Source: Bartonella machadoae
GTDB lineage: Bacteria > Pseudomonadota > Alphaproteobacteria > Rhizobiales > Rhizobiaceae
NCBI RefSeq assembly: GCF_022559585.1
Contig: NZ_CP087114.1
Coordinates: 2,054,501-2,118,500 of the forward strand
Length of the DNA: 64,000 nucleotides
Reading direction: 5' to 3'
Part shown: one piece after another, positions 1 to 64,000 of the stretch
How positions within the stretch are numbered: the first letter of the stretch is position 1
Layout: each line of letters begins with the position of its first letter
Notes under the pieces: generated by a model
Told to the model about the DNA's origin: nothing
Databases searched by the model: none
What the model saw: only the letters and a program-made list of their open reading frames with translations
Program-made: the position numbers and the translations under genes

Positions 1-1091
1 ACTTTGTGATGTTGTTCGTATTTTTCTTTGATACCGCGCAAAATAGAGATTGTATCCTCCAGCGTTGGTTCCGGCACAAAGACAGGCTGGAAACGGCGAG
101 CAAGAGCGGCATCTTTTTCCACATATTTGCGATATTCATCAAGTGTGGTTGCGCCCACACAATGGAGTTCACCACGCGCTAAAGCAGGTTTAAGCAAGTT
201 AGAAGCATCCATAGGACCATCGGATTTTCCAGCACCAACGAGATTATGCAATTCATCAATAAACAGAATGATCTGTCCATTTTCAGCTTGCACCTCAGCC
301 AGCACGGCTTTAAGGCGTTCTTCAAATTCTCCGCGATATTTTGCCCCCGCAATAAGCGCACCCATATCAAGGGCATAGAGCTGCTTATCGCGCAAAGTTT
401 CTGGTACATCACCATTGACAATACGCAAAGCCAAACCTTCAACGATAGCGGTTTTTCCCACCCCAGGCTCACCGATCAATACGGGATTATTTTTGGTGCG
501 CCGTGAAAGCACTTGAATGGTACGACGAATTTCTTCTTCTCGGCCAATGACGGGGTCCAATTTTCCTTCGCGAGCGTCTTTTGTCAAATCGCGGGCATAT
601 TTTTTCAAAGCCTCATATTGGCTTTCCGCATGGGGGCTTGTTGCGGTTTTTCCCTTACGCAAATCATTAATGACTTGATTAAGCGCTTGAGGGGTAAGCC
701 CCCCCTTTGTTAAAATATCAGCAGTTTTAGCAGATTTTTCCATAAGCAGCGCTTGCAGCATCCGCTCCACAGTTACAAACTGATCACCAGCCTTTTGTGC
801 CACATCTTCCGCCATGGTAAAAACCTTTGCCAATGGCTGCGATAAATATAGCTGCCCATTTCCGCCTTGCACTTTTGGCAAAGCCTCTAGAGATTCTTTG
901 AGTGCCTTTTGAATGAGAGAGAGATCACCACCGGCTCTTTGAATGAGAGACGCCGCCAACCCTTGCGGATCCTCTAACAACACTTTGAGGAAATGTTCCG
1001 GCAAAAACTGTTGATGGTCAGAAGAGAGAGCATTATTTTGTGCTGTTTGCAAAAAGCCCTGTAACCGTTCACTATATTTTTCCAAATTCAT
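1..1091 (-). CDS. clpB: ClpB disaggregase, N-terminal 363 residues (runs off the window)
   Basis: ATP-dependent cytoplasmic disaggregase that works with DnaK to rescue aggregated proteins after heat stress. The start [14 protein letters not shown] is typical of ClpB. The Clp N-domain is followed by the first AAA+ module, with Walker [14 protein letters not shown] (about nt 435-473) and Walker [14 protein letters not shown] (about nt 230-270). The window edge cuts the gene after NBD1 at the arginine-finger region ([12 protein letters not shown]). A copy of its 5' end lies at about 2998-3226, so this locus took part in a tandem duplication. No defect is seen in the visible part. Confidence 0.95.
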
Positions 1092-1414
1092 TTTTTTTCC
1101 TTACCCTAACCACCACACTTTATGCCCCAAGCCACCCGCTAAGGACCACCCAAACCATGCAAACACCCGAAACGAAGCAGCATGAAGAAAGGCTCTCGTC
1201 TTTCATTTAAGTCTTTAAAACGCATATGGGTTCTCACAAGCTCCATAGCAAGAGGGCAACGCGAATAGATTCTCATTTTTCAATAAAACCGGTGCTTTTC
1301 TACTCTGTGCCTATGTGCTCCTCACTCACCCCACCGCAAGGCACCCCCTTTCAAACATCCTCATGAAGCATACAACCACACCGCGAGAAAGAAAGTAGAA
1401 ACACCTCTTTCCCA

Positions 1415-1524
1415 TTATGTCCTTTCCATTGTTCCCTACCATCTTTACACTTATGAAGGTGCAAACTGGCACCATCTACGCTTTACCGGTCGCCAATGTT
1501 GCCACAGCCCTTGGTCTTTAGATG
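1415..1524 (-). pseudogene. Relic of a P4-type integrase 5' end
   Basis: Read on the reverse strand, this gives AVATLATGK followed, after a one-base shift, by DGASLHLHKCKDG. This is the start of the integrases at 12103 and 44825 (AVATLGAGKYNDGAGL.LHKRKDGG). The nucleotide match is plain, for example an aligned ggcaccatc and caatgttgc.acagccctt. The fragment has a frameshift and a stop and lacks the catalytic domain. It is a dead remainder of an older element of the same family. Confidence 0.8.
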
Positions 1525-1570
1525 ACGATTCATAACAGGTATTTTTACGCCTTTTGTAATCCACACTTTA

Positions 1571-1655
1571 ACCCCACTTGTGGTGTGCAAGGAGATGGTT
1601 TGATTCATTCAACATCAGCAGATTTGAAATGATAAATTATCATTATAAATCAATG
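1571..1655 (-). repeat. Relic of the integrase-side end of the element family
   Basis: Bases 1633-1655 match without a difference the end of element 2 at 44972-44994, and the complement of 11935-11956 in element 1. Bases 1571-1595 (aaccccacttgtggtgtgcaa) are a diverged version of the stretch near 44863-44885 (aaccccgcttatgacgtgcaa). The order relic integrase, then this end, is the same as in element 2. It is read as a leftover attachment half-site. Confidence 0.75.
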
Positions 1656-1807
1656 TGTTATTTCACTAAGAAAACAATATCTTACACCATATTCTTTAGC
1701 ATAAAAATCTTTCTATAAATAAGGTATTTATCATTTTGTATCTTAACAAATAGCAAAGATATGTTTATGCACTTCCATTACTTTATGGGACTCTAAAGAG
1801 GCTAAAT

Positions 1808-2824
1808 ATGCAGCGTATGAAAAGCGTGCTCTTAATATTTCTAGTTTTTCTCCTCAGTCAACCAAGCTATGCACTTTCTTCTGATAGAATGGCTACGATA
1901 GAACACATATGGCCTAACAAGATGCTTTTTGATCATCTCTCTTTCTTTCAGCAAATAACGCATGCGAGTGATTCTCGTTCCACCTATTTTTGGGGCAACC
2001 AATTTCAGTTTCAAAACGGGAAAAATGGTTATATTGGTTTCTCAAAAAAAGATACGCACACTATTCACTTTTCCATCGAGAATGCCTTGGGATGGAAAGA
2101 GGGTAAATGTAAAAATGTTACCAAAAAAAGTCTAAGAGTGCGCTGTGCCGTTTCATTACCGTGGAAAATAGGGCGTCGTTATCAATTTGATATTTCCAAG
2201 TCTAGCAATCTTGTTACAGCTACAGTGACCGATCTTATCGCGAAAAAAACAATAAAGATAGGGACCATTGCCGTTCCCAATACATTTGGCAAATTTTATA
2301 AATCGTTAAGCTTTGTTAAACATCATACGCGTGGAAAAAAAGAGCTCTTATCCTGTTTCGCATTAGGAGCACAAAGTTCGATTTTTCTCAATCCTACCGG
2401 CAACAACACAATCAAAGCAAGGTTAAAGGCCTCGCATCAAGGCAGATGTGATGATCCTTATGTTGTGCAAACATTTTGTCAGATCGATAGTTGCATTAAT
2501 AATATCAATGATCTTGGCGGCTTACCCTCCCCCAAAGCACCAAAACTCATCATTGCCAACAAGAAAGATCTCTTAGCACAAACTCTTTTGAATACCTTAA
2601 AAAAAGAGGAAATGATTGCGGTTCGTCTTCAAGACAACCATTGGGCGCCTAAGATTTTTTTCCCCCCAGCAGGTCCATTAGAGAATAAGTTAATTTTTGT
2701 CGACAACCAAGCCCCCTATGACACTTTCCTTGATATCGATGGCACCACACAAAAGATCATCAAAGGGCAGCAAATAATGTATATCTCTGATGGTAAGAGA
2801 TGGAAAATTATGCAACATCGCTAA
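1808..2824 (+). CDS. Secreted protein of unknown function, 338 aa
   Basis: I do not recognise the family. The N-terminus is a clear Sec signal peptide (basic MQRMK, hydrophobic SVLLIFLVFLLS, cleavage after PSYA), so the protein is exported to the periplasm or beyond. The mature part is rich in aromatic and basic residues, has several cysteines, and shows no repeat or further membrane segment. A ribosome-binding site (aaagagg) lies just before the ATG; an ATG three codons downstream is an alternative start. A second, broken paralogue lies at 3677-4702, in a block that also duplicates the clpB 5' region. It may be a Bartonella-specific surface or secreted factor, but nothing in the sequence proves a function. 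Confidence 0.75.
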   Translation: MQRMKSVLLIFLVFLLSQPSYALSSDRMATIEHIWPNKMLFDHLSFFQQITHASDSRSTYFWGNQFQFQNGKNGYIGFSKKDTHTIHFSIENALGWKEGKCKNVTKKSLRVRCAVSLPWKIGRRYQFDISKSSNLVTATVTDLIAKKTIKIGTIAVPNTFGKFYKSLSFVKHHTRGKKELLSCFALGAQSSIFLNPTGNNTIKARLKASHQGRCDDPYVVQTFCQIDSCINNINDLGGLPSPKAPKLIIANKKDLLAQTLLNTLKKEEMIAVRLQDNHWAPKIFFPPAGPLENKLIFVDNQAPYDTFLDIDGTTQKIIKGQQIMYISDGKRWKIMQHR

Positions 2825-2997
2825 ATGATTTTTCTTTTCAAGGAGAAAAAACTAAAAACACTGCTTTGCAAGCCTAAAAGTACAAACAGTGAACTGAGTC
2901 TGCAGCCTTTATCTCTCTGCGTCTTTTTATTTTTTCCCATTCTTCTTTTCCAACCTGATTTTTTATGCGCAAGAGAAAGGATGCTTTTACCTTCAAA

Positions 2998-3226
2998 AAA
3001 ATCCTCCAGAGACTCTTTGAATGTCTTCTGAATAAGAGAGAAATCACCACCGGCTCGGCTCTTTGAACCGGCGCTTTGAATGAGAGACGCCACCAACCCT
3101 TGCAGATCCTCACACAACACTTTGAGGAAATGTTTCGGCAAAAGCTGGTGATGGTCAGAAGAGAGCATTCTTTCACACTGTTTACCCCCCCCCTATAACC
3201 GTTTGCTCTCTTTTGCCAAGTTTATT
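2998..3226 (-). pseudogene. clpB 5' fragment, duplicated and broken
   Basis: On the reverse strand the peptide LSSDHHQLLPKHFLKVL matches the ClpB N-domain encoded at 890-1091 ([17 protein letters not shown]). The copy carries small insertions and a C-run that destroy the frame near the start, and it ends after about 75 codons. It is the clpB-side part of the second duplication unit and cannot make a ClpB. Confidence 0.85.
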
Positions 3227-3229
3227 TTT

Positions 3230-3425
3230 TCCTTACCCTAATCACCACACTTTATGCCCCAAGCCACCTGCTAAGAACCAATCAAACCATGCAAGATACC
3301 ACAAACAAAACAACATGAAGAACAGCTTTCGTCTTTCATCAAGTCTTTAAAATGCATGTGAGTTCTCACTCACCCTATAGCAAGAGGGCAACACGAACAG
3401 ATTATCATTTTTCAATAAAATGGAA
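3230..3425. repeat. Duplicate of the clpB upstream region
   Basis: This stretch repeats 1098-1290 with scattered differences (shared runs such as caccacactttatgcccc and atagcaagagggcaac). Together with the clpB scrap before it and the secreted-protein copy after it, it shows a tandem duplication of roughly 2 kb. The integrase relic at 1415-1655 is present only in the first unit, so it arrived in unit 1 later or was lost from unit 2. Confidence 0.8.
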
Positions 3426-3676
3426 ACTTTCCCTACATCTCAACCAAACTCTCATCCCCTATACTTCACTCTTAAAACCTAAATTTTCAAAGCAGAAAGC
3501 AGTGTGCAAATACAGTTTTTGTTTTAAATAAGTAATATTTTATAACAATCACTTTAGGTTAAAAACAAAAAGTACTTTAATTTTACTTCACAAAACATCA
3601 CATGTATGCTAGGTTATGTATACGCTTTAATAAATATGAAATTATACTGTCTTTCTTATCATCAAGGAGGTTAAGT

Positions 3677-4702
3677 GTGGTTCATTGTATAAAAAAGGCA
3701 CTCTTCGTTCTTTTATTCCTTCTCATCAGCACGCCAAGTTATGCTGTTTTTGCCGGCAAAGTTATCACGAGGCAACATGAATGGCACCATGGTAATGGGT
3801 CATTCGATACACTTTCTTTTTTTCAGCAAATAACGCACGATGGTGGACCTCACTCCATCTATTTCTGGGGTCACCAATTTCATTTTAAAAATGGCAAAAG
3901 TGGCTCTATTGGTTTATTCAACCGAGGCACTCGCACCGTTCATTTTTCTATCTGGAATGCAACAGGATGAAAGAGTCATAAATGTCAACATTTCACCCAT
4001 CAAGGCTCAGGAGTCCGCTGTGAAATTGAATTTCCATGGAAAATTGGATCTCGATATAGATTAGATGTTTCCAAGAATGGAAATCTGGTTACAGGAACAA
4101 TCATTGATCTTATAACCAATAAAGAAACGACCGTTGGTGTTATTGAAGTCCCAAAATCATTTGGCAAACTCCATAAATCTTCCAGTTTTGTTGAAGACCA
4201 TTCTCGTTGGAAAAGGCATCTGACTTCCTGTTATGTGTTAAGTCCGCAAAGTTCCACCTTTTTCAGACCTATAGGTGATTATAAATACCAAGCAAGCATA
4301 AAAGCCTCTGCTACGGGCCCCTGTCAAGATCCTTACGTCGTGCAAGTAGCATGTCAATTTGGCAGTATGTGCATGAATAGTATAAGCGACCTTGGGGGAT
4401 TAGCCTCACCAGAATCCCATGGCATCCCCATTGCCAACGGAAAAGATCTTTCTGCACAAACTCTCTCAGATAAATTGAAAAAAGAAGAGCTTATCATCAT
4501 TCGTTTAAAATATCTTGCTTGGTCACCCAGTATCTTTTTCCCACCCCCTAGCCCCTTTATGTGGAAATCAATCTTCGTGGATAATCAAGCAACCTTGAGC
4601 TCCTCAATTCACACCAACCATGAGATACGAAAAATAATCACAAACCAAAAGATCATGTATATGTCTGATGGAAAAACGTGGAAGATTATGAAAACAAATT
4701 AA
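3677..4702 (+). pseudogene. Second copy of the secreted-protein gene, stopped by one TGA
   Basis: This is a paralogue of the gene at 1808-2824. The start is a GTG six bases after a strong aaggagg site and encodes a signal peptide (KKALFVLLFLLI, cleavage after PSYA). The frame is open to 4702 apart from one TGA at 3968-3970, where the first copy has TGG (Trp, in ALGWKEG). Downstream similarity is continuous in the same frame (for example QDPYVVQVACQ against DDPYVVQTFCQ). A single nonsense change in an otherwise clean frame means recent loss, unless the stop is leaky. Confidence 0.8.
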
Positions 4703-4725
4703 CCTCTCTCTTTTATAAAGAGACA

Positions 4726-4766
4726 ATCCCTCACCTTTAAAAAACGAGAGTGAGGGATAATTTTTG
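4726..4766 (+). terminator. Rho-independent terminator after the secreted-protein copy
   Basis: Perfect 9-base arms atccctcac (4726-4734) and gtgagggat (4750-4758) enclose a 15-base loop and are followed by aattttt. It lies 24 bases after the stop codon of the second secreted-protein copy. Confidence 0.75.
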
Positions 4767-5004
4767 CCTCTTCACGATTGCTTGATGATTGCTTTGTCTG
4801 TGTTCTGATTACTTTTTATTCTAGAGAAAAGAATGCTTTAATTAAAAAAATCTTTATTTTTTCAAACGCCTCACTTCTCCCTCCAGTTTCAAACTTCTAC
4901 CTTTTTCTCAAACAAAAAAGATCATGATCTTTAAGCATCAAAGAGCAGACATGAAAGAGTTTTCAAAAGCGAAAATTCTTTCATACCCACATGTTAGCAA
5001 ACAC

Positions 5005-5418
5005 CTAGAACTTTTCTCAACCCTAGAACTTTTCTCAACCCCAGAACTTTTCTCAGTCCTAGAACTTTTCTCAACCCCAGAACTTTTTCTCAGCCCTAGA
5101 ACTTTTCTCAGCCCTAGAACTTTTTCTCAGCCCTAGAACTTTTTCTCAGCCCTAGAACTTTTTCTCAGCCCTAGAACTTTTTCTCAGCCCTAGAACTTTT
5201 TCTCAGCCCTAGAACTTTTTCTCAGCCCTAGAACTTTTTCTCAGCCCTAGAACTTTTTCTCAGCCCTAGAACTTTTTCTCAGCCCTAGAACTTTTTCTCA
5301 GCCCTAGAACTTTTCTCAGCCCCAGAACTTTTCTCAGCCCCAGAACTTTTCTCAGCCCCAGAACTTTTCTCAGCCCTAGAACTTTTCTCAGCCCTAGAAC
5401 TTTTTCTCAGCCCTAACG
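5005..5418. repeat. Tandem array of 18-19 bp units
   Basis: About 22 head-to-tail copies of the unit ccctagaactttttctcag, with 4 or 5 T's giving 18- or 19-base versions. The outer units are more diverged (ctcaacccc, ctcagtcct) and the inner ones are nearly identical, the usual pattern of replication-slippage arrays. No gene is seen in 4767-5515. The short reading frame at its left end simply runs into the repeat. Confidence 0.95.
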
Positions 5419-5515
5419 TCTTATTTTGAATAAGAAATCTCACTTTTCCTATTTATTTACAACCTCTACCTCTAGACAAATCATATTTTTAATATTTTGA
5501 AATGCTTTGCTCTTT

Positions 5516-5737
5516 TTATTCTTCTTCATTACTGATTTGCGGTGGAGGAGGCAAGATATAAGCCCCTGAAAGCCATCGATTAAGATCAATGGCTCGACAT
5601 CGTGTTGAACAGAATGGATAGGCATTTTGTTGTGCCATTTGCCCACAAATTGGACAAGGATGGGCAGGACGCGTTGTTGATGATGTTTTTTTACAATCTG
5701 TTTCTTTTTTCTGTGTCTTTGTTGTTTGTTTGGGCAT
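5516..5737 (-). CDS. yacG: YacG, zinc-binding DNA gyrase inhibitor
   Basis: Small 73-aa zinc protein. The family binds GyrB and inhibits gyrase in E. coli. The four zinc cysteines are visible as CPICG and FCSTRC, followed by the family signature RAIDLNRWLSGAY. The N-terminus is a lysine-rich extension. It lies next to maf on the same strand, a frequent alphaproteobacterial pairing, and is probably co-transcribed with it. Confidence 0.92.
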   Translation of the reverse strand: MPKQTTKTQKKETDCKKTSSTTRPAHPCPICGQMAQQNAYPFCSTRCRAIDLNRWLSGAYILPPPPQISNEEE

Positions 5738-5823
5738 TTTGCTTCATTTTTTACTGTTTTTCATTTTTCCACTCTGCGTTTTTTTAAGATTTGCCCTAGC
5801 TTTGGGGTCTTTCATATCTTCCC

Positions 5824-6546
5824 CTAATACTGTTCTCCCGCCCAATTTTCCAGCAGTGGAAAACGATAAGCCAACAACAAATCCATTGTTTCAGCCAATG
5901 GTAAGCCAACTACATTGGAATAAGAACCAACGATATTGACGACGAACGCACCGGCTTTTCCTTGAATAGCGTATCCTCCAGCCTTTCCCTGCCATTCACC
6001 AGAAGCCAGATAAGCCCTCATCACGGGGGCAGTTAACCGTTTAAAACGGACACGACTTTCGACCAATTTCACGACTATTTTTCCACTGTCATTGAGCGCA
6101 CAAATACCACCATAAACCTTGTGCGATCGTCCAGAAAGGAAACGCAAACATTCATAGGCCTCATCTTCACTTTCTGGTTTAGGGAAAATAACGTTTCCCA
6201 CAGCAACCACGGTATCAGCGGCTAAAATGACAGTTTTTTCTGCTAACAACTCTGCTTTTTTCTCCACCGATAAATTGACGTTACTATTTTTTTTCCCCCA
6301 GAGCAGTGTTTTTTGGGCTTTAAGCGCTTTTTCCCTTGCCAACCGTTTGGCCAGATTTGCCGGATGTTCTTTTAATTTTGGTGTTTCATCGATATTTGTA
6401 GCGTGCACATAATGAGGATCAAGGCCAATTTGTGCCAACAGCGCTAACCGACGCGGAGAAGCCGAAGCGAGCACCAACTGTGTTTCTTGAACAAGATTTT
6501 TTTTAAGACGGACTTTTCCTAAGAAGGTTTCCTTTAAATTTTGCAT
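5824..6546 (-). CDS. maf: Maf-like nucleotide pyrophosphatase
   Basis: Member of the Maf/HAM1 fold, which hydrolyses non-canonical or modified nucleoside triphosphates and has been linked to septum inhibition. The N-terminal signature LVLASASPRRLALL, the central AADTVVAVG and the late GKAGGYAIQGKAG are all present. I place the start at 6546, because gagggg lies five bases upstream. An in-frame ATG at 6597 would add 17 residues with a weaker site. Even so, about 25 residues precede the usual Maf start. It lies between infA and yacG on the same strand. Confidence 0.92.
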   Translation of the reverse strand: MQNLKETFLGKVRLKKNLVQETQLVLASASPRRLALLAQIGLDPHYVHATNIDETPKLKEHPANLAKRLAREKALKAQKTLLWGKKNSNVNLSVEKKAELLAEKTVILAADTVVAVGNVIFPKPESEDEAYECLRFLSGRSHKVYGGICALNDSGKIVVKLVESRVRFKRLTAPVMRAYLASGEWQGKAGGYAIQGKAGAFVVNIVGSYSNVVGLPLAETMDLLLAYRFPLLENWAGEQY

Positions 6547-6773
6547 TTTGCCCCTCAAGGATTCTTTTAAGCCATCTCCCAATTTTTTTGGCTTCATTCA
6601 TATTTTTTGCTTCTATATGCTTCAATAGTTTCATGCATTCTTTAAAAACACTTTAATTTATTGCCTTTTCTGCTTTTCACTTTTATCTGCTTTTCACTTT
6701 TGGAACAAACATAAAGAAGTTTTAGAAACGAGCAAGAACACTGCTTTTACAGCACACCAGAACCATTTTTGGT

Positions 6774-6992
6774 TTATTTATAGCGATAGATAATACGCCC
6801 TTTTGTCAAATCATAAGGGGTCATTTCCACCATGATTTTATCACCGGCTAACACACGAATGCGATTTTTTCGCATTCTTCCTGCGGTATGGGCAATAATT
6901 TCATGATCATTTTCCAGTTTCACGCGAAACATCGCATTCGGTCAGAGTTCCGTTACGATACCAGAAAATTCTAAAACTTCTTCTTTTGACAT
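6774..6992 (-). pseudogene. infA: Translation initiation factor IF-1 gene with an in-frame TGA at codon 17
   Basis: The frame from 6992 to 6774 is exactly 72 codons plus stop, the normal IF-1 length, and encodes [35 protein letters not shown] and so on to GRIIYRY. Every other position fits IF-1 (OB-fold). Codon 17, leucine in relatives, is TGA (complement of 6942-6944), followed by C. IF-1 is essential, so this is a sequencing error, a leaky stop (UGA followed by C is a weak stop), a restart at the ATG four codons later, or a dead copy with an intact infA elsewhere. The start lies about ten bases after aaagga. Confidence 0.85.
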
Positions 6993-7732
6993 AAACAATT
7001 ATTTCCTTTACAGTGTACATATTTTCTCATTATGCGCTATTTTTCAGCGTTCATACCTTATTTTGTTGGTTTTGTGAACAAGAATTCAACACAAAAGGAA
7101 AGGTTTTTCCTTTGCGAGTGTTGCATTGCCCATCATTTTGATAAAATGAAAGGCATCTTCTCTATCAAGTTGTGCAATCCTTTAAAAAGCGATGATCACG
7201 ATACTCTCACCATAACCACACCTCACTTTTGCATAAGCTTTCAAATCAGCATTTTTATGAAAATGAATGATATTGATGGGGTTCATTTCATTTTCTTATA
7301 TTAAACAACAATGAATTTTGAAAGATCACATTCCTCTTTTAAATTTACTAAAGAGCGTTTTCATCTTTTGAAAAGTCACCCACTTGCGCAAAGTTTAAAA
7401 AGCAAAAAGTAAATTATATTTTTCTTGTATTTTTCCAAAATCTTACACCACCCTATTATCCTGCGCTTTTGAGCAATCTCATAAACGCATATCGGCAATG
7501 TGGATATCCTCTGTGGATATGCTTTCGCATTTTTTGTAGCGTATTTTTGCGCGTTTACCGCATTTTACGCACTATACTCGACCTCTTCTTCACCCCCACA
7601 TATCCAACTTCATTTCAATTCTCCCTCACTCAACTTTTTACCGCCTCCTTTTCCTTTCCCCATTTGCAACTTTTAATCTTTCTAGCAAATTTCTTCCATT
7701 TTCTCCCATGATGTTCTCCGCATAGTCCCTCC
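6993..7732. other. Intergenic region, no supported gene
   Basis: AT-rich stretch between infA and the 216-bp array. It holds only short reading frames with no recognisable protein character. The infA promoter should lie here. I see nothing else that I can support. Confidence 0.6.
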
Positions 7733-8995
7733 ATGTGTATTATACATCCCCGCGAGTTTTCCTCCTATTCCATGACATTAGCCACAGCACGCACACTCAA
7801 AATCCACTCTCTTTCCTTCTTACGCTTTTGCTTTTTCACGCTTTCGCATTTCCACGTTTTCACACTTCTACACTTTTACGTTTTTACATTTTCACGCCTT
7901 TACAGAAACATTACAGCTTGCAAACACCCCTTCAACAACAGCACCTGAATATGTATTATACGCCCTCGCCTGTTTCCCCCCTATTCCATGACATTAGCCA
8001 CAGCACGCACGCTAAAAATCCACTCTTTTCCCTTTTACGCTTTTGCTTTTTCACGCTTTCGCATTTCCACGCTTTCACACTTCTACACTTTTACGTTTTT
8101 ACATTTTCACGCCTTTACAGAAACATTACAGCTTGCAAACACCCCTTCAACAACGGCACCTGAACATGTATTATACACCCCCACCGGTTTTCACCCCCCT
8201 ATTCCATGACATTAGCCACAGCACGCACCCTAAAAATCCGCCCTTTCCCTTTTGCGCTTTCACATTTTCACGCTTTCACATTTCCACGTTTTCACACTTC
8301 TACACTTTTACGTTTTTACATTTTCACGCCTTTACAGAAACATTACAGCTTGCAAACACCCCTTCAACAACAGCACCTGAATATGTATTATACGCCCTCG
8401 CCTGTTTCCCCCCTATTCCATGACATTAGCCACAGCACGCACGCTAAAAATCCACTCTTTTCCCTTTTACGCTTTTGCTTTTTCACGCTTTCGCATTTCC
8501 ACGCTTTCACACTTCTACACTTTTACGTTTTTACATTTTCACGCCTTTACAGAAACATTACAGCTTGCAAACACCCCTTCAACAACGGCACCTGAACATG
8601 TATTATACACCCCCACCGGTTTTCACCCCCCTATTCCATGACATTAGCCACAGCACGCACCCTAAAAATCCGCCCTTTCCCTTTTGCGCTTTCACATTTT
8701 CACGCTTTCACATTTCCACGTTTTCACACTTCTACACTTTTACGTTTTTACATTTTCACGCCTTTACAGAAACATTACAGCTTGCAAACACCCCTTCAAC
8801 AACAGCACCTGAATATGTATTATACGCCCTCGCCTGTTTCCCCCCTATTCCATGACATTAGCCACAGCACGCACGCTAAAAATCCACTCTCTTTCCTTCT
8901 TACGCTTTCACATTTTCACGCTTTCGCATTTCCACGTTTTCACACTTCTACACTTTTACGTTTTTACATTTTAACGCCTTTACAGAAACATTGAA
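7733..8995. repeat. Array of six ~216-bp tandem repeats with a 432-bp higher-order unit
   Basis: Units begin near 7733, 7949, 8165, 8381, 8597 and 8813, each opening with a tgtattata motif and ending in a pyrimidine-rich stretch (runs of ttttcacgctttcac) then acagaaacattacagc. Units 2+3 and 4+5 form two almost identical 432-bp pairs, so the array grew by pair duplication. The strand is strongly C/T-biased. All frames stay open because the period is a multiple of three and stops are rare in such sequence; I see no coding signature. Confidence 0.93.
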
Positions 8996-9361
8996 TCTTA
9001 AAAACGCATTTTAAATGGCGGCATTTTAAATCACTCTTCCAGATTCTCTTGTCTCTTTAAAGAAAAGCATTTCTCAACTTTTGTTTTTGGATCTTTCAGG
9101 TTTTCACTTTTTTGCCTCTTTTCACCAATCGATGCATCACAATGCATAACAAAGTCGACAGAGACGAACAGATAAAAAACATTGGCTTCATTCTATTCTT
9201 CAAGGGAAAAAAGCGCTGTTATGAAAGACGATCAAATCCTCTTCATAAATGAACCCTTCCCTTTAAACAGCTCTCAAGGATTTGATCAAAGAGGAAAATT
9301 GTATGAGGTTTAGCTTGTCTTCGTTTTTTCTCTTTAAGTGCCCTTATAAGCTGTTTGCTTT
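8996..9361. other. Intergenic region with an 11-bp inverted repeat
   Basis: No gene is seen. Bases 9230-9240 (gatcaaatcct) and 9277-9287 (aggatttgatc) form a perfect inverted repeat with a 36-base loop. There is no T-run directly after it, so a terminator is not clear; it could be a binding site. The stretch separates the repeat array from the left boundary of the vbh island. Confidence 0.6.
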
Positions 9362-9560
9362 CATCATGATTCCACAGCCGCGTGAGAGGGACAAAACAAG
9401 CCGTTGTGGTTCTTCCGTCAAGGAACCCCCTACGGGGCGCCTAACGGCGTCCTTGACGTAAGAACCAAGGATTGTTAGTCCTCTCATAAACGCGGGTCTG
9501 GTGTCATGATTTTGGAGAGCGTTCCTGAGCGTTTGAGAGGCGGACAGCCTCTCATGATAA
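9362..9560 (-). repeat. Left boundary repeat of the vbh island
   Basis: About 200 bases that recur in opposite orientation at 63107-63303, just beyond traG. Shared blocks include ctctcacgcggct, aaaacaagccgtt, and aaaatcatgacaccagaccc read on the reverse strand. Inside it, 9417-9457 is a 41-base hairpin bounded by gtcaagga and tccttgac. This inner part is flipped relative to the flanks when the two copies are compared. The stretch 9561-9764 holds no supported gene. Confidence 0.85.
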
Positions 9561-9872
9561 AAGTGACGTAGAGGGAACGCGCTCCCATAGAGCGCTGTAG
9601 TGACCAATCTATACGAGCAAGTAAGCGCAATAAAAACAACCATTTTTCATCAACCAGCGGTATCCACCCTGATAGGAAGTGGATTGTGGTCAAGTTTTAC
9701 CAGATACGGCTTATTTTGGAATATTGTCTATCCGTTTAAAGAAACATTCAAGCGATCATTTGCGTTATTGGTTAGGATCAAGGGGGTTATAATCACCATT
9801 ATTTTTTCTCCACTCTTCTGGCGGCTCAAATTGGCTAGACCATAATCCTTGTTGTGTTTTTTGCGCTGTAAA

Positions 9873-10499
9873 TTATAGGTCTTTATAATCTGCTGGCGAG
9901 GGAAAATGGAGCTGATCTTTTGTCACCACCATCATTCCTTCTGCAAGCCCCAAGCGTGCGAGGTCAACTCCATCGACAAAACACTGGGCGTAGTAAACTT
10001 GTTTTATGACACGCGTTTGCCGACAAGTAACATTTTTATCGATTGTTTTAGTCACAAGCCAAGCGGTAATGAAAGCACCGCATGGCCATTTAATTCCATT
10101 TCGAGAGGCGAATTGCCGTGTTTCACAGGATTCGACACCATATAATCGGATATTACGAACAATTTTTTTTCTCCATCCCTCATCTATAGGTGTAACCATT
10201 TTAAAAGTGATACCACTTGTTACCTGTATAGCACCTGAATAGACTGGAACATTTTCTTCATAAAATTGTGTCGATAATGATAGTGTTTTTTGCCTGTAAG
10301 CATGATCTGTCAATTTTACATCCTGCTTTAAATTAGATACTCGTAACGATTTTTCTACTGTCTCTTTTATGTTTTGCACAACGGAATATTGGTTCAAATC
10401 TTCAGAATTCTTACTAAAATAAAAAAAACATGTAAGAATAATACAAATAAAAATCAAAGATTTAAAGAATAAATAAAGAATTTTTTTAAAAAGTATCAT
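9873..10499 (-). CDS. Exported SNase-like (thermonuclease-family) protein, truncated by a stop
   Basis: 208 aa: a membrane anchor or signal segment (ILYLFFKSLIFICIILTCFFYF) followed by a staphylococcal-nuclease-like fold (IRLYGVESCE, then a late DGVDLARLGLAEGMMVV), as in the ExoI-type proteins of rhizobia. The stop TAA at 9873-9875 is premature. The same frame continues for 35 codons to 9765 with the expected C-terminus (TQQGLWSSQFEPPEEW), ending YNPLDPNQ. The truncated protein therefore lacks its last helix. It faces away from virB2 and shares its upstream region. Its role in conjugation is unknown; activity on DNA or the envelope is inference. Confidence 0.8.
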   Translation of the reverse strand: MILFKKILYLFFKSLIFICIILTCFFYFSKNSEDLNQYSVVQNIKETVEKSLRVSNLKQDVKLTDHAYRQKTLSLSTQFYEENVPVYSGAIQVTSGITFKMVTPIDEGWRKKIVRNIRLYGVESCETRQFASRNGIKWPCGAFITAWLVTKTIDKNVTCRQTRVIKQVYYAQCFVDGVDLARLGLAEGMMVVTKDQLHFPSPADYKDL

Positions 10500-10500
10500 T

Positions 10501-10515
10501 TTGAATATTATTCAA
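10501..10515. promoter_or_regulatory. Perfect 15-bp palindrome upstream of the SNase-like gene and virB2
   Basis: ttgaatattattcaa has 7-base perfect arms around one central base. It touches the start codon region of the SNase-like gene and lies in the 120-base divergent space before virB2. It could be a regulator operator, but the very high AT content makes chance occurrence possible. Confidence 0.4.
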
Positions 10516-10622
10516 TTTAGTAAAAAAAGTTAAAATTTTGTAATTAAACAGTAGCGTTAATTATTTTTTTTAGCTATGTAAGAAAAATTTAAATATTAAT
10601 AGCGGAAAAGGGGGAATTTTTC

Positions 10623-10970
10623 ATGTTGAAAATTTACCAAAAGTCCACTGATGGACACTCTTTACAAAAATTAACTGTATCAAATTCACAAAAGAAATGG
10701 TTAACAACAGTACTTATGCTATTTATTGCATTTGTAGCCCTCAGTGATCCAGCTTTTGCGCAAAGTTTCGGAAAAATCGAAAGTGCTCTTCAAAAAATAA
10801 TTTCTGCCTTAACAGGTCCCATTGCAAAATCTATTGCAACTATTGCGATTGCCGGTATTGGTATTGCATGGATTGCTGGTTATGTTGAAATGCGGAAAGC
10901 TTTCTTTGTTTGTGTTGGTATCGGCATTGTTATGGGTGCATCGCAAATTGCATCAATGCTTGCGGGTTGA
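10623..10970 (+). CDS. virB2: VirB2-like major pilin (VbhB2)
   Basis: 115-aa pilin precursor. A long leader ends in a Sec signal peptide (TTVLMLFIAFVALS, cleavage after PAFA). The mature part has the two hydrophobic segments of VirB2 (SIATIAIAGIGIAWIAGY and FFVCVGIGIVMGASQIA) around a short basic loop. It should polymerise into the conjugative pilus. The start follows a purine-rich ggggga. It is the first gene of the virB operon and virB3 follows after 22 bases. Confidence 0.93.
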   Translation: MLKIYQKSTDGHSLQKLTVSNSQKKWLTTVLMLFIAFVALSDPAFAQSFGKIESALQKIISALTGPIAKSIATIAIAGIGIAWIAGYVEMRKAFFVCVGIGIVMGASQIASMLAG

Positions 10971-10992
10971 TTTAGACATACATTTCAAAATC

Positions 10993-11319
10993 ATGAAAGA
11001 GCGCGATAAATTAACAGAGGATACATTATTTCTTGCTTGTACACGTCCCGCAATGATTGCGGGCGTTACAGTAGAAGCCATGGGGTTAAATGCTATGGGG
11101 ACAATGATATTGTTTATTATGACAGGCAATATTTTTCTCATAACACTTGGCATTGCCATACATTTTATCTTCAAAGAAATTCTCAAGCACGACCATAACA
11201 AATTTCGTATTCTTTTTATATGGCAACAAACAACGGTTTTTTCTAGCAACTCTCATTTATGGGGCGGAGCCAGTCTTTCTCCATTGCGATTAGTTCGCAC
11301 TTATGAGGAATTGAAATGA
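10993..11319 (+). CDS. virB3: VirB3-like inner-membrane protein (VbhB3)
   Basis: 108 aa. The family opening LFLACTRPAMIAGVT is followed by a hydrophobic hairpin (GTMILFIMTGNIFLITLGIAI) and a short cytoplasmic tail. VirB3 works with VirB4 at the inner membrane in pilus assembly. The ATG at 10993 fits family length; the frame is open further upstream, inside virB2, without a good start. The stop overlaps the virB4 start by four bases, so the two are translationally coupled. Confidence 0.92.
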   Translation: MKERDKLTEDTLFLACTRPAMIAGVTVEAMGLNAMGTMILFIMTGNIFLITLGIAIHFIFKEILKHDHNKFRILFIWQQTTVFSSNSHLWGGASLSPLRLVRTYEELK

Positions 11320-11939
11320 ACAGCATAGAGCGCAAGCGTGAAAAGCAGCCGGAAGCCATTATTCCTTATGTTCGTCATGTTAACAAACATGTTATCGCAT
11401 TGGAATCTCGCGCTCTTATGACGGTTATTCAACTTGAGGGTATTAATTTTGAAACTGCTGATATAGCTGATTTAAATGTGCTTCATGAACAATTAAACAA
11501 CTTGTTTAAGAACATTGCTGATGAACGGATAGCAATTTACAGCCACATTATCAGAAAGCGTGAAACGATTTATCCGGATGGCACTTTCAGATCAGAATTT
11601 GCCAAGCAGTTAGATGATAAATACCGTGAACGGATGGTTTCTCAAGAGCTGTATCGCAATGATCTTTATCTTTCTATTTTGTGGAATCCACATGTTGATA
11701 AAGCGGATAAATTGGTTGATTTTTTTAAGCGTTTGGGAAAAGCAAAAGAGACAAAAACGGAAGTTGACTCAGAGTCTGTACGCAAGCTTGAAGACGTTAC
11801 GACGGATATTATTCAAAATTTACAGCGCTATGGGGCGAGAAAGCTTAGTCTTTATGAACATGAAGGCAATATTTTTTCACAGCAGAGTGAATTTATTCAT
11901 CAACTGGTAGGTGGGCGTCGTGAACGTACAACGTATTGA
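11316..11939 (+). CDS. virB4: VirB4 ATPase, N-terminal part, split by element 1
   Basis: Encodes the first ~204 residues of VirB4 (opening IIPYVRHVNKHVIALESRALM), with the family's N-terminal domain up to LVGGRRER. The last three codons and the stop (11928-11939) belong to the inserted element. Genuine virB4 sequence ends at the direct repeat gtgaacg (11920-11926) and resumes at 27071. Joined, 11316-11926 plus 27071-28820 give 786 codons in one frame, the normal VirB4 size. This half lacks the ATPase motifs and cannot power secretion. Confidence 0.93.
   Translation: MNSIERKREKQPEAIIPYVRHVNKHVIALESRALMTVIQLEGINFETADIADLNVLHEQLNNLFKNIADERIAIYSHIIRKRETIYPDGTFRSEFAKQLDDKYRERMVSQELYRNDLYLSILWNPHVDKADKLVDFFKRLGKAKETKTEVDSESVRKLEDVTTDIIQNLQRYGARKLSLYEHEGNIFSQQSEFIHQLVGGRRERTTY
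11920..11926 (+). repeat. Direct repeat at the left end of element 1
   Basis: gtgaacg here and again at 27064-27070. Keeping one copy restores virB4 exactly. Directly inside, the element begins acaacg-t-attgattt, whose complement (aatacgttgt) is an imperfect match to the other end (aacacgtttc). This is the arm-overlap-arm arrangement expected of a tyrosine-recombinase core site. Confidence 0.8.
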
Positions 11940-12102
11940 TTTATAATGATAATTTACTGTTTTGCATATTGAATGAGACCCCCGAATATTGTAAGATTCT
12001 CTCAATTCAAATCATCTTATGTTCAATCAATTAAAGTCACTTATTTGCACGTCATAAGTGGGGTTGGTGTGTGGGTAAAAAACAGTTTAGAAAGGAACAA
12101 AA

Positions 12103-13269
12103 ATGCCTTTAATGAATCGTCTTAATGCAAGGGCTGTCGCAACATTGGGGGCTGGCAAATATAATGATGGTGCCGGCTTGGTACTTCATAAGCGTAAAGA
12201 TGGTGGTGCTCAATGGCTTTTACGCTATACTATCCACGGGCGCCGTCGTGAAATGGGATTGGGTGCTTTAAGAAATGTCTCTTTAAAAAAAGCACGTGAA
12301 TTAGCAACTCAATGGCGTTCTGTTTTGCATGAAGGTCGTGACCCCATTAAAGAACGTGACAAACAAAAGCGTGAGGCAATGCGTAATCTGCATTATCTAA
12401 AAGATATCGCTTTAGATACTTTTGAAACTCGTAAAGCAGAATTAAAAAATGATGCTAAAGATGGGCGTTGGTTTTCACCTTTACAACTTCATATTCTCCC
12501 TAAGTTAGGTTGTATGCCGGTTTCAGAAATTACTCAAACCGATATACGCAATGTCCTCGCTCCCATCTGGCATACAAAAGCTGGAACAGCAGAGAAAGCT
12601 CTCATTCGTCTTAATATTTGTCTCAAACATACTGCTGCAATGGGATTGGATGTTGATTTACAGGCTACAGAAAAAGCAAAGGCTCTTTTAGGCAAACAAC
12701 GTCATAAAATCAAAAATAGACCAGCAATGGATTGGAAAGATATACCGGCTTTTTATAAAATACTTTGCAAAACACCAACTCTAACACAACTGGCTTTGCG
12801 TTTGCTTATTTTGACAGGTGTTCGTACCTATCCTTTGCGTCATATCCATAAAGATCAAGTTGAAGATGATATATGGACCATCCCTGCTGAAAATATGAAA
12901 GGAAAACGTGATGCTACAACAGAGTTTCGTGTGCCTTTATCAAATGAAGCATTAGAAATTTTGAAACAAGCGCGTCCTCTCTCTCGTAATGATTTCTTTT
13001 TTTCTGCAACTGGTCGTGGTCCTCTTGCTGATACTTGTATGTCACAATATATGAAAAAAATTGGACTTGAAGCCTGCCCGCATGGTTTTCGGTCTAGTTT
13101 ACGCGATTGGCTAGCAGAAACAACTGATGCCCCTTTTGAGGTAGCAGAAACCATTCTAGGTCATGTGGTCGGTGGACAAGTAGAGCGTGCTTACCGTCGT
13201 ACTGATTATTTAGAACAGCGCCGTGTTTATATGGATAAATGGGCTGCCTATGTTACGGGGCAATCTTAA
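12103..13269 (+). CDS. P4-type tyrosine integrase of element 1
   Basis: 388 aa. The N-terminus has the arm-binding domain typical of P4-like integrases (YNDGAGLVLHKRKDGGAQW). The catalytic domain shows the first Arg in LILTGVRTYPLRH, the His-x-x-Arg in CPHGFRSSLRDWL, the second His in ILGHVVGG, and the nucleophile Tyr in AYRRTDYLEQR. It should insert and excise the element by strand exchange at a ~7-base overlap. It lies 176 bases from the element end, with aaaggaac before the ATG. The element 2 copy (43659-44825) is closely similar and also intact. Confidence 0.93.
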   Translation: MPLMNRLNARAVATLGAGKYNDGAGLVLHKRKDGGAQWLLRYTIHGRRREMGLGALRNVSLKKARELATQWRSVLHEGRDPIKERDKQKREAMRNLHYLKDIALDTFETRKAELKNDAKDGRWFSPLQLHILPKLGCMPVSEITQTDIRNVLAPIWHTKAGTAEKALIRLNICLKHTAAMGLDVDLQATEKAKALLGKQRHKIKNRPAMDWKDIPAFYKILCKTPTLTQLALRLLILTGVRTYPLRHIHKDQVEDDIWTIPAENMKGKRDATTEFRVPLSNEALEILKQARPLSRNDFFFSATGRGPLADTCMSQYMKKIGLEACPHGFRSSLRDWLAETTDAPFEVAETILGHVVGGQVERAYRRTDYLEQRRVYMDKWAAYVTGQS

Positions 13270-13270
13270 A

Positions 13271-13297
13271 ATATGGGGTCTTGTACCCCATTTTTAC
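13271..13297 (+). terminator. Terminator of the integrase gene
   Basis: Stem atgggg / ccccat around tcttgta, followed by tttttac, begins a few bases after the integrase stop codon. The same hairpin is conserved after the element 2 integrase. Confidence 0.75.
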
Positions 13298-13487
13298 TTC
13301 ATTATCTGTGGATAACTTTCTCTCTTCGTTTACTCATTTTTGCTCAATAAGATTCATAAATTATCAAATGAGAAAATACATCATAAAGTACTGTTTTTTA
13401 TGATTAAACTTACTTTCAAATCTCAATAAAATATGGTTAATAAATACTTATGATTTGTTACTATTTTTAGATTGAAAGGATTTAGTT

Positions 13488-13694
13488 ATGACTGAAAATG
13501 ATGTTCTTCTTACAGACCGCGAAAGTGCAAAATTATTGCATATAAGCGTTTCAACATTCCGTCGCCATGTGACCAATGGAGCTTTACCAAAACCTTTAAA
13601 ATTTGGTTCTTTATCGCGTTGGTTAAAATCGGATCTGTTGAATGTGATTGAAAAAGCCAAAACGCAACGTCAACATCTCAGTGATGTGGCATAA
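13488..13694 (+). CDS. AlpA-like excisionase/regulator
   Basis: 68 aa with a winged-helix or helix-turn-helix of the MerR/AlpA type: LLTDRESAKLLHISVSTFRRHV, then a basic wing (LPKPLKFGSLSRWLKSDL). Such proteins bind element ends to direct excision, or activate the integrase gene. A ribosome site (gaaagga) lies upstream. It sits between integrase and primase, as in many P4-like satellites. Element 2 has the same protein. Confidence 0.85.
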   Translation: MTENDVLLTDRESAKLLHISVSTFRRHVTNGALPKPLKFGSLSRWLKSDLLNVIEKAKTQRQHLSDVA

Positions 13695-13730
13695 AAAAAC
13701 CTTGTCACGTAAGGACGGACAAGGCTTTCT
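13693..13730 (-). terminator. Hairpin with conserved loop after the AlpA-like gene
   Basis: Stem ccttgtc (13700-13706) / gacaagg (13718-13724), with seven A's before it, makes a reverse-strand terminator. The loop (acgtaaggacg) closely resembles that of the hairpin after the YdcK genes (gtcacgtaaaaatgg). The two hairpins are related sequences at distant points of the element. Confidence 0.65.
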
Positions 13731-13793
13731 CAAATTATCGTAAATTGAAAATAGCAAAAACCGTCCTGTGACGCAACGTCTAAGGATGCGAAA

Positions 13794-14198
13794 ATGTATC
13801 ATTTTATAAATGCTCGGGGCATTACAAATGCCTTGCGGGGTGTCTGGTATGGTGCTTATGGACTTGCTCGCTGCCCTGCTCATGATGATCAAGTGCCTAG
13901 TTTATCCCTTGCCAATGGAAATGATGGGCGGCTCTTGCTTTATTGTTATGCCGGCTGCTCTTTTAAAGAGATCTTACAAGCTCTTAAGAGCATTGCTCTT
14001 ATCAATACACAAACATGTTTTGATAAAACTTATGATTATAGGTTTTCTCTCTCAAAACAGTTTTGTTCTGAAGATAACAAGGCAAAACAGAAAGCAGAGA
14101 GAGCTCAAAAGATTTGGAAGCAAAGTCAACCAATTAAAGAGACCTTAGCAGAGCTTTATTTACGCAAGCGTGGTATCACTTGTAACTTGCCTCCCTAG
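13794..14198 (+). CDS. Primase, zinc-finger half (element 1)
   Basis: 134 aa opening YHFINARGITNALRGVW. A CHC2-like zinc site follows (RCPAHDDQVPSL, then LLLYCYAGCSF). It is the N-terminal part of a P4/phage-type DNA primase that starts replication of the excised element. The frame ends at CCC TAG (about 14193-14198). The Toprim half follows in the +1 frame with no missing sequence. Element 2 has the same jump at CCC CCC TAG, so either a +1 slip at CCC-U joins the halves or both inherited one mutation. Confidence 0.85.
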   Translation: MYHFINARGITNALRGVWYGAYGLARCPAHDDQVPSLSLANGNDGRLLLYCYAGCSFKEILQALKSIALINTQTCFDKTYDYRFSLSKQFCSEDNKAKQKAERAQKIWKQSQPIKETLAELYLRKRGITCNLPP

Positions 14199-14691
14199 TT
14201 TACGCTTTCATAGCAAATGCCCTCATCCCTCTGGGAAAAACATCCCCGCGTTGGTTGCTCTTGTTGAGGGTGGTGGCTCCTTTGCAATCCATAGAACCTT
14301 TTTACAAGACAATGGATGCAAAACAGAACAGTTACCAACAAAAGCGATGCTTGGCTCTGTTAAGGGCGGTGCTGTGCATTTATGCCAAGCCAATCACCAA
14401 CATCTGGTCATTTGTGAGGGAATTGAAACAGGTCTTTCTCTGCTGTCTGGTCTGTTATCAGAGCCTGTGACTTTATGGGCATCCCTCTCAACCAGTGGCA
14501 TGGTGCATGTGAATTTACCTCATATCAAATCAAAAACCCATCTCACCATAGCTATGGATGGCGATGATGCGGGTCGTAAAGCAGGTTTTGCCCTTGCTGC
14601 CCGTGCTTATCGCCAAGGCTTCAATGTCTTGATGATGCAAGCTCCCCATGGCTCTGACTTCAACATTTTATTATTAAATTATGAAAGATAA
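14170..14691 (+). CDS. Primase, Toprim half (element 1)
   Basis: Catalytic part of the primase: the glutamate motif ICEGIETGLSLLSGL and the DxD motif IAMDGDDAGRKA are both present, the metal-binding pair of Toprim domains. Natural translation probably enters from the upstream half by a frame change at about 14194; the ATG at 14170 lies in sequence that overlaps the first half. It overlaps the DUF3987 start by 11 bases, so the two are coupled. In element 2 the Toprim core is deleted. Confidence 0.85.
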   Translation: MVSLVTCLPSLRFHSKCPHPSGKNIPALVALVEGGGSFAIHRTFLQDNGCKTEQLPTKAMLGSVKGGAVHLCQANHQHLVICEGIETGLSLLSGLLSEPVTLWASLSTSGMVHVNLPHIKSKTHLTIAMDGDDAGRKAGFALAARAYRQGFNVLMMQAPHGSDFNILLLNYER

Positions 14692-16297
14692 AAAAATGAC
14701 AAAAAATATTCTAGAAAACAATGAAAATAGTTCGGTAAATGATACTGATAACGATAACAACCCTGTCTCTTTAAAAGATCATCCCTGTTTACAAGCCATC
14801 CCTTATGAACAGGCTTTGCAACAAATGGGATGGGGCGAATTAAAACCGATTAACACCGCTCTTTTACCGGTCGAGCCTTTTAATATTTTACAAATGCCTT
14901 ATAGACTAAGCAGATATGTTTACGATATTGCTGACCGTCAACAATCGCCTCTCGATTTTGTGGCTGTCTCTGCTATCTGTGCTTTAGCTGCTCTGATTGG
15001 CAATGGCGTGCGCATTGCTCCAAAACAGCATGATAATTGGTACATTGTTCCTAATCTATGGGGGGCTATTATTGGTAACCCTTCTACACGAAAAACACCG
15101 GCTTTGAAAACCGCTCTTCAACCCCTTGCTGATCTTCAAACAGAAGCTTTGCAAGCTTACCAACAAAAGAATAAACAAGCAGAGATTGAACAGGCTCTTG
15201 AGGCGCTAAACCAAAAACAAAAGAATAAACAAGCCGGCAAAGCTTTAAAGAATGGAGATACCCAAGCTGCCCGTTCTATTTTAGCTGAAAACATAACCAA
15301 AGATAACCAGCAGGATGAGGAAAATTCACGTTTTATTGTCAATGACACAACGGTCGAAAAGCTTGGAGAATTACTCAAAGAAAATCCACGTGGGTTACTG
15401 TTAGTTCGTGATGAACTTTCTGGTTTTTTAGCAAATATGGAGCGGGTTGAATATCAATCGGAGCGGGCTTTTTATTTGGAAACCTTTAATGGGGATGGTC
15501 AATTCACCTATGACCGTATTGGACGTGGAACCCTTCATATTCCCAATGCAACGCTTTCTATCATTGGAGGGATTCAACCCTTAAGGATTATGCCCCTTAT
15601 TCAGGCAATGCTTTCTGGGAAAGGAGATGATGGTTTATTGCAACGGTTTCAAATGCTGGTGTGGCCGGATGAAAACCAAGAGTGGGAATGGAAAGATAAA
15701 AATCCCAATCAAGAAGCCTATCAAGAATATGAAAAGGTGCTTCGTTCTTTTTATGACAAACCCTTAGGATCACCTAAGCACCCGCGGATCATGCGCTTTG
15801 CTGCTAATGCTCAAGAATTGTTTCGTGAATGGTGGGAAAATCATCATAAAGAAATCAAGGAAAGCAAAGTTTCTGTCTCTTACCAAGCGCATCTTTTAAA
15901 AATGCCAAAAACCATAGCAAGCCTTGCCCTCATTATCGAACTTGTTGAGGATGGGCGTTTTGAGATCACTTTGCCTTCTCTCTCAACAGCCTTGCGTTGG
16001 TCAAACTATCTGTTAAGCCATGCGAAACGGTTTTATACTGCGGGTGATATCTTGGTAAAGGAGCGTGCAAATTTGATTATAGAGCGTTGTAATTGCTTAC
16101 CTGAGGTTTTTACTGCTCGTGATATCTACAGACGCTGCTGGGCGCATTTAAAGGACAAGGAAGCGGTCAAACAAGCTTTAGAGCTTTTATGTCATACAAA
16201 CCACATTCGCAAAAAGTTCATAACCCATCAGACAAGTAAATCGAGTACCTATTATGAATGGCATCCTTTGGTAAAAAACAAGAATGCAAAGCAATGA
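14681..16297 (+). CDS. DUF3987-family replication protein
   Basis: 538 aa, DUF3987 (YfjI-like) family, usually found beside Toprim primases on integrative elements and thought to act as a primase-associated ATPase or helicase. Visible features: FVAVSAICALAALIGNGVRI, then a P-loop-like GNPSTRKTPALK, a lysine/glutamine-rich coiled stretch (about residues 150-200), and LLLVRDELSGFLANM as a Walker B-like segment. An ATG five codons downstream is an alternative start. The element 2 copy is broken by loss of one A in an A-run. Confidence 0.87.
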   Translation: MKDKKMTKNILENNENSSVNDTDNDNNPVSLKDHPCLQAIPYEQALQQMGWGELKPINTALLPVEPFNILQMPYRLSRYVYDIADRQQSPLDFVAVSAICALAALIGNGVRIAPKQHDNWYIVPNLWGAIIGNPSTRKTPALKTALQPLADLQTEALQAYQQKNKQAEIEQALEALNQKQKNKQAGKALKNGDTQAARSILAENITKDNQQDEENSRFIVNDTTVEKLGELLKENPRGLLLVRDELSGFLANMERVEYQSERAFYLETFNGDGQFTYDRIGRGTLHIPNATLSIIGGIQPLRIMPLIQAMLSGKGDDGLLQRFQMLVWPDENQEWEWKDKNPNQEAYQEYEKVLRSFYDKPLGSPKHPRIMRFAANAQELFREWWENHHKEIKESKVSVSYQAHLLKMPKTIASLALIIELVEDGRFEITLPSLSTALRWSNYLLSHAKRFYTAGDILVKERANLIIERCNCLPEVFTARDIYRRCWAHLKDKEAVKQALELLCHTNHIRKKFITHQTSKSSTYYEWHPLVKNKNAKQ

Positions 16298-16868
16298 AAT
16301 GAATGAACAAAAGATGATTTTAAAGAGTGCTGGCAAAAGAGAAAGATATGATCTGAATGGATAGTCTAACTCAGGTCATATTCTTGTCAGTCATTATTGT
16401 TGATTTACCCCCCTCATTTTAAAAAACACCTTTTAGCAAAAAGTAAAAAACATTATATTTCAATGTGTTAGTGTGTTTTGAGAAATAATCAGTGCTAATA
16501 AGATGATCTGTATAGACAATTAATGATATCAATTGAACAAAACCTGTCAGTATCTGTCAAAAAATTTAACTGACACCATTTATGATTTTAGTGATCATAA
16601 AACACTTCAAAACAATCATTTTGATCTCTTAAAACACAGTTCGAATTTGTTTTTATTTCCGTAAAATGAATAGCAAATTTCACTACTTTGCTGTTTATAG
16701 GCTGTTTATAATTGCAACTTGTTAAATTTTTTTGACGTATTTGGTGGGTTTTCGCGCCATTTTGGTTTATTGGGTACTCGATATTTGTTCTAAATGTATT
16801 TATGAAACGCCATTGTGATTCTTACACTGTTAATGAGTCAATGTCATAAGGTATGGAGTTTCTCTATA
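16298..16868. other. Gene-free region before the RM gene
   Basis: Contains the left ~207-bp inverted repeat (16383-16590), then AT-rich sequence with repeated tgtcag and ctgaca motifs, and the RM promoter region. No gene is seen. Confidence 0.7.
16383..16590 (+). repeat. Left inverted repeat flanking the RM gene
   Basis: Nearly identical, in opposite orientation, to 22325-22531. It holds a run of C's (tttaccccccctc), a poly-A/T tract and a cluster of short motifs (ctgtcagtatctgtcaa, then aactgacacc). The clustered tgtcag sequences could be iterons or an operator. The RM gene thus sits inside a ~6.1-kb inverted-repeat cassette. Confidence 0.85.
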
Positions 16869-19800
16869 ATGTCTCAAACCCTCAATTTTGATAATAAACA
16901 AGTCACTTTACGCTCTCTCTTACAATCCTATCGTGAAAAACCAATCTCAGATCAAGAAAAGCAAAAGGCTTTCGAAAAGTTTGTGATTGCTTATCTCACA
17001 CAAGACCCTCTCCAATGCCAAGAATATGAAACGGTCCAAAGCTATAGAGACGTGGCTGATGTGCATGGATGGAAAGGAAGCGATGAAGATACGGATATTG
17101 ATCTGGTGGCAAAAATCCGTGATTGCAATGAGTATGTCGCCATTCAATGTAAATTTTATGAGACAAATTATCAGATCACGCAAGAGAATATTGAGAGCTT
17201 TATCGCCATCTCAGGTAAAAATCGTTTTAAATATCGCCTTCTTATTGATAGCACGCAAGGGGAATTAAGCGAAAACGCTAATACCATGATTGAAGGACAA
17301 GCGGTTCCGGTTTATCGCATTAATCTCTTCAATATGGAAGACAGTGCAATCGATTGGGGGATTTTTGAAACCGAAGGGAAAATTGTTCTTAAAGATAAGA
17401 AACAAAAGTTGCCTTTTACCCATCAGAAAGAAGCCATTGAAGCGGTCTGTGAGGGTTTAAAAGAAGCAGACCGTGGCAAGCTGATTATGGCTTGTGGAAC
17501 CGGTAAAACCTTTACAAGTCTTAAGATAGCAGAAACTCTTGCTGGTCAAGGCAAGCGTGTTTTGTTTTTGGTGCCTTCTCTTGCTCTTATGTCACAAACA
17601 ATACGAGAATGGACAGCGGATGCACAAGTCCCGTTGCGTTCCTTTGCTGTGTGTTCGGATAAGCAAATAGGCAAGCGGCGTCTCAATAATGATGATGCTG
17701 CTGAATTGAGTGCCTCGGATCTTGCCTTGCCTGTCACAACCGATGCGCAAATGCTTGGAGAGAAAGGGAACAAAGTTTCTCCCCATGTTATGAATGTCGT
17801 TTTTGCTACTTACCAATCCATCCAAGTGATTGCTGATGCACAAAAGGACCATGATTTACCTGAATTTGATCTGATCATTTGCGATGAAGCCCATAGGACA
17901 ACGGGGGCGGCTTTGGGAACCGATAAAAGTGAATCTGATTTTATCAAGGTTCATGATAACAGCATTGTTCAGGGCAAAAAACGTCTCTACATGACCGCAA
18001 CCCCGCGCATCTTTAGTGACCATGCGAAAAGGCGTGCGGATGAACTTGATGCCGTGCTGGCTTCTATGGATAATGAAACAATCTATGGAAAACAGCTCTA
18101 TTTTTATAGTTTCTCCGATGCCGTCAAGAATGAACTCTTAACGCCTTATAAGATTATTGTCTTGGGTGTGGATGAAAAGTTCGTACGTGATACTCTTGAG
18201 ATTCCTACCAACCATAAGAATTATGAACTTACTCTTGATGATAGAACAAAGATCTTAGGCTGTTACCAAGCTCTTAGCAAAATCGATCTGAAAGTTGATC
18301 TTGGTGATGACCCTAATCCCATGCGCCGTGCTTTGGCTTTTTGTAAAGATATTAAAACCTCGCAACGCATTCGTGATACCTTTGAAGGCAAGGGTGTTAA
18401 GAGAGCTTTCCGTAAAATCCATAAAGAACACAAAGATACCCCCCCTCTGATCTGTGAGGTACAACATATTGATGGGAAAGATGGTGCCAAGAAACGAACG
18501 GAATTGCTTGAATGGTTGGAAGCTGATGCGGGGGAAAATACCTGTCGTATCTTAACCAATGTTCGCTGTCTCTCAGAAGGTGTGGATGTCCCTGCTCTTG
18601 ATGCGGTGATGTTTTTACACCCGCGCAAAAGCCAAGTGGATGTCATACAGGCGGTGGGGCGTGTGATGCGTCGGGCTCCCAATAAGAAAAGAGGCTATAT
18701 CATTTTACCGGTTGGCGTGCCGGCTGGGATCTCCCCCGAATTGGCTTTAAAAAACAATAAGAAATACAGTGTTGTTTGGCAAGTTCTCAATGCTTTGCTT
18801 GCTCATGATGAAAATTTTAGCAAAACCCTTAATCAAATGAACTTAGGGCAAGATGTAAGTCCTATTATCGATATTGTCACGGTTTCTCAAAAGATGGAGA
18901 TAGAAAATGTGACAACCGTTGTTGATGATGTGCCCTTACAAGCGAAAACAGAAAGCGCACATGCTTCTTTTGCTACGACTGTCCGTAAATCCCTTTCTCA
19001 CCATAATGGGCAAGGACAATTGCCTCTGTATAAGGCATTTCCCAATGCTTTTAGGGCATTTCTTGTCAAAAGATCTACTATGAGTGACTATTGGGAAAAC
19101 TGGGCTGGTAATGTTGCTGAGATTGCGCAAAACCATATCAATCGCCTGCAAAACATGCTTGCTGATGAAAAGAGTAAAGCATGCCGTGCGTTTGATGCGT
19201 TTCATGAGGAATTAAAAAACAACTTAAACAGTGATATCAAGCAAGAGGAAGCTGTTGAGATGCTTGCACAGCATCTTGTCACGCGTCCTGTTTTTGAAGC
19301 TTTGTTTGATGGCAATCAATTTGTTCAAAACAATGCCATCTCACAAGCAATGGAAAAGATCTTAAAGGAATTAGACAAGACAAATATTGAAGAGGAGACA
19401 AAAGAGCTTAAAGAGTTTTATGACAGTGTCAAATTCCGTGCCTCTGGGATTACCGAACCCCATGCAAGACAAAATCTGATTATCAAACTTTATGAAAGCT
19501 TTTTTGCCAAGGCTTTTAAAAGAACCACCGATAAGCTTGGGATTGTTTACACCCCTGTTGAGGTTGTGGATTTTATTATTCATTCGGTTGATGATGTTTT
19601 ACGGAAGGAATTTGGCAAGAGCCTTGGTTCACGAGGTGTCTCTATTCTTGACCCCTTTACGGGAACAGGTACTTTCATAACAAGGCTGTTGCAATCTGAT
19701 CTCATTAAACCAGAGGATATGGAATATAAGTTCCGTCATGATATCCATGCCAATGAGATTGTTCTTTTAGCTTATTACATAGCAGCGATTAATATTGAAT

Positions 19801-21857
19801 CGACTTATCATAGTCTTATGAAAGGAGATTATATTCCCTTTAAACATATTGGTTTAACCGATACGTTTCAGATGCTTGAAGAGAAAAATCTGCTGCAAGA
19901 ATTGTTTAAAGAAAACAGTGAATATTTGGAACTTCAGAAAAATCTCAATATTGAAGTGATTATTGGTAACCCTCCTTATTCTATTGGACAGAAAAGCGAA
20001 AATGACAACGCAAAAAATACTCCTTATCCACTCTTAGATAACCGTATTCGTGAAACCTATGCTGCTCACTCAAAAGCAACTAGTACGCAAAAGCTATATG
20101 ATAGTTACATTCGTGCCATTCGTTGGGCAAGTGACCGTATTGAAAATGCTGGGGTTATCGGTTTTGTAACAAATGCAAGTTTTGTTAATGGATATTCTAT
20201 GACAGGTTTACGTAAATGCCTTGTTGAAGAATTTAGCAGCCTTTATATTTTCCATTTACGGGGAAATGCCCGAACTTCTGGTGAGCAGCGTAAAAAAGAA
20301 GGTGATGGAATTTTTGGTGAGGGATCACGAGCACCTATTGCCATCTCTATTCTCGTAAAAAATCCAGAGTCCAAACAGCATGGTAAAATATATTTCTATG
20401 GTATTGAAGATTATCTCAAGAGAACAAAAAAACTCACGGTAATCGAATCCTTGGGTAGCATTGAGGGTATTACACGGAGTGAACACAGTTGGAAAATCAT
20501 TACACCAGACAAACATGGTGATTGGATAAATCAACGTGATGAAAGTTTTAAAGCGTTTTTAGCCATGGGTGTTAAGGAAGGTCATGATGAAAAGCTCTTT
20601 AAAAACTTTTCGTGTGGCATTTCAACTAGTCGTGATGCGTGGGCTTATAACTCAAGTCGTGAATCTTTAGCAAAAAATATGCGTAATATGGTTGCGTTCT
20701 ATAATAGTGAAGTAGAACGTTTTAATAAGACCCATCCACATATTGACCGTAAAGCACGTGCAAAGGCTGTAAATAACTTCATAAATTTGGATGAGAAGAA
20801 GATAAGTTGGAGCCGTGCACTTAAACAAGAATTAGCAAAAGAGAAGATTTTCAAATTTGAAGAGGCATATATTACTCAGAGTTTTTATCGCCCTTTTACA
20901 CGACAGTGGCTCTATTACAATCGCATCTTCAATGAAATGATTTATCAAATGCCGCGTATATTCCCTATGGGAAAAGCAGTTGAAAATAAGGTAATTCAAA
21001 TTACAGGTACAGGAGCAATAAAAGGTTTTTCTGTTTTGATGAGTAATGCTTTGCCTAACCTCGATTCAATAGAAAAAAGTCAATGTTTTCCACGCTATAT
21101 TTACGAAGATATTGCTGTTGCAAAAGATAAGAACGAAGAACAAACTCATTTATTTACAAATTCTGCAGAAGAAAGCGAAACCACCGGTTTACAACGTCGT
21201 GATGCCATTACTGATGAAGGATTAGCATATTTTGAAGCTGCTTACCCTAATGAGACCATAACTAAGGATGATATCTTCTATTATGTTTACGGTCTTTTGC
21301 ATTCAGAAGATTACCGTGCTCGCTATGCTGATAATCTCTCTAAGGAACTCCCTCGCATCCCTTGCGTAAAGAGCACTGAAGATTTCTGGGCATTCGTTAA
21401 TGCGGGTCGTGAATTAGGCAATTTGCACGTCAATTATGAAACGGTAGACCCTTATCCCGTGACCTTTAAAAAAGGCAATCCAAAACTTACAGAAATCTCT
21501 AATCCTGAGACATTCTATTACGTTACAGAAATGAAATTCGCAAAAATCAAAGATAGTAAGGAAAAGGATAAAAGCACTGTTATTTACAATAGCAATATCA
21601 TAATAACAGATATACCTAAGGAAGCTTATGAGTATATCGTAAATGGTAAATCTGCTCTTGAATGGGTTATGGGGCGGCAATGTGTAAAAACTGATAAAAA
21701 GAGTGGCATTGTTAATGATGCCAATCGCTATGCTATTGAAACAATTGGAAACCCTGCTTATCCATTGGAATTGTTCCAAAGGGTTATTACGGTAAGTTTA
21801 GAAACAGTGAAGATTGTTAAAAACCTGCCAAATTTGGAATTAAGAGAAACTGAATAG
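16869..21857 (+). CDS. Single-chain (type ISP-like) restriction-modification enzyme
   Basis: About 1662 aa, the size of LlaGI-type enzymes in which one chain cuts, translocates and methylates. Order: Mrr-like nuclease (IDLVAKIRD then IQCKFYE, about residues 76-94), RecA-like helicase with Walker A CGTGKTFTS (about 209) and DEAH box ICDEAHRTTG (about 337), helicase motif VIQAVGRVMRR, N6-adenine methyltransferase with motif I DPFTGTGTF (about 927) and NPPY (1034), then a target-recognition region and C-terminal domain. The start follows a second, less likely ATG at 16815. Compared with the element 2 copy, only about residues 1065-1440 differ strongly, so target specificity probably differs. Confidence 0.92.
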   Translation: MSQTLNFDNKQVTLRSLLQSYREKPISDQEKQKAFEKFVIAYLTQDPLQCQEYETVQSYRDVADVHGWKGSDEDTDIDLVAKIRDCNEYVAIQCKFYETNYQITQENIESFIAISGKNRFKYRLLIDSTQGELSENANTMIEGQAVPVYRINLFNMEDSAIDWGIFETEGKIVLKDKKQKLPFTHQKEAIEAVCEGLKEADRGKLIMACGTGKTFTSLKIAETLAGQGKRVLFLVPSLALMSQTIREWTADAQVPLRSFAVCSDKQIGKRRLNNDDAAELSASDLALPVTTDAQMLGEKGNKVSPHVMNVVFATYQSIQVIADAQKDHDLPEFDLIICDEAHRTTGAALGTDKSESDFIKVHDNSIVQGKKRLYMTATPRIFSDHAKRRADELDAVLASMDNETIYGKQLYFYSFSDAVKNELLTPYKIIVLGVDEKFVRDTLEIPTNHKNYELTLDDRTKILGCYQALSKIDLKVDLGDDPNPMRRALAFCKDIKTSQRIRDTFEGKGVKRAFRKIHKEHKDTPPLICEVQHIDGKDGAKKRTELLEWLEADAGENTCRILTNVRCLSEGVDVPALDAVMFLHPRKSQVDVIQAVGRVMRRAPNKKRGYIILPVGVPAGISPELALKNNKKYSVVWQVLNALLAHDENFSKTLNQMNLGQDVSPIIDIVTVSQKMEIENVTTVVDDVPLQAKTESAHASFATTVRKSLSHHNGQGQLPLYKAFPNAFRAFLVKRSTMSDYWENWAGNVAEIAQNHINRLQNMLADEKSKACRAFDAFHEELKNNLNSDIKQEEAVEMLAQHLVTRPVFEALFDGNQFVQNNAISQAMEKILKELDKTNIEEETKELKEFYDSVKFRASGITEPHARQNLIIKLYESFFAKAFKRTTDKLGIVYTPVEVVDFIIHSVDDVLRKEFGKSLGSRGVSILDPFTGTGTFITRLLQSDLIKPEDMEYKFRHDIHANEIVLLAYYIAAINIESTYHSLMKGDYIPFKHIGLTDTFQMLEEKNLLQELFKENSEYLELQKNLNIEVIIGNPPYSIGQKSENDNAKNTPYPLLDNRIRETYAAHSKATSTQKLYDSYIRAIRWASDRIENAGVIGFVTNASFVNGYSMTGLRKCLVEEFSSLYIFHLRGNARTSGEQRKKEGDGIFGEGSRAPIAISILVKNPESKQHGKIYFYGIEDYLKRTKKLTVIESLGSIEGITRSEHSWKIITPDKHGDWINQRDESFKAFLAMGVKEGHDEKLFKNFSCGISTSRDAWAYNSSRESLAKNMRNMVAFYNSEVERFNKTHPHIDRKARAKAVNNFINLDEKKISWSRALKQELAKEKIFKFEEAYITQSFYRPFTRQWLYYNRIFNEMIYQMPRIFPMGKAVENKVIQITGTGAIKGFSVLMSNALPNLDSIEKSQCFPRYIYEDIAVAKDKNEEQTHLFTNSAEESETTGLQRRDAITDEGLAYFEAAYPNETITKDDIFYYVYGLLHSEDYRARYADNLSKELPRIPCVKSTEDFWAFVNAGRELGNLHVNYETVDPYPVTFKKGNPKLTEISNPETFYYVTEMKFAKIKDSKEKDKSTVIYNSNIIITDIPKEAYEYIVNGKSALEWVMGRQCVKTDKKSGIVNDANRYAIETIGNPAYPLELFQRVITVSLETVKIVKNLPNLELRETE

Positions 21858-22324
21858 ATTTATGAATCATGCCAATCTCATAAGAGGTATAGATCTTATA
21901 ACCATAATCTATACTCTCTTATTAGGTTGCTTACCTATAATCTTAAAAGGAGTGATTTACCATGCGCTCTTCTAAAAAGAGATGATAAGATTTTTTACAT
22001 TGCCTTTAAAAGATTAACTCGCAATCTCAAATGAGAGCATCATATCTTTCAAAAGCTCTCTTTAAAGAGAATTATGCGTATTAATAGGTTGCATTTATCA
22101 ATAGAGATTGTTTTTTGAACAATTGATAAAACATAATATATTGAAAAATAATGCTTTTTATCTTTTTAGTGTTTTTTTTCTTTAAAACACAAAGTTTCAA
22201 AACTCAAAACCCTCTTTAAATCTATAAGTTACTCTTTATAACATACCGCATAATTACAAACGGTCTTTTGAGAGGCTTTAAAGGATTATATTCCCTCTCA
22301 TAAAACATGGTTTAAACATTCATT

Positions 22325-22531
22325 AAAATCATAAATGGTGTCAGTTAAATTTTTTGACAGATACTGACAGGTTTTGTTCAATTGATATCATTAATTGTCT
22401 ATATAAATCATCTTATTAGCACTGAATATTTCTCAAAACACACTAACATATTGAAATATAATGTTTTTTACTTTTATTTAAAAGTTTTTTTTTAAAATGA
22501 GGGGGGTAAATGACTGCTAATAACTGACAAG
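22325..22531 (-). repeat. Right inverted repeat flanking the RM gene
   Basis: Inverted partner of 16383-16590, with shared blocks such as ttgacagatactgacagg, taattgtctata and taatgttttttactttta. The equivalent pair in element 2 is 40601-40806 and a more diverged copy near 34637-34825. Confidence 0.85.
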
Positions 22532-23127
22532 AGACAAAAGCCCCTTAAAAGGTATTTTGATAAGGATATAAGAATTCAAAATGTTTTCATAGCAAATCAA
22601 AACCGCATGATCATATTTATCATTTTGTTTTATGAGAATGATGCGGTGGCTATAAGGAATGAATCGAAAAGAGATTTGAATCAAAAGCGCTGGTTATAAA
22701 GATGCGGTCTCTATAAAGCTGTCCAAATTACAAACCTCTTGTAAAAAATTCACAAAAATATTCACAAGTTATCTCATAAAAATAATGATGCGTTATAAAG
22801 TTAAAAATAGGCATTATGAGAGCGTTTTTAGTTATTATGATGTTTAAAAGAGAAAAATAACACAATTGCGTAATATAGAGTCAAATAGAGTCAATAAAAC
22901 AGAAAATATTCATAACTATATGACGCATATTTATACACAATGGCATAAAAAATAATTATAAAAAAACACAAAAAAGAATAAAATATGATTGACAATAAAT
23001 ACGTAATTTGTTATATAAATACTCAAGTGCTAGAAACACTTAACAGTAAGCGAATAGGTTACGATAAACCTAATCCTGTTATAAAAACTGACTTTCTTTT
23101 ATGCTATAGAATGCATATAATGATTTT

Positions 23128-23226
23128 GTCGGGTGTGGTTACATTATACAATACCTTTTCTAAGGAAAGGTGTAACGACGGACTTACTGCCGTGTTTCTA
23201 ACGCCCGGCGCCCGTATAGGGTGTCA
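23128..23226 (+). ncRNA. Structured leader RNA before the YdcK gene run (element 1)
   Basis: Outer stem gtcggg (23128-23133) with cccggc (23204-23209); inner stem gttaca (23138-23143) with tgtaac (23171-23176), enclosing a hairpin accttt/aaaggt; a third stem acgg/ccgt; and a 3' hairpin cgccc/gggtg. Element 2 keeps all four, with a compensatory change in the inner stem (cttaca/tgtaag) and wobble-compatible changes in the outer one. It resembles phage antisense or leader RNAs such as C4, but I cannot name the family with certainty. Confidence 0.65.
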
Positions 23227-23255
23227 ATAGAAACTTAATCAGTAAGGATTTAAAA

Positions 23256-23972
23256 ATGAAATCTACAGTTAAAAACACCCCCGTTATCTCATCCAAAAAA
23301 TATGAATTAACTGATGATATGCAATGCATAGATGGTCACTTATTATACCGTATACGTGCTTTAAAAGACTTTGCTGATGTCAAAAAAGGTGACTTTGGTG
23401 GCTTTATTGAAAAGGAAGATAACCTCTCTCATGATGGCAATTGCTGGGTTTATGATCATGCTCGTGTTTTCCAAAATGCTCGGGTCTTTGAGAATGCTAA
23501 AATAAAAGGTTATTTTGTTGATGTCTATGGGGATGCAAAAATTTATGGAAATGCGATTTTTGAAGGCATGTCTATAAATGATTATTGTGAGGTCTATGGC
23601 AATGCCCATGTGCAAAATGCTGCTGTAATCGAAGGCAATGTTAAAATTTATGATAACGCCTCTGTAAGTGGGCATGCCCATATTTCTGATATGACCGTCA
23701 TTTGCGATAATGCCCATGTCGGGGGCAATGCAAAAATAAGTGATGGTGCTTATATATGTGATTATTCCTATGTCGTTGATGATGCCGTGGTTTGTGGCTC
23801 TCTTGTCTCAGGGGATTCTTGTGTTCATAGCGCCGCCTCATTAACTCCTGATGATCAACTTCATGATGAGGCAATTCCAAGGTTTGGTAGTGAGGAAGAT
23901 TATTATCGTCACGAATATTATGATGATTATAGTTATGATTACAATTTTGAAAATGCAAATCAAGCTGCGTAA
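23256..23972 (+). CDS. YdcK-like beta-helix protein 1 (element 1)
   Basis: 238 aa. The N-terminal module, LYRIRALKDFADVKKGDFGGFIEKEDNLS then GNCWVYDHA, is the E. coli YdcK type. It is followed by about 20 six-residue turns of the form V-x-x-N-A-x (VYDHAR, VFQNAR, VFENAK), predicted to fold as a left-handed parallel beta-helix. The acidic C-terminal tail is rich in Asp and Tyr. There is no signal peptide. Function is unknown. It follows the structured RNA by 30 bases and starts after taagga. Confidence 0.85.
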   Translation: MKSTVKNTPVISSKKYELTDDMQCIDGHLLYRIRALKDFADVKKGDFGGFIEKEDNLSHDGNCWVYDHARVFQNARVFENAKIKGYFVDVYGDAKIYGNAIFEGMSINDYCEVYGNAHVQNAAVIEGNVKIYDNASVSGHAHISDMTVICDNAHVGGNAKISDGAYICDYSYVVDDAVVCGSLVSGDSCVHSAASLTPDDQLHDEAIPRFGSEEDYYRHEYYDDYSYDYNFENANQAA

Positions 23973-24052
23973 ATAACACCGCGGGCGCGGCGGGGGCGCC
24001 CCTCTCTAGACTTCATTCAAATTTTATCCATTATTTAGATTGGGAGCTCCCT

Positions 24053-24736
24053 ATGACCACTAAAACTGTATCTAAAATTGTATCCAAAAAATATGAATTA
24101 ACAAATGAAACGCATGTCGTTGGTAATCGTACCCTTTATCGCATTCGTGCATTAAGAGATTTTGCTGATGTCAAGGCTGGTCAATTGGGGGGCTTTATTG
24201 AGAATGAAAATAATCTCTCTCATGATGGTAACTGCTGGGTTTATGATGATGCGTGGGTTGCTGACAATGGCGTCGTATCTGATAATGCGCAAATTTTCAA
24301 TTATGCTAGCGTTTTCGATAATGCAACGGTTTGTGATGATGCAAAGGTTTGTGATTGTGCAAAAATTTATGACAATGCAAAAATTGCTGATAATGCTAGG
24401 GTTTTGGGAAGGGCTTTTGTTTACAATCATGCCTGTGTTTTGAATAATTCTGAAGTTTCTGACAGGGCTGTTATAAAAGGCAATGCAAAAATTTATGATA
24501 ACGCTTTACTAACTGGCTATGCGCAAGCTTATGGGAATGCAAAGATTTTTGGTAACGCACAAGTTTGGTTTTTTGCTGTGGTTTGTGATGATGCTTGTAT
24601 TTATGACAATGCTAAAGTTACAGGTGCTACATACATTTGCAATAAAGTGAGTGTTTTTGGTAATTCATATATAGATACAAAAAAATTGAATGGTAATATC
24701 AAAATTTGTGATCAAATCATAAATAAAGCAGCATAA
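24053..24736 (+). CDS. YdcK-like beta-helix protein 2 (element 1)
   Basis: 227 aa, paralogue of its neighbour: LYRIRALRDFADVKAGQLGGFIENENNLS, then hexapeptide turns (VSDNAQ, VFDNAT, VCDDAK, IYDNAK) to the end, which closes IKICDQIINKAA. The ribosome site gggagc precedes the ATG. The gaps between these genes carry a GC-rich motif (ggcgcgggggcgcc-like) that recurs between the paralogues and may be the recombination seam for gene gain and loss. Function unknown. Confidence 0.85.
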   Translation: MTTKTVSKIVSKKYELTNETHVVGNRTLYRIRALRDFADVKAGQLGGFIENENNLSHDGNCWVYDDAWVADNGVVSDNAQIFNYASVFDNATVCDDAKVCDCAKIYDNAKIADNARVLGRAFVYNHACVLNNSEVSDRAVIKGNAKIYDNALLTGYAQAYGNAKIFGNAQVWFFAVVCDDACIYDNAKVTGATYICNKVSVFGNSYIDTKKLNGNIKICDQIINKAA

Positions 24737-24808
24737 ATAACGGCGCGGGGGGCGCCTGCTTTCCAAATTCTTTCATTTAAAATCTCATGTTCTATAAGGA
24801 TTGTTCCT

Positions 24809-25306
24809 ATGCAAAAGAAATTTGCACTTACAAATGAAACGCGTCTCTTTGGTAATCGCATATTGTATCGCATTCAGGCTTTAAAAAGCTTTTCTGATGT
24901 CAAGGCTGGTCAACTCGGTGGCTTTATCGAAAATGAAAGCAATTTATCTCATGATGGTAATTGCTGGGTTTATGGTAATGCTCTGGTTTTAAACTCAGGT
25001 CGGGTTTCTGAAAATGCTAGGGTCTATCATAACGCTATTATCGCTGGTTATGTCTATGGCAATGCAATCGTTCTTGGTAAATCGATCATTTATGACCATG
25101 CCCATGTCTATGGTAATGCACAAATTTATGATCACGCCCGTGTCGTCAATTATGTTCATATTTATGAAAATGCTAATAGTCACGGCATTGTTATGATTTT
25201 AGAAAAGACACGTGATGATATTGAAACAAGGTCTTATATCGAATTGCTTTCCAATAATGAAATAAAAATCATCTGGCTGCGTAATAAAGCCTTTTTAAAT
25301 CTTTAA
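24809..25306 (+). CDS. YdcK-like beta-helix protein 3, short (element 1)
   Basis: 165 aa. Same N-terminal module (LYRIQALKSFSDVKAGQLGGF), then about nine hexapeptide turns (VYGNAL, VSENAR, VYGNAQ). The beta-helix stops early and is replaced by an unrelated tail (MILEKTRDDIETRSYIELL). The matching gene in element 2 has the same shape, so this is a stable short form and not a new truncation. Function unknown. Confidence 0.83.
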   Translation: MQKKFALTNETRLFGNRILYRIQALKSFSDVKAGQLGGFIENESNLSHDGNCWVYGNALVLNSGRVSENARVYHNAIIAGYVYGNAIVLGKSIIYDHAHVYGNAQIYDHARVVNYVHIYENANSHGIVMILEKTRDDIETRSYIELLSNNEIKIIWLRNKAFLNL

Positions 25307-25379
25307 AGCGCGGCGGTCATTCCCTTTTTCCAACATTTTCCATGCAACTTTTTTCACAAGAGAGATTGTGAGGGGTCTT

Positions 25380-26162
25380 ATGATGTCCAAAAAATACAAA
25401 CTAACTAATGAAACAAAACAACTGAAAGATAAAATTACACAAAAAATTACAACGCTTTATCGCATTCAGGCTTTAAAAAGCTTTTCTGATGTCAAGGCTG
25501 GTCAACTCGGCGGTTTTATTGAAAAGGAAGAAAATCTTTCTCATAACGGTCTTTGCTGGGTTTATGATAATGCATTGGTTTATAAACATGCCCGTGTTTA
25601 TGACAATGCAAAAATACGAGGCAATGCGCAAATTTGTGGTCTTGTCTATGGCAATGCTCAGGTGCATGATAAGGTGTTTATTTCTCAATATGCAAAAATT
25701 TATGACAATGCATTTGTTTATGATAGTGCGCATGTGGCTGGCTATGTTTATGGCAAGGCTCGTGTCTATGGCAATAGTCGCGTTTCAATTGAAGCCCATG
25801 TTTATGGCAATGCGCATCTTTTTCATAATAGTTATCTTTTTGAATATGCAAGGCTTTATGGCAACGCTAGAGTGTTAGGCTCTGCTTGTCTTTTTAGCAC
25901 TGCGCATGTTTATGGCTATGCTGTTGTTAAGAGCCGTGCAAAGATTTATGGCAAGGTTTATGACTATGCAAAAGTGAGTGGCTGTGCGCAAATTTATGGC
26001 TCTGTTTATGGAAAAGCTCAGGTTTCTCATACGATCAAGGTCTTTGGTCGTGCTTGTGGGCGTGCAAAACTGAATCGAAAAAGTGAGATAAGAGAGGTTC
26101 CCAAAAATAAGGAGGTTAATAAGAGCGATATTCTTATAGAGATTATTGATACTGAAGAATAA
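25380..26162 (+). CDS. YdcK-like beta-helix protein 4 (element 1)
   Basis: About 260 aa. The start lies after a strong gagggg at one of two adjacent ATGs (25380/25383); a GTG at 25368 is less likely. The YdcK module is followed by the longest helix of the set, about 25 turns with many VYGNA and VYGKA units, then a basic and acidic tail (NRKSEIREVPKNKEVNKSD). It is almost identical to 30082-30864 in element 2. It ends the element's gene order. Function unknown. Confidence 0.84.
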   Translation: MMSKKYKLTNETKQLKDKITQKITTLYRIQALKSFSDVKAGQLGGFIEKEENLSHNGLCWVYDNALVYKHARVYDNAKIRGNAQICGLVYGNAQVHDKVFISQYAKIYDNAFVYDSAHVAGYVYGKARVYGNSRVSIEAHVYGNAHLFHNSYLFEYARLYGNARVLGSACLFSTAHVYGYAVVKSRAKIYGKVYDYAKVSGCAQIYGSVYGKAQVSHTIKVFGRACGRAKLNRKSEIREVPKNKEVNKSDILIEIIDTEE

Positions 26163-27063
26163 ACAATAAATGCGGGGGGCGTTGGTTTCATGCCATTTCA
26201 AAAGACAAGAGTGCAAAAAAGAAAGCCGTGCCATTTTTACGTGACGCGGCTTTCATGTCTCAACTCTCAATGGAGTTATAAGTACATATATACAAAATGT
26301 ATTATATTGCAAGCTTTGTATTCGCTTTATAAAAACTTATCCCAAATAATATAAAGGAATGGTTATGAAAGCGTTCTTTTAGATCATTACGTTTGAATGA
26401 AAAAAACTATTAGCTCTATGATGATTTAAAACCTATTTATACAATGCCTTCATTTTTAAAGCGGTTAATTGAAAGAAAGCACGTTCTCAAAACGCTTTGA
26501 AAGCTATATCAAGTCAATCAAAAGCAAGCGTTGGTTTTGAAAGCAATCTCTTAATAAAATAAAAAACAGCTCTTTTAAAATCAACCGGTCCAAATTTGGG
26601 CTGGTTTGGGCTGGTTAAAATTACTCACCCCAATTTTGGGGGAAGTATCTTTCTAACTTCTCTCTAACTATCTTAAAGAGGTGCCCTCATTTTTGAGGTA
26701 ACTAAAATCACTCAATCCAAATTTGAATTAACCCCTTTCAAAAAAAAGTTTCAAATATTTGCATTTAAACAAGCCCTCATATTCAATTGCGTTTTAACAA
26801 TGCGATTTATTATGATAAAAACGTCTTGTACAATTTATGACCTGTTATGAATGATAGCTGCTTTGCATTTCATTTGAATGCTCTCATGTGTTATAACATT
26901 GGTATCATGATTTGCTTTTTATGCTCTGTTTATAGATAGCTATTGTTTGTAAAAAATGATCAATTGAATCGTGCATAAAAGTATGGATTCATAAGTGGAT
27001 TCATATAAAATAAATGCACTTAATATATTGATTTCATTGTATTTTTCTTAACAACACGTTTCT
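26163..27063. other. Gene-free right end of element 1
   Basis: Holds the hairpin at 26215-26256, then ~800 AT-rich bases with repeated patterns (aaatttgggctgg, cccaattttggggg) and the element end. The same stretch is conserved in element 2 (29184-30080), which suggests a non-coding role such as arm sites for the integrase or an origin. No gene is seen. Confidence 0.7.
26215..26256 (-). terminator. Hairpin with T-run on the reverse strand after the YdcK genes
   Basis: Stem gaaagccg / cggctttc around a loop containing tcacgt. Six A's precede it on the + strand, so the T-run serves transcription entering from the right flank of the element. The loop matches the hairpin at 13700-13724. In element 2 it is at 29991-30030. 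Confidence 0.7.
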
Positions 27064-27070
27064 GTGAACG
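27064..27070 (+). repeat. Direct repeat at the right end of element 1
   Basis: gtgaacg, partner of 11920-11926. The bases just before it (aacacgtttct) form the right arm. Genuine virB4 sequence begins with the next base (g at 27071, completing codon cgg). Confidence 0.8.
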
Positions 27071-28820
27071 GATACCTTTAACGTGGGGGACGATAGCCTC
27101 GACCGTTTATTCAGACCGTCTTATTTTTGGCAAAGAAATCATTGAAATACGCTATGAAGCAGGGCGGCGTTTTGCTGGTATGTTTGGTTGGAAAGAATAT
27201 CCAGCAAAAACCAAAACGGGCATGACAGATGGTCTTCTCACACTCCCCTTTGAGTTTATTTTCACCCAATCTTTTGTTTTCAAAAGCAAAAACAGTGCCA
27301 AGCAGATTATGGGGCGCAAACAAAACCAAATGGTGAGTGCTGGCGACCGTGCGGGATCACAAATTTTAGAATTAGATGATGCGTTAGACGATCTTGAATC
27401 CAATCGCTTTGTGTTAGGAGAGCATCACTTATCATTAGCAGTCTTTTCTGATACCCAGCAAGAATTGGCGGATAATCTTGCCAAAGCCCGTTCTCGTCTC
27501 ACAGACGGTGGCGCGGTTGTTGCGCGGGAAGATCTTGGTCTTGCAGCGGCTTGGTGGGCACAATTGCCGGGCAATTATGCTTATCGCATACGTTCTGGAG
27601 CGATTACAAGCCGCAACTATGCGGCACTTTCTCCATTTCATTCTTTTCCGGTTGGGAAAATAGATGGCAACGCATGGGGACCAGCAGTCGCATTAATGAA
27701 AACCAGTGCTGGTTCACCCTTTTATTTTAATTTTCACTTTGGCGATTTAGGCAACACATTTGTTTGTGGTCCGTCTGGTTCTGGTAAAACTGTTATTGTC
27801 AATTTTCTGTTAGCGCAACTGCAAAAACATGACCCCAATATGATCTTTTTTGATAAAGACCGTGGAGCAGAACTTTTTGTGAGAGCGGGCGGCGGCACTT
27901 ATATGCCGTTGAAGAATGGTCAACCAACAGGTATAGCACCACTGAAGGGGTTAGACTATGACAATCCAGCAGACAGAGTCTTTCTACGACAATGGATTAC
28001 CAAACTTGTTTCGGTAGAAGGTCAAACGATTAGTGAAACCGAAAGACAAGATATTTCTGCGGCGGTTGACCAATTAGCCTTATTGCCTAGAGAACAACGC
28101 ACGATTTCTGCATTACAAATGTTTTTTGATACCACCCATAGGGAGGGCATAGCGGGGCGTTTAGAGAGATGGTGTCGCGGTAATGCATTGGGGTGGGTTT
28201 TTGACAATCCTGATGATGACATTGGCATTGATGCAAAATTCATTGGCTATGATATGACGGACTTTTTGGACAATGATGAAATTCGTCCACCATTAATGAT
28301 GTATCTTTTTCATAGAATTCTTTCTCTGATTGATGGGCGCCGCATTATCATTGTCATTGATGAATTTTGGAAAGCTTTAGAAGATGATTCCTTTAAAGCC
28401 TTTGCGCAAGATAGGCTAAAAACAATTCGTAAGCAGAATGGTTTGATGCTTTTTGCCACGCAATCCCCGAAAGATGCGATTAATTCGACCATAGCCCACA
28501 CCATTATAGAACAATGTCCAACACAGATTTATTTTCCCAACCAAAAGGGCAACCATGCAGATTATGTAGAAGGTTTTAAATTATCCGACAGGGAATTTAA
28601 CCTGATACAAACAGAATTAAGCAGAGAGTCACGGCGTTTTCTCATCAAGCAAGGTCAAAGTTCTGTTGTAGCAGAACTGAATTTACGTGGTTTTGATGAT
28701 GAAATAGCCATTTTAAGCGGCACCACAAAGAATATTGAGCTTTTAGAGAGCATTATGGATGAAGTTGGTGAATCTCCAGAAAAATGGCTCCCTCTTTTTC
28801 AAGAAAGGTCAAAACAATGA
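27071..28820 (+). CDS. virB4: VirB4 ATPase, C-terminal part, split by element 1
   Basis: Continues VirB4 from IPLTWGTIASTVYSD and contains the whole ATPase: Walker A CGPSGSGKTVIVN (about residue 437 of the joined protein), Walker B IIIVIDEFWKAL, and the late motif MLFATQSPKDAI. It has no proper start of its own (an internal ATG at 27180 lies mid-domain), so a product is expected only after excision of element 1. The stop overlaps the virB5 start (ATGA). VirB4 energises pilus assembly and substrate transfer at the inner membrane. Confidence 0.93.
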
Positions 28821-29227
28821 AGAAACTTTTATTAACAACGGCTCTTTGTGCAATATCCATTGGTTTAAAAACAAATGCATTTGCCATGTATCCTGTCTTC
28901 GATTCTACCGCTGCGGCCAACATGGCGAAGCAATTTCAGCAAGGCACACAACAATTAAACAAATTGCAACAACAAATTCAACAAGGCGCACAACAGCTTA
29001 ACCAATTAAAGAGCCAACTTGATCAAATGAAACAATTATATAAATCGCTCAATGTAAAACCTGACACATCAGCATTGCAAGACATGTTCAACAAGCAAGG
29101 GAGCAATGGCGCCCTCCCTTCTGATTTTAATAATTTTGAACATTCGATAAATGGTACTGGCGGCGGCGGCGGTGGCAGCAAAAGAAAGCGTATCATGAAG
29201 AAAAATACAATAAAATCAATATATTAA
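28817..29227 (+). CDS. virB5: VirB5-like minor pilin, N-terminal part, split by element 2
   Basis: Starts at the ATG overlapping the virB4 stop. It has a signal peptide (KKLLLTTALCAISIGLKTNAFA) and a glutamine-rich helical region (QQLNKLQQQIQQGAQQ). Genuine VirB5 coding ends at about 29183 in GGGGGGSK; codons after that (RKRIMKKNTIKSIY, stop) come from the element. The other half is at 45009-45409. Joined, they give 255 residues, a normal VirB5. The protein sits at the pilus tip and is required for transfer. Confidence 0.9.
   Translation: MKKLLLTTALCAISIGLKTNAFAMYPVFDSTAAANMAKQFQQGTQQLNKLQQQIQQGAQQLNQLKSQLDQMKQLYKSLNVKPDTSALQDMFNKQGSNGALPSDFNNFEHSINGTGGGGGGSKRKRIMKKNTIKSIY
29176..29183 (+). 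repeat. Direct repeat at the left end of element 2
   Basis: cagcaaaa, repeated at 45001-45008. It differs from the 7-bp repeat of element 1, so the integrase used two different overlap sequences. Inside it the element begins gaaagcg, matching the arm of element 1's right end in reverse. Confidence 0.8.
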
Positions 29228-30081
29228 GTGTATTTATTTTATTTAAATCCACTTAAGAATCCACACTTTTATGCACGATTCAATTGAACATTTTTTATAA
29301 ACAATAGCTATCTATAAACAGAGTATAAAAAGCAAATCATGATGCCAATGTTATAACACATGAGAGCGTTCAAATGAAATGCAAAGCAGTTATCATTCAT
29401 AACAGCACATAAATTTTACAAGACGTTTTCATCATAAAATCGCATTGTTAAAACGCAATTGAATATGAGGGCTTGTTTAAATGCAAATATTTGAAACTTT
29501 TTTTTGAAAGGGGTTAATTCAAATTTGGATTGAGTGATTTTAGTTACCTCAAAAATGAGGGCACCTCTTTAAGATAGTTAGAGAGAAGTTAGAAAGATAC
29601 TTCCCCCAAAATTGGGGTGAGTAATTTTAACCAGCCCAAACCAGCCCAAATTTGGACCGGTTGATTTTAAAAGAGCTGTTTTTTATTTTATTAAGAGATT
29701 GCTTTCAAAACCAACGCTTGCTTTTGATTGACTTGATATAGCTTTCAAAGCGTTTTGAGAACGTGCTTTCTTTCAATTAACCGCTTTAAAAATGAAGGCA
29801 TTGTATAAATAGGTTTTAAATCATCATAGAGCTAATAGTTTTTTTCATTCAAACGTAATGATCTAAAAGAACGCTTTCATAACCATTCCTTTATATTATT
29901 TGGGATAAGTTTTTATAAAGCGAATACAAAGCTTGCAATATAATACATTTTGTATATATGTACTTATAACTCCATTGAGAGTTGAGACATGAAAGCCGCG
30001 TCACGTAAAAATGGCACGGCTTTCTTTTTTGCACTCTTGTATTTTGAAATGGCATGAAACCAACGCCCCCCGCATTTGTTA
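29184..30081. other. Gene-free end of element 2
   Basis: Reverse copy of element 1's 26163-27063, highly conserved. It includes the hairpin 29991-30030, whose T-run (30025-30030) faces transcription arriving from virB4/virB5, so it would stop the virB operon transcript just inside the element. No gene is seen. Confidence 0.7.
29991..30030 (+). terminator. Terminator facing incoming virB transcription
   Basis: gaaagccg (29991-29998) / cggctttc (30017-30024), followed by tttttt. The strand is that of the virB operon, opposite to the element's own YdcK genes. Confidence 0.75.
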
Positions 30082-30864
30082 TTATTCTTCAGTATCAATA
30101 ATCTCTATAAGAATATCGCTCTTATTAACCTCCTTATTTTTTGGAACCTCTCTTATCTCACTTTTTCGATTGAGTTTTGCACGCCCACAAGCACGACCAA
30201 AGACCTTGATAGTATGAGAAACCTGAGCTTTTCCATAAACAGAGCCATAAATTTGCGCACAGCCACTCACTTTTGCATAATCATAAACCTTGCCATAAAT
30301 CTTTGCACGGCTCTTAACAACAGCATAGCCATAAACATGCGCAGTGCTAAAAAGACAAGCAGAGCCTAACACTCTAGCGTTGCCATAAAGCCTTGCATAT
30401 TCAAAAAGATAACTATTATGAAAAAGATGCGCATTGCCATAAACATGGGCTTCAATTGAAACGCGACTATTGCCATAGACACGAGCCTTGCCATAAACAT
30501 AGCCAGCCACATGCGCACTATCATAAACAAATGCATTGTCATAAATTTTTGCATATTGAGAAATAAACACCTTATCATGCACCTGAGCATTGCCATAGAC
30601 AAGACCACAAATTTGCGCATTGCCTCGTATTTTTGCATTCTCATAGACACGGGCATGTTTATAAACCAATGCATTATCATAAACCCAGCAAAGACCGTTA
30701 TGAGAAAGATTTTCTTCCTTTTCAATAAAGCCACCGAGTTGACCAGCCTTGACATCAGAAAAGCTTTTTAAAGCCTGAATGCGATAAAGCGTTGTAATTT
30801 TTTGTGTAATTTTATCTTTCAGTTGTTTTGTTTCATTAGTTAGTTTGTATTTTTTAGACATCAT
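30082..30864 (-). CDS. YdcK-like beta-helix protein, long form (element 2)
   Basis: About 260 aa, differing by only a few residues from the protein at 25380-26162. YdcK N-terminal module, about 25 hexapeptide turns, charged tail ending IEIIDTEE. The start is again one of two adjacent ATGs after gaggg. Near identity against other paralogues that differ much more indicates recent copying of the whole element. Function unknown. Confidence 0.84.
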   Translation of the reverse strand: MMSKKYKLTNETKQLKDKITQKITTLYRIQALKSFSDVKAGQLGGFIEKEENLSHNGLCWVYDNALVYKHARVYENAKIRGNAQICGLVYGNAQVHDKVFISQYAKIYDNAFVYDSAHVAGYVYGKARVYGNSRVSIEAHVYGNAHLFHNSYLFEYARLYGNARVLGSACLFSTAHVYGYAVVKSRAKIYGKVYDYAKVSGCAQIYGSVYGKAQVSHTIKVFGRACGRAKLNRKSEIREVPKNKEVNKSDILIEIIDTEE

Positions 30865-30937
30865 AAGAGCCCTCACAATCTCTCTTGTGAAAAAAGTTGC
30901 ATGGAAAATGTTGGAAAAAGGGAATGACCGCCGCGCT

Positions 30938-31435
30938 TTAAAGATTTAAAAAGGCTTTATTACGCAGCCAGATGATTTTTATTTCATTATTGGAAAGCAA
31001 TTCGATATAAGACCTTGTTTCAATATCATCGCGCGTCTTTTCTAAAATCATAACAATGCCGTGACTATGAGCATTTTCACAAATATGAACATAATTGACG
31101 ACACGGGCGTGATCATAAATTTGTGCATTACCATAGACATGAGCATGGTCATAAATGATCGATTTACCAAGAACGATAGCATTTCCATAGACATAACCAG
31201 CGATAATAGCGTTATGATAGACCCTAGCATTTTCAGAAACCCGACCTGAGTTTAAAACCAGAGCATTACCATAAACCCAGCAATTACCATCATGGGAGAG
31301 GTTGCTTTCATTTTCGATAAAACCACCGAGTTGACCAGCCTTGACATCAGAAAAGCTTTTTAAAGCCTGAATGCGATACAATATGCGATTACCAAAGAGA
31401 CGCGTTTCATTTGTAAGTGCAAATTTCTTTTGCAT
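30938..31435 (-). CDS. YdcK-like beta-helix protein, short form (element 2)
   Basis: 165 aa, counterpart of 24809-25306 with two or three changes (for example ICENAHSHG for IYENANSHG). Module LYRIQALKSFSDVKAGQLGGF, nine or so hexapeptide turns, unrelated tail. Function unknown; no signal peptide. Confidence 0.83.
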   Translation of the reverse strand: MQKKFALTNETRLFGNRILYRIQALKSFSDVKAGQLGGFIENESNLSHDGNCWVYGNALVLNSGRVSENARVYHNAIIAGYVYGNAIVLGKSIIYDHAHVYGNAQIYDHARVVNYVHICENAHSHGIVMILEKTRDDIETRSYIELLSNNEIKIIWLRNKAFLNL

Positions 31436-31504
31436 AGGAACAATCCTTATAGAATGAGATTTGAAATGAAAGATTTGGAAAGCAGGCGCCCCCCGCGCCG
31501 TTAT

Positions 31505-32305
31505 TTATGCTGCTTCATTTTCGATAATTTTTTCACGATTATTGATTATAACATCATCACTTACTTCATTACGAACATACGTATTTCCAAATATTTTTGC
31601 ATTGCCATAAATTTTGATATTTTTTTCAATAACCGCTTTTCCATAAACCCTAGCATTTTCAAAAATATGAGCACCCTCACTTACATAAGCAGAGCCCGAT
31701 ACTTTTGCATTGCCATAAACAGAGCCATTCACATAAGCACTATGCAAAACTTTTGCATTGTCATATATTTTTGCCTCTATAGTAATAAAGGCTTTTCCAT
31801 AAACCACGGCATTGTCATAAACTTGACCACAAACCTTTGCATGACCATAAACCTTGGCATTCCCATTAACCACGCACTTGCCATAAACCCATCCCTTGTC
31901 TCGAAACCACATATTCCCTGAGATACTAGCATGATCATAAACCTTGGCATTGCCATAAACATGGGTATCATGACCATAAACTTTAGCATGATCACTAATA
32001 ACCGCATTCCCATAAGCTTTAGCATGTTTAGCAACAACGGCTTCATTACGAAGTTTTGCATTTTCAGACACGACGCCATTGTCAGCAACCCACGCCTCAT
32101 CATAAATCCAGCAATTGCCATCATGGGAGAGATTATCTTCATTTTCAATAAAGCCACCCAATTGACCAGCCTTTACATCATCAAAATCCCTTAATGCGCG
32201 AATGCGATAAAGATTTATAGGCACAAATTTACCATCCTTATTTTGGTAAATTTCTTTGATTTCATTTGTTAATTCATATTTTTTAGTTACAACTGTACTA
32301 ATCAT
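31505..32305 (-). CDS. YdcK-like beta-helix protein found only in element 2
   Basis: About 266 aa with no counterpart in element 1. YdcK module with an insertion before it (IYQNKDGKFVPINLYRIRAL), then turns such as VSENAK, VYGNAK, VNGNAK and IFENAR, closing in NNREKIIENEAA. The start is taken at the ATG at 32305, aligned with the paralogue's; a TTG at 32317 is possible. It was either gained here by duplication or lost from element 1 by recombination between the GC-rich spacers. Function unknown. Confidence 0.82.
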   Translation of the reverse strand: MISTVVTKKYELTNEIKEIYQNKDGKFVPINLYRIRALRDFDDVKAGQLGGFIENEDNLSHDGNCWIYDEAWVADNGVVSENAKLRNEAVVAKHAKAYGNAVISDHAKVYGHDTHVYGNAKVYDHASISGNMWFRDKGWVYGKCVVNGNAKVYGHAKVCGQVYDNAVVYGKAFITIEAKIYDNAKVLHSAYVNGSVYGNAKVSGSAYVSEGAHIFENARVYGKAVIEKNIKIYGNAKIFGNTYVRNEVSDDVIINNREKIIENEAA

Positions 32306-32388
32306 GAGAAAACCCAATCTAAATATCTAGTAAATTTGAAATGAAAAAATTTGGAAAGCAGGCGCCCCCGCCGCGCCCGCGGTATTAT

Positions 32389-33072
32389 TTACGCTGCTTG
32401 ATTTATGATTTGATCACAAATTTTGATATTACCATTCAATTTTTTTGTATCTATATATGAATTACCAAAAACACTCACTTTATCGCAAATGTATGTACCA
32501 CCTGTAATTTTTGCATTGTCATAAATACAAGCATCATCACAAACCACAGCAAAAAACCAAACTTGTGCGTTACCAAAAATCTTTGCATTCCCATAAGCTT
32601 GCGCATAGCCAGTTAGTAAAGCGTTATCATAAATTTTTGCATTGCCTTTTATAACAGCCCTGTCAGAAACTTCAGAATTATTCAAAACACAGGCATGATT
32701 GTAAACAAAAGCCCTTCCCAAAACCCTAGCATTATCAGCAATTTTTGCATTGTCATAAATTTTTGCACAATCACAAACCTTTGCATTGTCACAAACCTTT
32801 GCATTATCGAAAACGCTAGCATAATTGAAAATTTGCGCATTATCAGACACGACGCCATTGTCAGCAACCCACGCATCATCATAAACCCAGCAATTACCAT
32901 CATGAGAGAGATTATTTTCATTCTCAATAAAGCCACCCAATTGACCAGCCTTGACATCAGAAAAATCTCTTAAAGCACGAATGCGATAAAGGGTACGATT
33001 ACCAACGACATGCGTTTCATTTGTTAATTCATATTTTTTGGATACAATTTTGGATACAGTTTTAGTGATCAT
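32389..33072 (-). CDS. YdcK-like beta-helix protein 2 (element 2)
   Basis: 227 aa, near-identical partner of 24053-24736 (changes such as VFDNAKVCDNAK for VFDNATVCDDAK). Same N-terminal module, hexapeptide turns to the end, closing ICDQIINQAA. Function unknown. Confidence 0.84.
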   Translation of the reverse strand: MITKTVSKIVSKKYELTNETHVVGNRTLYRIRALRDFSDVKAGQLGGFIENENNLSHDGNCWVYDDAWVADNGVVSDNAQIFNYASVFDNAKVCDNAKVCDCAKIYDNAKIADNARVLGRAFVYNHACVLNNSEVSDRAVIKGNAKIYDNALLTGYAQAYGNAKIFGNAQVWFFAVVCDDACIYDNAKITGGTYICDKVSVFGNSYIDTKKLNGNIKICDQIINQAA

Positions 33073-33158
33073 AGGTAAGTTCCCAATCTAAATAATCGAT
33101 AAAATTTTGAATGAAATGTTCTTAAGAAGGGGCGCCCCCGCCGCGCCCGCAGTGTTAT

Positions 33159-33887
33159 TTACGCAGCTTGATTTGCATCTTCAGAATTGCAATCATATTG
33201 GTAATCATCATCATAACCATAATCATCATAATATTCATGACGATAATAATCATCTTCGCTACCAAATTCGGGAACCGCAGCATCATAAATATCATCATCA
33301 GATGATAAAGAGGCGTCACTATGAATACAAGAATAACCAGATACGGTAGCCCCACAAACCACGGCATCATCAATGACATAAGAATTACCACAAATATAAG
33401 CAGCGCCGCTTATTTTTGCATTGCCTCCAATTTGAACATCATCACAAATCACGGCATCATCAGAAATATGAGCATGCCCACTTACAGAGGCGTTATCATA
33501 AATTTTTGCATTGCCTTCAATAACAACCGCCCCTTTAATATGAGCATTGCCATAAAGGCGCGCATTGCCCCCCATAAAAATAGATTCGAAAATAGCATTT
33601 CCATAAATTTTTGCATTGCCACAAACGTCTACAAAATAGCTTTTTACTTTTGCATTGCCTGAAACCTTTGCATTTTCAAAGACACGTGCATTATCATAAA
33701 CCCAGCAATTGCCTTTATGTGATAAGTTGCTTTCTTTTTGGATAAAACCGCCTAGATCTCCTTTTTTCACATCACCAAAGTCTTTTAAAGCACGGATACG
33801 GTACAATGTGAGACCAGTCATAAAATCCATTTCATTGGTTAATTCATATTTTTTGGATGATTTTCTATTTTTAACAGTAGCATTCAT
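33159..33887 (-). CDS. YdcK-like beta-helix protein 1 (element 2)
   Basis: 242 aa, partner of 23256-23972 but clearly more diverged than the other pairs, especially at the start (MNATVKNRKSSKKYELTNEM) and in the Asp/Tyr-rich tail. The module LYRIRALKDFGDVKKGDLGGFI is kept, with turns VFENAK, VSGNAK, VYDNAR. It is preceded by aaggaga and the structured RNA. Function unknown. Confidence 0.84.
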   Translation of the reverse strand: MNATVKNRKSSKKYELTNEMDFMTGLTLYRIRALKDFGDVKKGDLGGFIQKESNLSHKGNCWVYDNARVFENAKVSGNAKVKSYFVDVCGNAKIYGNAIFESIFMGGNARLYGNAHIKGAVVIEGNAKIYDNASVSGHAHISDDAVICDDVQIGGNAKISGAAYICGNSYVIDDAVVCGATVSGYSCIHSDASLSSDDDIYDAAVPEFGSEDDYYRHEYYDDYGYDDDYQYDCNSEDANQAA

Positions 33888-35332
33888 AGCTAGTGTCTCC
33901 TTATCAATGTTGTCTGTTATTCTTGATACCCATCAAGGCATCGGGCGCTAACAAACACGGTGATAAGTCCGTTGCTTACACTTTTCCTTAGAAAGGTGTT
34001 GTATGGTGTAAGCACACCCGACAGAATCTTAATATACTAACAAGAGCACAAAAGACAGTCAGTATTTTAAAGTTTTGGAAAGGTTGTATCGTAACCTATC
34101 CGCTTATCATAAGTGTTTGTTAATCACTTGAGTATTTATATAGCAAATTACGTATTTATTGTCAATCATATTTTATTCTTATTTGTATTTTTTTATAATT
34201 ATTTTTTGTACCATTATGTATAAATATGTGTCATATGATTATAAATATTTTATGTTTTATTGCGTCTATTTGACTCTATATTACGCAATTGCGTTATTTT
34301 TCTCTTTTAAACATCATAATAACTAAACGAGCTCTTATGATGCCTATTTTTAACTTTATAACACATCATTATTTTTATGAGATAACTTGTGAATATTTTT
34401 GTGAATTTTTTATAAGAGCTTTGTAATTTAAACAGCTTTATAGAGACCGCGTCTTTATAACCACACCGCTTTTGATTCAAATCTATTGTTTTGATTCATT
34501 CTCTATAGCCACCGCATCATTTTTATAAAACAAACAATAATATGATCATGCGGTTTTGATTTTTATAAAAACATTTTGAATTCTTATATCCTTATCAAAA
34601 TGCCTTTTTATGGGATTTTGTCTCTTTTGTTTGTTTTGTCAGTTGATTTACCCCCCCCCTTTCATGTAAAAAAATTGATATAAAATAAAAACATTATATT
34701 TCAATAGGTTAGTATTTTTCAAAATTTTAAAATATCACGTATAAAAGCAATGTGAATAATATAGACAATTAATGACACGCATTTTGTCTGTTTTGTCAAA
34801 TTTTGTCAGTAAATTTTAACAAACAAGTGTTATGATTAGAGTGCGTGTTTAAATCATGTTTTATGAGAGGAAATATGGCTCTTTAAATGCCTTTCAAAAG
34901 ACAAGAGATGGTTATGAGGCGTGTTATAAAGAGTAACTTATCAATTTGAGCGGGGTTTTGAGTTTTGAAACTTTGTGTTGTAAAGAAAAAAACACTAAAA
35001 AGATAAAAAACAATCTCTCTTGATAAATACAACCTATTAATACGCATATTTGTCTTTAAAGAGAGCTTTTGAAAGATAAGAAAGGTATCATTTTAGATTG
35101 CGATATAATCTTTTAAAGGCAATGTAAAAAAATCTCATTCTATTTAAGATGGGATTTCTTAAAAACCTTAAAGCAATCCAAATGAGAGTGTCTAAAAGTG
35201 CAAGGCTTCTCTTTTTAGAATAGCGCATGATAAATCATTCCTTTTAAGATTATAGGTAAGCAACCTAATAAGAGAGTATAGATGATGGTTATAAGATCTA
35301 TACCTCTTATGAGATTGGCATGATTCATAAAT
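33888..35332. other. Gene-free region between YdcK genes and RM gene (element 2)
   Basis: Holds the structured RNA (33922-34022), AT-rich sequence, and a diverged copy (about 34637-34825) of the RM-flanking inverted repeat. No gene is seen. Confidence 0.7.
33922..34022 (-). ncRNA. Structured leader RNA before the YdcK gene run (element 2)
   Basis: Reverse-strand RNA with outer stem gtcggg (34022-34017) / cccgat (33945-33940), inner stem gcttaca / tgtaagc, hairpin around ctaagg, stem acgg/ccgt, and a 3' hairpin cttgat/atcaag. Against element 1 the inner stem swaps G-C for C-G and the outer stem keeps pairing through U-A and G-U. The 3' hairpin is kept in position with a different sequence. 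Confidence 0.65.
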
Positions 35333-38300
35333 CTATTCAGTTTCTCTTAATTCCAAATTTGGCAGGTTTTTAACAATCTTCATTGTTTCTAAACTTACCG
35401 TAATAACCCTTTGGAATAATTCCAATGGATAAGCAGGGTTGCCAATGGTTTCAAGTGCATAGCGATTGGCATCATTAACAATGCCACTCTTTTTATCAGT
35501 TTTTACACATTGCCGTCCCATAACCCATTCAAGAGCGGGTTTACCATTTACGATATACTCATAAGCTTCCTTAGGTATATCTGTTATGATGATATTGCTA
35601 TTGTAAATAACAGTAGACTTATCCTTTTCCTTACTATTTTTGATTTTTGCGAATTTCATTTCTGTAACGTAATAAAATTTTTCAGGATTAGAGATATCTG
35701 TAAGTTTTGGATTGCCTTTTTTAAAGGTCACTGGATAAGGCTCTATAGTTTCATAATTGACGTGCAAATTACCTAATTCACGACCAGCATTAACAAATGC
35801 CCAGAAATCTTCAGCACTCTTTACGCAAGGGATGCGAGGCAATTCCTTAGAGAGATTATCAGCATAGCGAGCACGGTAATCTTCTGAATGCAAGAGACCG
35901 TAAACATAATAGAAGATATCATCTTTGGTAATTTTCTCATTAGGATAAGCTGTTTTAAAATGTGCTAATCCCTCATCAGTAATGGCATCATGGCGTTGTA
36001 AACCAGTGCTTTTGCTTTCTTCTTTAGAATTTGCAAATAAATGAGACTGTTTTTCATTTTTGTCTTTTTTAACTGTAACATCTTCGTAAATGTACAATGG
36101 AAAGCATTGACCATTATTTATTACTTGTAAATCAGGTAAATTTTGACTCATCAAAACAGAAAAGCCACTTCGTGCTCCTATAGCAGAAACTTGTATCACC
36201 CTATTATTAACTGTTTTTCCCATAGGGAATATCTGCGGTATTCGGGAAACCATTTCATTAAAGGTGCGATTATAATAAAGCCATTGTTGTGTAAAGGGAC
36301 GATAGAGACTATGCGCGAGGCAACTTTCTTCAAAGTCAAAAACCTTTCCTTTTGCTAATTTTTGTTTAAGCCTAAGGCTCCAACTAATTTTTTTCGGATC
36401 CGAATTGACAAAATCATCTACAGCTTTTGTGCGTGTTTTATGATCAGCATGGGGATAGGTGTCATTAAAACGTTCTACTTCGCTCTTATAAAAGGTGATC
36501 ATATTACCCATATTATTTGCTAAAGATTCACGACTCGAGTTATATACCCAAACATCACGGTTGGTTACAATACCACACGAATAATTTTCAAAGAGCTTTT
36601 TACCGTGCCCTTTTTTAATACCTATAGCTAGGAATGTTTTAAAACTTTCATTTCTTTGATCAAGCCAATCCCCATGCTTGTCTGGTGTAATGATTTTCCA
36701 ACCTTGTTTGCTCCATGTAATACCCTCAATACTACCAAAAGTTTCGATTATTGTGAGTTTTTTTTCTCTTGTGAGATAATCTCCAATATCACGGAAATAT
36801 ATTTTACCATGCTGTTGTGCATTTGGGTTTTTTACGAGAATAGAGATGGCAATAGGTGCTCGTGATCCAGAACCAAAAATTTTGCCTCCTTCTTTTCGAG
36901 AAAGTTCTCCAGAGGTGCGTTGATTACCCCGCAAATGGAAAATATAAAGGCTGCTAAATTCCTCAACGAGGCATTTGCGTAAACCATCCATAGAATTTGC
37001 ATCTATAAAACTTGCATTTGTAACAAAACCAATAACACCACGGTCCTTTATACGGTCACTAGCCCAGCGAATGGCACGAATGTAACTGTCATAAAGTGCT
37101 TGCACATAAGTTGTTTTTGAGTGCGCAGCATAGGTTTCACGAATACGTTTATCTAAGAGTGGATAAGGAGTGTTCTTGGCATTATCATTCTCATTCTTTT
37201 GCCCAACGGAATAAGGAGGATTGCCAATAATCACTTCAATATTCAGATTTTTCTGAAGTTCTAAATATTCACTGTTTTCTTTAAACAATTTTTGCAGCAG
37301 ATTTTTCTCTTCAAGCATCTGAAACGTATCGGTTAAACCAATATGTTTAAAGGGAATATAATCTCCTTTCATAAGACTATGATAGGTCGATTCAATATTA
37401 ATGGCAGCAATGTAATAGGCAAGCAAGACAATCTCATTGGCATGGATATCATGACGGAACTTATATTCCATATCCTCTGGTTTAATCAGATCGGATTGCA
37501 ACAGCCTTGTGATAAAAGCACCTGTTCCCGTAAAAGGGTCAAGAATAGAAACACCCCGTGAACCCAAGCTCTTGCTAAATTCCTTGCGTAAAACATCATC
37601 AACAGAATGAATAATAAAATCCACAACCTCAACAGGGGTATAAACAATGCCAAGCTTATCGGTGGTTCTTTTAAAAGCCTTGGCAAAAAAGCTTTCATAA
37701 AGTTTGATAATCAGATTTTGTCTTGCATGGGGTTCGGTAATCCCAGAAGCACGGAATTTGACACTGTCATAGAATTCTTTAAGTTCCTTCGAATCCTCTT
37801 CAATATTGGTCTTGTCTAATTCCTTTAAAATCTTTTCCATTGCTTGTGAGATGGCATTGTTTTGAACAAATTGATTGCCATCAAACAAAGCTTCAAATAC
37901 AGGACGCGTGACAAGATGTTGTGCGAGCATCTCAACAGCTTCTTCTTGTTTGATATCACTGTTTAAGTTGTTTTGTAATTCTTTGAGAAACGCATCAAAT
38001 GCACGGCGTGCTTTACTCTTTTCATCAGCAAGCATGTTTTGCAGGCGATTGATATGATTTTGTGCAATCTCAGCAACATTGCCAGCCCAGTTTTCCCAAT
38101 AGTCACTCATAGTAGATCTTTTGACAAGAAATGCCCTAAAAGCATTGGGGAATGCCTTATACAGAGGCAATTGTCCTTGCCCATTATGGTGAGAAAGGGA
38201 TTTACGGACAGTCGTAGCAAAAGAAGCATGTGCACTTTCTGTTTTCGCTTGTAAGGGCACATCATCAACAACGGTTGTCACATTTTCTATCTCCATCTTT

Positions 38301-40321
38301 TGAGAAACCGTGACAATATCGATAATAGAACTTACATCTTGCCCTAAGTTCATTTGATTAAGGGTTTTGCTAAAATTCTCATCATGAGAAAGCAAAGCAT
38401 TGAGAACTTGCCAAACAACACTGTATTTCTTATTGTTTTTTAAAGCCAATTCGGGGGAGATCCCAGCCGGCACGCCAACCGGTAAAATGATATAGCCTCT
38501 TTTCTTATTGGGAGCTCGACGCATCACACGCCCCACCGCTTGTATGACATCCACTTGGCTTTTGCGCGGGTGTAAAAACATCACCGCATCAAGAGCAGGG
38601 ACATCCACACCTTCTGAGAGACAGCGAACATTGGTTAAGATACGACAGGTATTTTCCCCCGCATCATCTTCCAACCATTCAAGCAATTCCGTTCGTTTCT
38701 TGGCACCATCTTTTCCATCAATATGTTGCACTTCACAGAGAAGAGGAGGTGTATCTTTGTGTTCTTTATGGATTTTACGGAAAGCTCTCTTAACACCCTT
38801 GCCTTCAAAGGTATCACGAATGCGTTGCGAGGTTTTAATATCTTTACAAAAAGCCAAGGCACGACGCATGGGATTAGGGTCATCACCAAGATCAACTTTC
38901 AGATCGATTTTGCTAAGAGCTTGGTAACAGCCTAAGATCTTTGTTCTATCATCAAGAGTAAGTTCATAATTCTTATGGTTGGTAGGAATCTCAAGAGTAT
39001 CACGTACGAACTTTTCATCCACACCCAAGACAATAATCTTATAAGGCGTTAAGAGGTCATTCTTGACGGCATCGGAGAAACTATAAAAATAGAGCTGTTT
39101 TCCATAGATTGTCTCATTATCCATAGACGCCAGAACAGCATCCAGTTCATCCGCACGCCTTTTTGCATGGTCACTAAAGATGCGCGGGGTTGCGGTCATG
39201 TAAAGTCGTTTTTTGCCCTGAATAATGCTGTTATCATGAACCTTGATAAAATCAGATTCACTTTTATCGGTTCCCAAAGCCGCCCCCGTTGTCCTATGGG
39301 CTTCATCGCAAATGATCAGATCAAATTCAGGTAAATCATGGTTCTTTTGTGCATCAGCAATCACTTGGATTGATTGGTAAGTAGCAAAAACAACATTCAT
39401 AACATGGGGAGAAACTTGATTTCCTTTCTCTCCAAGCATTTGCGCATCGGTTGTGACAGGCAAGGCAAGATCTGAAGCACTCAGTTCAGCATCATCATCA
39501 TTATTGAGACGCCGCTTGCCTATTTGCTTATCAGAACAAACCGCAAAGGAACGCAACGGGATTTGTGCATCCGCTGTCCATTCGCGTATGGTTTGTGACA
39601 TAAGAGCAAGAGAAGGTACCAAAAACAAAACACGCTTGCCTGTTCCGGCTATTTGTTCTGCTATCTTGAGACTGGTGAAAGTTTTACCCGTTCCACAAGC
39701 CATAATCAGCTTGCCACGGTCTGCTTCTTTTAAACCCTCACAGACAGCTTCAATGGCTTCTTTCTGATGGGTAAAAGGCAACTTTTGTTTCTTATCTTTA
39801 AGAACAATTTTCCCTTCTGTTTCAAAAATCCCCCAATCAATTGCACTGTTTTCCATATTGAAGAGATTAATGCGATAAACCGGAACCGCTTGTCCTTCAA
39901 TCATGGTATTGGCGTTTTCGCTTAATTCCCCTTGCGTGCTGTCAATAAGAAGGCGATATTTAAAACGATTTTTACCTGAGATGGCGATAAAGCTCTCAAT
40001 GTTCTCTTGCGTGATTTGATAATTTGTCTCATAAAATTTACATTGAATGGCGACATACTCATTGCAATCACGGATTTTTGCAACCAGATCAATATCCGTA
40101 TCTTCATCGCTTCCTTTCCATCCATGCACATCAGCCACGTCTCTATAGCTTTGGACCGTTTCATATTCTTGGCATTGGAGAGGGTCTTTTGTGAGATAAG
40201 CAATCACAAACTTTTCGAAAGCCTTTTGCTTTTCTTGATCTGAGATTGATTTTTCACGATAGGATTGTAAGAGAGAGCGTAAAGAGGATTGTTTGTTATC
40301 AAAATTGAGGGTTTGATACAT
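35333..40321 (-). CDS. Single-chain (type ISP-like) restriction-modification enzyme (element 2)
   Basis: About 1662 aa with the same domain order as the element 1 enzyme: Mrr-like nuclease, helicase (CGTGKTFTS, ICDEAHRTTG), methyltransferase (DPFTGTGAF, NPPYSVGQ), recognition region, C-terminal domain. Outside the recognition region it is nearly identical to its partner (isolated changes such as KDPLQ for QDPLQ). From about residue 1065 to 1440 the two differ at roughly every third or fourth position (for example VTNRDVWVYN against STSRDAWAYN), then identity returns. All motifs are intact, so both enzymes may be active with different targets. Confidence 0.92.
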   Translation of the reverse strand: MYQTLNFDNKQSSLRSLLQSYREKSISDQEKQKAFEKFVIAYLTKDPLQCQEYETVQSYRDVADVHGWKGSDEDTDIDLVAKIRDCNEYVAIQCKFYETNYQITQENIESFIAISGKNRFKYRLLIDSTQGELSENANTMIEGQAVPVYRINLFNMENSAIDWGIFETEGKIVLKDKKQKLPFTHQKEAIEAVCEGLKEADRGKLIMACGTGKTFTSLKIAEQIAGTGKRVLFLVPSLALMSQTIREWTADAQIPLRSFAVCSDKQIGKRRLNNDDDAELSASDLALPVTTDAQMLGEKGNQVSPHVMNVVFATYQSIQVIADAQKNHDLPEFDLIICDEAHRTTGAALGTDKSESDFIKVHDNSIIQGKKRLYMTATPRIFSDHAKRRADELDAVLASMDNETIYGKQLYFYSFSDAVKNDLLTPYKIIVLGVDEKFVRDTLEIPTNHKNYELTLDDRTKILGCYQALSKIDLKVDLGDDPNPMRRALAFCKDIKTSQRIRDTFEGKGVKRAFRKIHKEHKDTPPLLCEVQHIDGKDGAKKRTELLEWLEDDAGENTCRILTNVRCLSEGVDVPALDAVMFLHPRKSQVDVIQAVGRVMRRAPNKKRGYIILPVGVPAGISPELALKNNKKYSVVWQVLNALLSHDENFSKTLNQMNLGQDVSSIIDIVTVSQKMEIENVTTVVDDVPLQAKTESAHASFATTVRKSLSHHNGQGQLPLYKAFPNAFRAFLVKRSTMSDYWENWAGNVAEIAQNHINRLQNMLADEKSKARRAFDAFLKELQNNLNSDIKQEEAVEMLAQHLVTRPVFEALFDGNQFVQNNAISQAMEKILKELDKTNIEEDSKELKEFYDSVKFRASGITEPHARQNLIIKLYESFFAKAFKRTTDKLGIVYTPVEVVDFIIHSVDDVLRKEFSKSLGSRGVSILDPFTGTGAFITRLLQSDLIKPEDMEYKFRHDIHANEIVLLAYYIAAINIESTYHSLMKGDYIPFKHIGLTDTFQMLEEKNLLQKLFKENSEYLELQKNLNIEVIIGNPPYSVGQKNENDNAKNTPYPLLDKRIRETYAAHSKTTYVQALYDSYIRAIRWASDRIKDRGVIGFVTNASFIDANSMDGLRKCLVEEFSSLYIFHLRGNQRTSGELSRKEGGKIFGSGSRAPIAISILVKNPNAQQHGKIYFRDIGDYLTREKKLTIIETFGSIEGITWSKQGWKIITPDKHGDWLDQRNESFKTFLAIGIKKGHGKKLFENYSCGIVTNRDVWVYNSSRESLANNMGNMITFYKSEVERFNDTYPHADHKTRTKAVDDFVNSDPKKISWSLRLKQKLAKGKVFDFEESCLAHSLYRPFTQQWLYYNRTFNEMVSRIPQIFPMGKTVNNRVIQVSAIGARSGFSVLMSQNLPDLQVINNGQCFPLYIYEDVTVKKDKNEKQSHLFANSKEESKSTGLQRHDAITDEGLAHFKTAYPNEKITKDDIFYYVYGLLHSEDYRARYADNLSKELPRIPCVKSAEDFWAFVNAGRELGNLHVNYETIEPYPVTFKKGNPKLTDISNPEKFYYVTEMKFAKIKNSKEKDKSTVIYNSNIIITDIPKEAYEYIVNGKPALEWVMGRQCVKTDKKSGIVNDANRYALETIGNPAYPLELFQRVITVSLETMKIVKNLPNLELRETE

Positions 40322-40892
40322 TATAGAGAAACTCCATACCTTATGACATTGACTCATTAACAGTGTAAGAATCACAATGGCGTTTCATAAATACATTTAG
40401 AACAAATATCGAGTACCCAATAAACCAAAATGGCGCGAAAACCACTCAAATCCGTCAAAAAAATTTACAAGATGCAATTATAAACAGCCTATAAACAGCA
40501 AAGTAGTAAAATTTACTATTCGTTTTTGTGTTAATAAAAACAAATTCGATATGTATTTTAAGAGATCAAAATAAATAGTTTGAAGTGTTTTATGATCACT
40601 AAAATCATAAATGCTGTCTGTTCAATTTTTAGACAAATACAGACAAGTTTTGATCAATTGTTCCCATTAATTGTCTATATAAATCATCTTATTAGCATTG
40701 AATATTTCTCAAAACACACTAACACATTGAAATATAATGTTTTTTATTTTTATCGAAAAGTTTTTTTTAAAATGAGGGGGTAAATCAACCGACAACGACT
40801 GACAAGAATATGACCTGAGTTATGGTTATTCATTCAGGTCATATCTTTCTCTTTTGCCAGCACTCTTTAAAATCATCTTCTGTTCATTCGCT
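40322..40892. other. Gene-free region between RM gene and DUF3987 pseudogene (element 2)
   Basis: Contains the RM promoter region and the inverted repeat 40601-40806, a relative of 16383-16590. No gene is supported. Confidence 0.7.
40601..40806 (-). repeat. Inverted repeat flanking the element 2 RM gene
   Basis: Shares aaatcataaatg, taattgtctata, caaaacacactaac and the G-run ggggg with the element 1 copies. Its partner at about 34637-34825 has lost much of the similarity, so this pair is decaying. Confidence 0.75.
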
Positions 40893-42508
40893 TTATTGCC
40901 TTGCATTCTCGTTTTTTACCAAAGGATGCCATTCATAATAGGTACTCGATTTACTTGTCTGATGGGTTATAAACTTTTTGCGAATGTGGTTTGTATGGCA
41001 TAAAAGCTCTAAAGCTTGTTTGACCGCTTCCTTGTCCTTTAAATGCGTCCAGCAGCGTCTGTAGATATCACGAGCAGTAAAAACCTCAGGTAAGCATTCA
41101 CAGCGCTCTATAATCAAATTTGCACGCTCTTTTATCAGTATATCCGCAGCAGCATAAAGCCTTTTTACATGACTTAACAGATAGTTTTCCCAACGCAAAG
41201 CTGTTGAGAGAGAAGGGAGAGTGATTTCAAAACGACCCCCTTCAACAAGTTCAAAAATCAGGGCAAGGCTTGGTATGGTCTTGTCCATTTTTGCTAAATG
41301 CGCTTGTAAGGGTTCAGAGAGATCATCCCTTCTGATCTCTTTCTGATGATTTTCCCACCATTCACTAAACATCTCTTGTGCATCGGGAGAAAAACGCATC
41401 ACAATCGGGTGTTCAGGTGATCCCAAGGGTTTATCGCGAAAAGAACGAAAAACCTCTTCATAGTCTTTATAGGCATCTTTTAAGGGGTCTCTATCAATCC
41501 ATGTACATTTTTTTATCTTATCGGGCCATACCATCATTTGAAACCGTTGCAATAAACCATCATCTGCTTTTCCAGAAAGCATTGCCTGAATGATAGGAAT
41601 AATCCGAGAAGGTTGTATTCCCCCAATAATGGAAAGGGTTGCATTGGGAATATGAATCGTTCCACGCCCAATACGGTCATAGGTATAGAGTTGATCCCCA
41701 TTAAAAGTTTGTAAATAAAACCCACGGTCTGTTTGATATTCCTTAAGTTCCAAGTTTGCTAAAAAACCAGAAAGTTCATCACGAACCATCAATAATCCCC
41801 GCGGGTTTTCATTGAGTAATTCCCCAAGCTTTTCAACCGTTACATCATTGACAATAAAGCGAGAGAGGCAATCATCTTTTTCATTGTCTTTAGAAAGGGT
41901 TTCCGACAAAAGAGCATTGGCAGCCTCAGAATCTCCTTTTTTAAGAGCTTTAGAAGCTTGTTTTCTCTTTTCTTTCTGATTGAGCTCCTCAAGGATTTCT
42001 TTAATTTTTGCACGTTTTTTTGTTTTTTCCATTCTTGATACCATTCTTTTTGCAGGTGAGCGATAGGTGTTAAAGCGGCTTGCATGGCAGGTGTTTTTCG
42101 TGCAGAAGGTTGACCAATAATCATCCCCCATAGATTAGGAACAATCTTCCAATTATTACTATGCTGTTTTGGAGCGATACGAACCCCATTGCCAATCACG
42201 GTTGCTAAAGCACAGATAGCAGAGACAGCCACAAAATCGACAGGGGATTGTTGATGGTTAGCAATATCATAAATATACCTTCCCAAGACCAATGGAACTT
42301 GTGTAGCATGAAAAGGCTCGACCGGTAAAAGAGCGGTGTTAATCGGTTTTAATTCACCCCAGCCCATTTGTTGCAAAGCCTGTTCATAAGGGATGGCTTG
42401 TAAACAGGGATGCTCCTTTAAAGAGACAGGGGTGTTATCGTTATCAGTGTCATTTAAAGAAGTATTGCCATTGTTATTGGTTAAATCAGTTTTATTTTTG
42501 TGGTCCAT
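40893..42508 (-). pseudogene. DUF3987 gene broken by a one-base deletion (element 2)
   Basis: Counterpart of 14681-16297. The reading frame changes near 42015, where an A-run (reverse strand, caaaaaaacgtg) has seven A's; eight would keep the frame (KKQKKRAKIKEIL). The N-terminal part (from MDHKNKTDLT) and the C-terminal 400 residues are each open. One base undoes the damage, so slippage on the A-run might allow a little full-length protein. Confidence 0.85.
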
Positions 42509-42540
42509 AAGATATTCCTTTCAAAGGGTAAAAAATCATT

Positions 42541-43133
42541 AAAATCAGCTCCTTCGGGAGCTTGCATCATCAAGACATTGAAGCCTTGGCGATAAGCACG
42601 GGCAGCAAGCATCCATTGTCTTGTTAAAAGGTTCTATGGATTGCAAAGGAGCCACCACCCTCAACAAGAGCAACCAACGCGGGGATGGTTTTGCCAGAGG
42701 GATGGGGGCTTTGCTATGAAAGCGTAAACTAGGGGGGCAAGTTACAAGTGATCCCACGCTTGCGTAAATAAAGCTCTGCTAAGGTCTCTTTAATTGGTTG
42801 ACTTTGCTTCCAAATCTTTTGAGCTCTCTCTGCTTTCTGTTTTGCCTTGTTATCTTCACAACAAAACTGTTTTGAGAGAGAAAACCTATAATCATAAGTT
42901 TTATCAAAACATGTTTGTGTATTGATAAGACCAATGCTCTTAAGAGCTTGTAAGATCTCTCTAAAAGAGCAGCCGGCATAACAATAAAGCAAGAGACGCC
43001 CATCATTTCCATTAGCAAGAGCTAAACTAGGCACTTGATCATCATGGGCAGGGCAACGGGCTAGTCCATAAGCACCATGCCAGACACCCCGCAAGGCATT
43101 TGTAATGCCCCGAGCATTTATAAAATCATACAT
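42541..43133 (-). pseudogene. Primase gene, frameshifted and with the Toprim core deleted (element 2)
   Basis: The zinc-finger half is intact (YDFINARGITNALRGVW, RCPAHDD, YCYAGCSF) and stops at CCC CCC TAG as in element 1. After it, further frame changes follow (KAPIPLAKPSPRW), and about 300 bases holding the Toprim motifs are missing: the sequence jumps from the region of FNKTMDA to the last ~20 codons. No active primase can be made. Confidence 0.87.
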
Positions 43134-43233
43134 TTTTCTCATCCTTAGACGTTGCGTCACAGGACGGTTTTTGCTATTTTCAATTTACGATAATTTGAGA
43201 AAGCCTTGTCCGTCCTTACGTGACAAGGTTTTT

Positions 43234-43440
43234 TTATGCCACATCACTGAGATGTTGACGTTGCGTTTTGGCTTTTTCAATCACATTCAACAGATCCGAT
43301 TTTAACCAACGCGATAAAGAACCAAACTTTAAGGGCTTTGGTAAAGCTCCATTGGTGACATGGCGACGGAATGTTGAAACGCTTATATGCAATAATTTTG
43401 CACTTTCACGGTCTGTAAGAAGAACATCATTTTCAGTCAT
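43234..43440 (-). CDS. AlpA-like excisionase/regulator (element 2)
   Basis: 68 aa, identical in sequence to the element 1 protein (13488-13694) as far as I can see. Helix-turn-helix LLTDRESAKLLHISVSTFRRHV. It is followed by the same hairpin (about 43201-43235). Probably controls excision of both elements. Confidence 0.85.
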   Translation of the reverse strand: MTENDVLLTDRESAKLLHISVSTFRRHVTNGALPKPLKFGSLSRWLKSDLLNVIEKAKTQRQHLSDVA

Positions 43441-43658
43441 AACTAAATCCTTTCAATCTAAAAAGAGTAACAAATCATAAGTATTTATTAACCATATTTT
43501 ATTGAGATTTGAAAGTAAGTTTAATCATAAAAAACAGTACTTTAATATGTATTTTCTCATTTGATAATTTATGAGTCTTATTGAAACGGAATGAGAGAAC
43601 GAAGAGAGAAAGTTATCCACAGATAATGGAGTAAAAATGGGGTACAAGACCCCATCTT

Positions 43659-44825
43659 TTAAGATTTGCTCGTGACATAAGCCGCCCATTTATCCATATA
43701 AACACGGCGCTGTTCTAAATAGTCAGTACGACGGTAGGCACGCTCTACTTTACCCCCGACCACATGACCTAGAATGGTTTCAGCGACTTCAAAAGGGGCA
43801 TCGGTTGTTTCTGCTAGCCAATCGCGTAAACTAGACCGAAAACCATGCGGGCAGGCATCAAGTCCAGTTTGTTGCATATATCGTGACATACACCTCTCAC
43901 CAAGGGGACCACGACCGGTTGCAGAAAAAAAGAAATCATTGCGAGATAGCAGACGTGCTTGTTTCAAAATTTCCAATGCTTCTGTTGATAAAGGCACGCG
44001 AAATTCTGTTGTAGCATCACGCCTTCCTTTCATATTCTCAGCAGGGATGGTCCATATATCATCTTCAACTTGATCTTTATGGATATGACACAAGGGGTAG
44101 GTACGAACGCCTGTAAGAATAAGTAGACGCAAAGCCAGTTGTGTTAGGGTTGGTGCTTCGCAGAGTGTTTTATAAAAAGCCGGTATATCTTTCCAATCCA
44201 TTGCTGGTCTATTTTGCGTTTTATGGCGTTGTTTCCCTAAGAGGGCGCGTGCTTTTTCTGTTACTTGTAAATCAACATCCAAACCCAAGGCAGCAGCATG
44301 TTTGAGACAGAGATTAAGGCGGTTTAGTGCTTTTCCAGCTGTCCCAGCTTTTGTATGCCAGATGGGAGCGAGCACATTGCGTATATCATTTTGGGTAATC
44401 TCTGAAACGGGGAGACAGCCTAATTTAGGGAGAATATGAAGTTTTAAAGGTGAAAACCAATTCCCATCTTTACCATCTCCTTTTAATTCAGCTTTACGGC
44501 TTTCAAAAGCATCCAACGCAATATCTTTTAAATAATGGAGATTGCGCATTGCCTCACGCTTTTGTTTGTCACGTTCTTTAATGGGGTCACGACCTTCATG
44601 CAAAACAGAACGCCATTGAGTTGCTAATTCACGTGCTTTTTTTAAAGAGACATTTCTTAAAGCACCCAATCCCATTTCACGACGGCGCCCGTGGATAGTA
44701 TAGCGTAAAAGCCATTGAGCACCACCATCTTTACGCTTATGAAGTAGCAAGCCGGCACCATCATTATATTTGCCAGCCCCCAATGTTGCGACAGCCCTTG
44801 CATTAAGACGATTCATTAAAGGCAT
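43659..44825 (-). CDS. P4-type tyrosine integrase (element 2)
   Basis: 388 aa, intact and close to the element 1 integrase. Catalytic residues are present in LILTGVRTYPLCH, CPHGFRSSLRDWL, ILGHVVGG and AYRRTDYLEQR. Differences cluster in the central region (for example MSRYMQQTGLDACP for MSQYMKKIGLEACP). It ends with the same terminator hairpin (about 43634-43660). It should act on its own ends and probably those of element 1. Confidence 0.92.
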   Translation of the reverse strand: MPLMNRLNARAVATLGAGKYNDGAGLLLHKRKDGGAQWLLRYTIHGRRREMGLGALRNVSLKKARELATQWRSVLHEGRDPIKERDKQKREAMRNLHYLKDIALDAFESRKAELKGDGKDGNWFSPLKLHILPKLGCLPVSEITQNDIRNVLAPIWHTKAGTAGKALNRLNLCLKHAAALGLDVDLQVTEKARALLGKQRHKTQNRPAMDWKDIPAFYKTLCEAPTLTQLALRLLILTGVRTYPLCHIHKDQVEDDIWTIPAENMKGRRDATTEFRVPLSTEALEILKQARLLSRNDFFFSATGRGPLGERCMSRYMQQTGLDACPHGFRSSLRDWLAETTDAPFEVAETILGHVVGGKVERAYRRTDYLEQRRVYMDKWAAYVTSKS

Positions 44826-45000
44826 TTTTGTTCCTTTCTAAACGGTTTTCTACCCACACGATAACCCCGCTTATGACGTGCAAATAGGTGACTTTAATTG
44901 ATATAAAATGGAATGATTTGAGATGAGAGAATCTTACAATATTCGGGGGTCTCATTCAATATGCAAAACAGTAAATTATCATTATAAATCAATGCGTTGT

Positions 45001-45008
45001 CAGCAAAA
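45001..45008 (+). repeat. Direct repeat at the right end of element 2
   Basis: cagcaaaa, partner of 29176-29183. The element ends just before it (acaacgc on the reverse strand) and virB5 resumes after it. Confidence 0.8.
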
Positions 45009-45409
45009 ACACTGAAAAATGGAAAGAAAAGCTTTTATACAAAGAGCCATCTGGCGGAGCGGGTTCAAAAGCTGCCGTTGATGCATTTTATGAACAAGAA
45101 GTTAAAAAAGCACAACAAAGCATGATAGGACAAGCCGCGACAGGACAAGCCGTTTACGAAGAAGCAAGTGAAACACAAAAATCCATTACAAAACTTCTGG
45201 ATGAACTTGGAAGTACTGAAGATGCTGGTAAAATTCAAGGCATTCAAGCAAAATTAGAAGCGATACAAGCAAAACTCCAAACCCAAGTCTTGCAAATGCA
45301 AGCCACCGCCATGATTCAACAAGCAGAAGACAAAGCCAGAGAACAACGTGAAGCGGAAGAATTTAGAGCACGATATGCAGATTTTGCTAAACAACTGCGT
45401 GGTCAGTAA
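45009..45409 (+). CDS. virB5: VirB5-like minor pilin, C-terminal part
   Basis: Continues VirB5 from NTEKWKEKLLYKEPSGGAGSK through a long amphipathic helical region (KIQGIQAKLEAIQAKLQTQVLQM) to FAKQLRGQ. It has no start of its own at the junction; an internal ATG at 45122 is unlikely to make a useful product without a signal peptide. Full VirB5 needs precise loss of element 2. The first EexN-like gene follows 23 bases later. Confidence 0.9.
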
Positions 45410-45432
45410 ACGAAAAAAGAGGGGAAAAAATC

Positions 45433-45699
45433 ATGAAAAAGACGCTCATCACCGCACTACTATTAGGCACAGGGCTTATTACTGCTGGTTGTGAAAAAAC
45501 CTATAGCGTAGAAGAATTAAAAAAAGATAAAAAACTGATGGAAGAGGTATTAATGAAATGTCTGCTATCAGGGGATATCAGTACGAAAAATTGTAAAAAC
45601 GCAGAACAGGCTGAATTGGAAACCCGTAAAAAATGGGGCAGCTTTGGCTCTACAAACAGTGATAAACAAGAAGCTGAAAAGAAACAGGATGATAATTAA
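45433..45699 (+). CDS. EexN-family lipoprotein 1
   Basis: 88 aa. Lipoprotein signal KKTLITALLLGTGLITAGC (lipobox TAGC), then the EexN core EKTYSVEELKKDKKLMEEVLMKC and NCKNAEQAELE. Family members are entry-exclusion lipoproteins that stop a donor cell from receiving a second copy of its own conjugative system. First of five tandem paralogues between virB5 and virB6. This one is the most different in the core (LLSGDISTKNC). Confidence 0.85.
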   Translation: MKKTLITALLLGTGLITAGCEKTYSVEELKKDKKLMEEVLMKCLLSGDISTKNCKNAEQAELETRKKWGSFGSTNSDKQEAEKKQDDN

Positions 45700-45701
45700 T
45701 C

Positions 45702-46052
45702 ATGAAAAAGACGATCATCACCACATTGCTACTATGCACTGGGCTTATTACTGCTGGTTGTGAAAAGACCTACAGCGTAGCGGAATTAAAAAAAGATCCA
45801 AAATTGATGGAAGAGTGGATTGCTAAATGTGGCTTTGCAGGAACTTCAAAAAATTGTGAAAACTTAAGATTAGCACAACTTGAACTTGAAAAAGAATATG
45901 AAGCACAAGCTGAAGAAAGAAGTCGTCAAGCTGGAGAAGAACTTGATAAAGCAATAAAAGCATATGAAGCTGAACAAGACGCTGCATATGAAAAATGGAA
46001 AGCTGAAAAAAAGGCAAGAGAGCAAGCCGAAAAACAACAGGATGGTAACTAG
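45702..46052 (+). CDS. EexN-family lipoprotein 2
   Basis: 116 aa, two bases after its neighbour. Lipobox TAGC, core EKTYSVAELKKDPKLMEEW, AGTSKNCENLRLAQLELEKEYEAQ without a break, then a charged coiled tail (AEQDAAYEKWKAEKKAREQ). The first ~65 residues match copy 3 almost exactly; the tail differs. Probable entry-exclusion role. Confidence 0.85.
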   Translation: MKKTIITTLLLCTGLITAGCEKTYSVAELKKDPKLMEEWIAKCGFAGTSKNCENLRLAQLELEKEYEAQAEERSRQAGEELDKAIKAYEAEQDAAYEKWKAEKKAREQAEKQQDGN

Positions 46053-46164
46053 CTTATAGAAAACATTTATGTCTAAAAGATGTCTTTGCCCTAGATGTAT
46101 CATCATTTGCTACAAAAAGTGATAGTGTAGCTAAACTTTAAAATTACGTTCAAACTTTGTAAAA

Positions 46165-46587
46165 TTGAAAGAAGGGGAATCTATCATGAAAAAGACGCTC
46201 ATCACCGCACTACTATTAGGCACTGGGCTTATTACTGCTGGTTGTGAAAAGACCTACAGCGTAGCGGAATTAAAAAAAGATCCAAAATTGATGGAAGAGT
46301 GGATTGCTAAATGTGGCTTTGCAGGAACTTCAAAAAATTGTGAAAACTTAAGATTAGCACAACTTGAACTTGAAAAAGAATATGAAGCACAAGAAGCAGA
46401 AAGAATCCGTAAAGCTGAAGAGCACAATAAAAAAATATGGGAAAAAGCTAGAGCTGAAATGAGAGCCCGTCTTGAAAAAATGGATGCTGAGACTAAAAGA
46501 TTACGAGCCGAACAAGAGGCAAAAGAACGCGCTGCAGAAGAGCGAGAAGCCAAAGAGCGCGCTAAACAACAACAGGACAATCATTAA
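46165..46587 (+). CDS. EexN-family lipoprotein 3
   Basis: 140 aa by its earliest ATG; the start homologous to the other copies is the ATG at 46186 (MKKTLITALLLG), after gaagggg. Lipobox TAGC, EexN core, then a long helical tail (EEREAKERAKQQ). The 112 bases before it recur before copy 5, so the array grew by duplicating pairs of genes with a spacer. Confidence 0.85.
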   Translation: MKEGESIMKKTLITALLLGTGLITAGCEKTYSVAELKKDPKLMEEWIAKCGFAGTSKNCENLRLAQLELEKEYEAQEAERIRKAEEHNKKIWEKARAEMRARLEKMDAETKRLRAEQEAKERAAEEREAKERAKQQQDNH

Positions 46588-46589
46588 TC

Positions 46590-46862
46590 ATGAAAAAGAC
46601 GCTCATCACCGCACTACTATTAGGCACTGGCATTATCGCTGCTGGTTGTAAAAAAACCTATAGCGTAGAAGAATTTAAAAAAGATAAAAACTTACGCGAT
46701 GAATGGTTACGTAAATGCGGATGGTCAGGAACTTCGCAAAACTGTAAAAACTTAACAGACGCAGCAATAGAACTTCAAAAAGAGAGTATACAAGAGCTTA
46801 AAAATGAATATCGTAAAAAATACCGTAACAATGACGATGAGCAAAAAGCAAAAGAACAATAA
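46590..46862 (+). CDS. EexN-family lipoprotein 4
   Basis: 90 aa, two bases after copy 3. Lipobox AAGC, core KKTYSVEEFKKDKNLRDEW then CGWSGTSQNCKNLTDAAIELQ, short charged tail. It resembles copy 1 in length and copy 5 in its signal peptide (GIIAAGC). Confidence 0.85.
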   Translation: MKKTLITALLLGTGIIAAGCKKTYSVEEFKKDKNLRDEWLRKCGWSGTSQNCKNLTDAAIELQKESIQELKNEYRKKYRNNDDEQKAKEQ

Positions 46863-47000
46863 CTAGATTATAGAAAACATTTATGGCAAAAAGATGTCTT
46901 TGCTCTAGATGTATCATCATTTGCTACAAAAAGTGATAGTGTAGCTAAACTTTAAAATTACGTTCAAACTTTGTAAAATTGAAAGAAGGGGAATTTATTC

Positions 47001-47396
47001 ATGAAAAAGACGATCATCACCGCACTACTGTTAGGCACTGGCATTATCGCTGCTGGTTGTGAAAAGACCTACAGCGTAGAAGAATTTAAAAAAGATTCAA
47101 AATTATTTGATGAGTGGGATGCTAAATGTGGCTTTGCAGGAACTTCAAAAAATTGTGAAAACGTAAGATTAGCCGCTTTAGAACTTCGAAAAGAATATGA
47201 AGCACAAGAAGCAGAAAGAATCCGTAAAGTTCAAGAGGAAAATAAAAAAATAACGGAAAAATCTCAAGCTGAATTGGAAGCCCGTCTTAAAAAAATGGAG
47301 GCTGAGACTAAAAAAATACTAGCAGAACAAGAGGCAAAAGAACGCGCTGCAGAAGAACGAAGAGCAAAAGAGCGCGCTAAACAACAACAGGATTAA
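47001..47396 (+). CDS. EexN-family lipoprotein 5
   Basis: 131 aa. Lipobox AAGC, core EKTYSVEEFKKDSKLFDEW and AGTSKNCENVRLAALEL, long coiled tail similar to copy 3 (EERRAKERAKQQ). The upstream spacer is shared with copy 3. It ends the array, and virB6 follows 43 bases later in the same orientation. Confidence 0.85.
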   Translation: MKKTIITALLLGTGIIAAGCEKTYSVEEFKKDSKLFDEWDAKCGFAGTSKNCENVRLAALELRKEYEAQEAERIRKVQEENKKITEKSQAELEARLKKMEAETKKILAEQEAKERAAEERRAKERAKQQQD

Positions 47397-47439
47397 CAAG
47401 TAAATTATAAAAATACACAATGAATAGCGGAGTATCTAA

Positions 47440-48366
47440 ATGGCAACGATAGTAGAAGAAGCCAAAAGCGTATTTACTACGATAGACAATTTGTTGATGA
47501 AGCCTCTTACAAAAACAATGGATGGCGTTATTGCGCATCTTTCATCGTCTTTAGCTGCTCCGCTTAAAATATCTTGTACTCTATACATTATATTTATGGG
47601 ATACAATATCATCTATGGGCGTTCCTCTATGCCCTTATGGGATTTTATAGTAACAACTTTCAAACTTGGCATCATTGTTGCACTCGCAACAAATGCCCCT
47701 ACCTACAATACGTGGGTCAAGGATATATTTTTCCATGATCTGCCGAATGCCATTGCAAATGTCACACAAGGGGCAGCACAATCAGATAAAAATGTATGGA
47801 ATAATCTGATAAACAAAGCTACTGCACATGTTTTTGATGCTGCAAACCAGCACAAAGGATTGACAGAAATGGGTAGATTTCTTGTCGCATGGATTGCTGG
47901 CTTTATCTGTTACGTGGTTGCTTGTTTCTTTTGCATAGTTGGTTTTTTCGTCTCACTATTTGCTAAATTTGGTTCATTTCTTGTCATATCACTGGGGCTC
48001 CTTTTTATAAGCCTCTATATGTTTTCATCAACAAGGCGTTTTACAGAAGCATGGTTAGGACAAATTGCAAACTTCATCATTTTGCAGCTATTGGTCGTTA
48101 TACTTGGTGGTCTATATGTCAATATTGCAATGGACGTCTTTTCAAAAGGTATTGTAGATGTCATGTTTTCTTTATATCAATTCTTACTTATTAGCATTGG
48201 TGGTATTTTCCTTTTCCTCAGATTACCTGACATCGCATCGGGCTTAGCGGCTGGTGGCGCCTCCCTTACAGGTTCAGGACCTGTCGCTAAAAAAACTGCT
48301 CAATTAAGTGGTCGCGCTGCCAAAGCTATAATTAGTGGTATTAGAAAACTCATCACAAAAATATAA
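47440..48366 (+). CDS. virB6: VirB6-like channel protein (VbhB6)
   Basis: 308-aa polytopic inner-membrane protein. Hydrophobic segments include LKISCTLYIIFMGYNIIYG, FICYVVACFFCIVGFFVSLF, LVISLGLLFISLYMF and FLLISIGGIFLFL. It has the family's EAWLGQIANFIILQLLV region and a Gly/Ala-rich C-terminus. VirB6 forms part of the translocation path across the inner membrane. virB7 starts 17 bases later. Confidence 0.92.
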   Translation: MATIVEEAKSVFTTIDNLLMKPLTKTMDGVIAHLSSSLAAPLKISCTLYIIFMGYNIIYGRSSMPLWDFIVTTFKLGIIVALATNAPTYNTWVKDIFFHDLPNAIANVTQGAAQSDKNVWNNLINKATAHVFDAANQHKGLTEMGRFLVAWIAGFICYVVACFFCIVGFFVSLFAKFGSFLVISLGLLFISLYMFSSTRRFTEAWLGQIANFIILQLLVVILGGLYVNIAMDVFSKGIVDVMFSLYQFLLISIGGIFLFLRLPDIASGLAAGGASLTGSGPVAKKTAQLSGRAAKAIISGIRKLITKI

Positions 48367-48383
48367 GGGGTCTAAGTTCAAAA

Positions 48384-48677
48384 ATGTGGGAATTTAAAAA
48401 AATTGGGATACTTCTATCGCTTATCCTCTTAAATGGTTGCATGTCTTCACCAAACACCCTGAAGTCATTACCAAAATGCGATGGATATTCTAAGCGACCA
48501 TTAAACAAATCAATGTGGAATTGGGAAGGAAAAAATCCCTCCCCCACTCCTGTTATCATCAGTAACAACACAAACATTAAACCACCCCCTCAAGAGGGTG
48601 TTTTAAAAGCCCTTCTGGCGCAAAAATTAACCGATCAAGAAAGAGAATCCTATAAAGATTGCGGGCAAAAAGCATGA
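48384..48677 (+). CDS. virB7: VirB7-like outer-membrane lipoprotein
   Basis: 97 aa with a lipoprotein signal ([13 protein letters not shown]; lipobox LNGC). The rest is Pro/Asn-rich with a central Trp and closes in KDCGQKA. By position between virB6 and virB8 it is the VirB7 of this system, which pairs with VirB9 in the outer-membrane core. It is longer than the classic ~50-residue VirB7. The stop overlaps the virB8 start (ATGA). Confidence 0.85.
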
Positions 48678-49345
48678 AAGAAAAAGACCTAGAGCAATAT
48701 ATCGCTGAAGCGCGCCTGTTCGATCACGACCGGATGTTAGCCTCACGCCGCATCACCCGCGCCTCACTCACCATCGCTGCGATAGCCGTGATAGTCGCCA
48801 TCATCTCTTCCCTAGCGGTCATAACACTCACGCCTCTCAAAACCGTTGAACCTTTCGTCATCCGTGTCGATAATTCAACAGGCATTGTCGAAGTTGCCAA
48901 AGCCCTAGAAGAAGGACCAACCAACGTCGACGAAGCAATCACGCGCTATTTTGCTGCCAAATACGTCCGCTCCCGCGAAGGCTTTACAACCGAAGAAATA
49001 CAACACAATTTCCAAACCGTCTCCCTGCTCTCTTCCTCTGAAGAACAGGAACGTTTCGCCGCTTGGTACGGAGCACGAAACCCACAAAGCCCGCAAATTC
49101 TCTATCAACACGCCACCGCGACAATAACGATAAAATCAATCTCCTTCATCAACGAAGATGTCGCACAGGTGCGTTACTACAAAACCGTCCGTGACAATCA
49201 AAACAATAGAGAATCCATCACCCATTGGGTCTCAACCCTTACCTTCGAATACACCAACGCCCCCATCTCCGTACAAAACCGCCTCGTCAATCCTCTTGGC
49301 TTTATAGTTAGTGAATATAGAACAGATCCAGAAGTGGTCAACTAA
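48674..49345 (+). CDS. virB8: VirB8-like assembly factor (VbhB8)
   Basis: 223 aa. Short cytoplasmic N-terminus ([16 protein letters not shown]), one membrane segment ([19 protein letters not shown]), then the periplasmic NTF2-like VirB8 domain ([21 protein letters not shown]). The ATG at 48674, overlapping the virB7 stop, is preferred to one five codons upstream. VirB8 is the nucleation point for channel assembly. virB9 follows after 3 bases. GC content is a little higher here than in the lipoprotein array. Confidence 0.93.
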
Positions 49346-49348
49346 TCC

Positions 49349-50200
49349 ATGAAAAAAAAATTCCTTTTTCTTTTTCTCACCACCATTGCCTTTTCTCCTG
49401 CTTATTTGGGCAATGCAAGTGTCTTCCCCACCCGCGCTCCAAACGACAGTCGCATTCGTTTTATCAACTATGATGCCTACAATGTCACAAAAATCATTGG
49501 CTCAATACGCTCATCCGTACAAATAGAATTTTCCCCCAGTGAAGAAATAGCCCACGTTGCCATTGGCAACAGCGTAGCATGGGAAGTTGCTCCAGCTGGA
49601 AACATTCTTTTCCTCAAAGCCCGTGAAGTCCAGCCCATTACCAATCTTCAAGTCGTCACCACCCGCCGTGATGGCTCAAAGCGCTCTTATCAATTCGAAC
49701 TCATGGTCAAAGATGAAGAAATCACATCTGGCAATGAAACCTACTTCCTTGTCAAATTTCGCTACCCACAAGACGAAGCAGAACAAAGAAGAATACAAGC
49801 ACTCTTAAGACAAGAAAAAAGACAAGCACAACGTATTGATAGTCTCTTCGATGCTTCTGAACAATATGGACCACGCAACTGGGCATATACCGCTCAAGGT
49901 TCCATCACGCTTGAACCCTCCTCCGTTTATGACAACGGCAAAACCACAACATTCACATTTCCAGACAACCAAGAAATTCCTGCCATCTATATTGTCAGCA
50001 GTGACGGCACAGAATCCCTTGTTCCCAAAACCACCAAAGGCAATATGGTCATTGTCCACGCTATTAGCTCCAGATTCACGCTAAGACATGGCAGAAATGT
50101 TCTATGCATTTTCAATGAAGCCTATCAACGACAAGGCACCAATCCAGGAACAGGAACAACTTCACCATCTGTTGAACGCAAAGTCGCATCAGATCTTTAA
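49349..50200 (+). CDS. virB9: VirB9-like outer-membrane core protein (VbhB9)
   Basis: 283 aa with a signal peptide (KKKFLFLFLTTIAFSPAYLG). N-terminal domain with the family motif DSRIRFINYDAYNV, a linker, then the C-terminal beta domain that binds VirB7 (NWAYTAQGSITLEPSSVYDNG, ending in GRNVLCIFNEAYQRQG). It makes the core-complex ring with VirB7 and VirB10. Its last ~30 codons are duplicated directly downstream. Confidence 0.93.
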   Translation: MKKKFLFLFLTTIAFSPAYLGNASVFPTRAPNDSRIRFINYDAYNVTKIIGSIRSSVQIEFSPSEEIAHVAIGNSVAWEVAPAGNILFLKAREVQPITNLQVVTTRRDGSKRSYQFELMVKDEEITSGNETYFLVKFRYPQDEAEQRRIQALLRQEKRQAQRIDSLFDASEQYGPRNWAYTAQGSITLEPSSVYDNGKTTTFTFPDNQEIPAIYIVSSDGTESLVPKTTKGNMVIVHAISSRFTLRHGRNVLCIFNEAYQRQGTNPGTGTTSPSVERKVASDL

Positions 50201-50359
50201 AACAGCGGGTATTAAGGGGAACACATTATGAGTAACAATGAAGCCTATCAACGACAAGGCACCAGTCTAGAAACAGGAACAACTTCACCATCTGTTAAAC
50301 GCAAAGTCGCATCAGATCTTTAAAACAGCGGGTATTAAGGGGAACACATTATGAGTAAG
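50114..50359 (+). repeat. 123-bp tandem duplication across the virB9/virB10 junction
   Basis: Bases 50114-50236 and 50237-50359 are two copies of one block containing the virB9 3' end, the spacer (aacagcgggtattaagg) and the virB10 start. The middle junction creates a 31-codon chimera at 50228-50323 (MSNNEAYQRQG, ending KVASDL) that begins like VirB10 and ends like VirB9. Both virB9 and virB10 remain intact. Confidence 0.9.
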
Positions 50360-51559
50360 AATGATGATACAATCATTGAAGATCGTGGTGCAATTGGCGA
50401 TAGTAGAAACAATACCTCAAAAAGCCTAGGAACAAAAATCGTTGTTATCATAGTCTTTCTAGGATTTTGTACCTATGTGCTCTGGAATCTCTTCTCAACG
50501 CCCACATCAACAAAAGACACAGCAAAACCGCATAAAAAAGCCACACAAAACCTTCGCAATTCATTTGCCCCCTTAGAATTAGCCCCCACTAATCCCCAAG
50601 CCCAAATGGGGCCAATTGTTCTACCACCACCACAACCCCTCACACCAGAACCCAAAAAAGACGACCCCCTCCTTGATGCCGCAAGACGCGCACCCGTTTT
50701 AGCTTTTGCAAACGATTCCCAATCGAAATTAAAGGATTTCATAAAAAACAATTTTTCCAATACGCTCGACAAATTTAATCCTCTTGAAAAACTCAATGCA
50801 CTTGAAAGTCTTAAAAACGCACAAAATTTTACGGCTCTTTTAAAACCCACCAAAACAGAAGAGACAAAAGCCAGTTTCATCGGCAATAGAAACTTTATCA
50901 TCGCCATGGGGACCTCAATCCCCTGTATATTAGAAACAGCCTTAAACAGTGATCAACCAGGCTTTGCAAGTTGCATCATTAACCGTGACATCCTCTCTGA
51001 TAATGGTCGCGTCGTTCTCCTTGATAAAGGAACACAAGTGGTTGGCGAATACCGAGGAGGAATACAACAAGGGCAATCCCGCCTCTTTGTCCTCTGGACA
51101 AGAGCAAAAACACCAAATGGTGTCATCATTCCCCTTGCCTCCCCAGCAACCGATAGTTTAGGCAGAGCCGGCTTTGATGGCAACATCAACACACACTGGT
51201 GGGAACGCTTTGGTTCCTCCTTATTGCTCACCGTTATTGACGGCGCAACGACAGCCTTAGCAAACAAAATAGCAGGAAACTCCAAAAAAGCTGGTGCAAA
51301 CAATGCAGCAGGCGGAGGTTTCGGAGGCGGAGACATTGGAGGAGCCAGCAACATTGGCAAAGATACCGCAAGTGTTGCCCTTGAAAACCAAATCAACATC
51401 CCCCCTACCCTAGAAAAATTTCAAGGAGAACTCGTCAATATTTTTGTAGCAAGAGATTTAGATTTTTCATCAGTCTACAAACTTGCCATCACAACAAGAA
51501 AAAACAAAGTTTTCCCCCGCTCCATTCACAGAAATTTCTTTGTCCATTCTCAAATGTAA
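50351..51559 (+). CDS. virB10: VirB10-like core protein (VbhB10)
   Basis: 402 aa. Cytoplasmic tail, one membrane segment (IVVIIVFLGFCTYVLWNLF), a proline-rich periplasmic stretch (VLPPPQPLTPEPKKDD), then the conserved TrbI/VirB10 beta-barrel domain (GTSIPCILETALNSDQPG, STQ-like loop, RLFVLWTRAKTPNGV, WWERFGSSLL). Near the end a Gly-rich loop (AAGGGFGGGDIGG) and IFVARDLDFSSVY. It links inner-membrane energy to opening of the outer channel. Confidence 0.93.
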   Translation: MSKNDDTIIEDRGAIGDSRNNTSKSLGTKIVVIIVFLGFCTYVLWNLFSTPTSTKDTAKPHKKATQNLRNSFAPLELAPTNPQAQMGPIVLPPPQPLTPEPKKDDPLLDAARRAPVLAFANDSQSKLKDFIKNNFSNTLDKFNPLEKLNALESLKNAQNFTALLKPTKTEETKASFIGNRNFIIAMGTSIPCILETALNSDQPGFASCIINRDILSDNGRVVLLDKGTQVVGEYRGGIQQGQSRLFVLWTRAKTPNGVIIPLASPATDSLGRAGFDGNINTHWWERFGSSLLLTVIDGATTALANKIAGNSKKAGANNAAGGGFGGGDIGGASNIGKDTASVALENQINIPPTLEKFQGELVNIFVARDLDFSSVYKLAITTRKNKVFPRSIHRNFFVHSQM

Positions 51560-51586
51560 CAAAAATAAATTCGGCAAAAACAAATT

Positions 51587-52639
51587 ATGGCAACAGCAAA
51601 AAATTCAGAACGCGCTTCTATCGTTCTAACAAAATTAAAAATATTAGAGAAATATCTAAATGACGACAATTTATTTGAAATTGTCATCAATCGCCCTGGC
51701 GAAGTTATCGTTGAAAGCTCCAATGGTTGGCAAACCCATACCCTAAAAGAACTAACCTACAGCGAACTAGAAGGGATTGCAAAAGTTGTTGCTGCCTACA
51801 CAACCCAGAAAATCAGTGTAGAAAACCCAGTTCTCTCCGCCACACTCCCCAATAATGAACGCATACAAATTGTCATGCCCCCTGCCGTCGCAACCAATAC
51901 CATCAGCATGACAATTCGCAAACCCTCATCACGCACTTTTTCTCTTGAAAGTTTACACGAAAACAATCTATTTGCCGTCACAGGAAATGTGAGTTTTACA
52001 CCCATCAAACAAATGTCAGAGCGTATAAACGAACTTTCTCATACAGATAAAGAACTAACAGACCTCTTTATTGCCAAAGATTTCTGTAATTTTTTAGAAA
52101 AAGCTGTTATCACCCAACAAAATATTTTGATATCTGGAAAAACCGGTTCGGGTAAAACAACACTCTCTAAAGCTTTAATTGCAAAAATTCCCGAATATGA
52201 ACGCATTCTCACCATTGAGGATACTCCAGAGCTTGTCGTTCCGCATTCAAACAAAGTACAACTCTTTTATTCAAAAGACAATCAAGGGCTAGCAAAAGCA
52301 GGGGCAAAAGAACTCCTTGAATCGGGATTACGCATGCGCCCCGATAGAATCCTCTTACAAGAGCTCCGAGATGGTACAGCTTTTTACTATATCCGCAATG
52401 TCAATTCCGGTCACCCCGGTTCCATCACCACTGTTCACGCATCAACAGCACTTTCTGCCTTTGAACAAATGACCCTCCTTGTCAAAGAAAGTGATGGCGG
52501 TTCTAGTTTAGCACGTGATGATATCCGCGGCTTATTAATTTCTATGATTGACGTCATCATTCAATGCAAACGCCTTGAAGGAAAATTTCGCGTAACAGAA
52601 ATCTATTACGACCCTTTCAAACGCCGAGACGCTTTCTAA
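51587..52639 (+). CDS. virB11: VirB11-like traffic ATPase (VbhB11)
   Basis: 350-aa hexameric ATPase. The N-terminal domain is followed by Walker A ISGKTGSGKTTLSKAL (about residue 183), the Asp box TIEDTPELV, Walker B-like PDRILLQELRDGTAF, and the His box NSGHPGSITTVHAS. It powers switching between pilus growth and substrate transfer. Its last 88 codons are repeated four times downstream as truncated copies. Confidence 0.94.
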   Translation: MATAKNSERASIVLTKLKILEKYLNDDNLFEIVINRPGEVIVESSNGWQTHTLKELTYSELEGIAKVVAAYTTQKISVENPVLSATLPNNERIQIVMPPAVATNTISMTIRKPSSRTFSLESLHENNLFAVTGNVSFTPIKQMSERINELSHTDKELTDLFIAKDFCNFLEKAVITQQNILISGKTGSGKTTLSKALIAKIPEYERILTIEDTPELVVPHSNKVQLFYSKDNQGLAKAGAKELLESGLRMRPDRILLQELRDGTAFYYIRNVNSGHPGSITTVHASTALSAFEQMTLLVKESDGGSSLARDDIRGLLISMIDVIIQCKRLEGKFRVTEIYYDPFKRRDAF

Positions 52640-52688
52640 AAACAAACCAAGTCACTGAAATAAATCCGCATACGCCCCTGTTCCAAAA

Positions 52689-52954
52689 ATGACAGCTTTT
52701 TACTATATCCGCACTGTCAATTCCGGTCACCCCAGTTCCATCACACTGTTCACGCATCAACAGCACTTGCCGCCTTTGAACAAATGCCCCTCCTTGTCAA
52801 AGAAAGTGATGGCGGTTCTAGTTTAGCACGTGATGATATCCGCGGCTTATTAATTTCTATGATTGACGTCATCATCCAATGCAAACGCCTTGAAGGAAAA
52901 TTTCGCGTAACAGAAATCTACTACGATCCTTTCAAACGCCGAGACGCTTTCTAA
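52689..52954 (+). pseudogene. Truncated virB11 3' copy 1, frameshifted
   Basis: Repeats the last ~88 codons of virB11 (TAFYYIRTVNSGHPSSIT) plus 50 bases of 3' flank. One base is missing in ccatcacactg, which shifts the frame. It lacks Walker A and cannot be an ATPase. First unit of a ~316-bp tandem array. Confidence 0.9.
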
Positions 52955-53003
52955 AAACAAACCAAGTCACTAAAATAAATCCGCATACGTCCCTGTTCCA
53001 AAA

Positions 53004-53270
53004 ATGACAGCTTTTTACTATATCCGCACTGTCAATTCCGGTCACCCCGATTCCATCACCACTGTTCACGCATCAACAGCACTTGCCGCCTTTGAACAAA
53101 TACCTCTCCTTGTCAAAGAAAGTGATGGCGGCTCTAGTTTAGCACGTGATGATATCCGCGGCTTATTAATTTCTATGATTGATGTCATCATTCAATGCAA
53201 ACACCTTGAAGAAAAATTTCGCGTAATAGAAATCTACTACGATCCTTTCAAACGCCGAGACGCTTTCTAA
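53004..53270 (+). pseudogene. Truncated virB11 3' copy 2
   Basis: 88-codon open frame equal to the VirB11 C-terminus (His box onward), starting at an ATG created at the junction with the repeated 3' flank (ttccaaaaatgac). Differences from the parent: N to T in IRTVNSG, HLEEKFRVIE. No nucleotide-binding motifs. Confidence 0.9.
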
Positions 53271-53319
53271 AAACAAACCAAGTCATTGAAATAAATCCGC
53301 ATACATCCCTGTTCCAAAA

Positions 53320-53586
53320 ATGACAGCTTTTTACTATATCCGCACTGTCAATTCCGGTCACCCCGGTTCCATCACCACTGTTCACGCATCAACAGCACTT
53401 GCCGCCTTTGAACAAATACCTCTCCTTGTCAAAGAAAGTGATGGCGGCTCTAGTTTAGCACGTGATGATATCCGCGGCTTATTAATTTCTATGATTGACG
53501 TCATCATCCAATGCAAACGCCTTGAAGAAAAATTTCGCGTAACAGAAATCTACTACGATCCTTTCAAACGCCGAGACGCTTTCTAA
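53320..53586 (+). pseudogene. Truncated virB11 3' copy 3
   Basis: Third unit of the 316-bp array, open over 88 codons and nearly identical to copies 2 and 4 (SGHPGSITTVHAS, CKRLEEKFRVTE). Could be translated, but would give only a fragment of the C-terminal domain. Confidence 0.9.
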
Positions 53587-53635
53587 AAACAAACCAAGTC
53601 ACTAAAATAAATCCGCATACGTCCCTGTTCCAAAA

Positions 53636-53902
53636 ATGACAGCTTTTTACTATATCCGCACTGTCAATTCCGGTCACCCCAGTTCCATCACCACTGTTCA
53701 CGCATCAACAGCACTTGCCGCCTTTGAACAAATGCCTCTCCTTGTCAAAGAAAGTGATGGCGGTTCTAGTTTAGCACGTGATGATATCCGCGGCTTATTA
53801 ATTTCTATGATTGACGTCATCATCCAATGCAAACGCCTTGAAGAAAAATTTCGCGTAACAGAAATCTACTACGATCCTTTCAAACGCCGAGACGCTTTCT
53901 AA
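53636..53902 (+). pseudogene. Truncated virB11 3' copy 4
   Basis: Last unit of the array. Open over 88 codons (SGHPSSITTVHAS). After it the repeat flank stops at about 53945 and unrelated toxin-antitoxin relics begin. Confidence 0.9.
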
Positions 53903-53939
53903 AAACAAACCAAGTCACTGAAATAAATCCGCATACATC

Positions 53940-54184
53940 CCTGTTCGATCAAAATAGACACGATCATCATTAACAATGTAAATGAACAACCAATCTGGTT
54001 TTATATAAAGATCACGGCGTGGCTGCCAATTTCCTTATAATGCATAATCATTTAATACAGCCGGCAATGTTTGTTATCGGTTAAAAATTGCATAATCTCC
54101 GTTCATTTCTGCATATTCTTTCCACGCTTTTCTGCTTTTTTCTATCCTTGTTAAATTTACCAGAATAGCTTACCGAACGCATAA
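53940..54184 (-). pseudogene. YafQ/RelE-like toxin relic
   Basis: The reverse strand begins MRSVSYSGKFNKDRKK, and later, across frame changes, reads GNWQPRRDLYIKPDWLFIY and NDDRVYFDRTG, the usual end of YafQ-type mRNA interferases. Several stops and shifts make it inactive. The start overlaps the antitoxin stop, as in functional dinJ-yafQ pairs. Confidence 0.75.
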
Positions 54185-54456
54185 TGAAATCCCCCATTGC
54201 TTAAACAAATCCTCCACATCTTTTGCATAAAAAACATCTTCGCCCCGATCAGTTTTTTCAAAAGTCTCAAGCGTTTCCGCATTAGAACATACATATCAAA
54301 CGGCAATCCCCTTTCATTGATAACTTTAGTTAAAGCAATCCGTATAAAATCAAACACCGTAACCCCTAGAGTCGCTAATATTTCATGGGTTTCTTTTTTC
54401 AAATTCTTATCGATACGTACTCGAATGACCTCTTTTGAATCTACTGCGACACTCAA
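54172..54456 (-). pseudogene. RelB/DinJ-like antitoxin, frameshifted
   Basis: Ribbon-helix-helix N-terminus is intact (VIRVRIDKNLKKETHEILATLGVTVFD, then IRIALTKVINERGLPFDMYV). One base is missing after DMYV; restoring it gives PNAETLETFEKTDRG and FYAKDVEDLF, the expected toxin-binding tail. The unshifted frame runs on to 54157 with a meaningless tail. The DNA-binding half might still be made. Confidence 0.8.
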
Positions 54457-54532
54457 TAATAAATCTCCTTTAGTTAACTTCTTATACAGAGCTCATTTGA
54501 ACAACAACAAGTTTTGAATGTTTGAAATTTCT

Positions 54533-56048
54533 TTACCGCACAATACCTTTTAACCTTACCTGTACTATCGCACTGTTTTGCTCTTCCACATGTCTCTGTT
54601 GCAAAAACTCAACCGCCCTCTGAAACTCACGCACAAGCTTTTTATCATGAGGTTGCTTTGCTGGGATTGCTTTTGATAAGTCAAAGTCCCGTTTATCTAA
54701 AGCATCCTGTCCAAAGCGTTTATCTAAAGCATTTGGGAGATGCAAAAATTCTTTATTAAGAGGCTCTGGTATATTCAAATAAGTCTCACGACCAGCCGCA
54801 ACATCCTTCATATAACGCACACTATCCTTTGAAAGAGATGGCACTTCAACCTTCAATTGTTCACGCTCACGGGTAAATTGATCTTTATTTTGTTCATAGG
54901 AATTTTTATAAAAGGATTGAAGTTCTCTAAGTGTAGAAATGACAAAGGGAACATTGCAAAGCGCCTCTTTACGTTCTTTCCCTACTGTTTTAAAGCGATC
55001 TATGAGGCGATCTGAACCACGCAAATCACCAGCTCTAGCAGGGTCTTTATCCAAAATATCAGGCAATTTATCCCCCTTATCCGCAAAAATCGTTTGTTCA
55101 ATCTTAACAGCAGCAGCTTGAGGATCTTTGTAAACAGCTTTCAGACGATCATTTAATACTTTAAAAGTATCAATATAAGATTTTTCCTTTCTAACAGCAT
55201 TTTGCACCTTCTATTCTAGATTAGAAGTATCGGTATAAGCAGCAAGATAGGGTGCTTGTTTTGGTGTTTTTGGAACGCTCTGGGATTGCTCAACTTTAGG
55301 TTCTTTTTTTTTGAAGATTGCCAACATTTGGCTTTACTTTATCCAAAAGCGTTTCAATCTTTTCTTTTTGTTTCTGCGATAATTCTTTATTCGTCTCAAT
55401 GTAAGAGGAAATTTTCTCTCCTAGACCTTTCGAAACGTCAACATTTTTATTTTTTGTAAATTCAGTAAGGCTCTTACGAATAAGCCCAGACAGTAATTCA
55501 GAACTGCCATAAAGTGCCTCAATGGAGGCTTTTGTCATTTCCTCTCGTTTAACCCCCTCCCAATGAATATTATAACCAGCTTCACGAGCAAGTTGACCAA
55601 TAAATTCACGCTGAGTACGTCCATTCCCCTCTCGAAACGGATGCAACGCATTTATTTCACCCATATAATATCCAGCTCTCTGGCTGAATTCATCCGCATC
55701 AAGCCCCCCTAGATATTGTTCTTTGGCAAGCTGCTGTGTAATCTTCGGTGCATAACTTTCAATCTTATGATGATAAGCAAACAGACTTCCCCCTTTGCTA
55801 ATATCTATTGAACGGATTTCTCCTGCCCATTCATAGACGTCACCAAACAGCTTTTTATGAATCTCTTTCATGTGATTGAGATCAAACTTACCCTTAATAG
55901 GAGTGCTATCAAGTTCATAAGACCTTATATAAGCAAAAGAAGATTCCACACTCCTTAGAGTGGCTTGGTCTTTAATACCAAGCCGATTATACATCACACC
56001 AGTTTCAGGATCAGTATAAGGATCATTTTTATTCTCATACTTCACCAC
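54533..56048 (-). pseudogene. vbhT: VbhT-like Fic-BID toxin, broken between its domains
   Basis: The Fic domain (55296-56048, 250 codons) is complete, with the AMP-transfer motif HPFREGNGRTQREF. The BID secretion domain (54533-55207) is also readable (KVQNAVRKEKSYIDTFKVLNDR onward). Between them an A-run of nine (eight needed) shifts the frame at about 55303-55311, and a CAG-to-TAG change (about 55212) adds a stop where TraA has NLEQKVQ. The product should be a Fic protein without BID, able to AMPylate but not be secreted. VbhT inhibits gyrase/topo IV in other systems when not bound by VbhA. Confidence 0.88.
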
Positions 56049-56223
56049 GTTTTACACGCTCCATAAGATCTTTGATTACATCACTTGTTTCAAGTTCTCC
56101 AATAATAACCCGTTCCATCTGTGCAACGACCTGTGGATCTGGCTCCAAACCCTCTAAACGTTGATTTGCTAATGCATTTTTAGCAGCAAAGCGACGTTGC
56201 TTAATTTCCTCTTCACTCAACAT
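56035..56223 (-). CDS. vbhA: VbhA antitoxin of the Fic toxin
   Basis: 62-aa antitoxin that blocks the Fic active site with its inhibition helix. The helix motif (S/T)xxxE(G/N) is seen in ANQRLEGLEPDP. Remainder: EEEIKQRRFAAKNALANQ at the front, QVVAQMERVIIGELETSDVI behind. It overlaps the vbhT start by 14 bases, so translation is coupled. It is intact although vbhT is broken, as expected if the Fic domain is still made and must be held in check. Confidence 0.92.
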   Translation of the reverse strand: MLSEEEIKQRRFAAKNALANQRLEGLEPDPQVVAQMERVIIGELETSDVIKDLMERVKRGEV

Positions 56224-56235
56224 TTCAAAATCTCC

Positions 56236-56550
56236 TTATGTCAATAAAGCCTTTTTCAAAGCGCGATTTATAGCTTCTGGTTCGTTTTCAATGACGCAAA
56301 GCAAAAGTCGAGAAGGCTTATCGATAGAATATCGACCCTGTTCCCAATCACGAATACGACCTACAGAAAAACCAAACCGTGCCGCAAATTGTGTCTGTGA
56401 CAAACCAATATTTTTTCTAATTTTCTTTATATCAACCTTTTCAGGAATATGGATTTCGAACTTTACAATATGATTTTTACCTTTCGTATAAGAAAGAACT
56501 TCTCTGGAATTTTGTGAGAGAAACACCCCTGCTTTATTCGCTTTGTCCAT
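56236..56550 (-). CDS. XRE-family regulator upstream of vbhA/vbhT
   Basis: 104 aa with a helix-turn-helix (IRKNIGLSQTQFAARFGFSVGRIRDWEQG), of the NadS/HigA type. The N-terminus contains SREVLSYTKG, as in antitoxins of RelE-like pairs, but no toxin partner is seen next to it. It lies 12 bases before vbhA. It probably represses its own promoter through the palindrome at 56706-56720, and so controls vbhA/vbhT. Confidence 0.83.
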   Translation of the reverse strand: MDKANKAGVFLSQNSREVLSYTKGKNHIVKFEIHIPEKVDIKKIRKNIGLSQTQFAARFGFSVGRIRDWEQGRYSIDKPSRLLLCVIENEPEAINRALKKALLT

Positions 56551-56701
56551 TATTTTTTCCTTCGCTTTCCCCTTTCAAAATGCGGCTCTTTTTCCCTTTG
56601 TTCCATTTCCTTGAAATAACAAAAAACCGGAATATCTTGACCTCTAAACGAGTAATAATCCCCTATCCACCGCTGTTTAAACAATCATTTGCATATACTC
56701 T

Positions 56702-56730
56702 TTTATACGGAACACCCGTAGCATTGTCAA
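56702..56730 (-). promoter_or_regulatory. Consensus-like promoter with operator between -35 and -10
   Basis: On the reverse strand: TTGACA (56730-56725), 17 bases, TATAAA (56707-56702). Inside the spacer is a perfect palindrome tacgg-aacac-ccgta (56706-56720), well placed for a repressor to block polymerase. It lies 150 bases before the XRE gene, which is the likely repressor. The intervening stretch (56551-56700) holds no recognised gene. Confidence 0.75.
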
Positions 56731-56753
56731 GCAAAAACATGCTTTACATATAA

Positions 56754-59700
56754 TTACCGCACAACATTTTTTGACCTTGTCCGCGCTATCGCATTGTTTT
56801 GTTCTTGTATCTGTTTCTGTTGAAGAAACTTAACTGCTGTTTGAAGCTCGTTCACAAGCTTCTTATCATGAGGTTGTCGCGATATTGCTTTCGATAAATC
56901 AAAGTCCCGTTTATGAATGGCATCCTGTCCAAAGCGTTTATCTAAAGCATTTTGGAGATGCAAAAATTCTTTATTAATAGGCTCTGGTATATTCAAATAA
57001 GTCTCACGACCAGCCGCAACATCCTTCATATAACGCACACTATCCTTTGAAAGAGACGGCACTTCAACCTTCAATTGTTCACGCTCACGGGTCAATTTAT
57101 CTTGCTTGTGTTCATAGGAATTTTTATAAAAGGATTGAAGTTCTCTAAGTGTAGAAATGACAAAGGAAGCATTGCAAAGCGCCTCTTTACGTTCTTTCCC
57201 TGCTGTTTTAAAACGATCTATGAGGCGATCTGAACCACGCAATTCACCAGCTCTAGCAGGGTCTTTCTTTAAAAGATCAGGCAATTTATCCCCCTTTCCT
57301 GCTAAAATCGTTCGTTCAATCTTAAGAGCAGCAGCTTGAGGGTCTTTGTAAACAGCTTTCAGACGATCATTTAATACTTTAAAAGTATCAATATAAGATT
57401 TTTCCTTTCTAACAGCATTTTGCACCTTCTGTTCTAGATTGGAAGTATCAATATAAGCAGCAAGATAGGGTGCTTGTTTTGGTGTTTTTGAAACGCTCTG
57501 TGATTGCTCAACCTTGAGTTTTTCTTTTTGAAGTCTGCCAAAAGCTGTCTTTGCTCTATCCCAAAGCGTTTCAATCTTTTCTTTTTGTTTTTGCAACCAT
57601 TCTTTATTCGTCTCAAGGTAAGAAGAGATCTTCTCCCCAACATTTCTAGAAACATCAATCCCTCTATTTTTTGTAAATTGTGCAATGTAATCCCGATAAT
57701 CAGGAGACTCCGCAAAATCAAGCGTTGTTGTTTTAACACCAGAGCGTGAAAGTGCTGCTACCAATTTCTCATAAGTACTTGCACGATCAGATTGTTTGAT
57801 ACCATCAACAAGAGAGGGGTCTCCGCGCTCTATTAAATCAACATGAAAAATGTTTTGTTTTATTCTTTTATCGTTAACAACAACAGTCTCTTTCTCTTGG
57901 CGAAGAGAAATCTTATCACCAAGCTCTATACGTGCTCCATCTATAGCAGAGGGAAGATTCATACCATAAACACGTTCAATTCCACGATGCGTTGCTATAT
58001 CGGCATAAGGTGTTTTGGTTTTTACATTTTCATTAAAAGAAGTGTACCCTGTCTCAACAAGTTCACCCTTTAGTGTGCCCTTAACTTGCTTGTGTTCATG
58101 CAAACGAACATTTTTAAAATCTTCTGCGGCAACATAAAGACGTGACTGCTCCCTATGTCGAGACAAAGCAACATAAGAAAGATGTTGATCCATAGAAGGC
58201 GAAGCAAGAACAAAAACATTATCAACCGTCACACCCTGACTTTTATGAACAGTAGCCGCATATCCATGATCAACATTTTGGTAAGTTTTATTGGAAAAAA
58301 CAACCTCTTGACCAGAGTCAAGACGCACTCTTAAAAGCGGTTTCCCTGTTTTACTGTGCGTAGACAAAACAGTACCCAACATACCGTTTTTAACTTTTTG
58401 TTCTCCTAGTTTCTGCGCATATCTTTCTTCAAACTTTGCATTTTCAAGGAAAATAATTCGGTCATTGACAACAAATTCGCGTTGTCCTCTCAGAGTATCA
58501 AAATTCACCGCTTTTGCGACATCCTCTGATTTTAAAAAATGAGAATTTTTGAGAACGGTTCTGATTTCTTCATTCAATTTTTTAACAGCTGCATTCGTAT
58601 GTGCAAGAATAAGCAATTCATCACCCTTTAAGGGTTTTCCTTCTTCTACGGATTTTTTCTCTATTTTCCTCCGCGTAGCCATCCAATCTTCAACAAGAGT
58701 ATTTATGGCTTGCCTGTGTGTTTTAGTCTCGTGAATAAATCCTCTCTCTTTGTAACTATCTAAAGCCTCTTTCACTTGACCACGCGCAAATTGACGGGAT
58801 GCCTCCTGACCCCATTCTTCTTTTTGCCTTCTAATACCAGAAAGTTCAACATAACCAATATTATCGACAACAGCACGAAAAGCCGCTCCTGCTTCTATCG
58901 GTTGCAATTGCATATGATCACCAACAAGTACAACTTTAGCGCCTGCTTTCTCAACTTCTTGGACAAAATGTGAAAGCTGTTTTGATGAAACCATACCAGC
59001 TTCATCAATGACAAAAACATCACCAACCCGTAAGTTATCTTTCTTGTTTTTCCACGCCAATTCCCAAGCAGCAAGAGTTCTACTTTTTATTCCTGAAGAC
59101 TTTTCAAGCCCCTCCGCAGCTTTACCAGCAAGAGCCGCACCAAATACGCGTTTACCATCATTTTTCCAAGCAACATTTGCTGCTTCAAGAAGCGTAGATT
59201 TTCCAGCACCAGCATAACCAACGACCGCTGCAATGGCTTTATCATCCGTGATATGTTGAACCGCTAATACTTGCTCTTCTGAAAATTTAAATGAATGCTT
59301 ACGATCTTTATTTTCAACAGAGCTTATCGCCGCTAAAACTTTTTTAGAACGAACACCATGCCCCGTCGTTTGAGACAAAGAAACAACACTCCGCTCCATA
59401 TCATATTCAGTTTTTAAAATTTCTTTTGTTGCGTAAATGACCTTATGAGGACGCAAATCATCTTTAATTTTAATAAGGTTATCGCTTTGCTCTAAACGCA
59501 CCATAATATCATTAAAGTCGTTCGCATTATCAACATATCTATTAACAATCTTAGCAAGATCACCACGATTAAATGTCGATTTCTCAAATGCAATCAACTT
59601 CAATATTTCATTAGGATTTTTTTTGATTTTTTCTACAGATCTTCGTCTTCTCCTTTCATTGGCTTGAACAGCATTGCTCACAAGACCTTTTTTACTCATT

Positions 59701-60452
59701 GCATGCGCAGATTGACCTAAATGAATGCTTGGTTCTATGGATAAACCACGCTCTTTATAGGAACGCATATCTAATTTTATATCATGACCAGAAAGTGCAA
59801 GATATTTTGTTGCAAGCGCACCCCATGAGTTGCGCAAATCCTTCAATGCATCCTTATGACCTATAACATTTTCGTAAACTATTCGTTCTTCTTTTCTTAT
59901 CGCATTTCCTTTCTTATCACGAATAGTAACGAGAGACTTTTTCACTGTTCCATCTTTATTTAAAACTGCTATTTTCTTGGAACCAAAACCATTTTCTACA
60001 ACAGGTCGTAAAGTATGCATGATATGTACATGGGGATTTCCCTCCTTGTCATGATATACCCAATCAGAAATAAGACCCCGTGATGAAAAGTTTGTATTTA
60101 TGAATTCTCGTACAAGAGAAATATTTTGATCTCGCGATAACTCTAATGGCAATGCTATAACGATTTCTCTTGCCAACTGACCATTTACGCGCTCATTGTT
60201 TTGTATAGTATTCCACAACCATTCACTCTTTTTATCATTCCTATTGAGATAACTAAGTTGTTGTGTAATCCACTCTGGTGCATCTTCTGGAATATTCATT
60301 TCTGAATATACAAGGTCTTTATCTTTATCATACTTATGCGTATGAGAACCTTGCAATTCATCAAACATCTTCGTTCTATGACGATAAGCAGCAGCAGAAA
60401 TTGCTGATTTTCCAGAACCAATAATTTTAGCTTGTAGATGTGCTATTGCCAT
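56754..60452 (-). CDS. traA: TraA relaxase/helicase with C-terminal BID domain
   Basis: 1232 aa. N-terminal MOBQ relaxase (AISAAAYRHRTKM; metal-binding histidines in NPHVHIMHTLRPV, about residues 135-148), RecD-like helicase (Walker A GYAGAGKSTLL at about 410, FVIDEAGMVSS, late motif VHKSQGVTVDNVFVLASP), and from about residue 960 a BID domain nearly the same as that of VbhT. It nicks the transfer origin, stays bound to the strand and is the protein pilot. The BID domain is the secretion signal for this T4SS. Intact. Confidence 0.95.
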   Translation of the reverse strand: MAIAHLQAKIIGSGKSAISAAAYRHRTKMFDELQGSHTHKYDKDKDLVYSEMNIPEDAPEWITQQLSYLNRNDKKSEWLWNTIQNNERVNGQLAREIVIALPLELSRDQNISLVREFINTNFSSRGLISDWVYHDKEGNPHVHIMHTLRPVVENGFGSKKIAVLNKDGTVKKSLVTIRDKKGNAIRKEERIVYENVIGHKDALKDLRNSWGALATKYLALSGHDIKLDMRSYKERGLSIEPSIHLGQSAHAMSKKGLVSNAVQANERRRRRSVEKIKKNPNEILKLIAFEKSTFNRGDLAKIVNRYVDNANDFNDIMVRLEQSDNLIKIKDDLRPHKVIYATKEILKTEYDMERSVVSLSQTTGHGVRSKKVLAAISSVENKDRKHSFKFSEEQVLAVQHITDDKAIAAVVGYAGAGKSTLLEAANVAWKNDGKRVFGAALAGKAAEGLEKSSGIKSRTLAAWELAWKNKKDNLRVGDVFVIDEAGMVSSKQLSHFVQEVEKAGAKVVLVGDHMQLQPIEAGAAFRAVVDNIGYVELSGIRRQKEEWGQEASRQFARGQVKEALDSYKERGFIHETKTHRQAINTLVEDWMATRRKIEKKSVEEGKPLKGDELLILAHTNAAVKKLNEEIRTVLKNSHFLKSEDVAKAVNFDTLRGQREFVVNDRIIFLENAKFEERYAQKLGEQKVKNGMLGTVLSTHSKTGKPLLRVRLDSGQEVVFSNKTYQNVDHGYAATVHKSQGVTVDNVFVLASPSMDQHLSYVALSRHREQSRLYVAAEDFKNVRLHEHKQVKGTLKGELVETGYTSFNENVKTKTPYADIATHRGIERVYGMNLPSAIDGARIELGDKISLRQEKETVVVNDKRIKQNIFHVDLIERGDPSLVDGIKQSDRASTYEKLVAALSRSGVKTTTLDFAESPDYRDYIAQFTKNRGIDVSRNVGEKISSYLETNKEWLQKQKEKIETLWDRAKTAFGRLQKEKLKVEQSQSVSKTPKQAPYLAAYIDTSNLEQKVQNAVRKEKSYIDTFKVLNDRLKAVYKDPQAAALKIERTILAGKGDKLPDLLKKDPARAGELRGSDRLIDRFKTAGKERKEALCNASFVISTLRELQSFYKNSYEHKQDKLTREREQLKVEVPSLSKDSVRYMKDVAAGRETYLNIPEPINKEFLHLQNALDKRFGQDAIHKRDFDLSKAISRQPHDKKLVNELQTAVKFLQQKQIQEQNNAIARTRSKNVVR

Positions 60453-60659
60453 AAGACAAGATTACCAAAATTTGCGTTTATTTTATCAAAATAAACTATA
60501 ACAAAAAACGTTTGTGAAAACAAACGTATAATTGCGCCTTCAAAAATCTTTTAAAAAAGACCTTTTCAGGAGCGCATAAAATGCGCACTATTAAGTATTG
60601 TTATTTTAGTTTTTTTCTGTTAACAGACGTGAAAAGCTTAATGAAAGTAAAGGTGTGAA
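60453..60659. other. Divergent spacer between traA and traC, likely site of the transfer origin
   Basis: 207 bases between divergent traA and traC. In Ti-type systems the origin of transfer lies here. The stretch has an AT-rich segment with a repeated aaaacgtttgtgaaaacaaacg (arms cgtttgt / acaaacg, about 60507-60525) and a gcgcataaaatgcgc palindrome (about 60571-60585). Placement of oriT is inference. Confidence 0.5.
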
Positions 60660-60890
60660 ATGGCGCGTAAATCTTTAGAAAAACTTTTAGAAGAAAAAAA
60701 AGCTCTTGAAGAAAAAAGTAAAAAACTTCTTGAAAAAATTAAAGCTGTAAAAAAACAAGAGGGTGAAAAAATTGCATTAATAGCAGCAGAAACTGGATTA
60801 ACAGAATTGAATATTACAAACGAAGAATGGAAAAATATTTTCGAGGAGATTAAGTCTCGATTTCAAAAAGAAAAAGACAAAGCTAAATAA
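60660..60890 (+). CDS. traC: TraC-like conjugation accessory protein
   Basis: 76 aa, mostly one long charged helix (LEKLLEEKKALEEKSKKLLEKI) followed by a small ordered end (GLTELNITNEEWKNIFEEI). It matches the TraC family of Ti-type transfer regions, which assist the relaxase at the origin. It is divergent from traA and followed by traD. Confidence 0.8.
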   Translation: MARKSLEKLLEEKKALEEKSKKLLEKIKAVKKQEGEKIALIAAETGLTELNITNEEWKNIFEEIKSRFQKEKDKAK

Positions 60891-60942
60891 TCTTGGGAAT
60901 TCTATAAAATCATTACGGCGTGTAGAAAAAAGGGGAAGATTC

Positions 60943-61149
60943 TTGCAAGATGAAATAAGACGTAAAGATGCTCGTGAAAAAATTATTTTAGGCGGACTTG
61001 TCATAAAAGCAGGTCTGAGAGATGCTAATAAATCTTTCATCCTAGGATGTTTAATCAAAGCATCAAAACTCAATCCAAACTCAAAAGAGTATCAAGAATT
61101 TGAAAAAATAGGCAATCAAGCTTTTACTGATATGCGGGTGGGAAAATGA
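60943..61149 (+). CDS. traD: TraD-like conjugation accessory protein
   Basis: 68 aa with the family signature RRKDAREKIILGGLVIKAGLRDANKSFILG. No ATG begins the frame; the TTG at 60943 follows aaggggaag and is taken as start. A start further upstream (rare codon) is possible, since the frame stays similar to TraD (LRRVEKRGRF). The stop overlaps the traG ATG. Confidence 0.82.
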   Translation: MQDEIRRKDAREKIILGGLVIKAGLRDANKSFILGCLIKASKLNPNSKEYQEFEKIGNQAFTDMRVGK

Positions 61150-63062
61150 TAAACCAATTAAGCAAAAAACAAATCATACTTTTAATATGCCCTCTGATCT
61201 TTTCAATAATTGTAGCTTTCCTTGTCAATATAACAATCAACGAAATTACAGAAAATGGTACAACGGATGATGCTTATTGGTTTGTACGTTCAAAACCTCT
61301 TGATGTTCTAGTCCTTATTGCTCTATCTTGCTCTACTTTCGTCTTATTACAAAAAAGACACATCAGAAAAAATATCACTCTTTCATCCATAATTATCTTC
61401 AGTCTTTTCGCAACATATTACAGTGCTAATGAATACATCAGATTAAGTCCATATGTTGGACAAAACAACATGACTTGGGGGGATGTTTTTCCTTTTTTCG
61501 ATGGAATGGTTTTGAGTGGTTCTTTCATTGGGTTCGTTATTCTTGGTTTCACAATGAAACTATCATTAGCAAAGGCTTCTCCACTAAAAAGTTCAAAAAA
61601 AATGATCTTCGGGGGTGCTCAATGGATGAATATGAAAAAACTGGAAGAAATCTTTCCAAGCGATGGGGAAATAATCATAGGGGAACGATACAGAGTTGAT
61701 GAGGATGTTATCAAAGATGTCGCTTTTAACCCCAAAGATAAAACAACATGGGGAAAAGGTGGTCGCCAACCTTTATTAACATACAAACTCGATTTTGATT
61801 CAACGCACATGCTCTTCTTTGCTGGTTCTGGTGGTTATAAAACAACCAGCAATGTTATTCCTACTTGCCTTAAATATACCGGTCCTCTCGTCGTATTCGA
61901 CCCTTCAACTGAAATCGCACCAATCGTTACAGAAACAAGACATAAATCAAATGAAAATGCTGTATACATTCTCGACCCGCATGGCACATCAACAAAAACT
62001 TTTAATCCTTTAGATTGGCTCTTAGATGAAAAGATACCCCTTTATGAAAGAGAAGCAGGTCTCGTGGAAATCGCAAGACTCCTCCTCTCTGAAAACCATA
62101 AATCAACATCAACTGATCAATTCTTTACATCCCATGCGCATAATTTGCTAACGGGACTCCTTGCCCATATCGTCTTTTCTGATGAGTATGAATTAGAGGA
62201 AAAAAACTTAAAAACGCTTCGCACTCTCGTATCAGAGCCAGAACCATCCGTGATTGGAAAATTGCGTTCTTTACAAAATTCATCACCCTCTCTCTTCATT
62301 CGTGAAACGCTCGGTGTCTTTACAAACATGGCTGAACAAACTTTCTCTGGTGTCTATGCTACCGCTTCAAAAGATACACAATGGCTCTCGCTTTCTAACT
62401 ATGCAAACCTCATAAGTGGAAATGATTTTAAAACAGACGATATTACAAAAGGGAATATCGATATCTTTTTAAATATACCATCAAAAATTCTGAAATCTTA
62501 TCCAGGGGTTGGTCGTATCCTTGTTGGCTCGTTTCTCAAAGCTATGGAAGCCGCAAATGGTAACTATGAAAAAAGAGTGCTGTTCGTTTTAGATGAAATC
62601 GATCTCTTAGGATATATGAACATCTTAGAAGAGGCGCGCGATAGAGGACGGAAATATGGAATATCTCTTATGCTCTTTTACCAATCGGTAGGGCAAATCG
62701 AAAGACACTTTGGTCCTTCTGGTGCTATGGCATGGTTCGAAAGTTGCGCTTTTGTAAGCTATGCCGCAATCAAAGATATTAAAACGGCTGAAAACATTTC
62801 TAAAGCATGTGGAAAAATGACTATTGAAGTACAAGGGTCAAGCAAAACTCTAGGAACATTAGGCGCAAAAGGAACAGAAAGCCTTAATTTCCAGCAAAGA
62901 CCCTTAATCTACCCCCATGAAATAACACAAGAAATGCGCAAAGACGAGCAGATCATCCTCGTACAAGGACATCCCCCTATTCGTTGTGGACGCTCTATCT
63001 ATTTTAGACGAAAAGACTTAACAGCCTTTGCTAAGAAAAATAGATTTGCTCCGAAATCATAA
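61146..63062 (+). CDS. traG: TraG/VirD4-type coupling ATPase
   Basis: 638 aa. N-terminal membrane segments (IILLICPLIFSIIVAFLV; IIIFSLFATYYS; GSFIGFVILGFTM), then the VirD4 ATPase: Walker A AGSGGYKTTSNVIPT (about residue 225), Walker B VLFVLDEIDLLG (about 480), and LMLFYQSVGQIERHFG. It recruits the TraA-DNA complex and BID-tagged toxins to the channel. Intact, coupled to traD. Last gene before the right boundary repeat. Confidence 0.94.
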   Translation: MINQLSKKQIILLICPLIFSIIVAFLVNITINEITENGTTDDAYWFVRSKPLDVLVLIALSCSTFVLLQKRHIRKNITLSSIIIFSLFATYYSANEYIRLSPYVGQNNMTWGDVFPFFDGMVLSGSFIGFVILGFTMKLSLAKASPLKSSKKMIFGGAQWMNMKKLEEIFPSDGEIIIGERYRVDEDVIKDVAFNPKDKTTWGKGGRQPLLTYKLDFDSTHMLFFAGSGGYKTTSNVIPTCLKYTGPLVVFDPSTEIAPIVTETRHKSNENAVYILDPHGTSTKTFNPLDWLLDEKIPLYEREAGLVEIARLLLSENHKSTSTDQFFTSHAHNLLTGLLAHIVFSDEYELEEKNLKTLRTLVSEPEPSVIGKLRSLQNSSPSLFIRETLGVFTNMAEQTFSGVYATASKDTQWLSLSNYANLISGNDFKTDDITKGNIDIFLNIPSKILKSYPGVGRILVGSFLKAMEAANGNYEKRVLFVLDEIDLLGYMNILEEARDRGRKYGISLMLFYQSVGQIERHFGPSGAMAWFESCAFVSYAAIKDIKTAENISKACGKMTIEVQGSSKTLGTLGAKGTESLNFQQRPLIYPHEITQEMRKDEQIILVQGHPPIRCGRSIYFRRKDLTAFAKKNRFAPKS

Positions 63063-63106
63063 TGTCTTCTAAATGGAACGCACTTCGTGCGTCCATACAT
63101 CAATTT

Positions 63107-63303
63107 AATGAGAGGCTTTCCGCCTCTCAAACTCTGAGGAACGCTCTCCAAAATCATGACACCAGACCCGCGTTTTATGAGGGGACTAACAATCCTAGGT
63201 TCTTATGGTCAAGGAAACCCTTACAGGGCGCCTACCGGCGTCCTTGACAAAGAACCCTAACGGCTTGTTTTGTCCCTCTCACGCGGCTCCGAAATCATGA
63301 TTA
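63107..63303 (+). repeat. Right boundary repeat of the vbh island
   Basis: Inverted partner of 9362-9560. Outer parts match in inverted orientation (caaaatcatgacaccagaccc; cggcttgttttgtccctctc). The 41-base inner hairpin at 63208-63248 has the same orientation as that at 9417-9457 on the + strand, so it is turned relative to its flanks. A small hairpin gagaggctttccgcctctc opens the repeat. Confidence 0.85.
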
Positions 63304-63415
63304 AAACAAAGAGCTTGGAAGGGCAATCAAAGGGAAAAAACTGAGAACTGCGTAAACATTGGAACTCTTATGAAGAACATTAATCGTTCTCATTTCTTCC
63401 TCATTATTATGCGCA

Positions 63416-63799
63416 TTACTTAAAAAGCATAAGATCATAATTAGGAGGAGCTAACCGTAATAGGAGCGCATCATATCCCCAATTAACTGCTAAACTGAGA
63501 AACATTATGACGATATAACCAATGACCATTGCTGTTTGATGTTCCCATGGCGCTGCACCAGATACATATCCAGTAAAAAGAATGAATAACACTAATAAAC
63601 TCCCCCCTGCTAAAAACTCTGTCAAAACAATAACCGGTTTACGAATAAGCAAAAGAAAAAGGAAAAGAAAAAAGAGGCATATTTTCAATATTTTGCGTAT
63701 TATAGACAATACTCTCCGCATGAGTGTTATTAGAATTGGATGTTTGGAAACTGGATTTTGTTTTTTTGTATCTAATTTGTTAGTAGACAGAGTGTCCAT
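63416..63799 (-). CDS. Small inner-membrane protein of unknown function
   Basis: 127 aa. A polar N-terminus (about 30 residues) is followed by three hydrophobic segments (ILKICLFFLFLFLLLI; LAGGSLLVLFILFTGYVSG; TAMVIGYIVIMFLSLAV) and a short tail (RLAPPNYDLMLF). No family recognised. It lies outside the right boundary repeat, so it is probably chromosomal. A small hairpin (agtacc/ggtact, 63843-63858) lies upstream. Confidence 0.6.
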   Translation of the reverse strand: MDTLSTNKLDTKKQNPVSKHPILITLMRRVLSIIRKILKICLFFLFLFLLLIRKPVIVLTEFLAGGSLLVLFILFTGYVSGAAPWEHQTAMVIGYIVIMFLSLAVNWGYDALLLRLAPPNYDLMLFK

Positions 63800-63871
63800 T
63801 CCCCCCTCCCATATCGCTATTAGACTTGAAATAGCCGGTGTGAGTACCGTTTGGTACTAGCTTTAAATGCT

Positions 63872-64000
63872 TTACGCAAAAACAACTTCAAGATGTCCTT
63901 CTGGTGTTTTAACTTTTTCAGAACTAACAACAATTTTGATATCATTTCCTAATTTAGTTAGACACTCAAGCATTTTCATCTCACTGATCCCACGGAATTC
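63872..64000 (-). CDS. C-terminal end of an XRE-type antitoxin-like protein (runs off the window)
   Basis: The last 42 codons of a reverse-strand gene: FRGISEMKMLECLTKLGNDIKIVV, then VKTPEGHLEVVFA and stop. This is the usual end of HigA-like XRE antitoxins (MLxxLGxDIxIVV). The DNA-binding part and any toxin lie beyond the window. Confidence 0.6.
   Translation of the reverse strand, partial: EFRGISEMKMLECLTKLGNDIKIVVSSEKVKTPEGHLEVVFA

What the first reader, a model, noticed from the sequence alone, without database searches (positions are those of the whole stretch)
11316..45409. Two inverted elements of one family each split a T4SS gene, and removing either restores the gene exactly
Element 1 sits in virB4 between gtgaacg repeats; element 2 sits in virB5 between cagcaaaa repeats. 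Joining 11926 to 27071 gives a 786-residue VirB4, and joining 29183 to 45009 gives a 255-residue VirB5, both in frame and with no missing residue. Two independent hits in consecutive genes of one transfer operon, both reversible on paper, suggest the elements may act as on/off switches for conjugation and toxin delivery, or as parasites that silence their vehicle while resident.
Basis: partly seen in the sequence, partly recalled or inferred. Interest (0 to 1): 0.9.

Follow-up and report, generated by a model that had tools for sequence, protein, structure and literature searches.

The report
Restriction islands splitting conjugation genes
In a Bartonella genome, two copies of a 15-kb mobile DNA island, each carrying its own DNA-cutting-and-marking enzyme, have landed inside two neighbouring genes of a DNA-transfer machine; about twenty such enzymes sit in this genome, most of them with a different DNA-reading part, which points to self-maintaining parasites rather than a built-in switch.

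Summary
Two inverted ~15-kb elements of one family split virB4 and virB5 of a Vbh-like T4SS in a Bartonella genome. The virB4 halves lie one codon apart in 22 of 22 (203+1+582=786). The virB5 halves do so end to end in 3 of 22, because the site is in a variable linker (122+1+132=255).

Exact restorability follows from site-specific integration and is no evidence for a switch. The family (integrase, small HTH, primase/helicase genes, type ISP restriction-modification enzyme, beta-solenoid proteins) has 18 complete copies here. Most named targets are prophage genes. In 12 of 18 copies a 7-bp overlap is repeated exactly at both ends.

The unexpected part is the enzyme. All 21 type ISP genes found at E<=1e-40 are open, while the Toprim gene is broken in 17 of 18 elements. 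Among 18 copies the recognition region forms 16-17 types at 80-95% identity. Two copies identical at DNA level over residues 30-850 still differ there.

Best reading: selfish restriction islands that use mobile genes as landing sites and break them. No excised form was seen; a switch is unsupported.

The parts
10822..11319 (+). virB3-like gene upstream of the split virB4
   Evidence: Pfam VirB3 3e-23
11316..11926 (+). 5' part of virB4 (203 codons plus part of the next); the ORF runs a few codons into element 1 and stops at 11939
   Evidence: maps to residues 1-203 of 22 uninterrupted relatives
11920..11926 (.). left copy of the 7-bp direct repeat of element 1
   Evidence: sequence; register test
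11927..27070 (+). element 1 (one repeat copy included)
   Evidence: both ends shared with the other complete own-genome copies
12103..13269 (+). element 1 tyrosine integrase, 388 aa
   Evidence: Arm-DNA-bind_3, Phage_int_M, Phage_integrase
13488..13694 (+). element 1 small HTH protein in AlpA/excisionase-like position (role inferred)
   Evidence: HTH_17 2.4e-6
13794..14691 (+). element 1 Toprim primase gene, broken into two ORFs (13794-14198 and 14170-14691)
   Evidence: DUF7146 positions 2-36 in one ORF, 37-105 plus Toprim in the next; a full-length frame in 1 of 18 own copies
14681..16297 (+). element 1 DUF3987 protein, 538 aa, intact
   Evidence: Pfam 1.2e-79
16815..21857 (+). element 1 type ISP restriction-modification enzyme, 1680 aa, intact
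   Evidence: Mrr_cat_2, ResIII, ISP_coupler, N6_Mtase, Type_ISP_C; LlaGI/LlaBIII chains E=0
23256..26162 (+). four beta-solenoid (YdcK/hexapeptide-like) proteins of element 1
   Evidence: Pfam
27064..27070 (.). right copy of the direct repeat of element 1
   Evidence: sequence
27071..28820 (+). 3' part of virB4 (582 codons)
   Evidence: CagE_TrbE_VirB and TraG P-loop; maps one codon after the N-piece in 22 of 22 relatives
28817..29183 (+). 5' part of virB5
   Evidence: Pfam T4SS
29176..29183 (.). first copy of the 8-bp direct repeat of element 2
   Evidence: sequence
29184..45008 (-). element 2, inverted relative to element 1 (one repeat copy included)
35333..40375 (-). element 2 type ISP enzyme, 1680 aa, intact, with a different recognition region
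   Evidence: PADLOC REase_MTase models; identity profile
40893..42508 (-). element 2 DUF3987 gene, broken into two ORFs
   Evidence: Pfam: profile positions 1-99 and 54-363 on separate ORFs
43659..44825 (-). element 2 integrase, 388 aa, 91% identical to that of element 1
45001..45008 (.). second copy of the direct repeat of element 2
   Evidence: sequence
45009..45409 (+). 3' part of virB5
47440..52639 (+). virB6, virB8, virB9, virB10, virB11, all open
54533..56048 (-). BID-domain ORF (54533-55207) and Fic-domain ORF (55296-56048), two separate ORFs
   Evidence: Pfam; described only
56754..60452 (-). MobA/MobL relaxase with helicase and BID domain, 1232 aa
61146..63062 (+). VirD4/TraG coupling protein, 638 aa

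Best explanation
Both elements belong to a multicopy family of ~15-kb integrative restriction islands of Bartonella. An element-coded tyrosine integrase recombines an element end with a target that shares a 7-10 bp overlap, often inside a gene of another mobile element. This splits the gene and leaves the overlap as a direct repeat. Most targets that could be named are prophage genes; here two copies hit virB4 and virB5 of a Vbh-like conjugation/effector T4SS. Inferred: the islands persist because each carries a single-chain type ISP restriction-modification enzyme with its own target specificity, and recombination keeps exchanging the recognition region among otherwise similar enzymes. Inferred: the T4SS is off while the elements are resident; recovery by excision is possible in principle but rare or lost. 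Shown: insertions, repeats, gene content, copy number, open enzyme genes, exchanged recognition regions. Not shown: integrase activity, excision, restriction activity, specificities, addiction.
For: 18 complete copies in one genome measure 14.6-15.8 kb and the other 17 align co-linearly with E1 over 12.6-15.6 kb at 84-94% identity. The overlap repeat is exact in register in 12 of 18. The same overlap GTGAACG serves three copies in two different target genes, virB4 and a phage SU10-adaptor-like gene. Named targets: portal, terminase, adaptor, DNA ejection, tail, repressor-like, Rha and RecE/YqaJ genes, and the family's own type ISP gene. Type ISP genes are open (at least 1652 aa, no stop) in 21 of 21 places with E<=1e-40 in this genome and have frames of at least 1500 aa in 37 of 37 complete elements, while the Toprim gene has a full-length frame in 1 of 18 own copies. 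E1 and E2 enzymes are 92-100% identical per 50 residues up to about residue 1050 and 94-97% from about 1500, but 64-86% between 1050 and 1450. L084 and L086 have dS=0 over residues 30-850 but dS 0.54-0.64 in the recognition region. Of 31 own pairs at least 93% identical in the N-terminal part, 30 are 78% or less in the recognition region. At 80-95% identity the 18 copies fall into 16-17 recognition types but 2-3 types for the methyltransferase core. The same contrast occurs in G066 (99/67 and 100/70 per cent) and G055 (100/73). In LlaGI the base-reading loops lie at residues 1017-1374 (PMC4872093, passages seen); by the NPPYS motif the offset to E1 is 34.
Against: No end-to-end junction was found (exact pattern, E1/E2-like ends only), so present mobility is unproven. 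The enzymes are not uniform outside the recognition region: over all 153 own pairs the median identity is 70% in the N-terminal part, 86% in the core, 69% in the recognition region and 94% at the C-terminus, and there are five N-terminal types. At looser cut-offs the recognition types merge: 10 at 75%, 1 at 70%. Nearly identical recognition types co-occur (one own pair of 153 at or above 90%), and pairs with equal scores occur in G055 and G066, which argues against strict incompatibility. In other genomes several type ISP places have short frames; many lie on small contigs, but G011, G055 and G064 have them (771-1479 aa) on large contigs. 6 of 18 copies lack the exact 7-bp repeat. Restriction activity and addiction are inferred only. 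Flank ORFs were mostly chosen by length, so target classes are not an unbiased sample.
Confidence: 0.7

Rival explanations
1. Regulated switch (active-lysogeny type): the elements excise on a cue, restore virB4 and virB5 and turn conjugation and effector delivery on, then reinsert.
For: Exact repeats, and one-codon spacing of the virB4 halves. Integrases of both elements and the small HTH protein of E1 are open. The virB4 halves show dN/dS 0.055 and 0.046 against 16 relatives, compared with 0.057 and 0.033 among relatives. A review passes on the proposal that excision restores the ICE for elements inside traG (PMC5704250, section 13 read).
Against: The target is not dedicated: sister elements sit in many unrelated genes. 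Both elements would have to excise together. No end-to-end junction was found. Vbh-type virB4 is uninterrupted in 22 other genomes, so the switch is not a conserved feature. A recent insertion also explains the constraint result.
Confidence: 0.08
2. Inert wreckage: a decaying vbh cluster collects insertions; elements are fixed and T4SS loss is neutral.
For: A paper calls chromosomal vbh clusters of B. tribocorum and B. vinsonii 'in a process of deterioration' (PMC3610622, passages seen). Five other genomes (G016, G020, G051, G066, G070) hold partial or broken Vbh-like virB4 pieces at 90-95% identity (causes not examined). Fic and BID domains lie on two ORFs here. Replication genes of both elements are broken. 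Integrase fragments litter the genome (153 matches, most partial).
Against: virB3, virB6, virB8-virB11, relaxase and VirD4 are open and the four split pieces carry no stop. Type ISP genes of this genome and nearly all integrases of the complete elements are open.
Confidence: 0.3
3. Phage-satellite (P4/PICI-like) islands that ride helper-phage or GTA particles; uniform ~15 kb reflects a capsid limit.
For: Integrase, AlpA-like HTH and primase/helicase modules; sizes 14.1-15.9 kb in 36 of 37 complete elements; B. grahamii prophages of 44 and 47 kb and 14-kb GTA fragments; insertion inside prophage genes.
Against: No capsid, terminase or size-redirecting gene among the ten E1 ORFs scanned. A nearly constant gene set by itself explains the uniform size. 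E1 and E2 exceed 14 kb.
Confidence: 0.12
4. Host-beneficial defence: the cell keeps many specificities as an anti-phage/anti-plasmid barrier, and insertion into rival mobile elements disarms them.
For: Type ISP genes of this genome are open and diversified; many targets are mobile genes.
Against: The same data fit selfish maintenance; insertion in mobile genes may only reflect tolerance. 33 of 71 Bartonella genomes have no or one type ISP gene at E<=1e-40.
Confidence: 0.3

Closest known systems
IMEs inserted in conserved genes of Tn5252-superfamily ICEs (traG/VirD4, SNF2, Maff2) in Firmicutes
   Same: Small integrative elements disrupt conserved genes of a conjugative element and could in theory restore them on excision (PMC5704250 section 13).
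   Different: No relaxase was found in E1. The overlap and target vary from copy to copy, most named targets are prophage genes, and each complete copy examined carries a type ISP enzyme.
LlaGI/LlaBIII type ISP restriction-modification enzymes
   Same: Homology over nearly the full length and the same domain order; close homologues with different targets are known (PMC4872093, passages).
   Different: About twenty copies with mostly different recognition regions co-reside in one genome; the 18 in complete elements each sit on their own integrative element.
P4-like satellites and PICIs (recalled)
   Same: Integrase, AlpA-like regulator, primase/helicase, no own virion.
   Different: No packaging-interference genes found in E1; targets are protein genes, mostly of other mobile elements where named.
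Restriction-modification genes on mobile elements as addiction modules
   Same: Genetic addiction and stabilisation of mobile elements are described for such genes (PMC4176335, passages).
   Different: Here one element family has multiplied within a genome with a different recognition region in most copies; addiction itself was not tested.
fha-repeat of B. grahamii
   Different: Different cargo; whether it shares this integrase was not tested.

Membership tests
Type ISP restriction-modification enzyme | single chain with Mrr-type nuclease, SF2 helicase, coupler, adenine methyltransferase and recognition domain | tested here: met
   Pfam domains in order; LlaGI and LlaBIII chains E=0
Type ISP restriction-modification enzyme | methylates and cuts DNA | not testable with these tools
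   no activity data
Tyrosine-integrase integrative element | integrase at one end, conserved ends, short direct repeats at both junctions | tested here: met
   repeat exact in 12 of 18, absent or imperfect in 6
Tyrosine-integrase integrative element | excision as a circle | tested here: inconclusive
   no match to an exact end-to-end pattern in 71 genomes or IMG/VR; assemblies would rarely show a circle and the pattern fits only E1/E2-like ends
Integrative and mobilizable element (IME) | own relaxase | tested here: not met
   no MOB family among the ten E1 ORFs scanned by Pfam
Integrative and mobilizable element (IME) | oriT | not tested
   no search was made
ICE | own complete conjugation machinery within the element | tested here: not met
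   none among the ten E1 ORFs; no large frame outside the E1 gene families in 37 complete elements
P4-like satellite / PICI | genes that hijack helper capsids or packaging | tested here: not met
   none found by Pfam in the ten E1 ORFs
P4-like satellite / PICI | integrase, AlpA-like regulator, primase/helicase | tested here: met
   Toprim gene broken in 17 of 18 own copies
Developmental/active-lysogeny switch | regulated excision restoring the host gene | not testable with these tools
   needs reads or expression data
Vbh-type T4SS of Bartonella | VirB proteins and VirD4 with BID-domain relaxase and Fic/BID genes nearby | tested here: met
   VirB3-VirB6, VirB8-VirB11, VirD4, relaxase, Fic and BID domains found; not compared with a named vbh record, and VirB2 and VirB7 were not identified

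The most novel reading that the evidence does not exclude
A self-diversifying family of addictive restriction islands: each new copy can settle only if its enzyme reads a new DNA word. Integration into conjugation and phage genes goes together with fast exchange of the recognition region, so one 2.7-Mb genome carries about 21 co-resident type ISP enzymes, with 16 or more recognition types among the 18 compared. The islands thereby both break rival mobile elements and build a stacked epigenetic barrier.
Probability: 0.32. Interest if true: 0.78.

Novelty: new variant of a known kind. Interest (0 to 1): 0.6.

Why it matters
If the diversified recognition regions mean different specificities, this genus is a natural experiment on restriction-modification selfishness: many copies of one enzyme, on one kind of mobile element, in one cell. 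It makes the old question of whether such systems exclude copies of the same specificity directly testable by methylome sequencing. It also shows how conjugation and prophage modules are broken by smaller elements nested in them, so 'exactly restorable' insertions should not be read as switches without evidence of excision.

Tried and rejected
Switch reading: rejected as the main explanation because targets are many and unrelated. Capsid-size reading of the uniform 15 kb: weakened because the gene set is nearly constant (integrase, HTH, type ISP and solenoid genes in 37 of 37, at least part of DUF3987 in 37; Toprim undetected in five foreign copies). Enrichment of portal or other morphogenesis genes among targets: not claimed, because flank ORFs were mostly picked by length. 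T4SS as a preferred target: not supported; 2 of 18 own copies, and among 95 left flanks the window's T4SS proteins matched only at E1 (the query set lacked the virB5 3' piece, so E2's own flank was not expected to match). Circle/tandem search: nothing. The S. meliloti relative of the integrase (63%) sits with an AlpA gene but different cargo. Integrase against the PDB: no match at 1e-5. Rfam at gathering scores: nothing. tRNA: none. Rows dropped: foreign element L158 (right end mispaired, 3.8 kb); seven integrase hits without a recognisable left end and three loci with N runs at the junction, L010, L025, L035; only 80 of 340 genome contigs relatives were returned; 30 of 39 foreign flank ORFs of 60 aa or more were scanned.
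Full report
WHERE. The window is G000:C1:2054501-2118500 of a 2.71-Mb single-contig genome. The best 80 of 340 relatives of the integrase in genome contigs are all Bartonella. The genome holds three VirB4 matches; the one in the window is split.

OBSERVATION. Element 1 lies in virB4 and element 2, inverted, in virB5. Repeats are at 11920-11926/27064-27070 and 29176-29183/45001-45008. Searched apart on 22 uninterrupted relatives (virB4 pieces 73-96% identical), the virB4 pieces lie one codon apart in 22 of 22. The virB5 pieces lie one codon apart end to end in 3 of 22 (L112, L116, L124), with alignment drift in the variable linker in the rest. The rest of the cluster (virB3, virB6, virB8-virB11, VirD4 and the MobA/L relaxase with a BID domain) is open. 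The Fic and BID domains lie on two ORFs and are only described.

THE ELEMENT. E1 carries, in order, a tyrosine integrase, a small HTH protein, a broken Toprim primase gene, a DUF3987 protein, a 1680-aa type ISP restriction-modification enzyme and four beta-solenoid proteins. E2 is co-linear, with its Toprim and DUF3987 genes broken. No relaxase, capsid or conjugation gene was seen among the ten E1 ORFs scanned.

THE FAMILY. In this genome 23 integrases score E<=1e-150, and there are 153 matches in all (150 of 205 first-look candidates scored), most of them fragments. 18 copies have both ends and measure 14.6-15.8 kb. In the genus 35 of 71 genomes have an integrase at E<=1e-150 and 38 of 71 have the right end at E<=1e-15. 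Of 20 foreign stretches fetched, 19 gave complete elements (18 of 14.1-15.9 kb, one of 18.7 kb) and one was dropped as mispaired. All 37 have integrase, HTH, type ISP and solenoid matches and at least part of DUF3987; five foreign copies show no Toprim match.

ENDS AND TARGETING. The left end is conserved from just after the overlap. The overlap differs between copies but is the same at both ends of most: 7 of 7 bases in 12 of 18. In mixed pairs a run of 7 or more occurs in 13 of 306, and 10 of these 13 join copies with a shared overlap. GTGAACG serves E1 in virB4 and L084/L085 in an SU10-adaptor-like gene. Uninterrupted virB4 alleles keep GTGAACG in 14 of 22 Vbh-type relatives and 20 of 29 relatives in all. 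Six copies lack an exact repeat; in L096 and L097, which are inverted to one another, both left ends agree and both right ends agree instead. Recombination between copies is a likely but untested cause.

TARGET GENES. Of 18 own copies: T4SS 2 (window). Phage families with a named function 7: L084 and L085 adaptor (same flanks), L086 left flank tail (its right flank is an MFS transporter), L088 tail, L090 repressor-like, L092 terminase, L101 portal. SSB 1 (L095), phage family of unknown function 1 (L096), methyltransferase/DUF2087 flanks 1 (L087). L100 and L103 gave no match, and L089, L094, L097 and L099 have short flank ORFs and were not scanned. Of 30 foreign left-flank ORFs scanned (of 39 of 60 aa or more), 19 match phage families (nine are portal, terminase, ejection, adaptor or tail), 2 are the family's own type ISP gene, 1 a filamentous haemagglutinin, 1 a D12 methyltransferase and 7 unmatched. 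Three of the 19 (L014, L020, L034) match DNA-methyltransferase or HTH families that also occur outside phages. ORFs were mostly chosen by length, so no gene class is claimed to be enriched. Tolerance of insertion in dispensable mobile genes may explain the list.

THE ENZYMES. Type_ISP_C finds 21 places at E<=1e-40 in this genome (22 candidates), all in frames of 1652 aa or more without a stop, and at least one place in 51 of 71 Bartonella genomes; the control rings in 3 of 14 well-known genomes. In other genomes shorter frames occur, many on small contigs but some on large ones (G011 771 and 1064 aa, G055 931, G064 1479 twice). In the 37 complete elements the type ISP frame is at least 1500 aa in 37. 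The integrase frame is at least 369 aa in 36 of 37, but the elements were found through it, and L159 and L160 are listed with a stop. In the 18 own copies DUF3987 is open in 16 and Toprim in 1. In this genome the enzyme is thus kept while the Toprim gene decays.

RECOGNITION REGION. E1 and E2 are 92-100% identical in 50-residue steps up to about residue 1050 and 94-97% from 1500, but 64-86% between 1050 and 1450. The 18 copies form five N-terminal types. In the seven copies of the largest type, 4-6% of positions vary over residues 1-1000 but 34-61% over 1046-1450; over all 18 copies the contrast is weaker (32-68% against 50-75%) because the N-terminal types differ. Median identities over 153 own pairs are N-part 70, core 86, recognition 69, C-terminus 94. 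Of 31 pairs at 93% or more in the N-part, 30 are 78% or less in the recognition region; the exception is L085/L089. L084 and L086 have dS 0 over residues 30-850, 0.31 over 850-1030, and 0.54-0.64 with dN 0.13-0.21 in the recognition region. This points to exchange or homogenisation by recombination, not slow drift. Clustering gives 16 recognition types at 80-85%, 17 at 90-95%, 10 at 75% and 1 at 70%, against 1-3 for the core. G066 and G055 show the same contrast (99/67, 100/70, 100/73 per cent core/recognition); in G025 the closest core pair is 86/50. In LlaGI the base-reading loops are at 1017-1374 (PMC4872093, passages), E1 being offset by 34 at the catalytic motif; loop II has 14 distinct strings in 18 copies, loop I 7 and loop III 10. 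Equal-scoring pairs in G055 and G066 suggest that same-type copies can co-occur.

SWITCH OR NOT. dN/dS of the virB4 pieces against 16 relatives is 0.055 and 0.046; among relatives it is 0.057 and 0.033 (dS is high, 0.6-1.2). So the halves have not visibly decayed. A recent insertion explains this; occasional excision would too. No end-to-end junction matched an exact pattern in 71 assemblies or IMG/VR, which is weak evidence. In 22 other genomes virB4 of this type is uninterrupted; five more hold partial or broken pieces whose cause I did not examine.

LITERATURE. Passages seen: vbh clusters of B. tribocorum and B. vinsonii 'in a process of deterioration' and GTA fragments of 14 kb (PMC3610622); B. 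grahamii islands, prophages and fha-repeat (PMC2697382); type ISP recognition (PMC4872093); restriction-modification addiction on mobile elements (PMC4176335). Section 13 of PMC5704250 was read, with passages: IMEs inside traG and a proposal that excision restores the ICE. My ten searches listed no title or abstract start that points to this element family; I saw only listings for the other papers, and the library lacks most subscription journals.

VERDICT. Observation confirmed; switch not supported; parasite reading supported and extended to a family of restriction islands with exchanged recognition regions.

Noticed in passing
27071-29175, between elements 1 and 2: The two elements are ~15-kb inverted repeats (about 90% identical) around 2.1 kb that hold the virB4 3' part and virB5 5' part; homologous recombination between them could flip that segment.
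   Followed up: no
11927-27070 and 29184-45008: Both inserts have lengths divisible by three (15144 and 15825 bases); in-element stops make this meaningless and it is probably chance.
   Followed up: no
G000:C1:2120561-2121742 (about 2 kb right of the window): A further type ISP recognition domain in an open 1659-aa frame, on the minus strand, lies just beyond the window's right end.
   Followed up: no
54533-56048: Fic and BID domains are on two neighbouring ORFs, and the long relaxase gene also carries a BID domain.
   Followed up: partly
23256-26162 and 30082-33887: Each element carries several beta-solenoid (YdcK/hexapeptide-like) proteins with repeats spaced in 18-nt steps; the extent of the matches varies between copies.
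   Followed up: partly
L096 and L097: Two inverted own-genome copies share unequal left and right overlap sequences, as if formed with a mismatched overlap or by recombination between copies.
   Followed up: partly
L064 and L044: In two other genomes the island's left end abuts a truncated type ISP reading frame of its own kind, so it seems to have inserted into one.
   Followed up: no
45408-45815: Two copies of a 139-nt repeat (84% alike) in small genes just after virB5 that look lipoprotein-like by eye.
   Followed up: no
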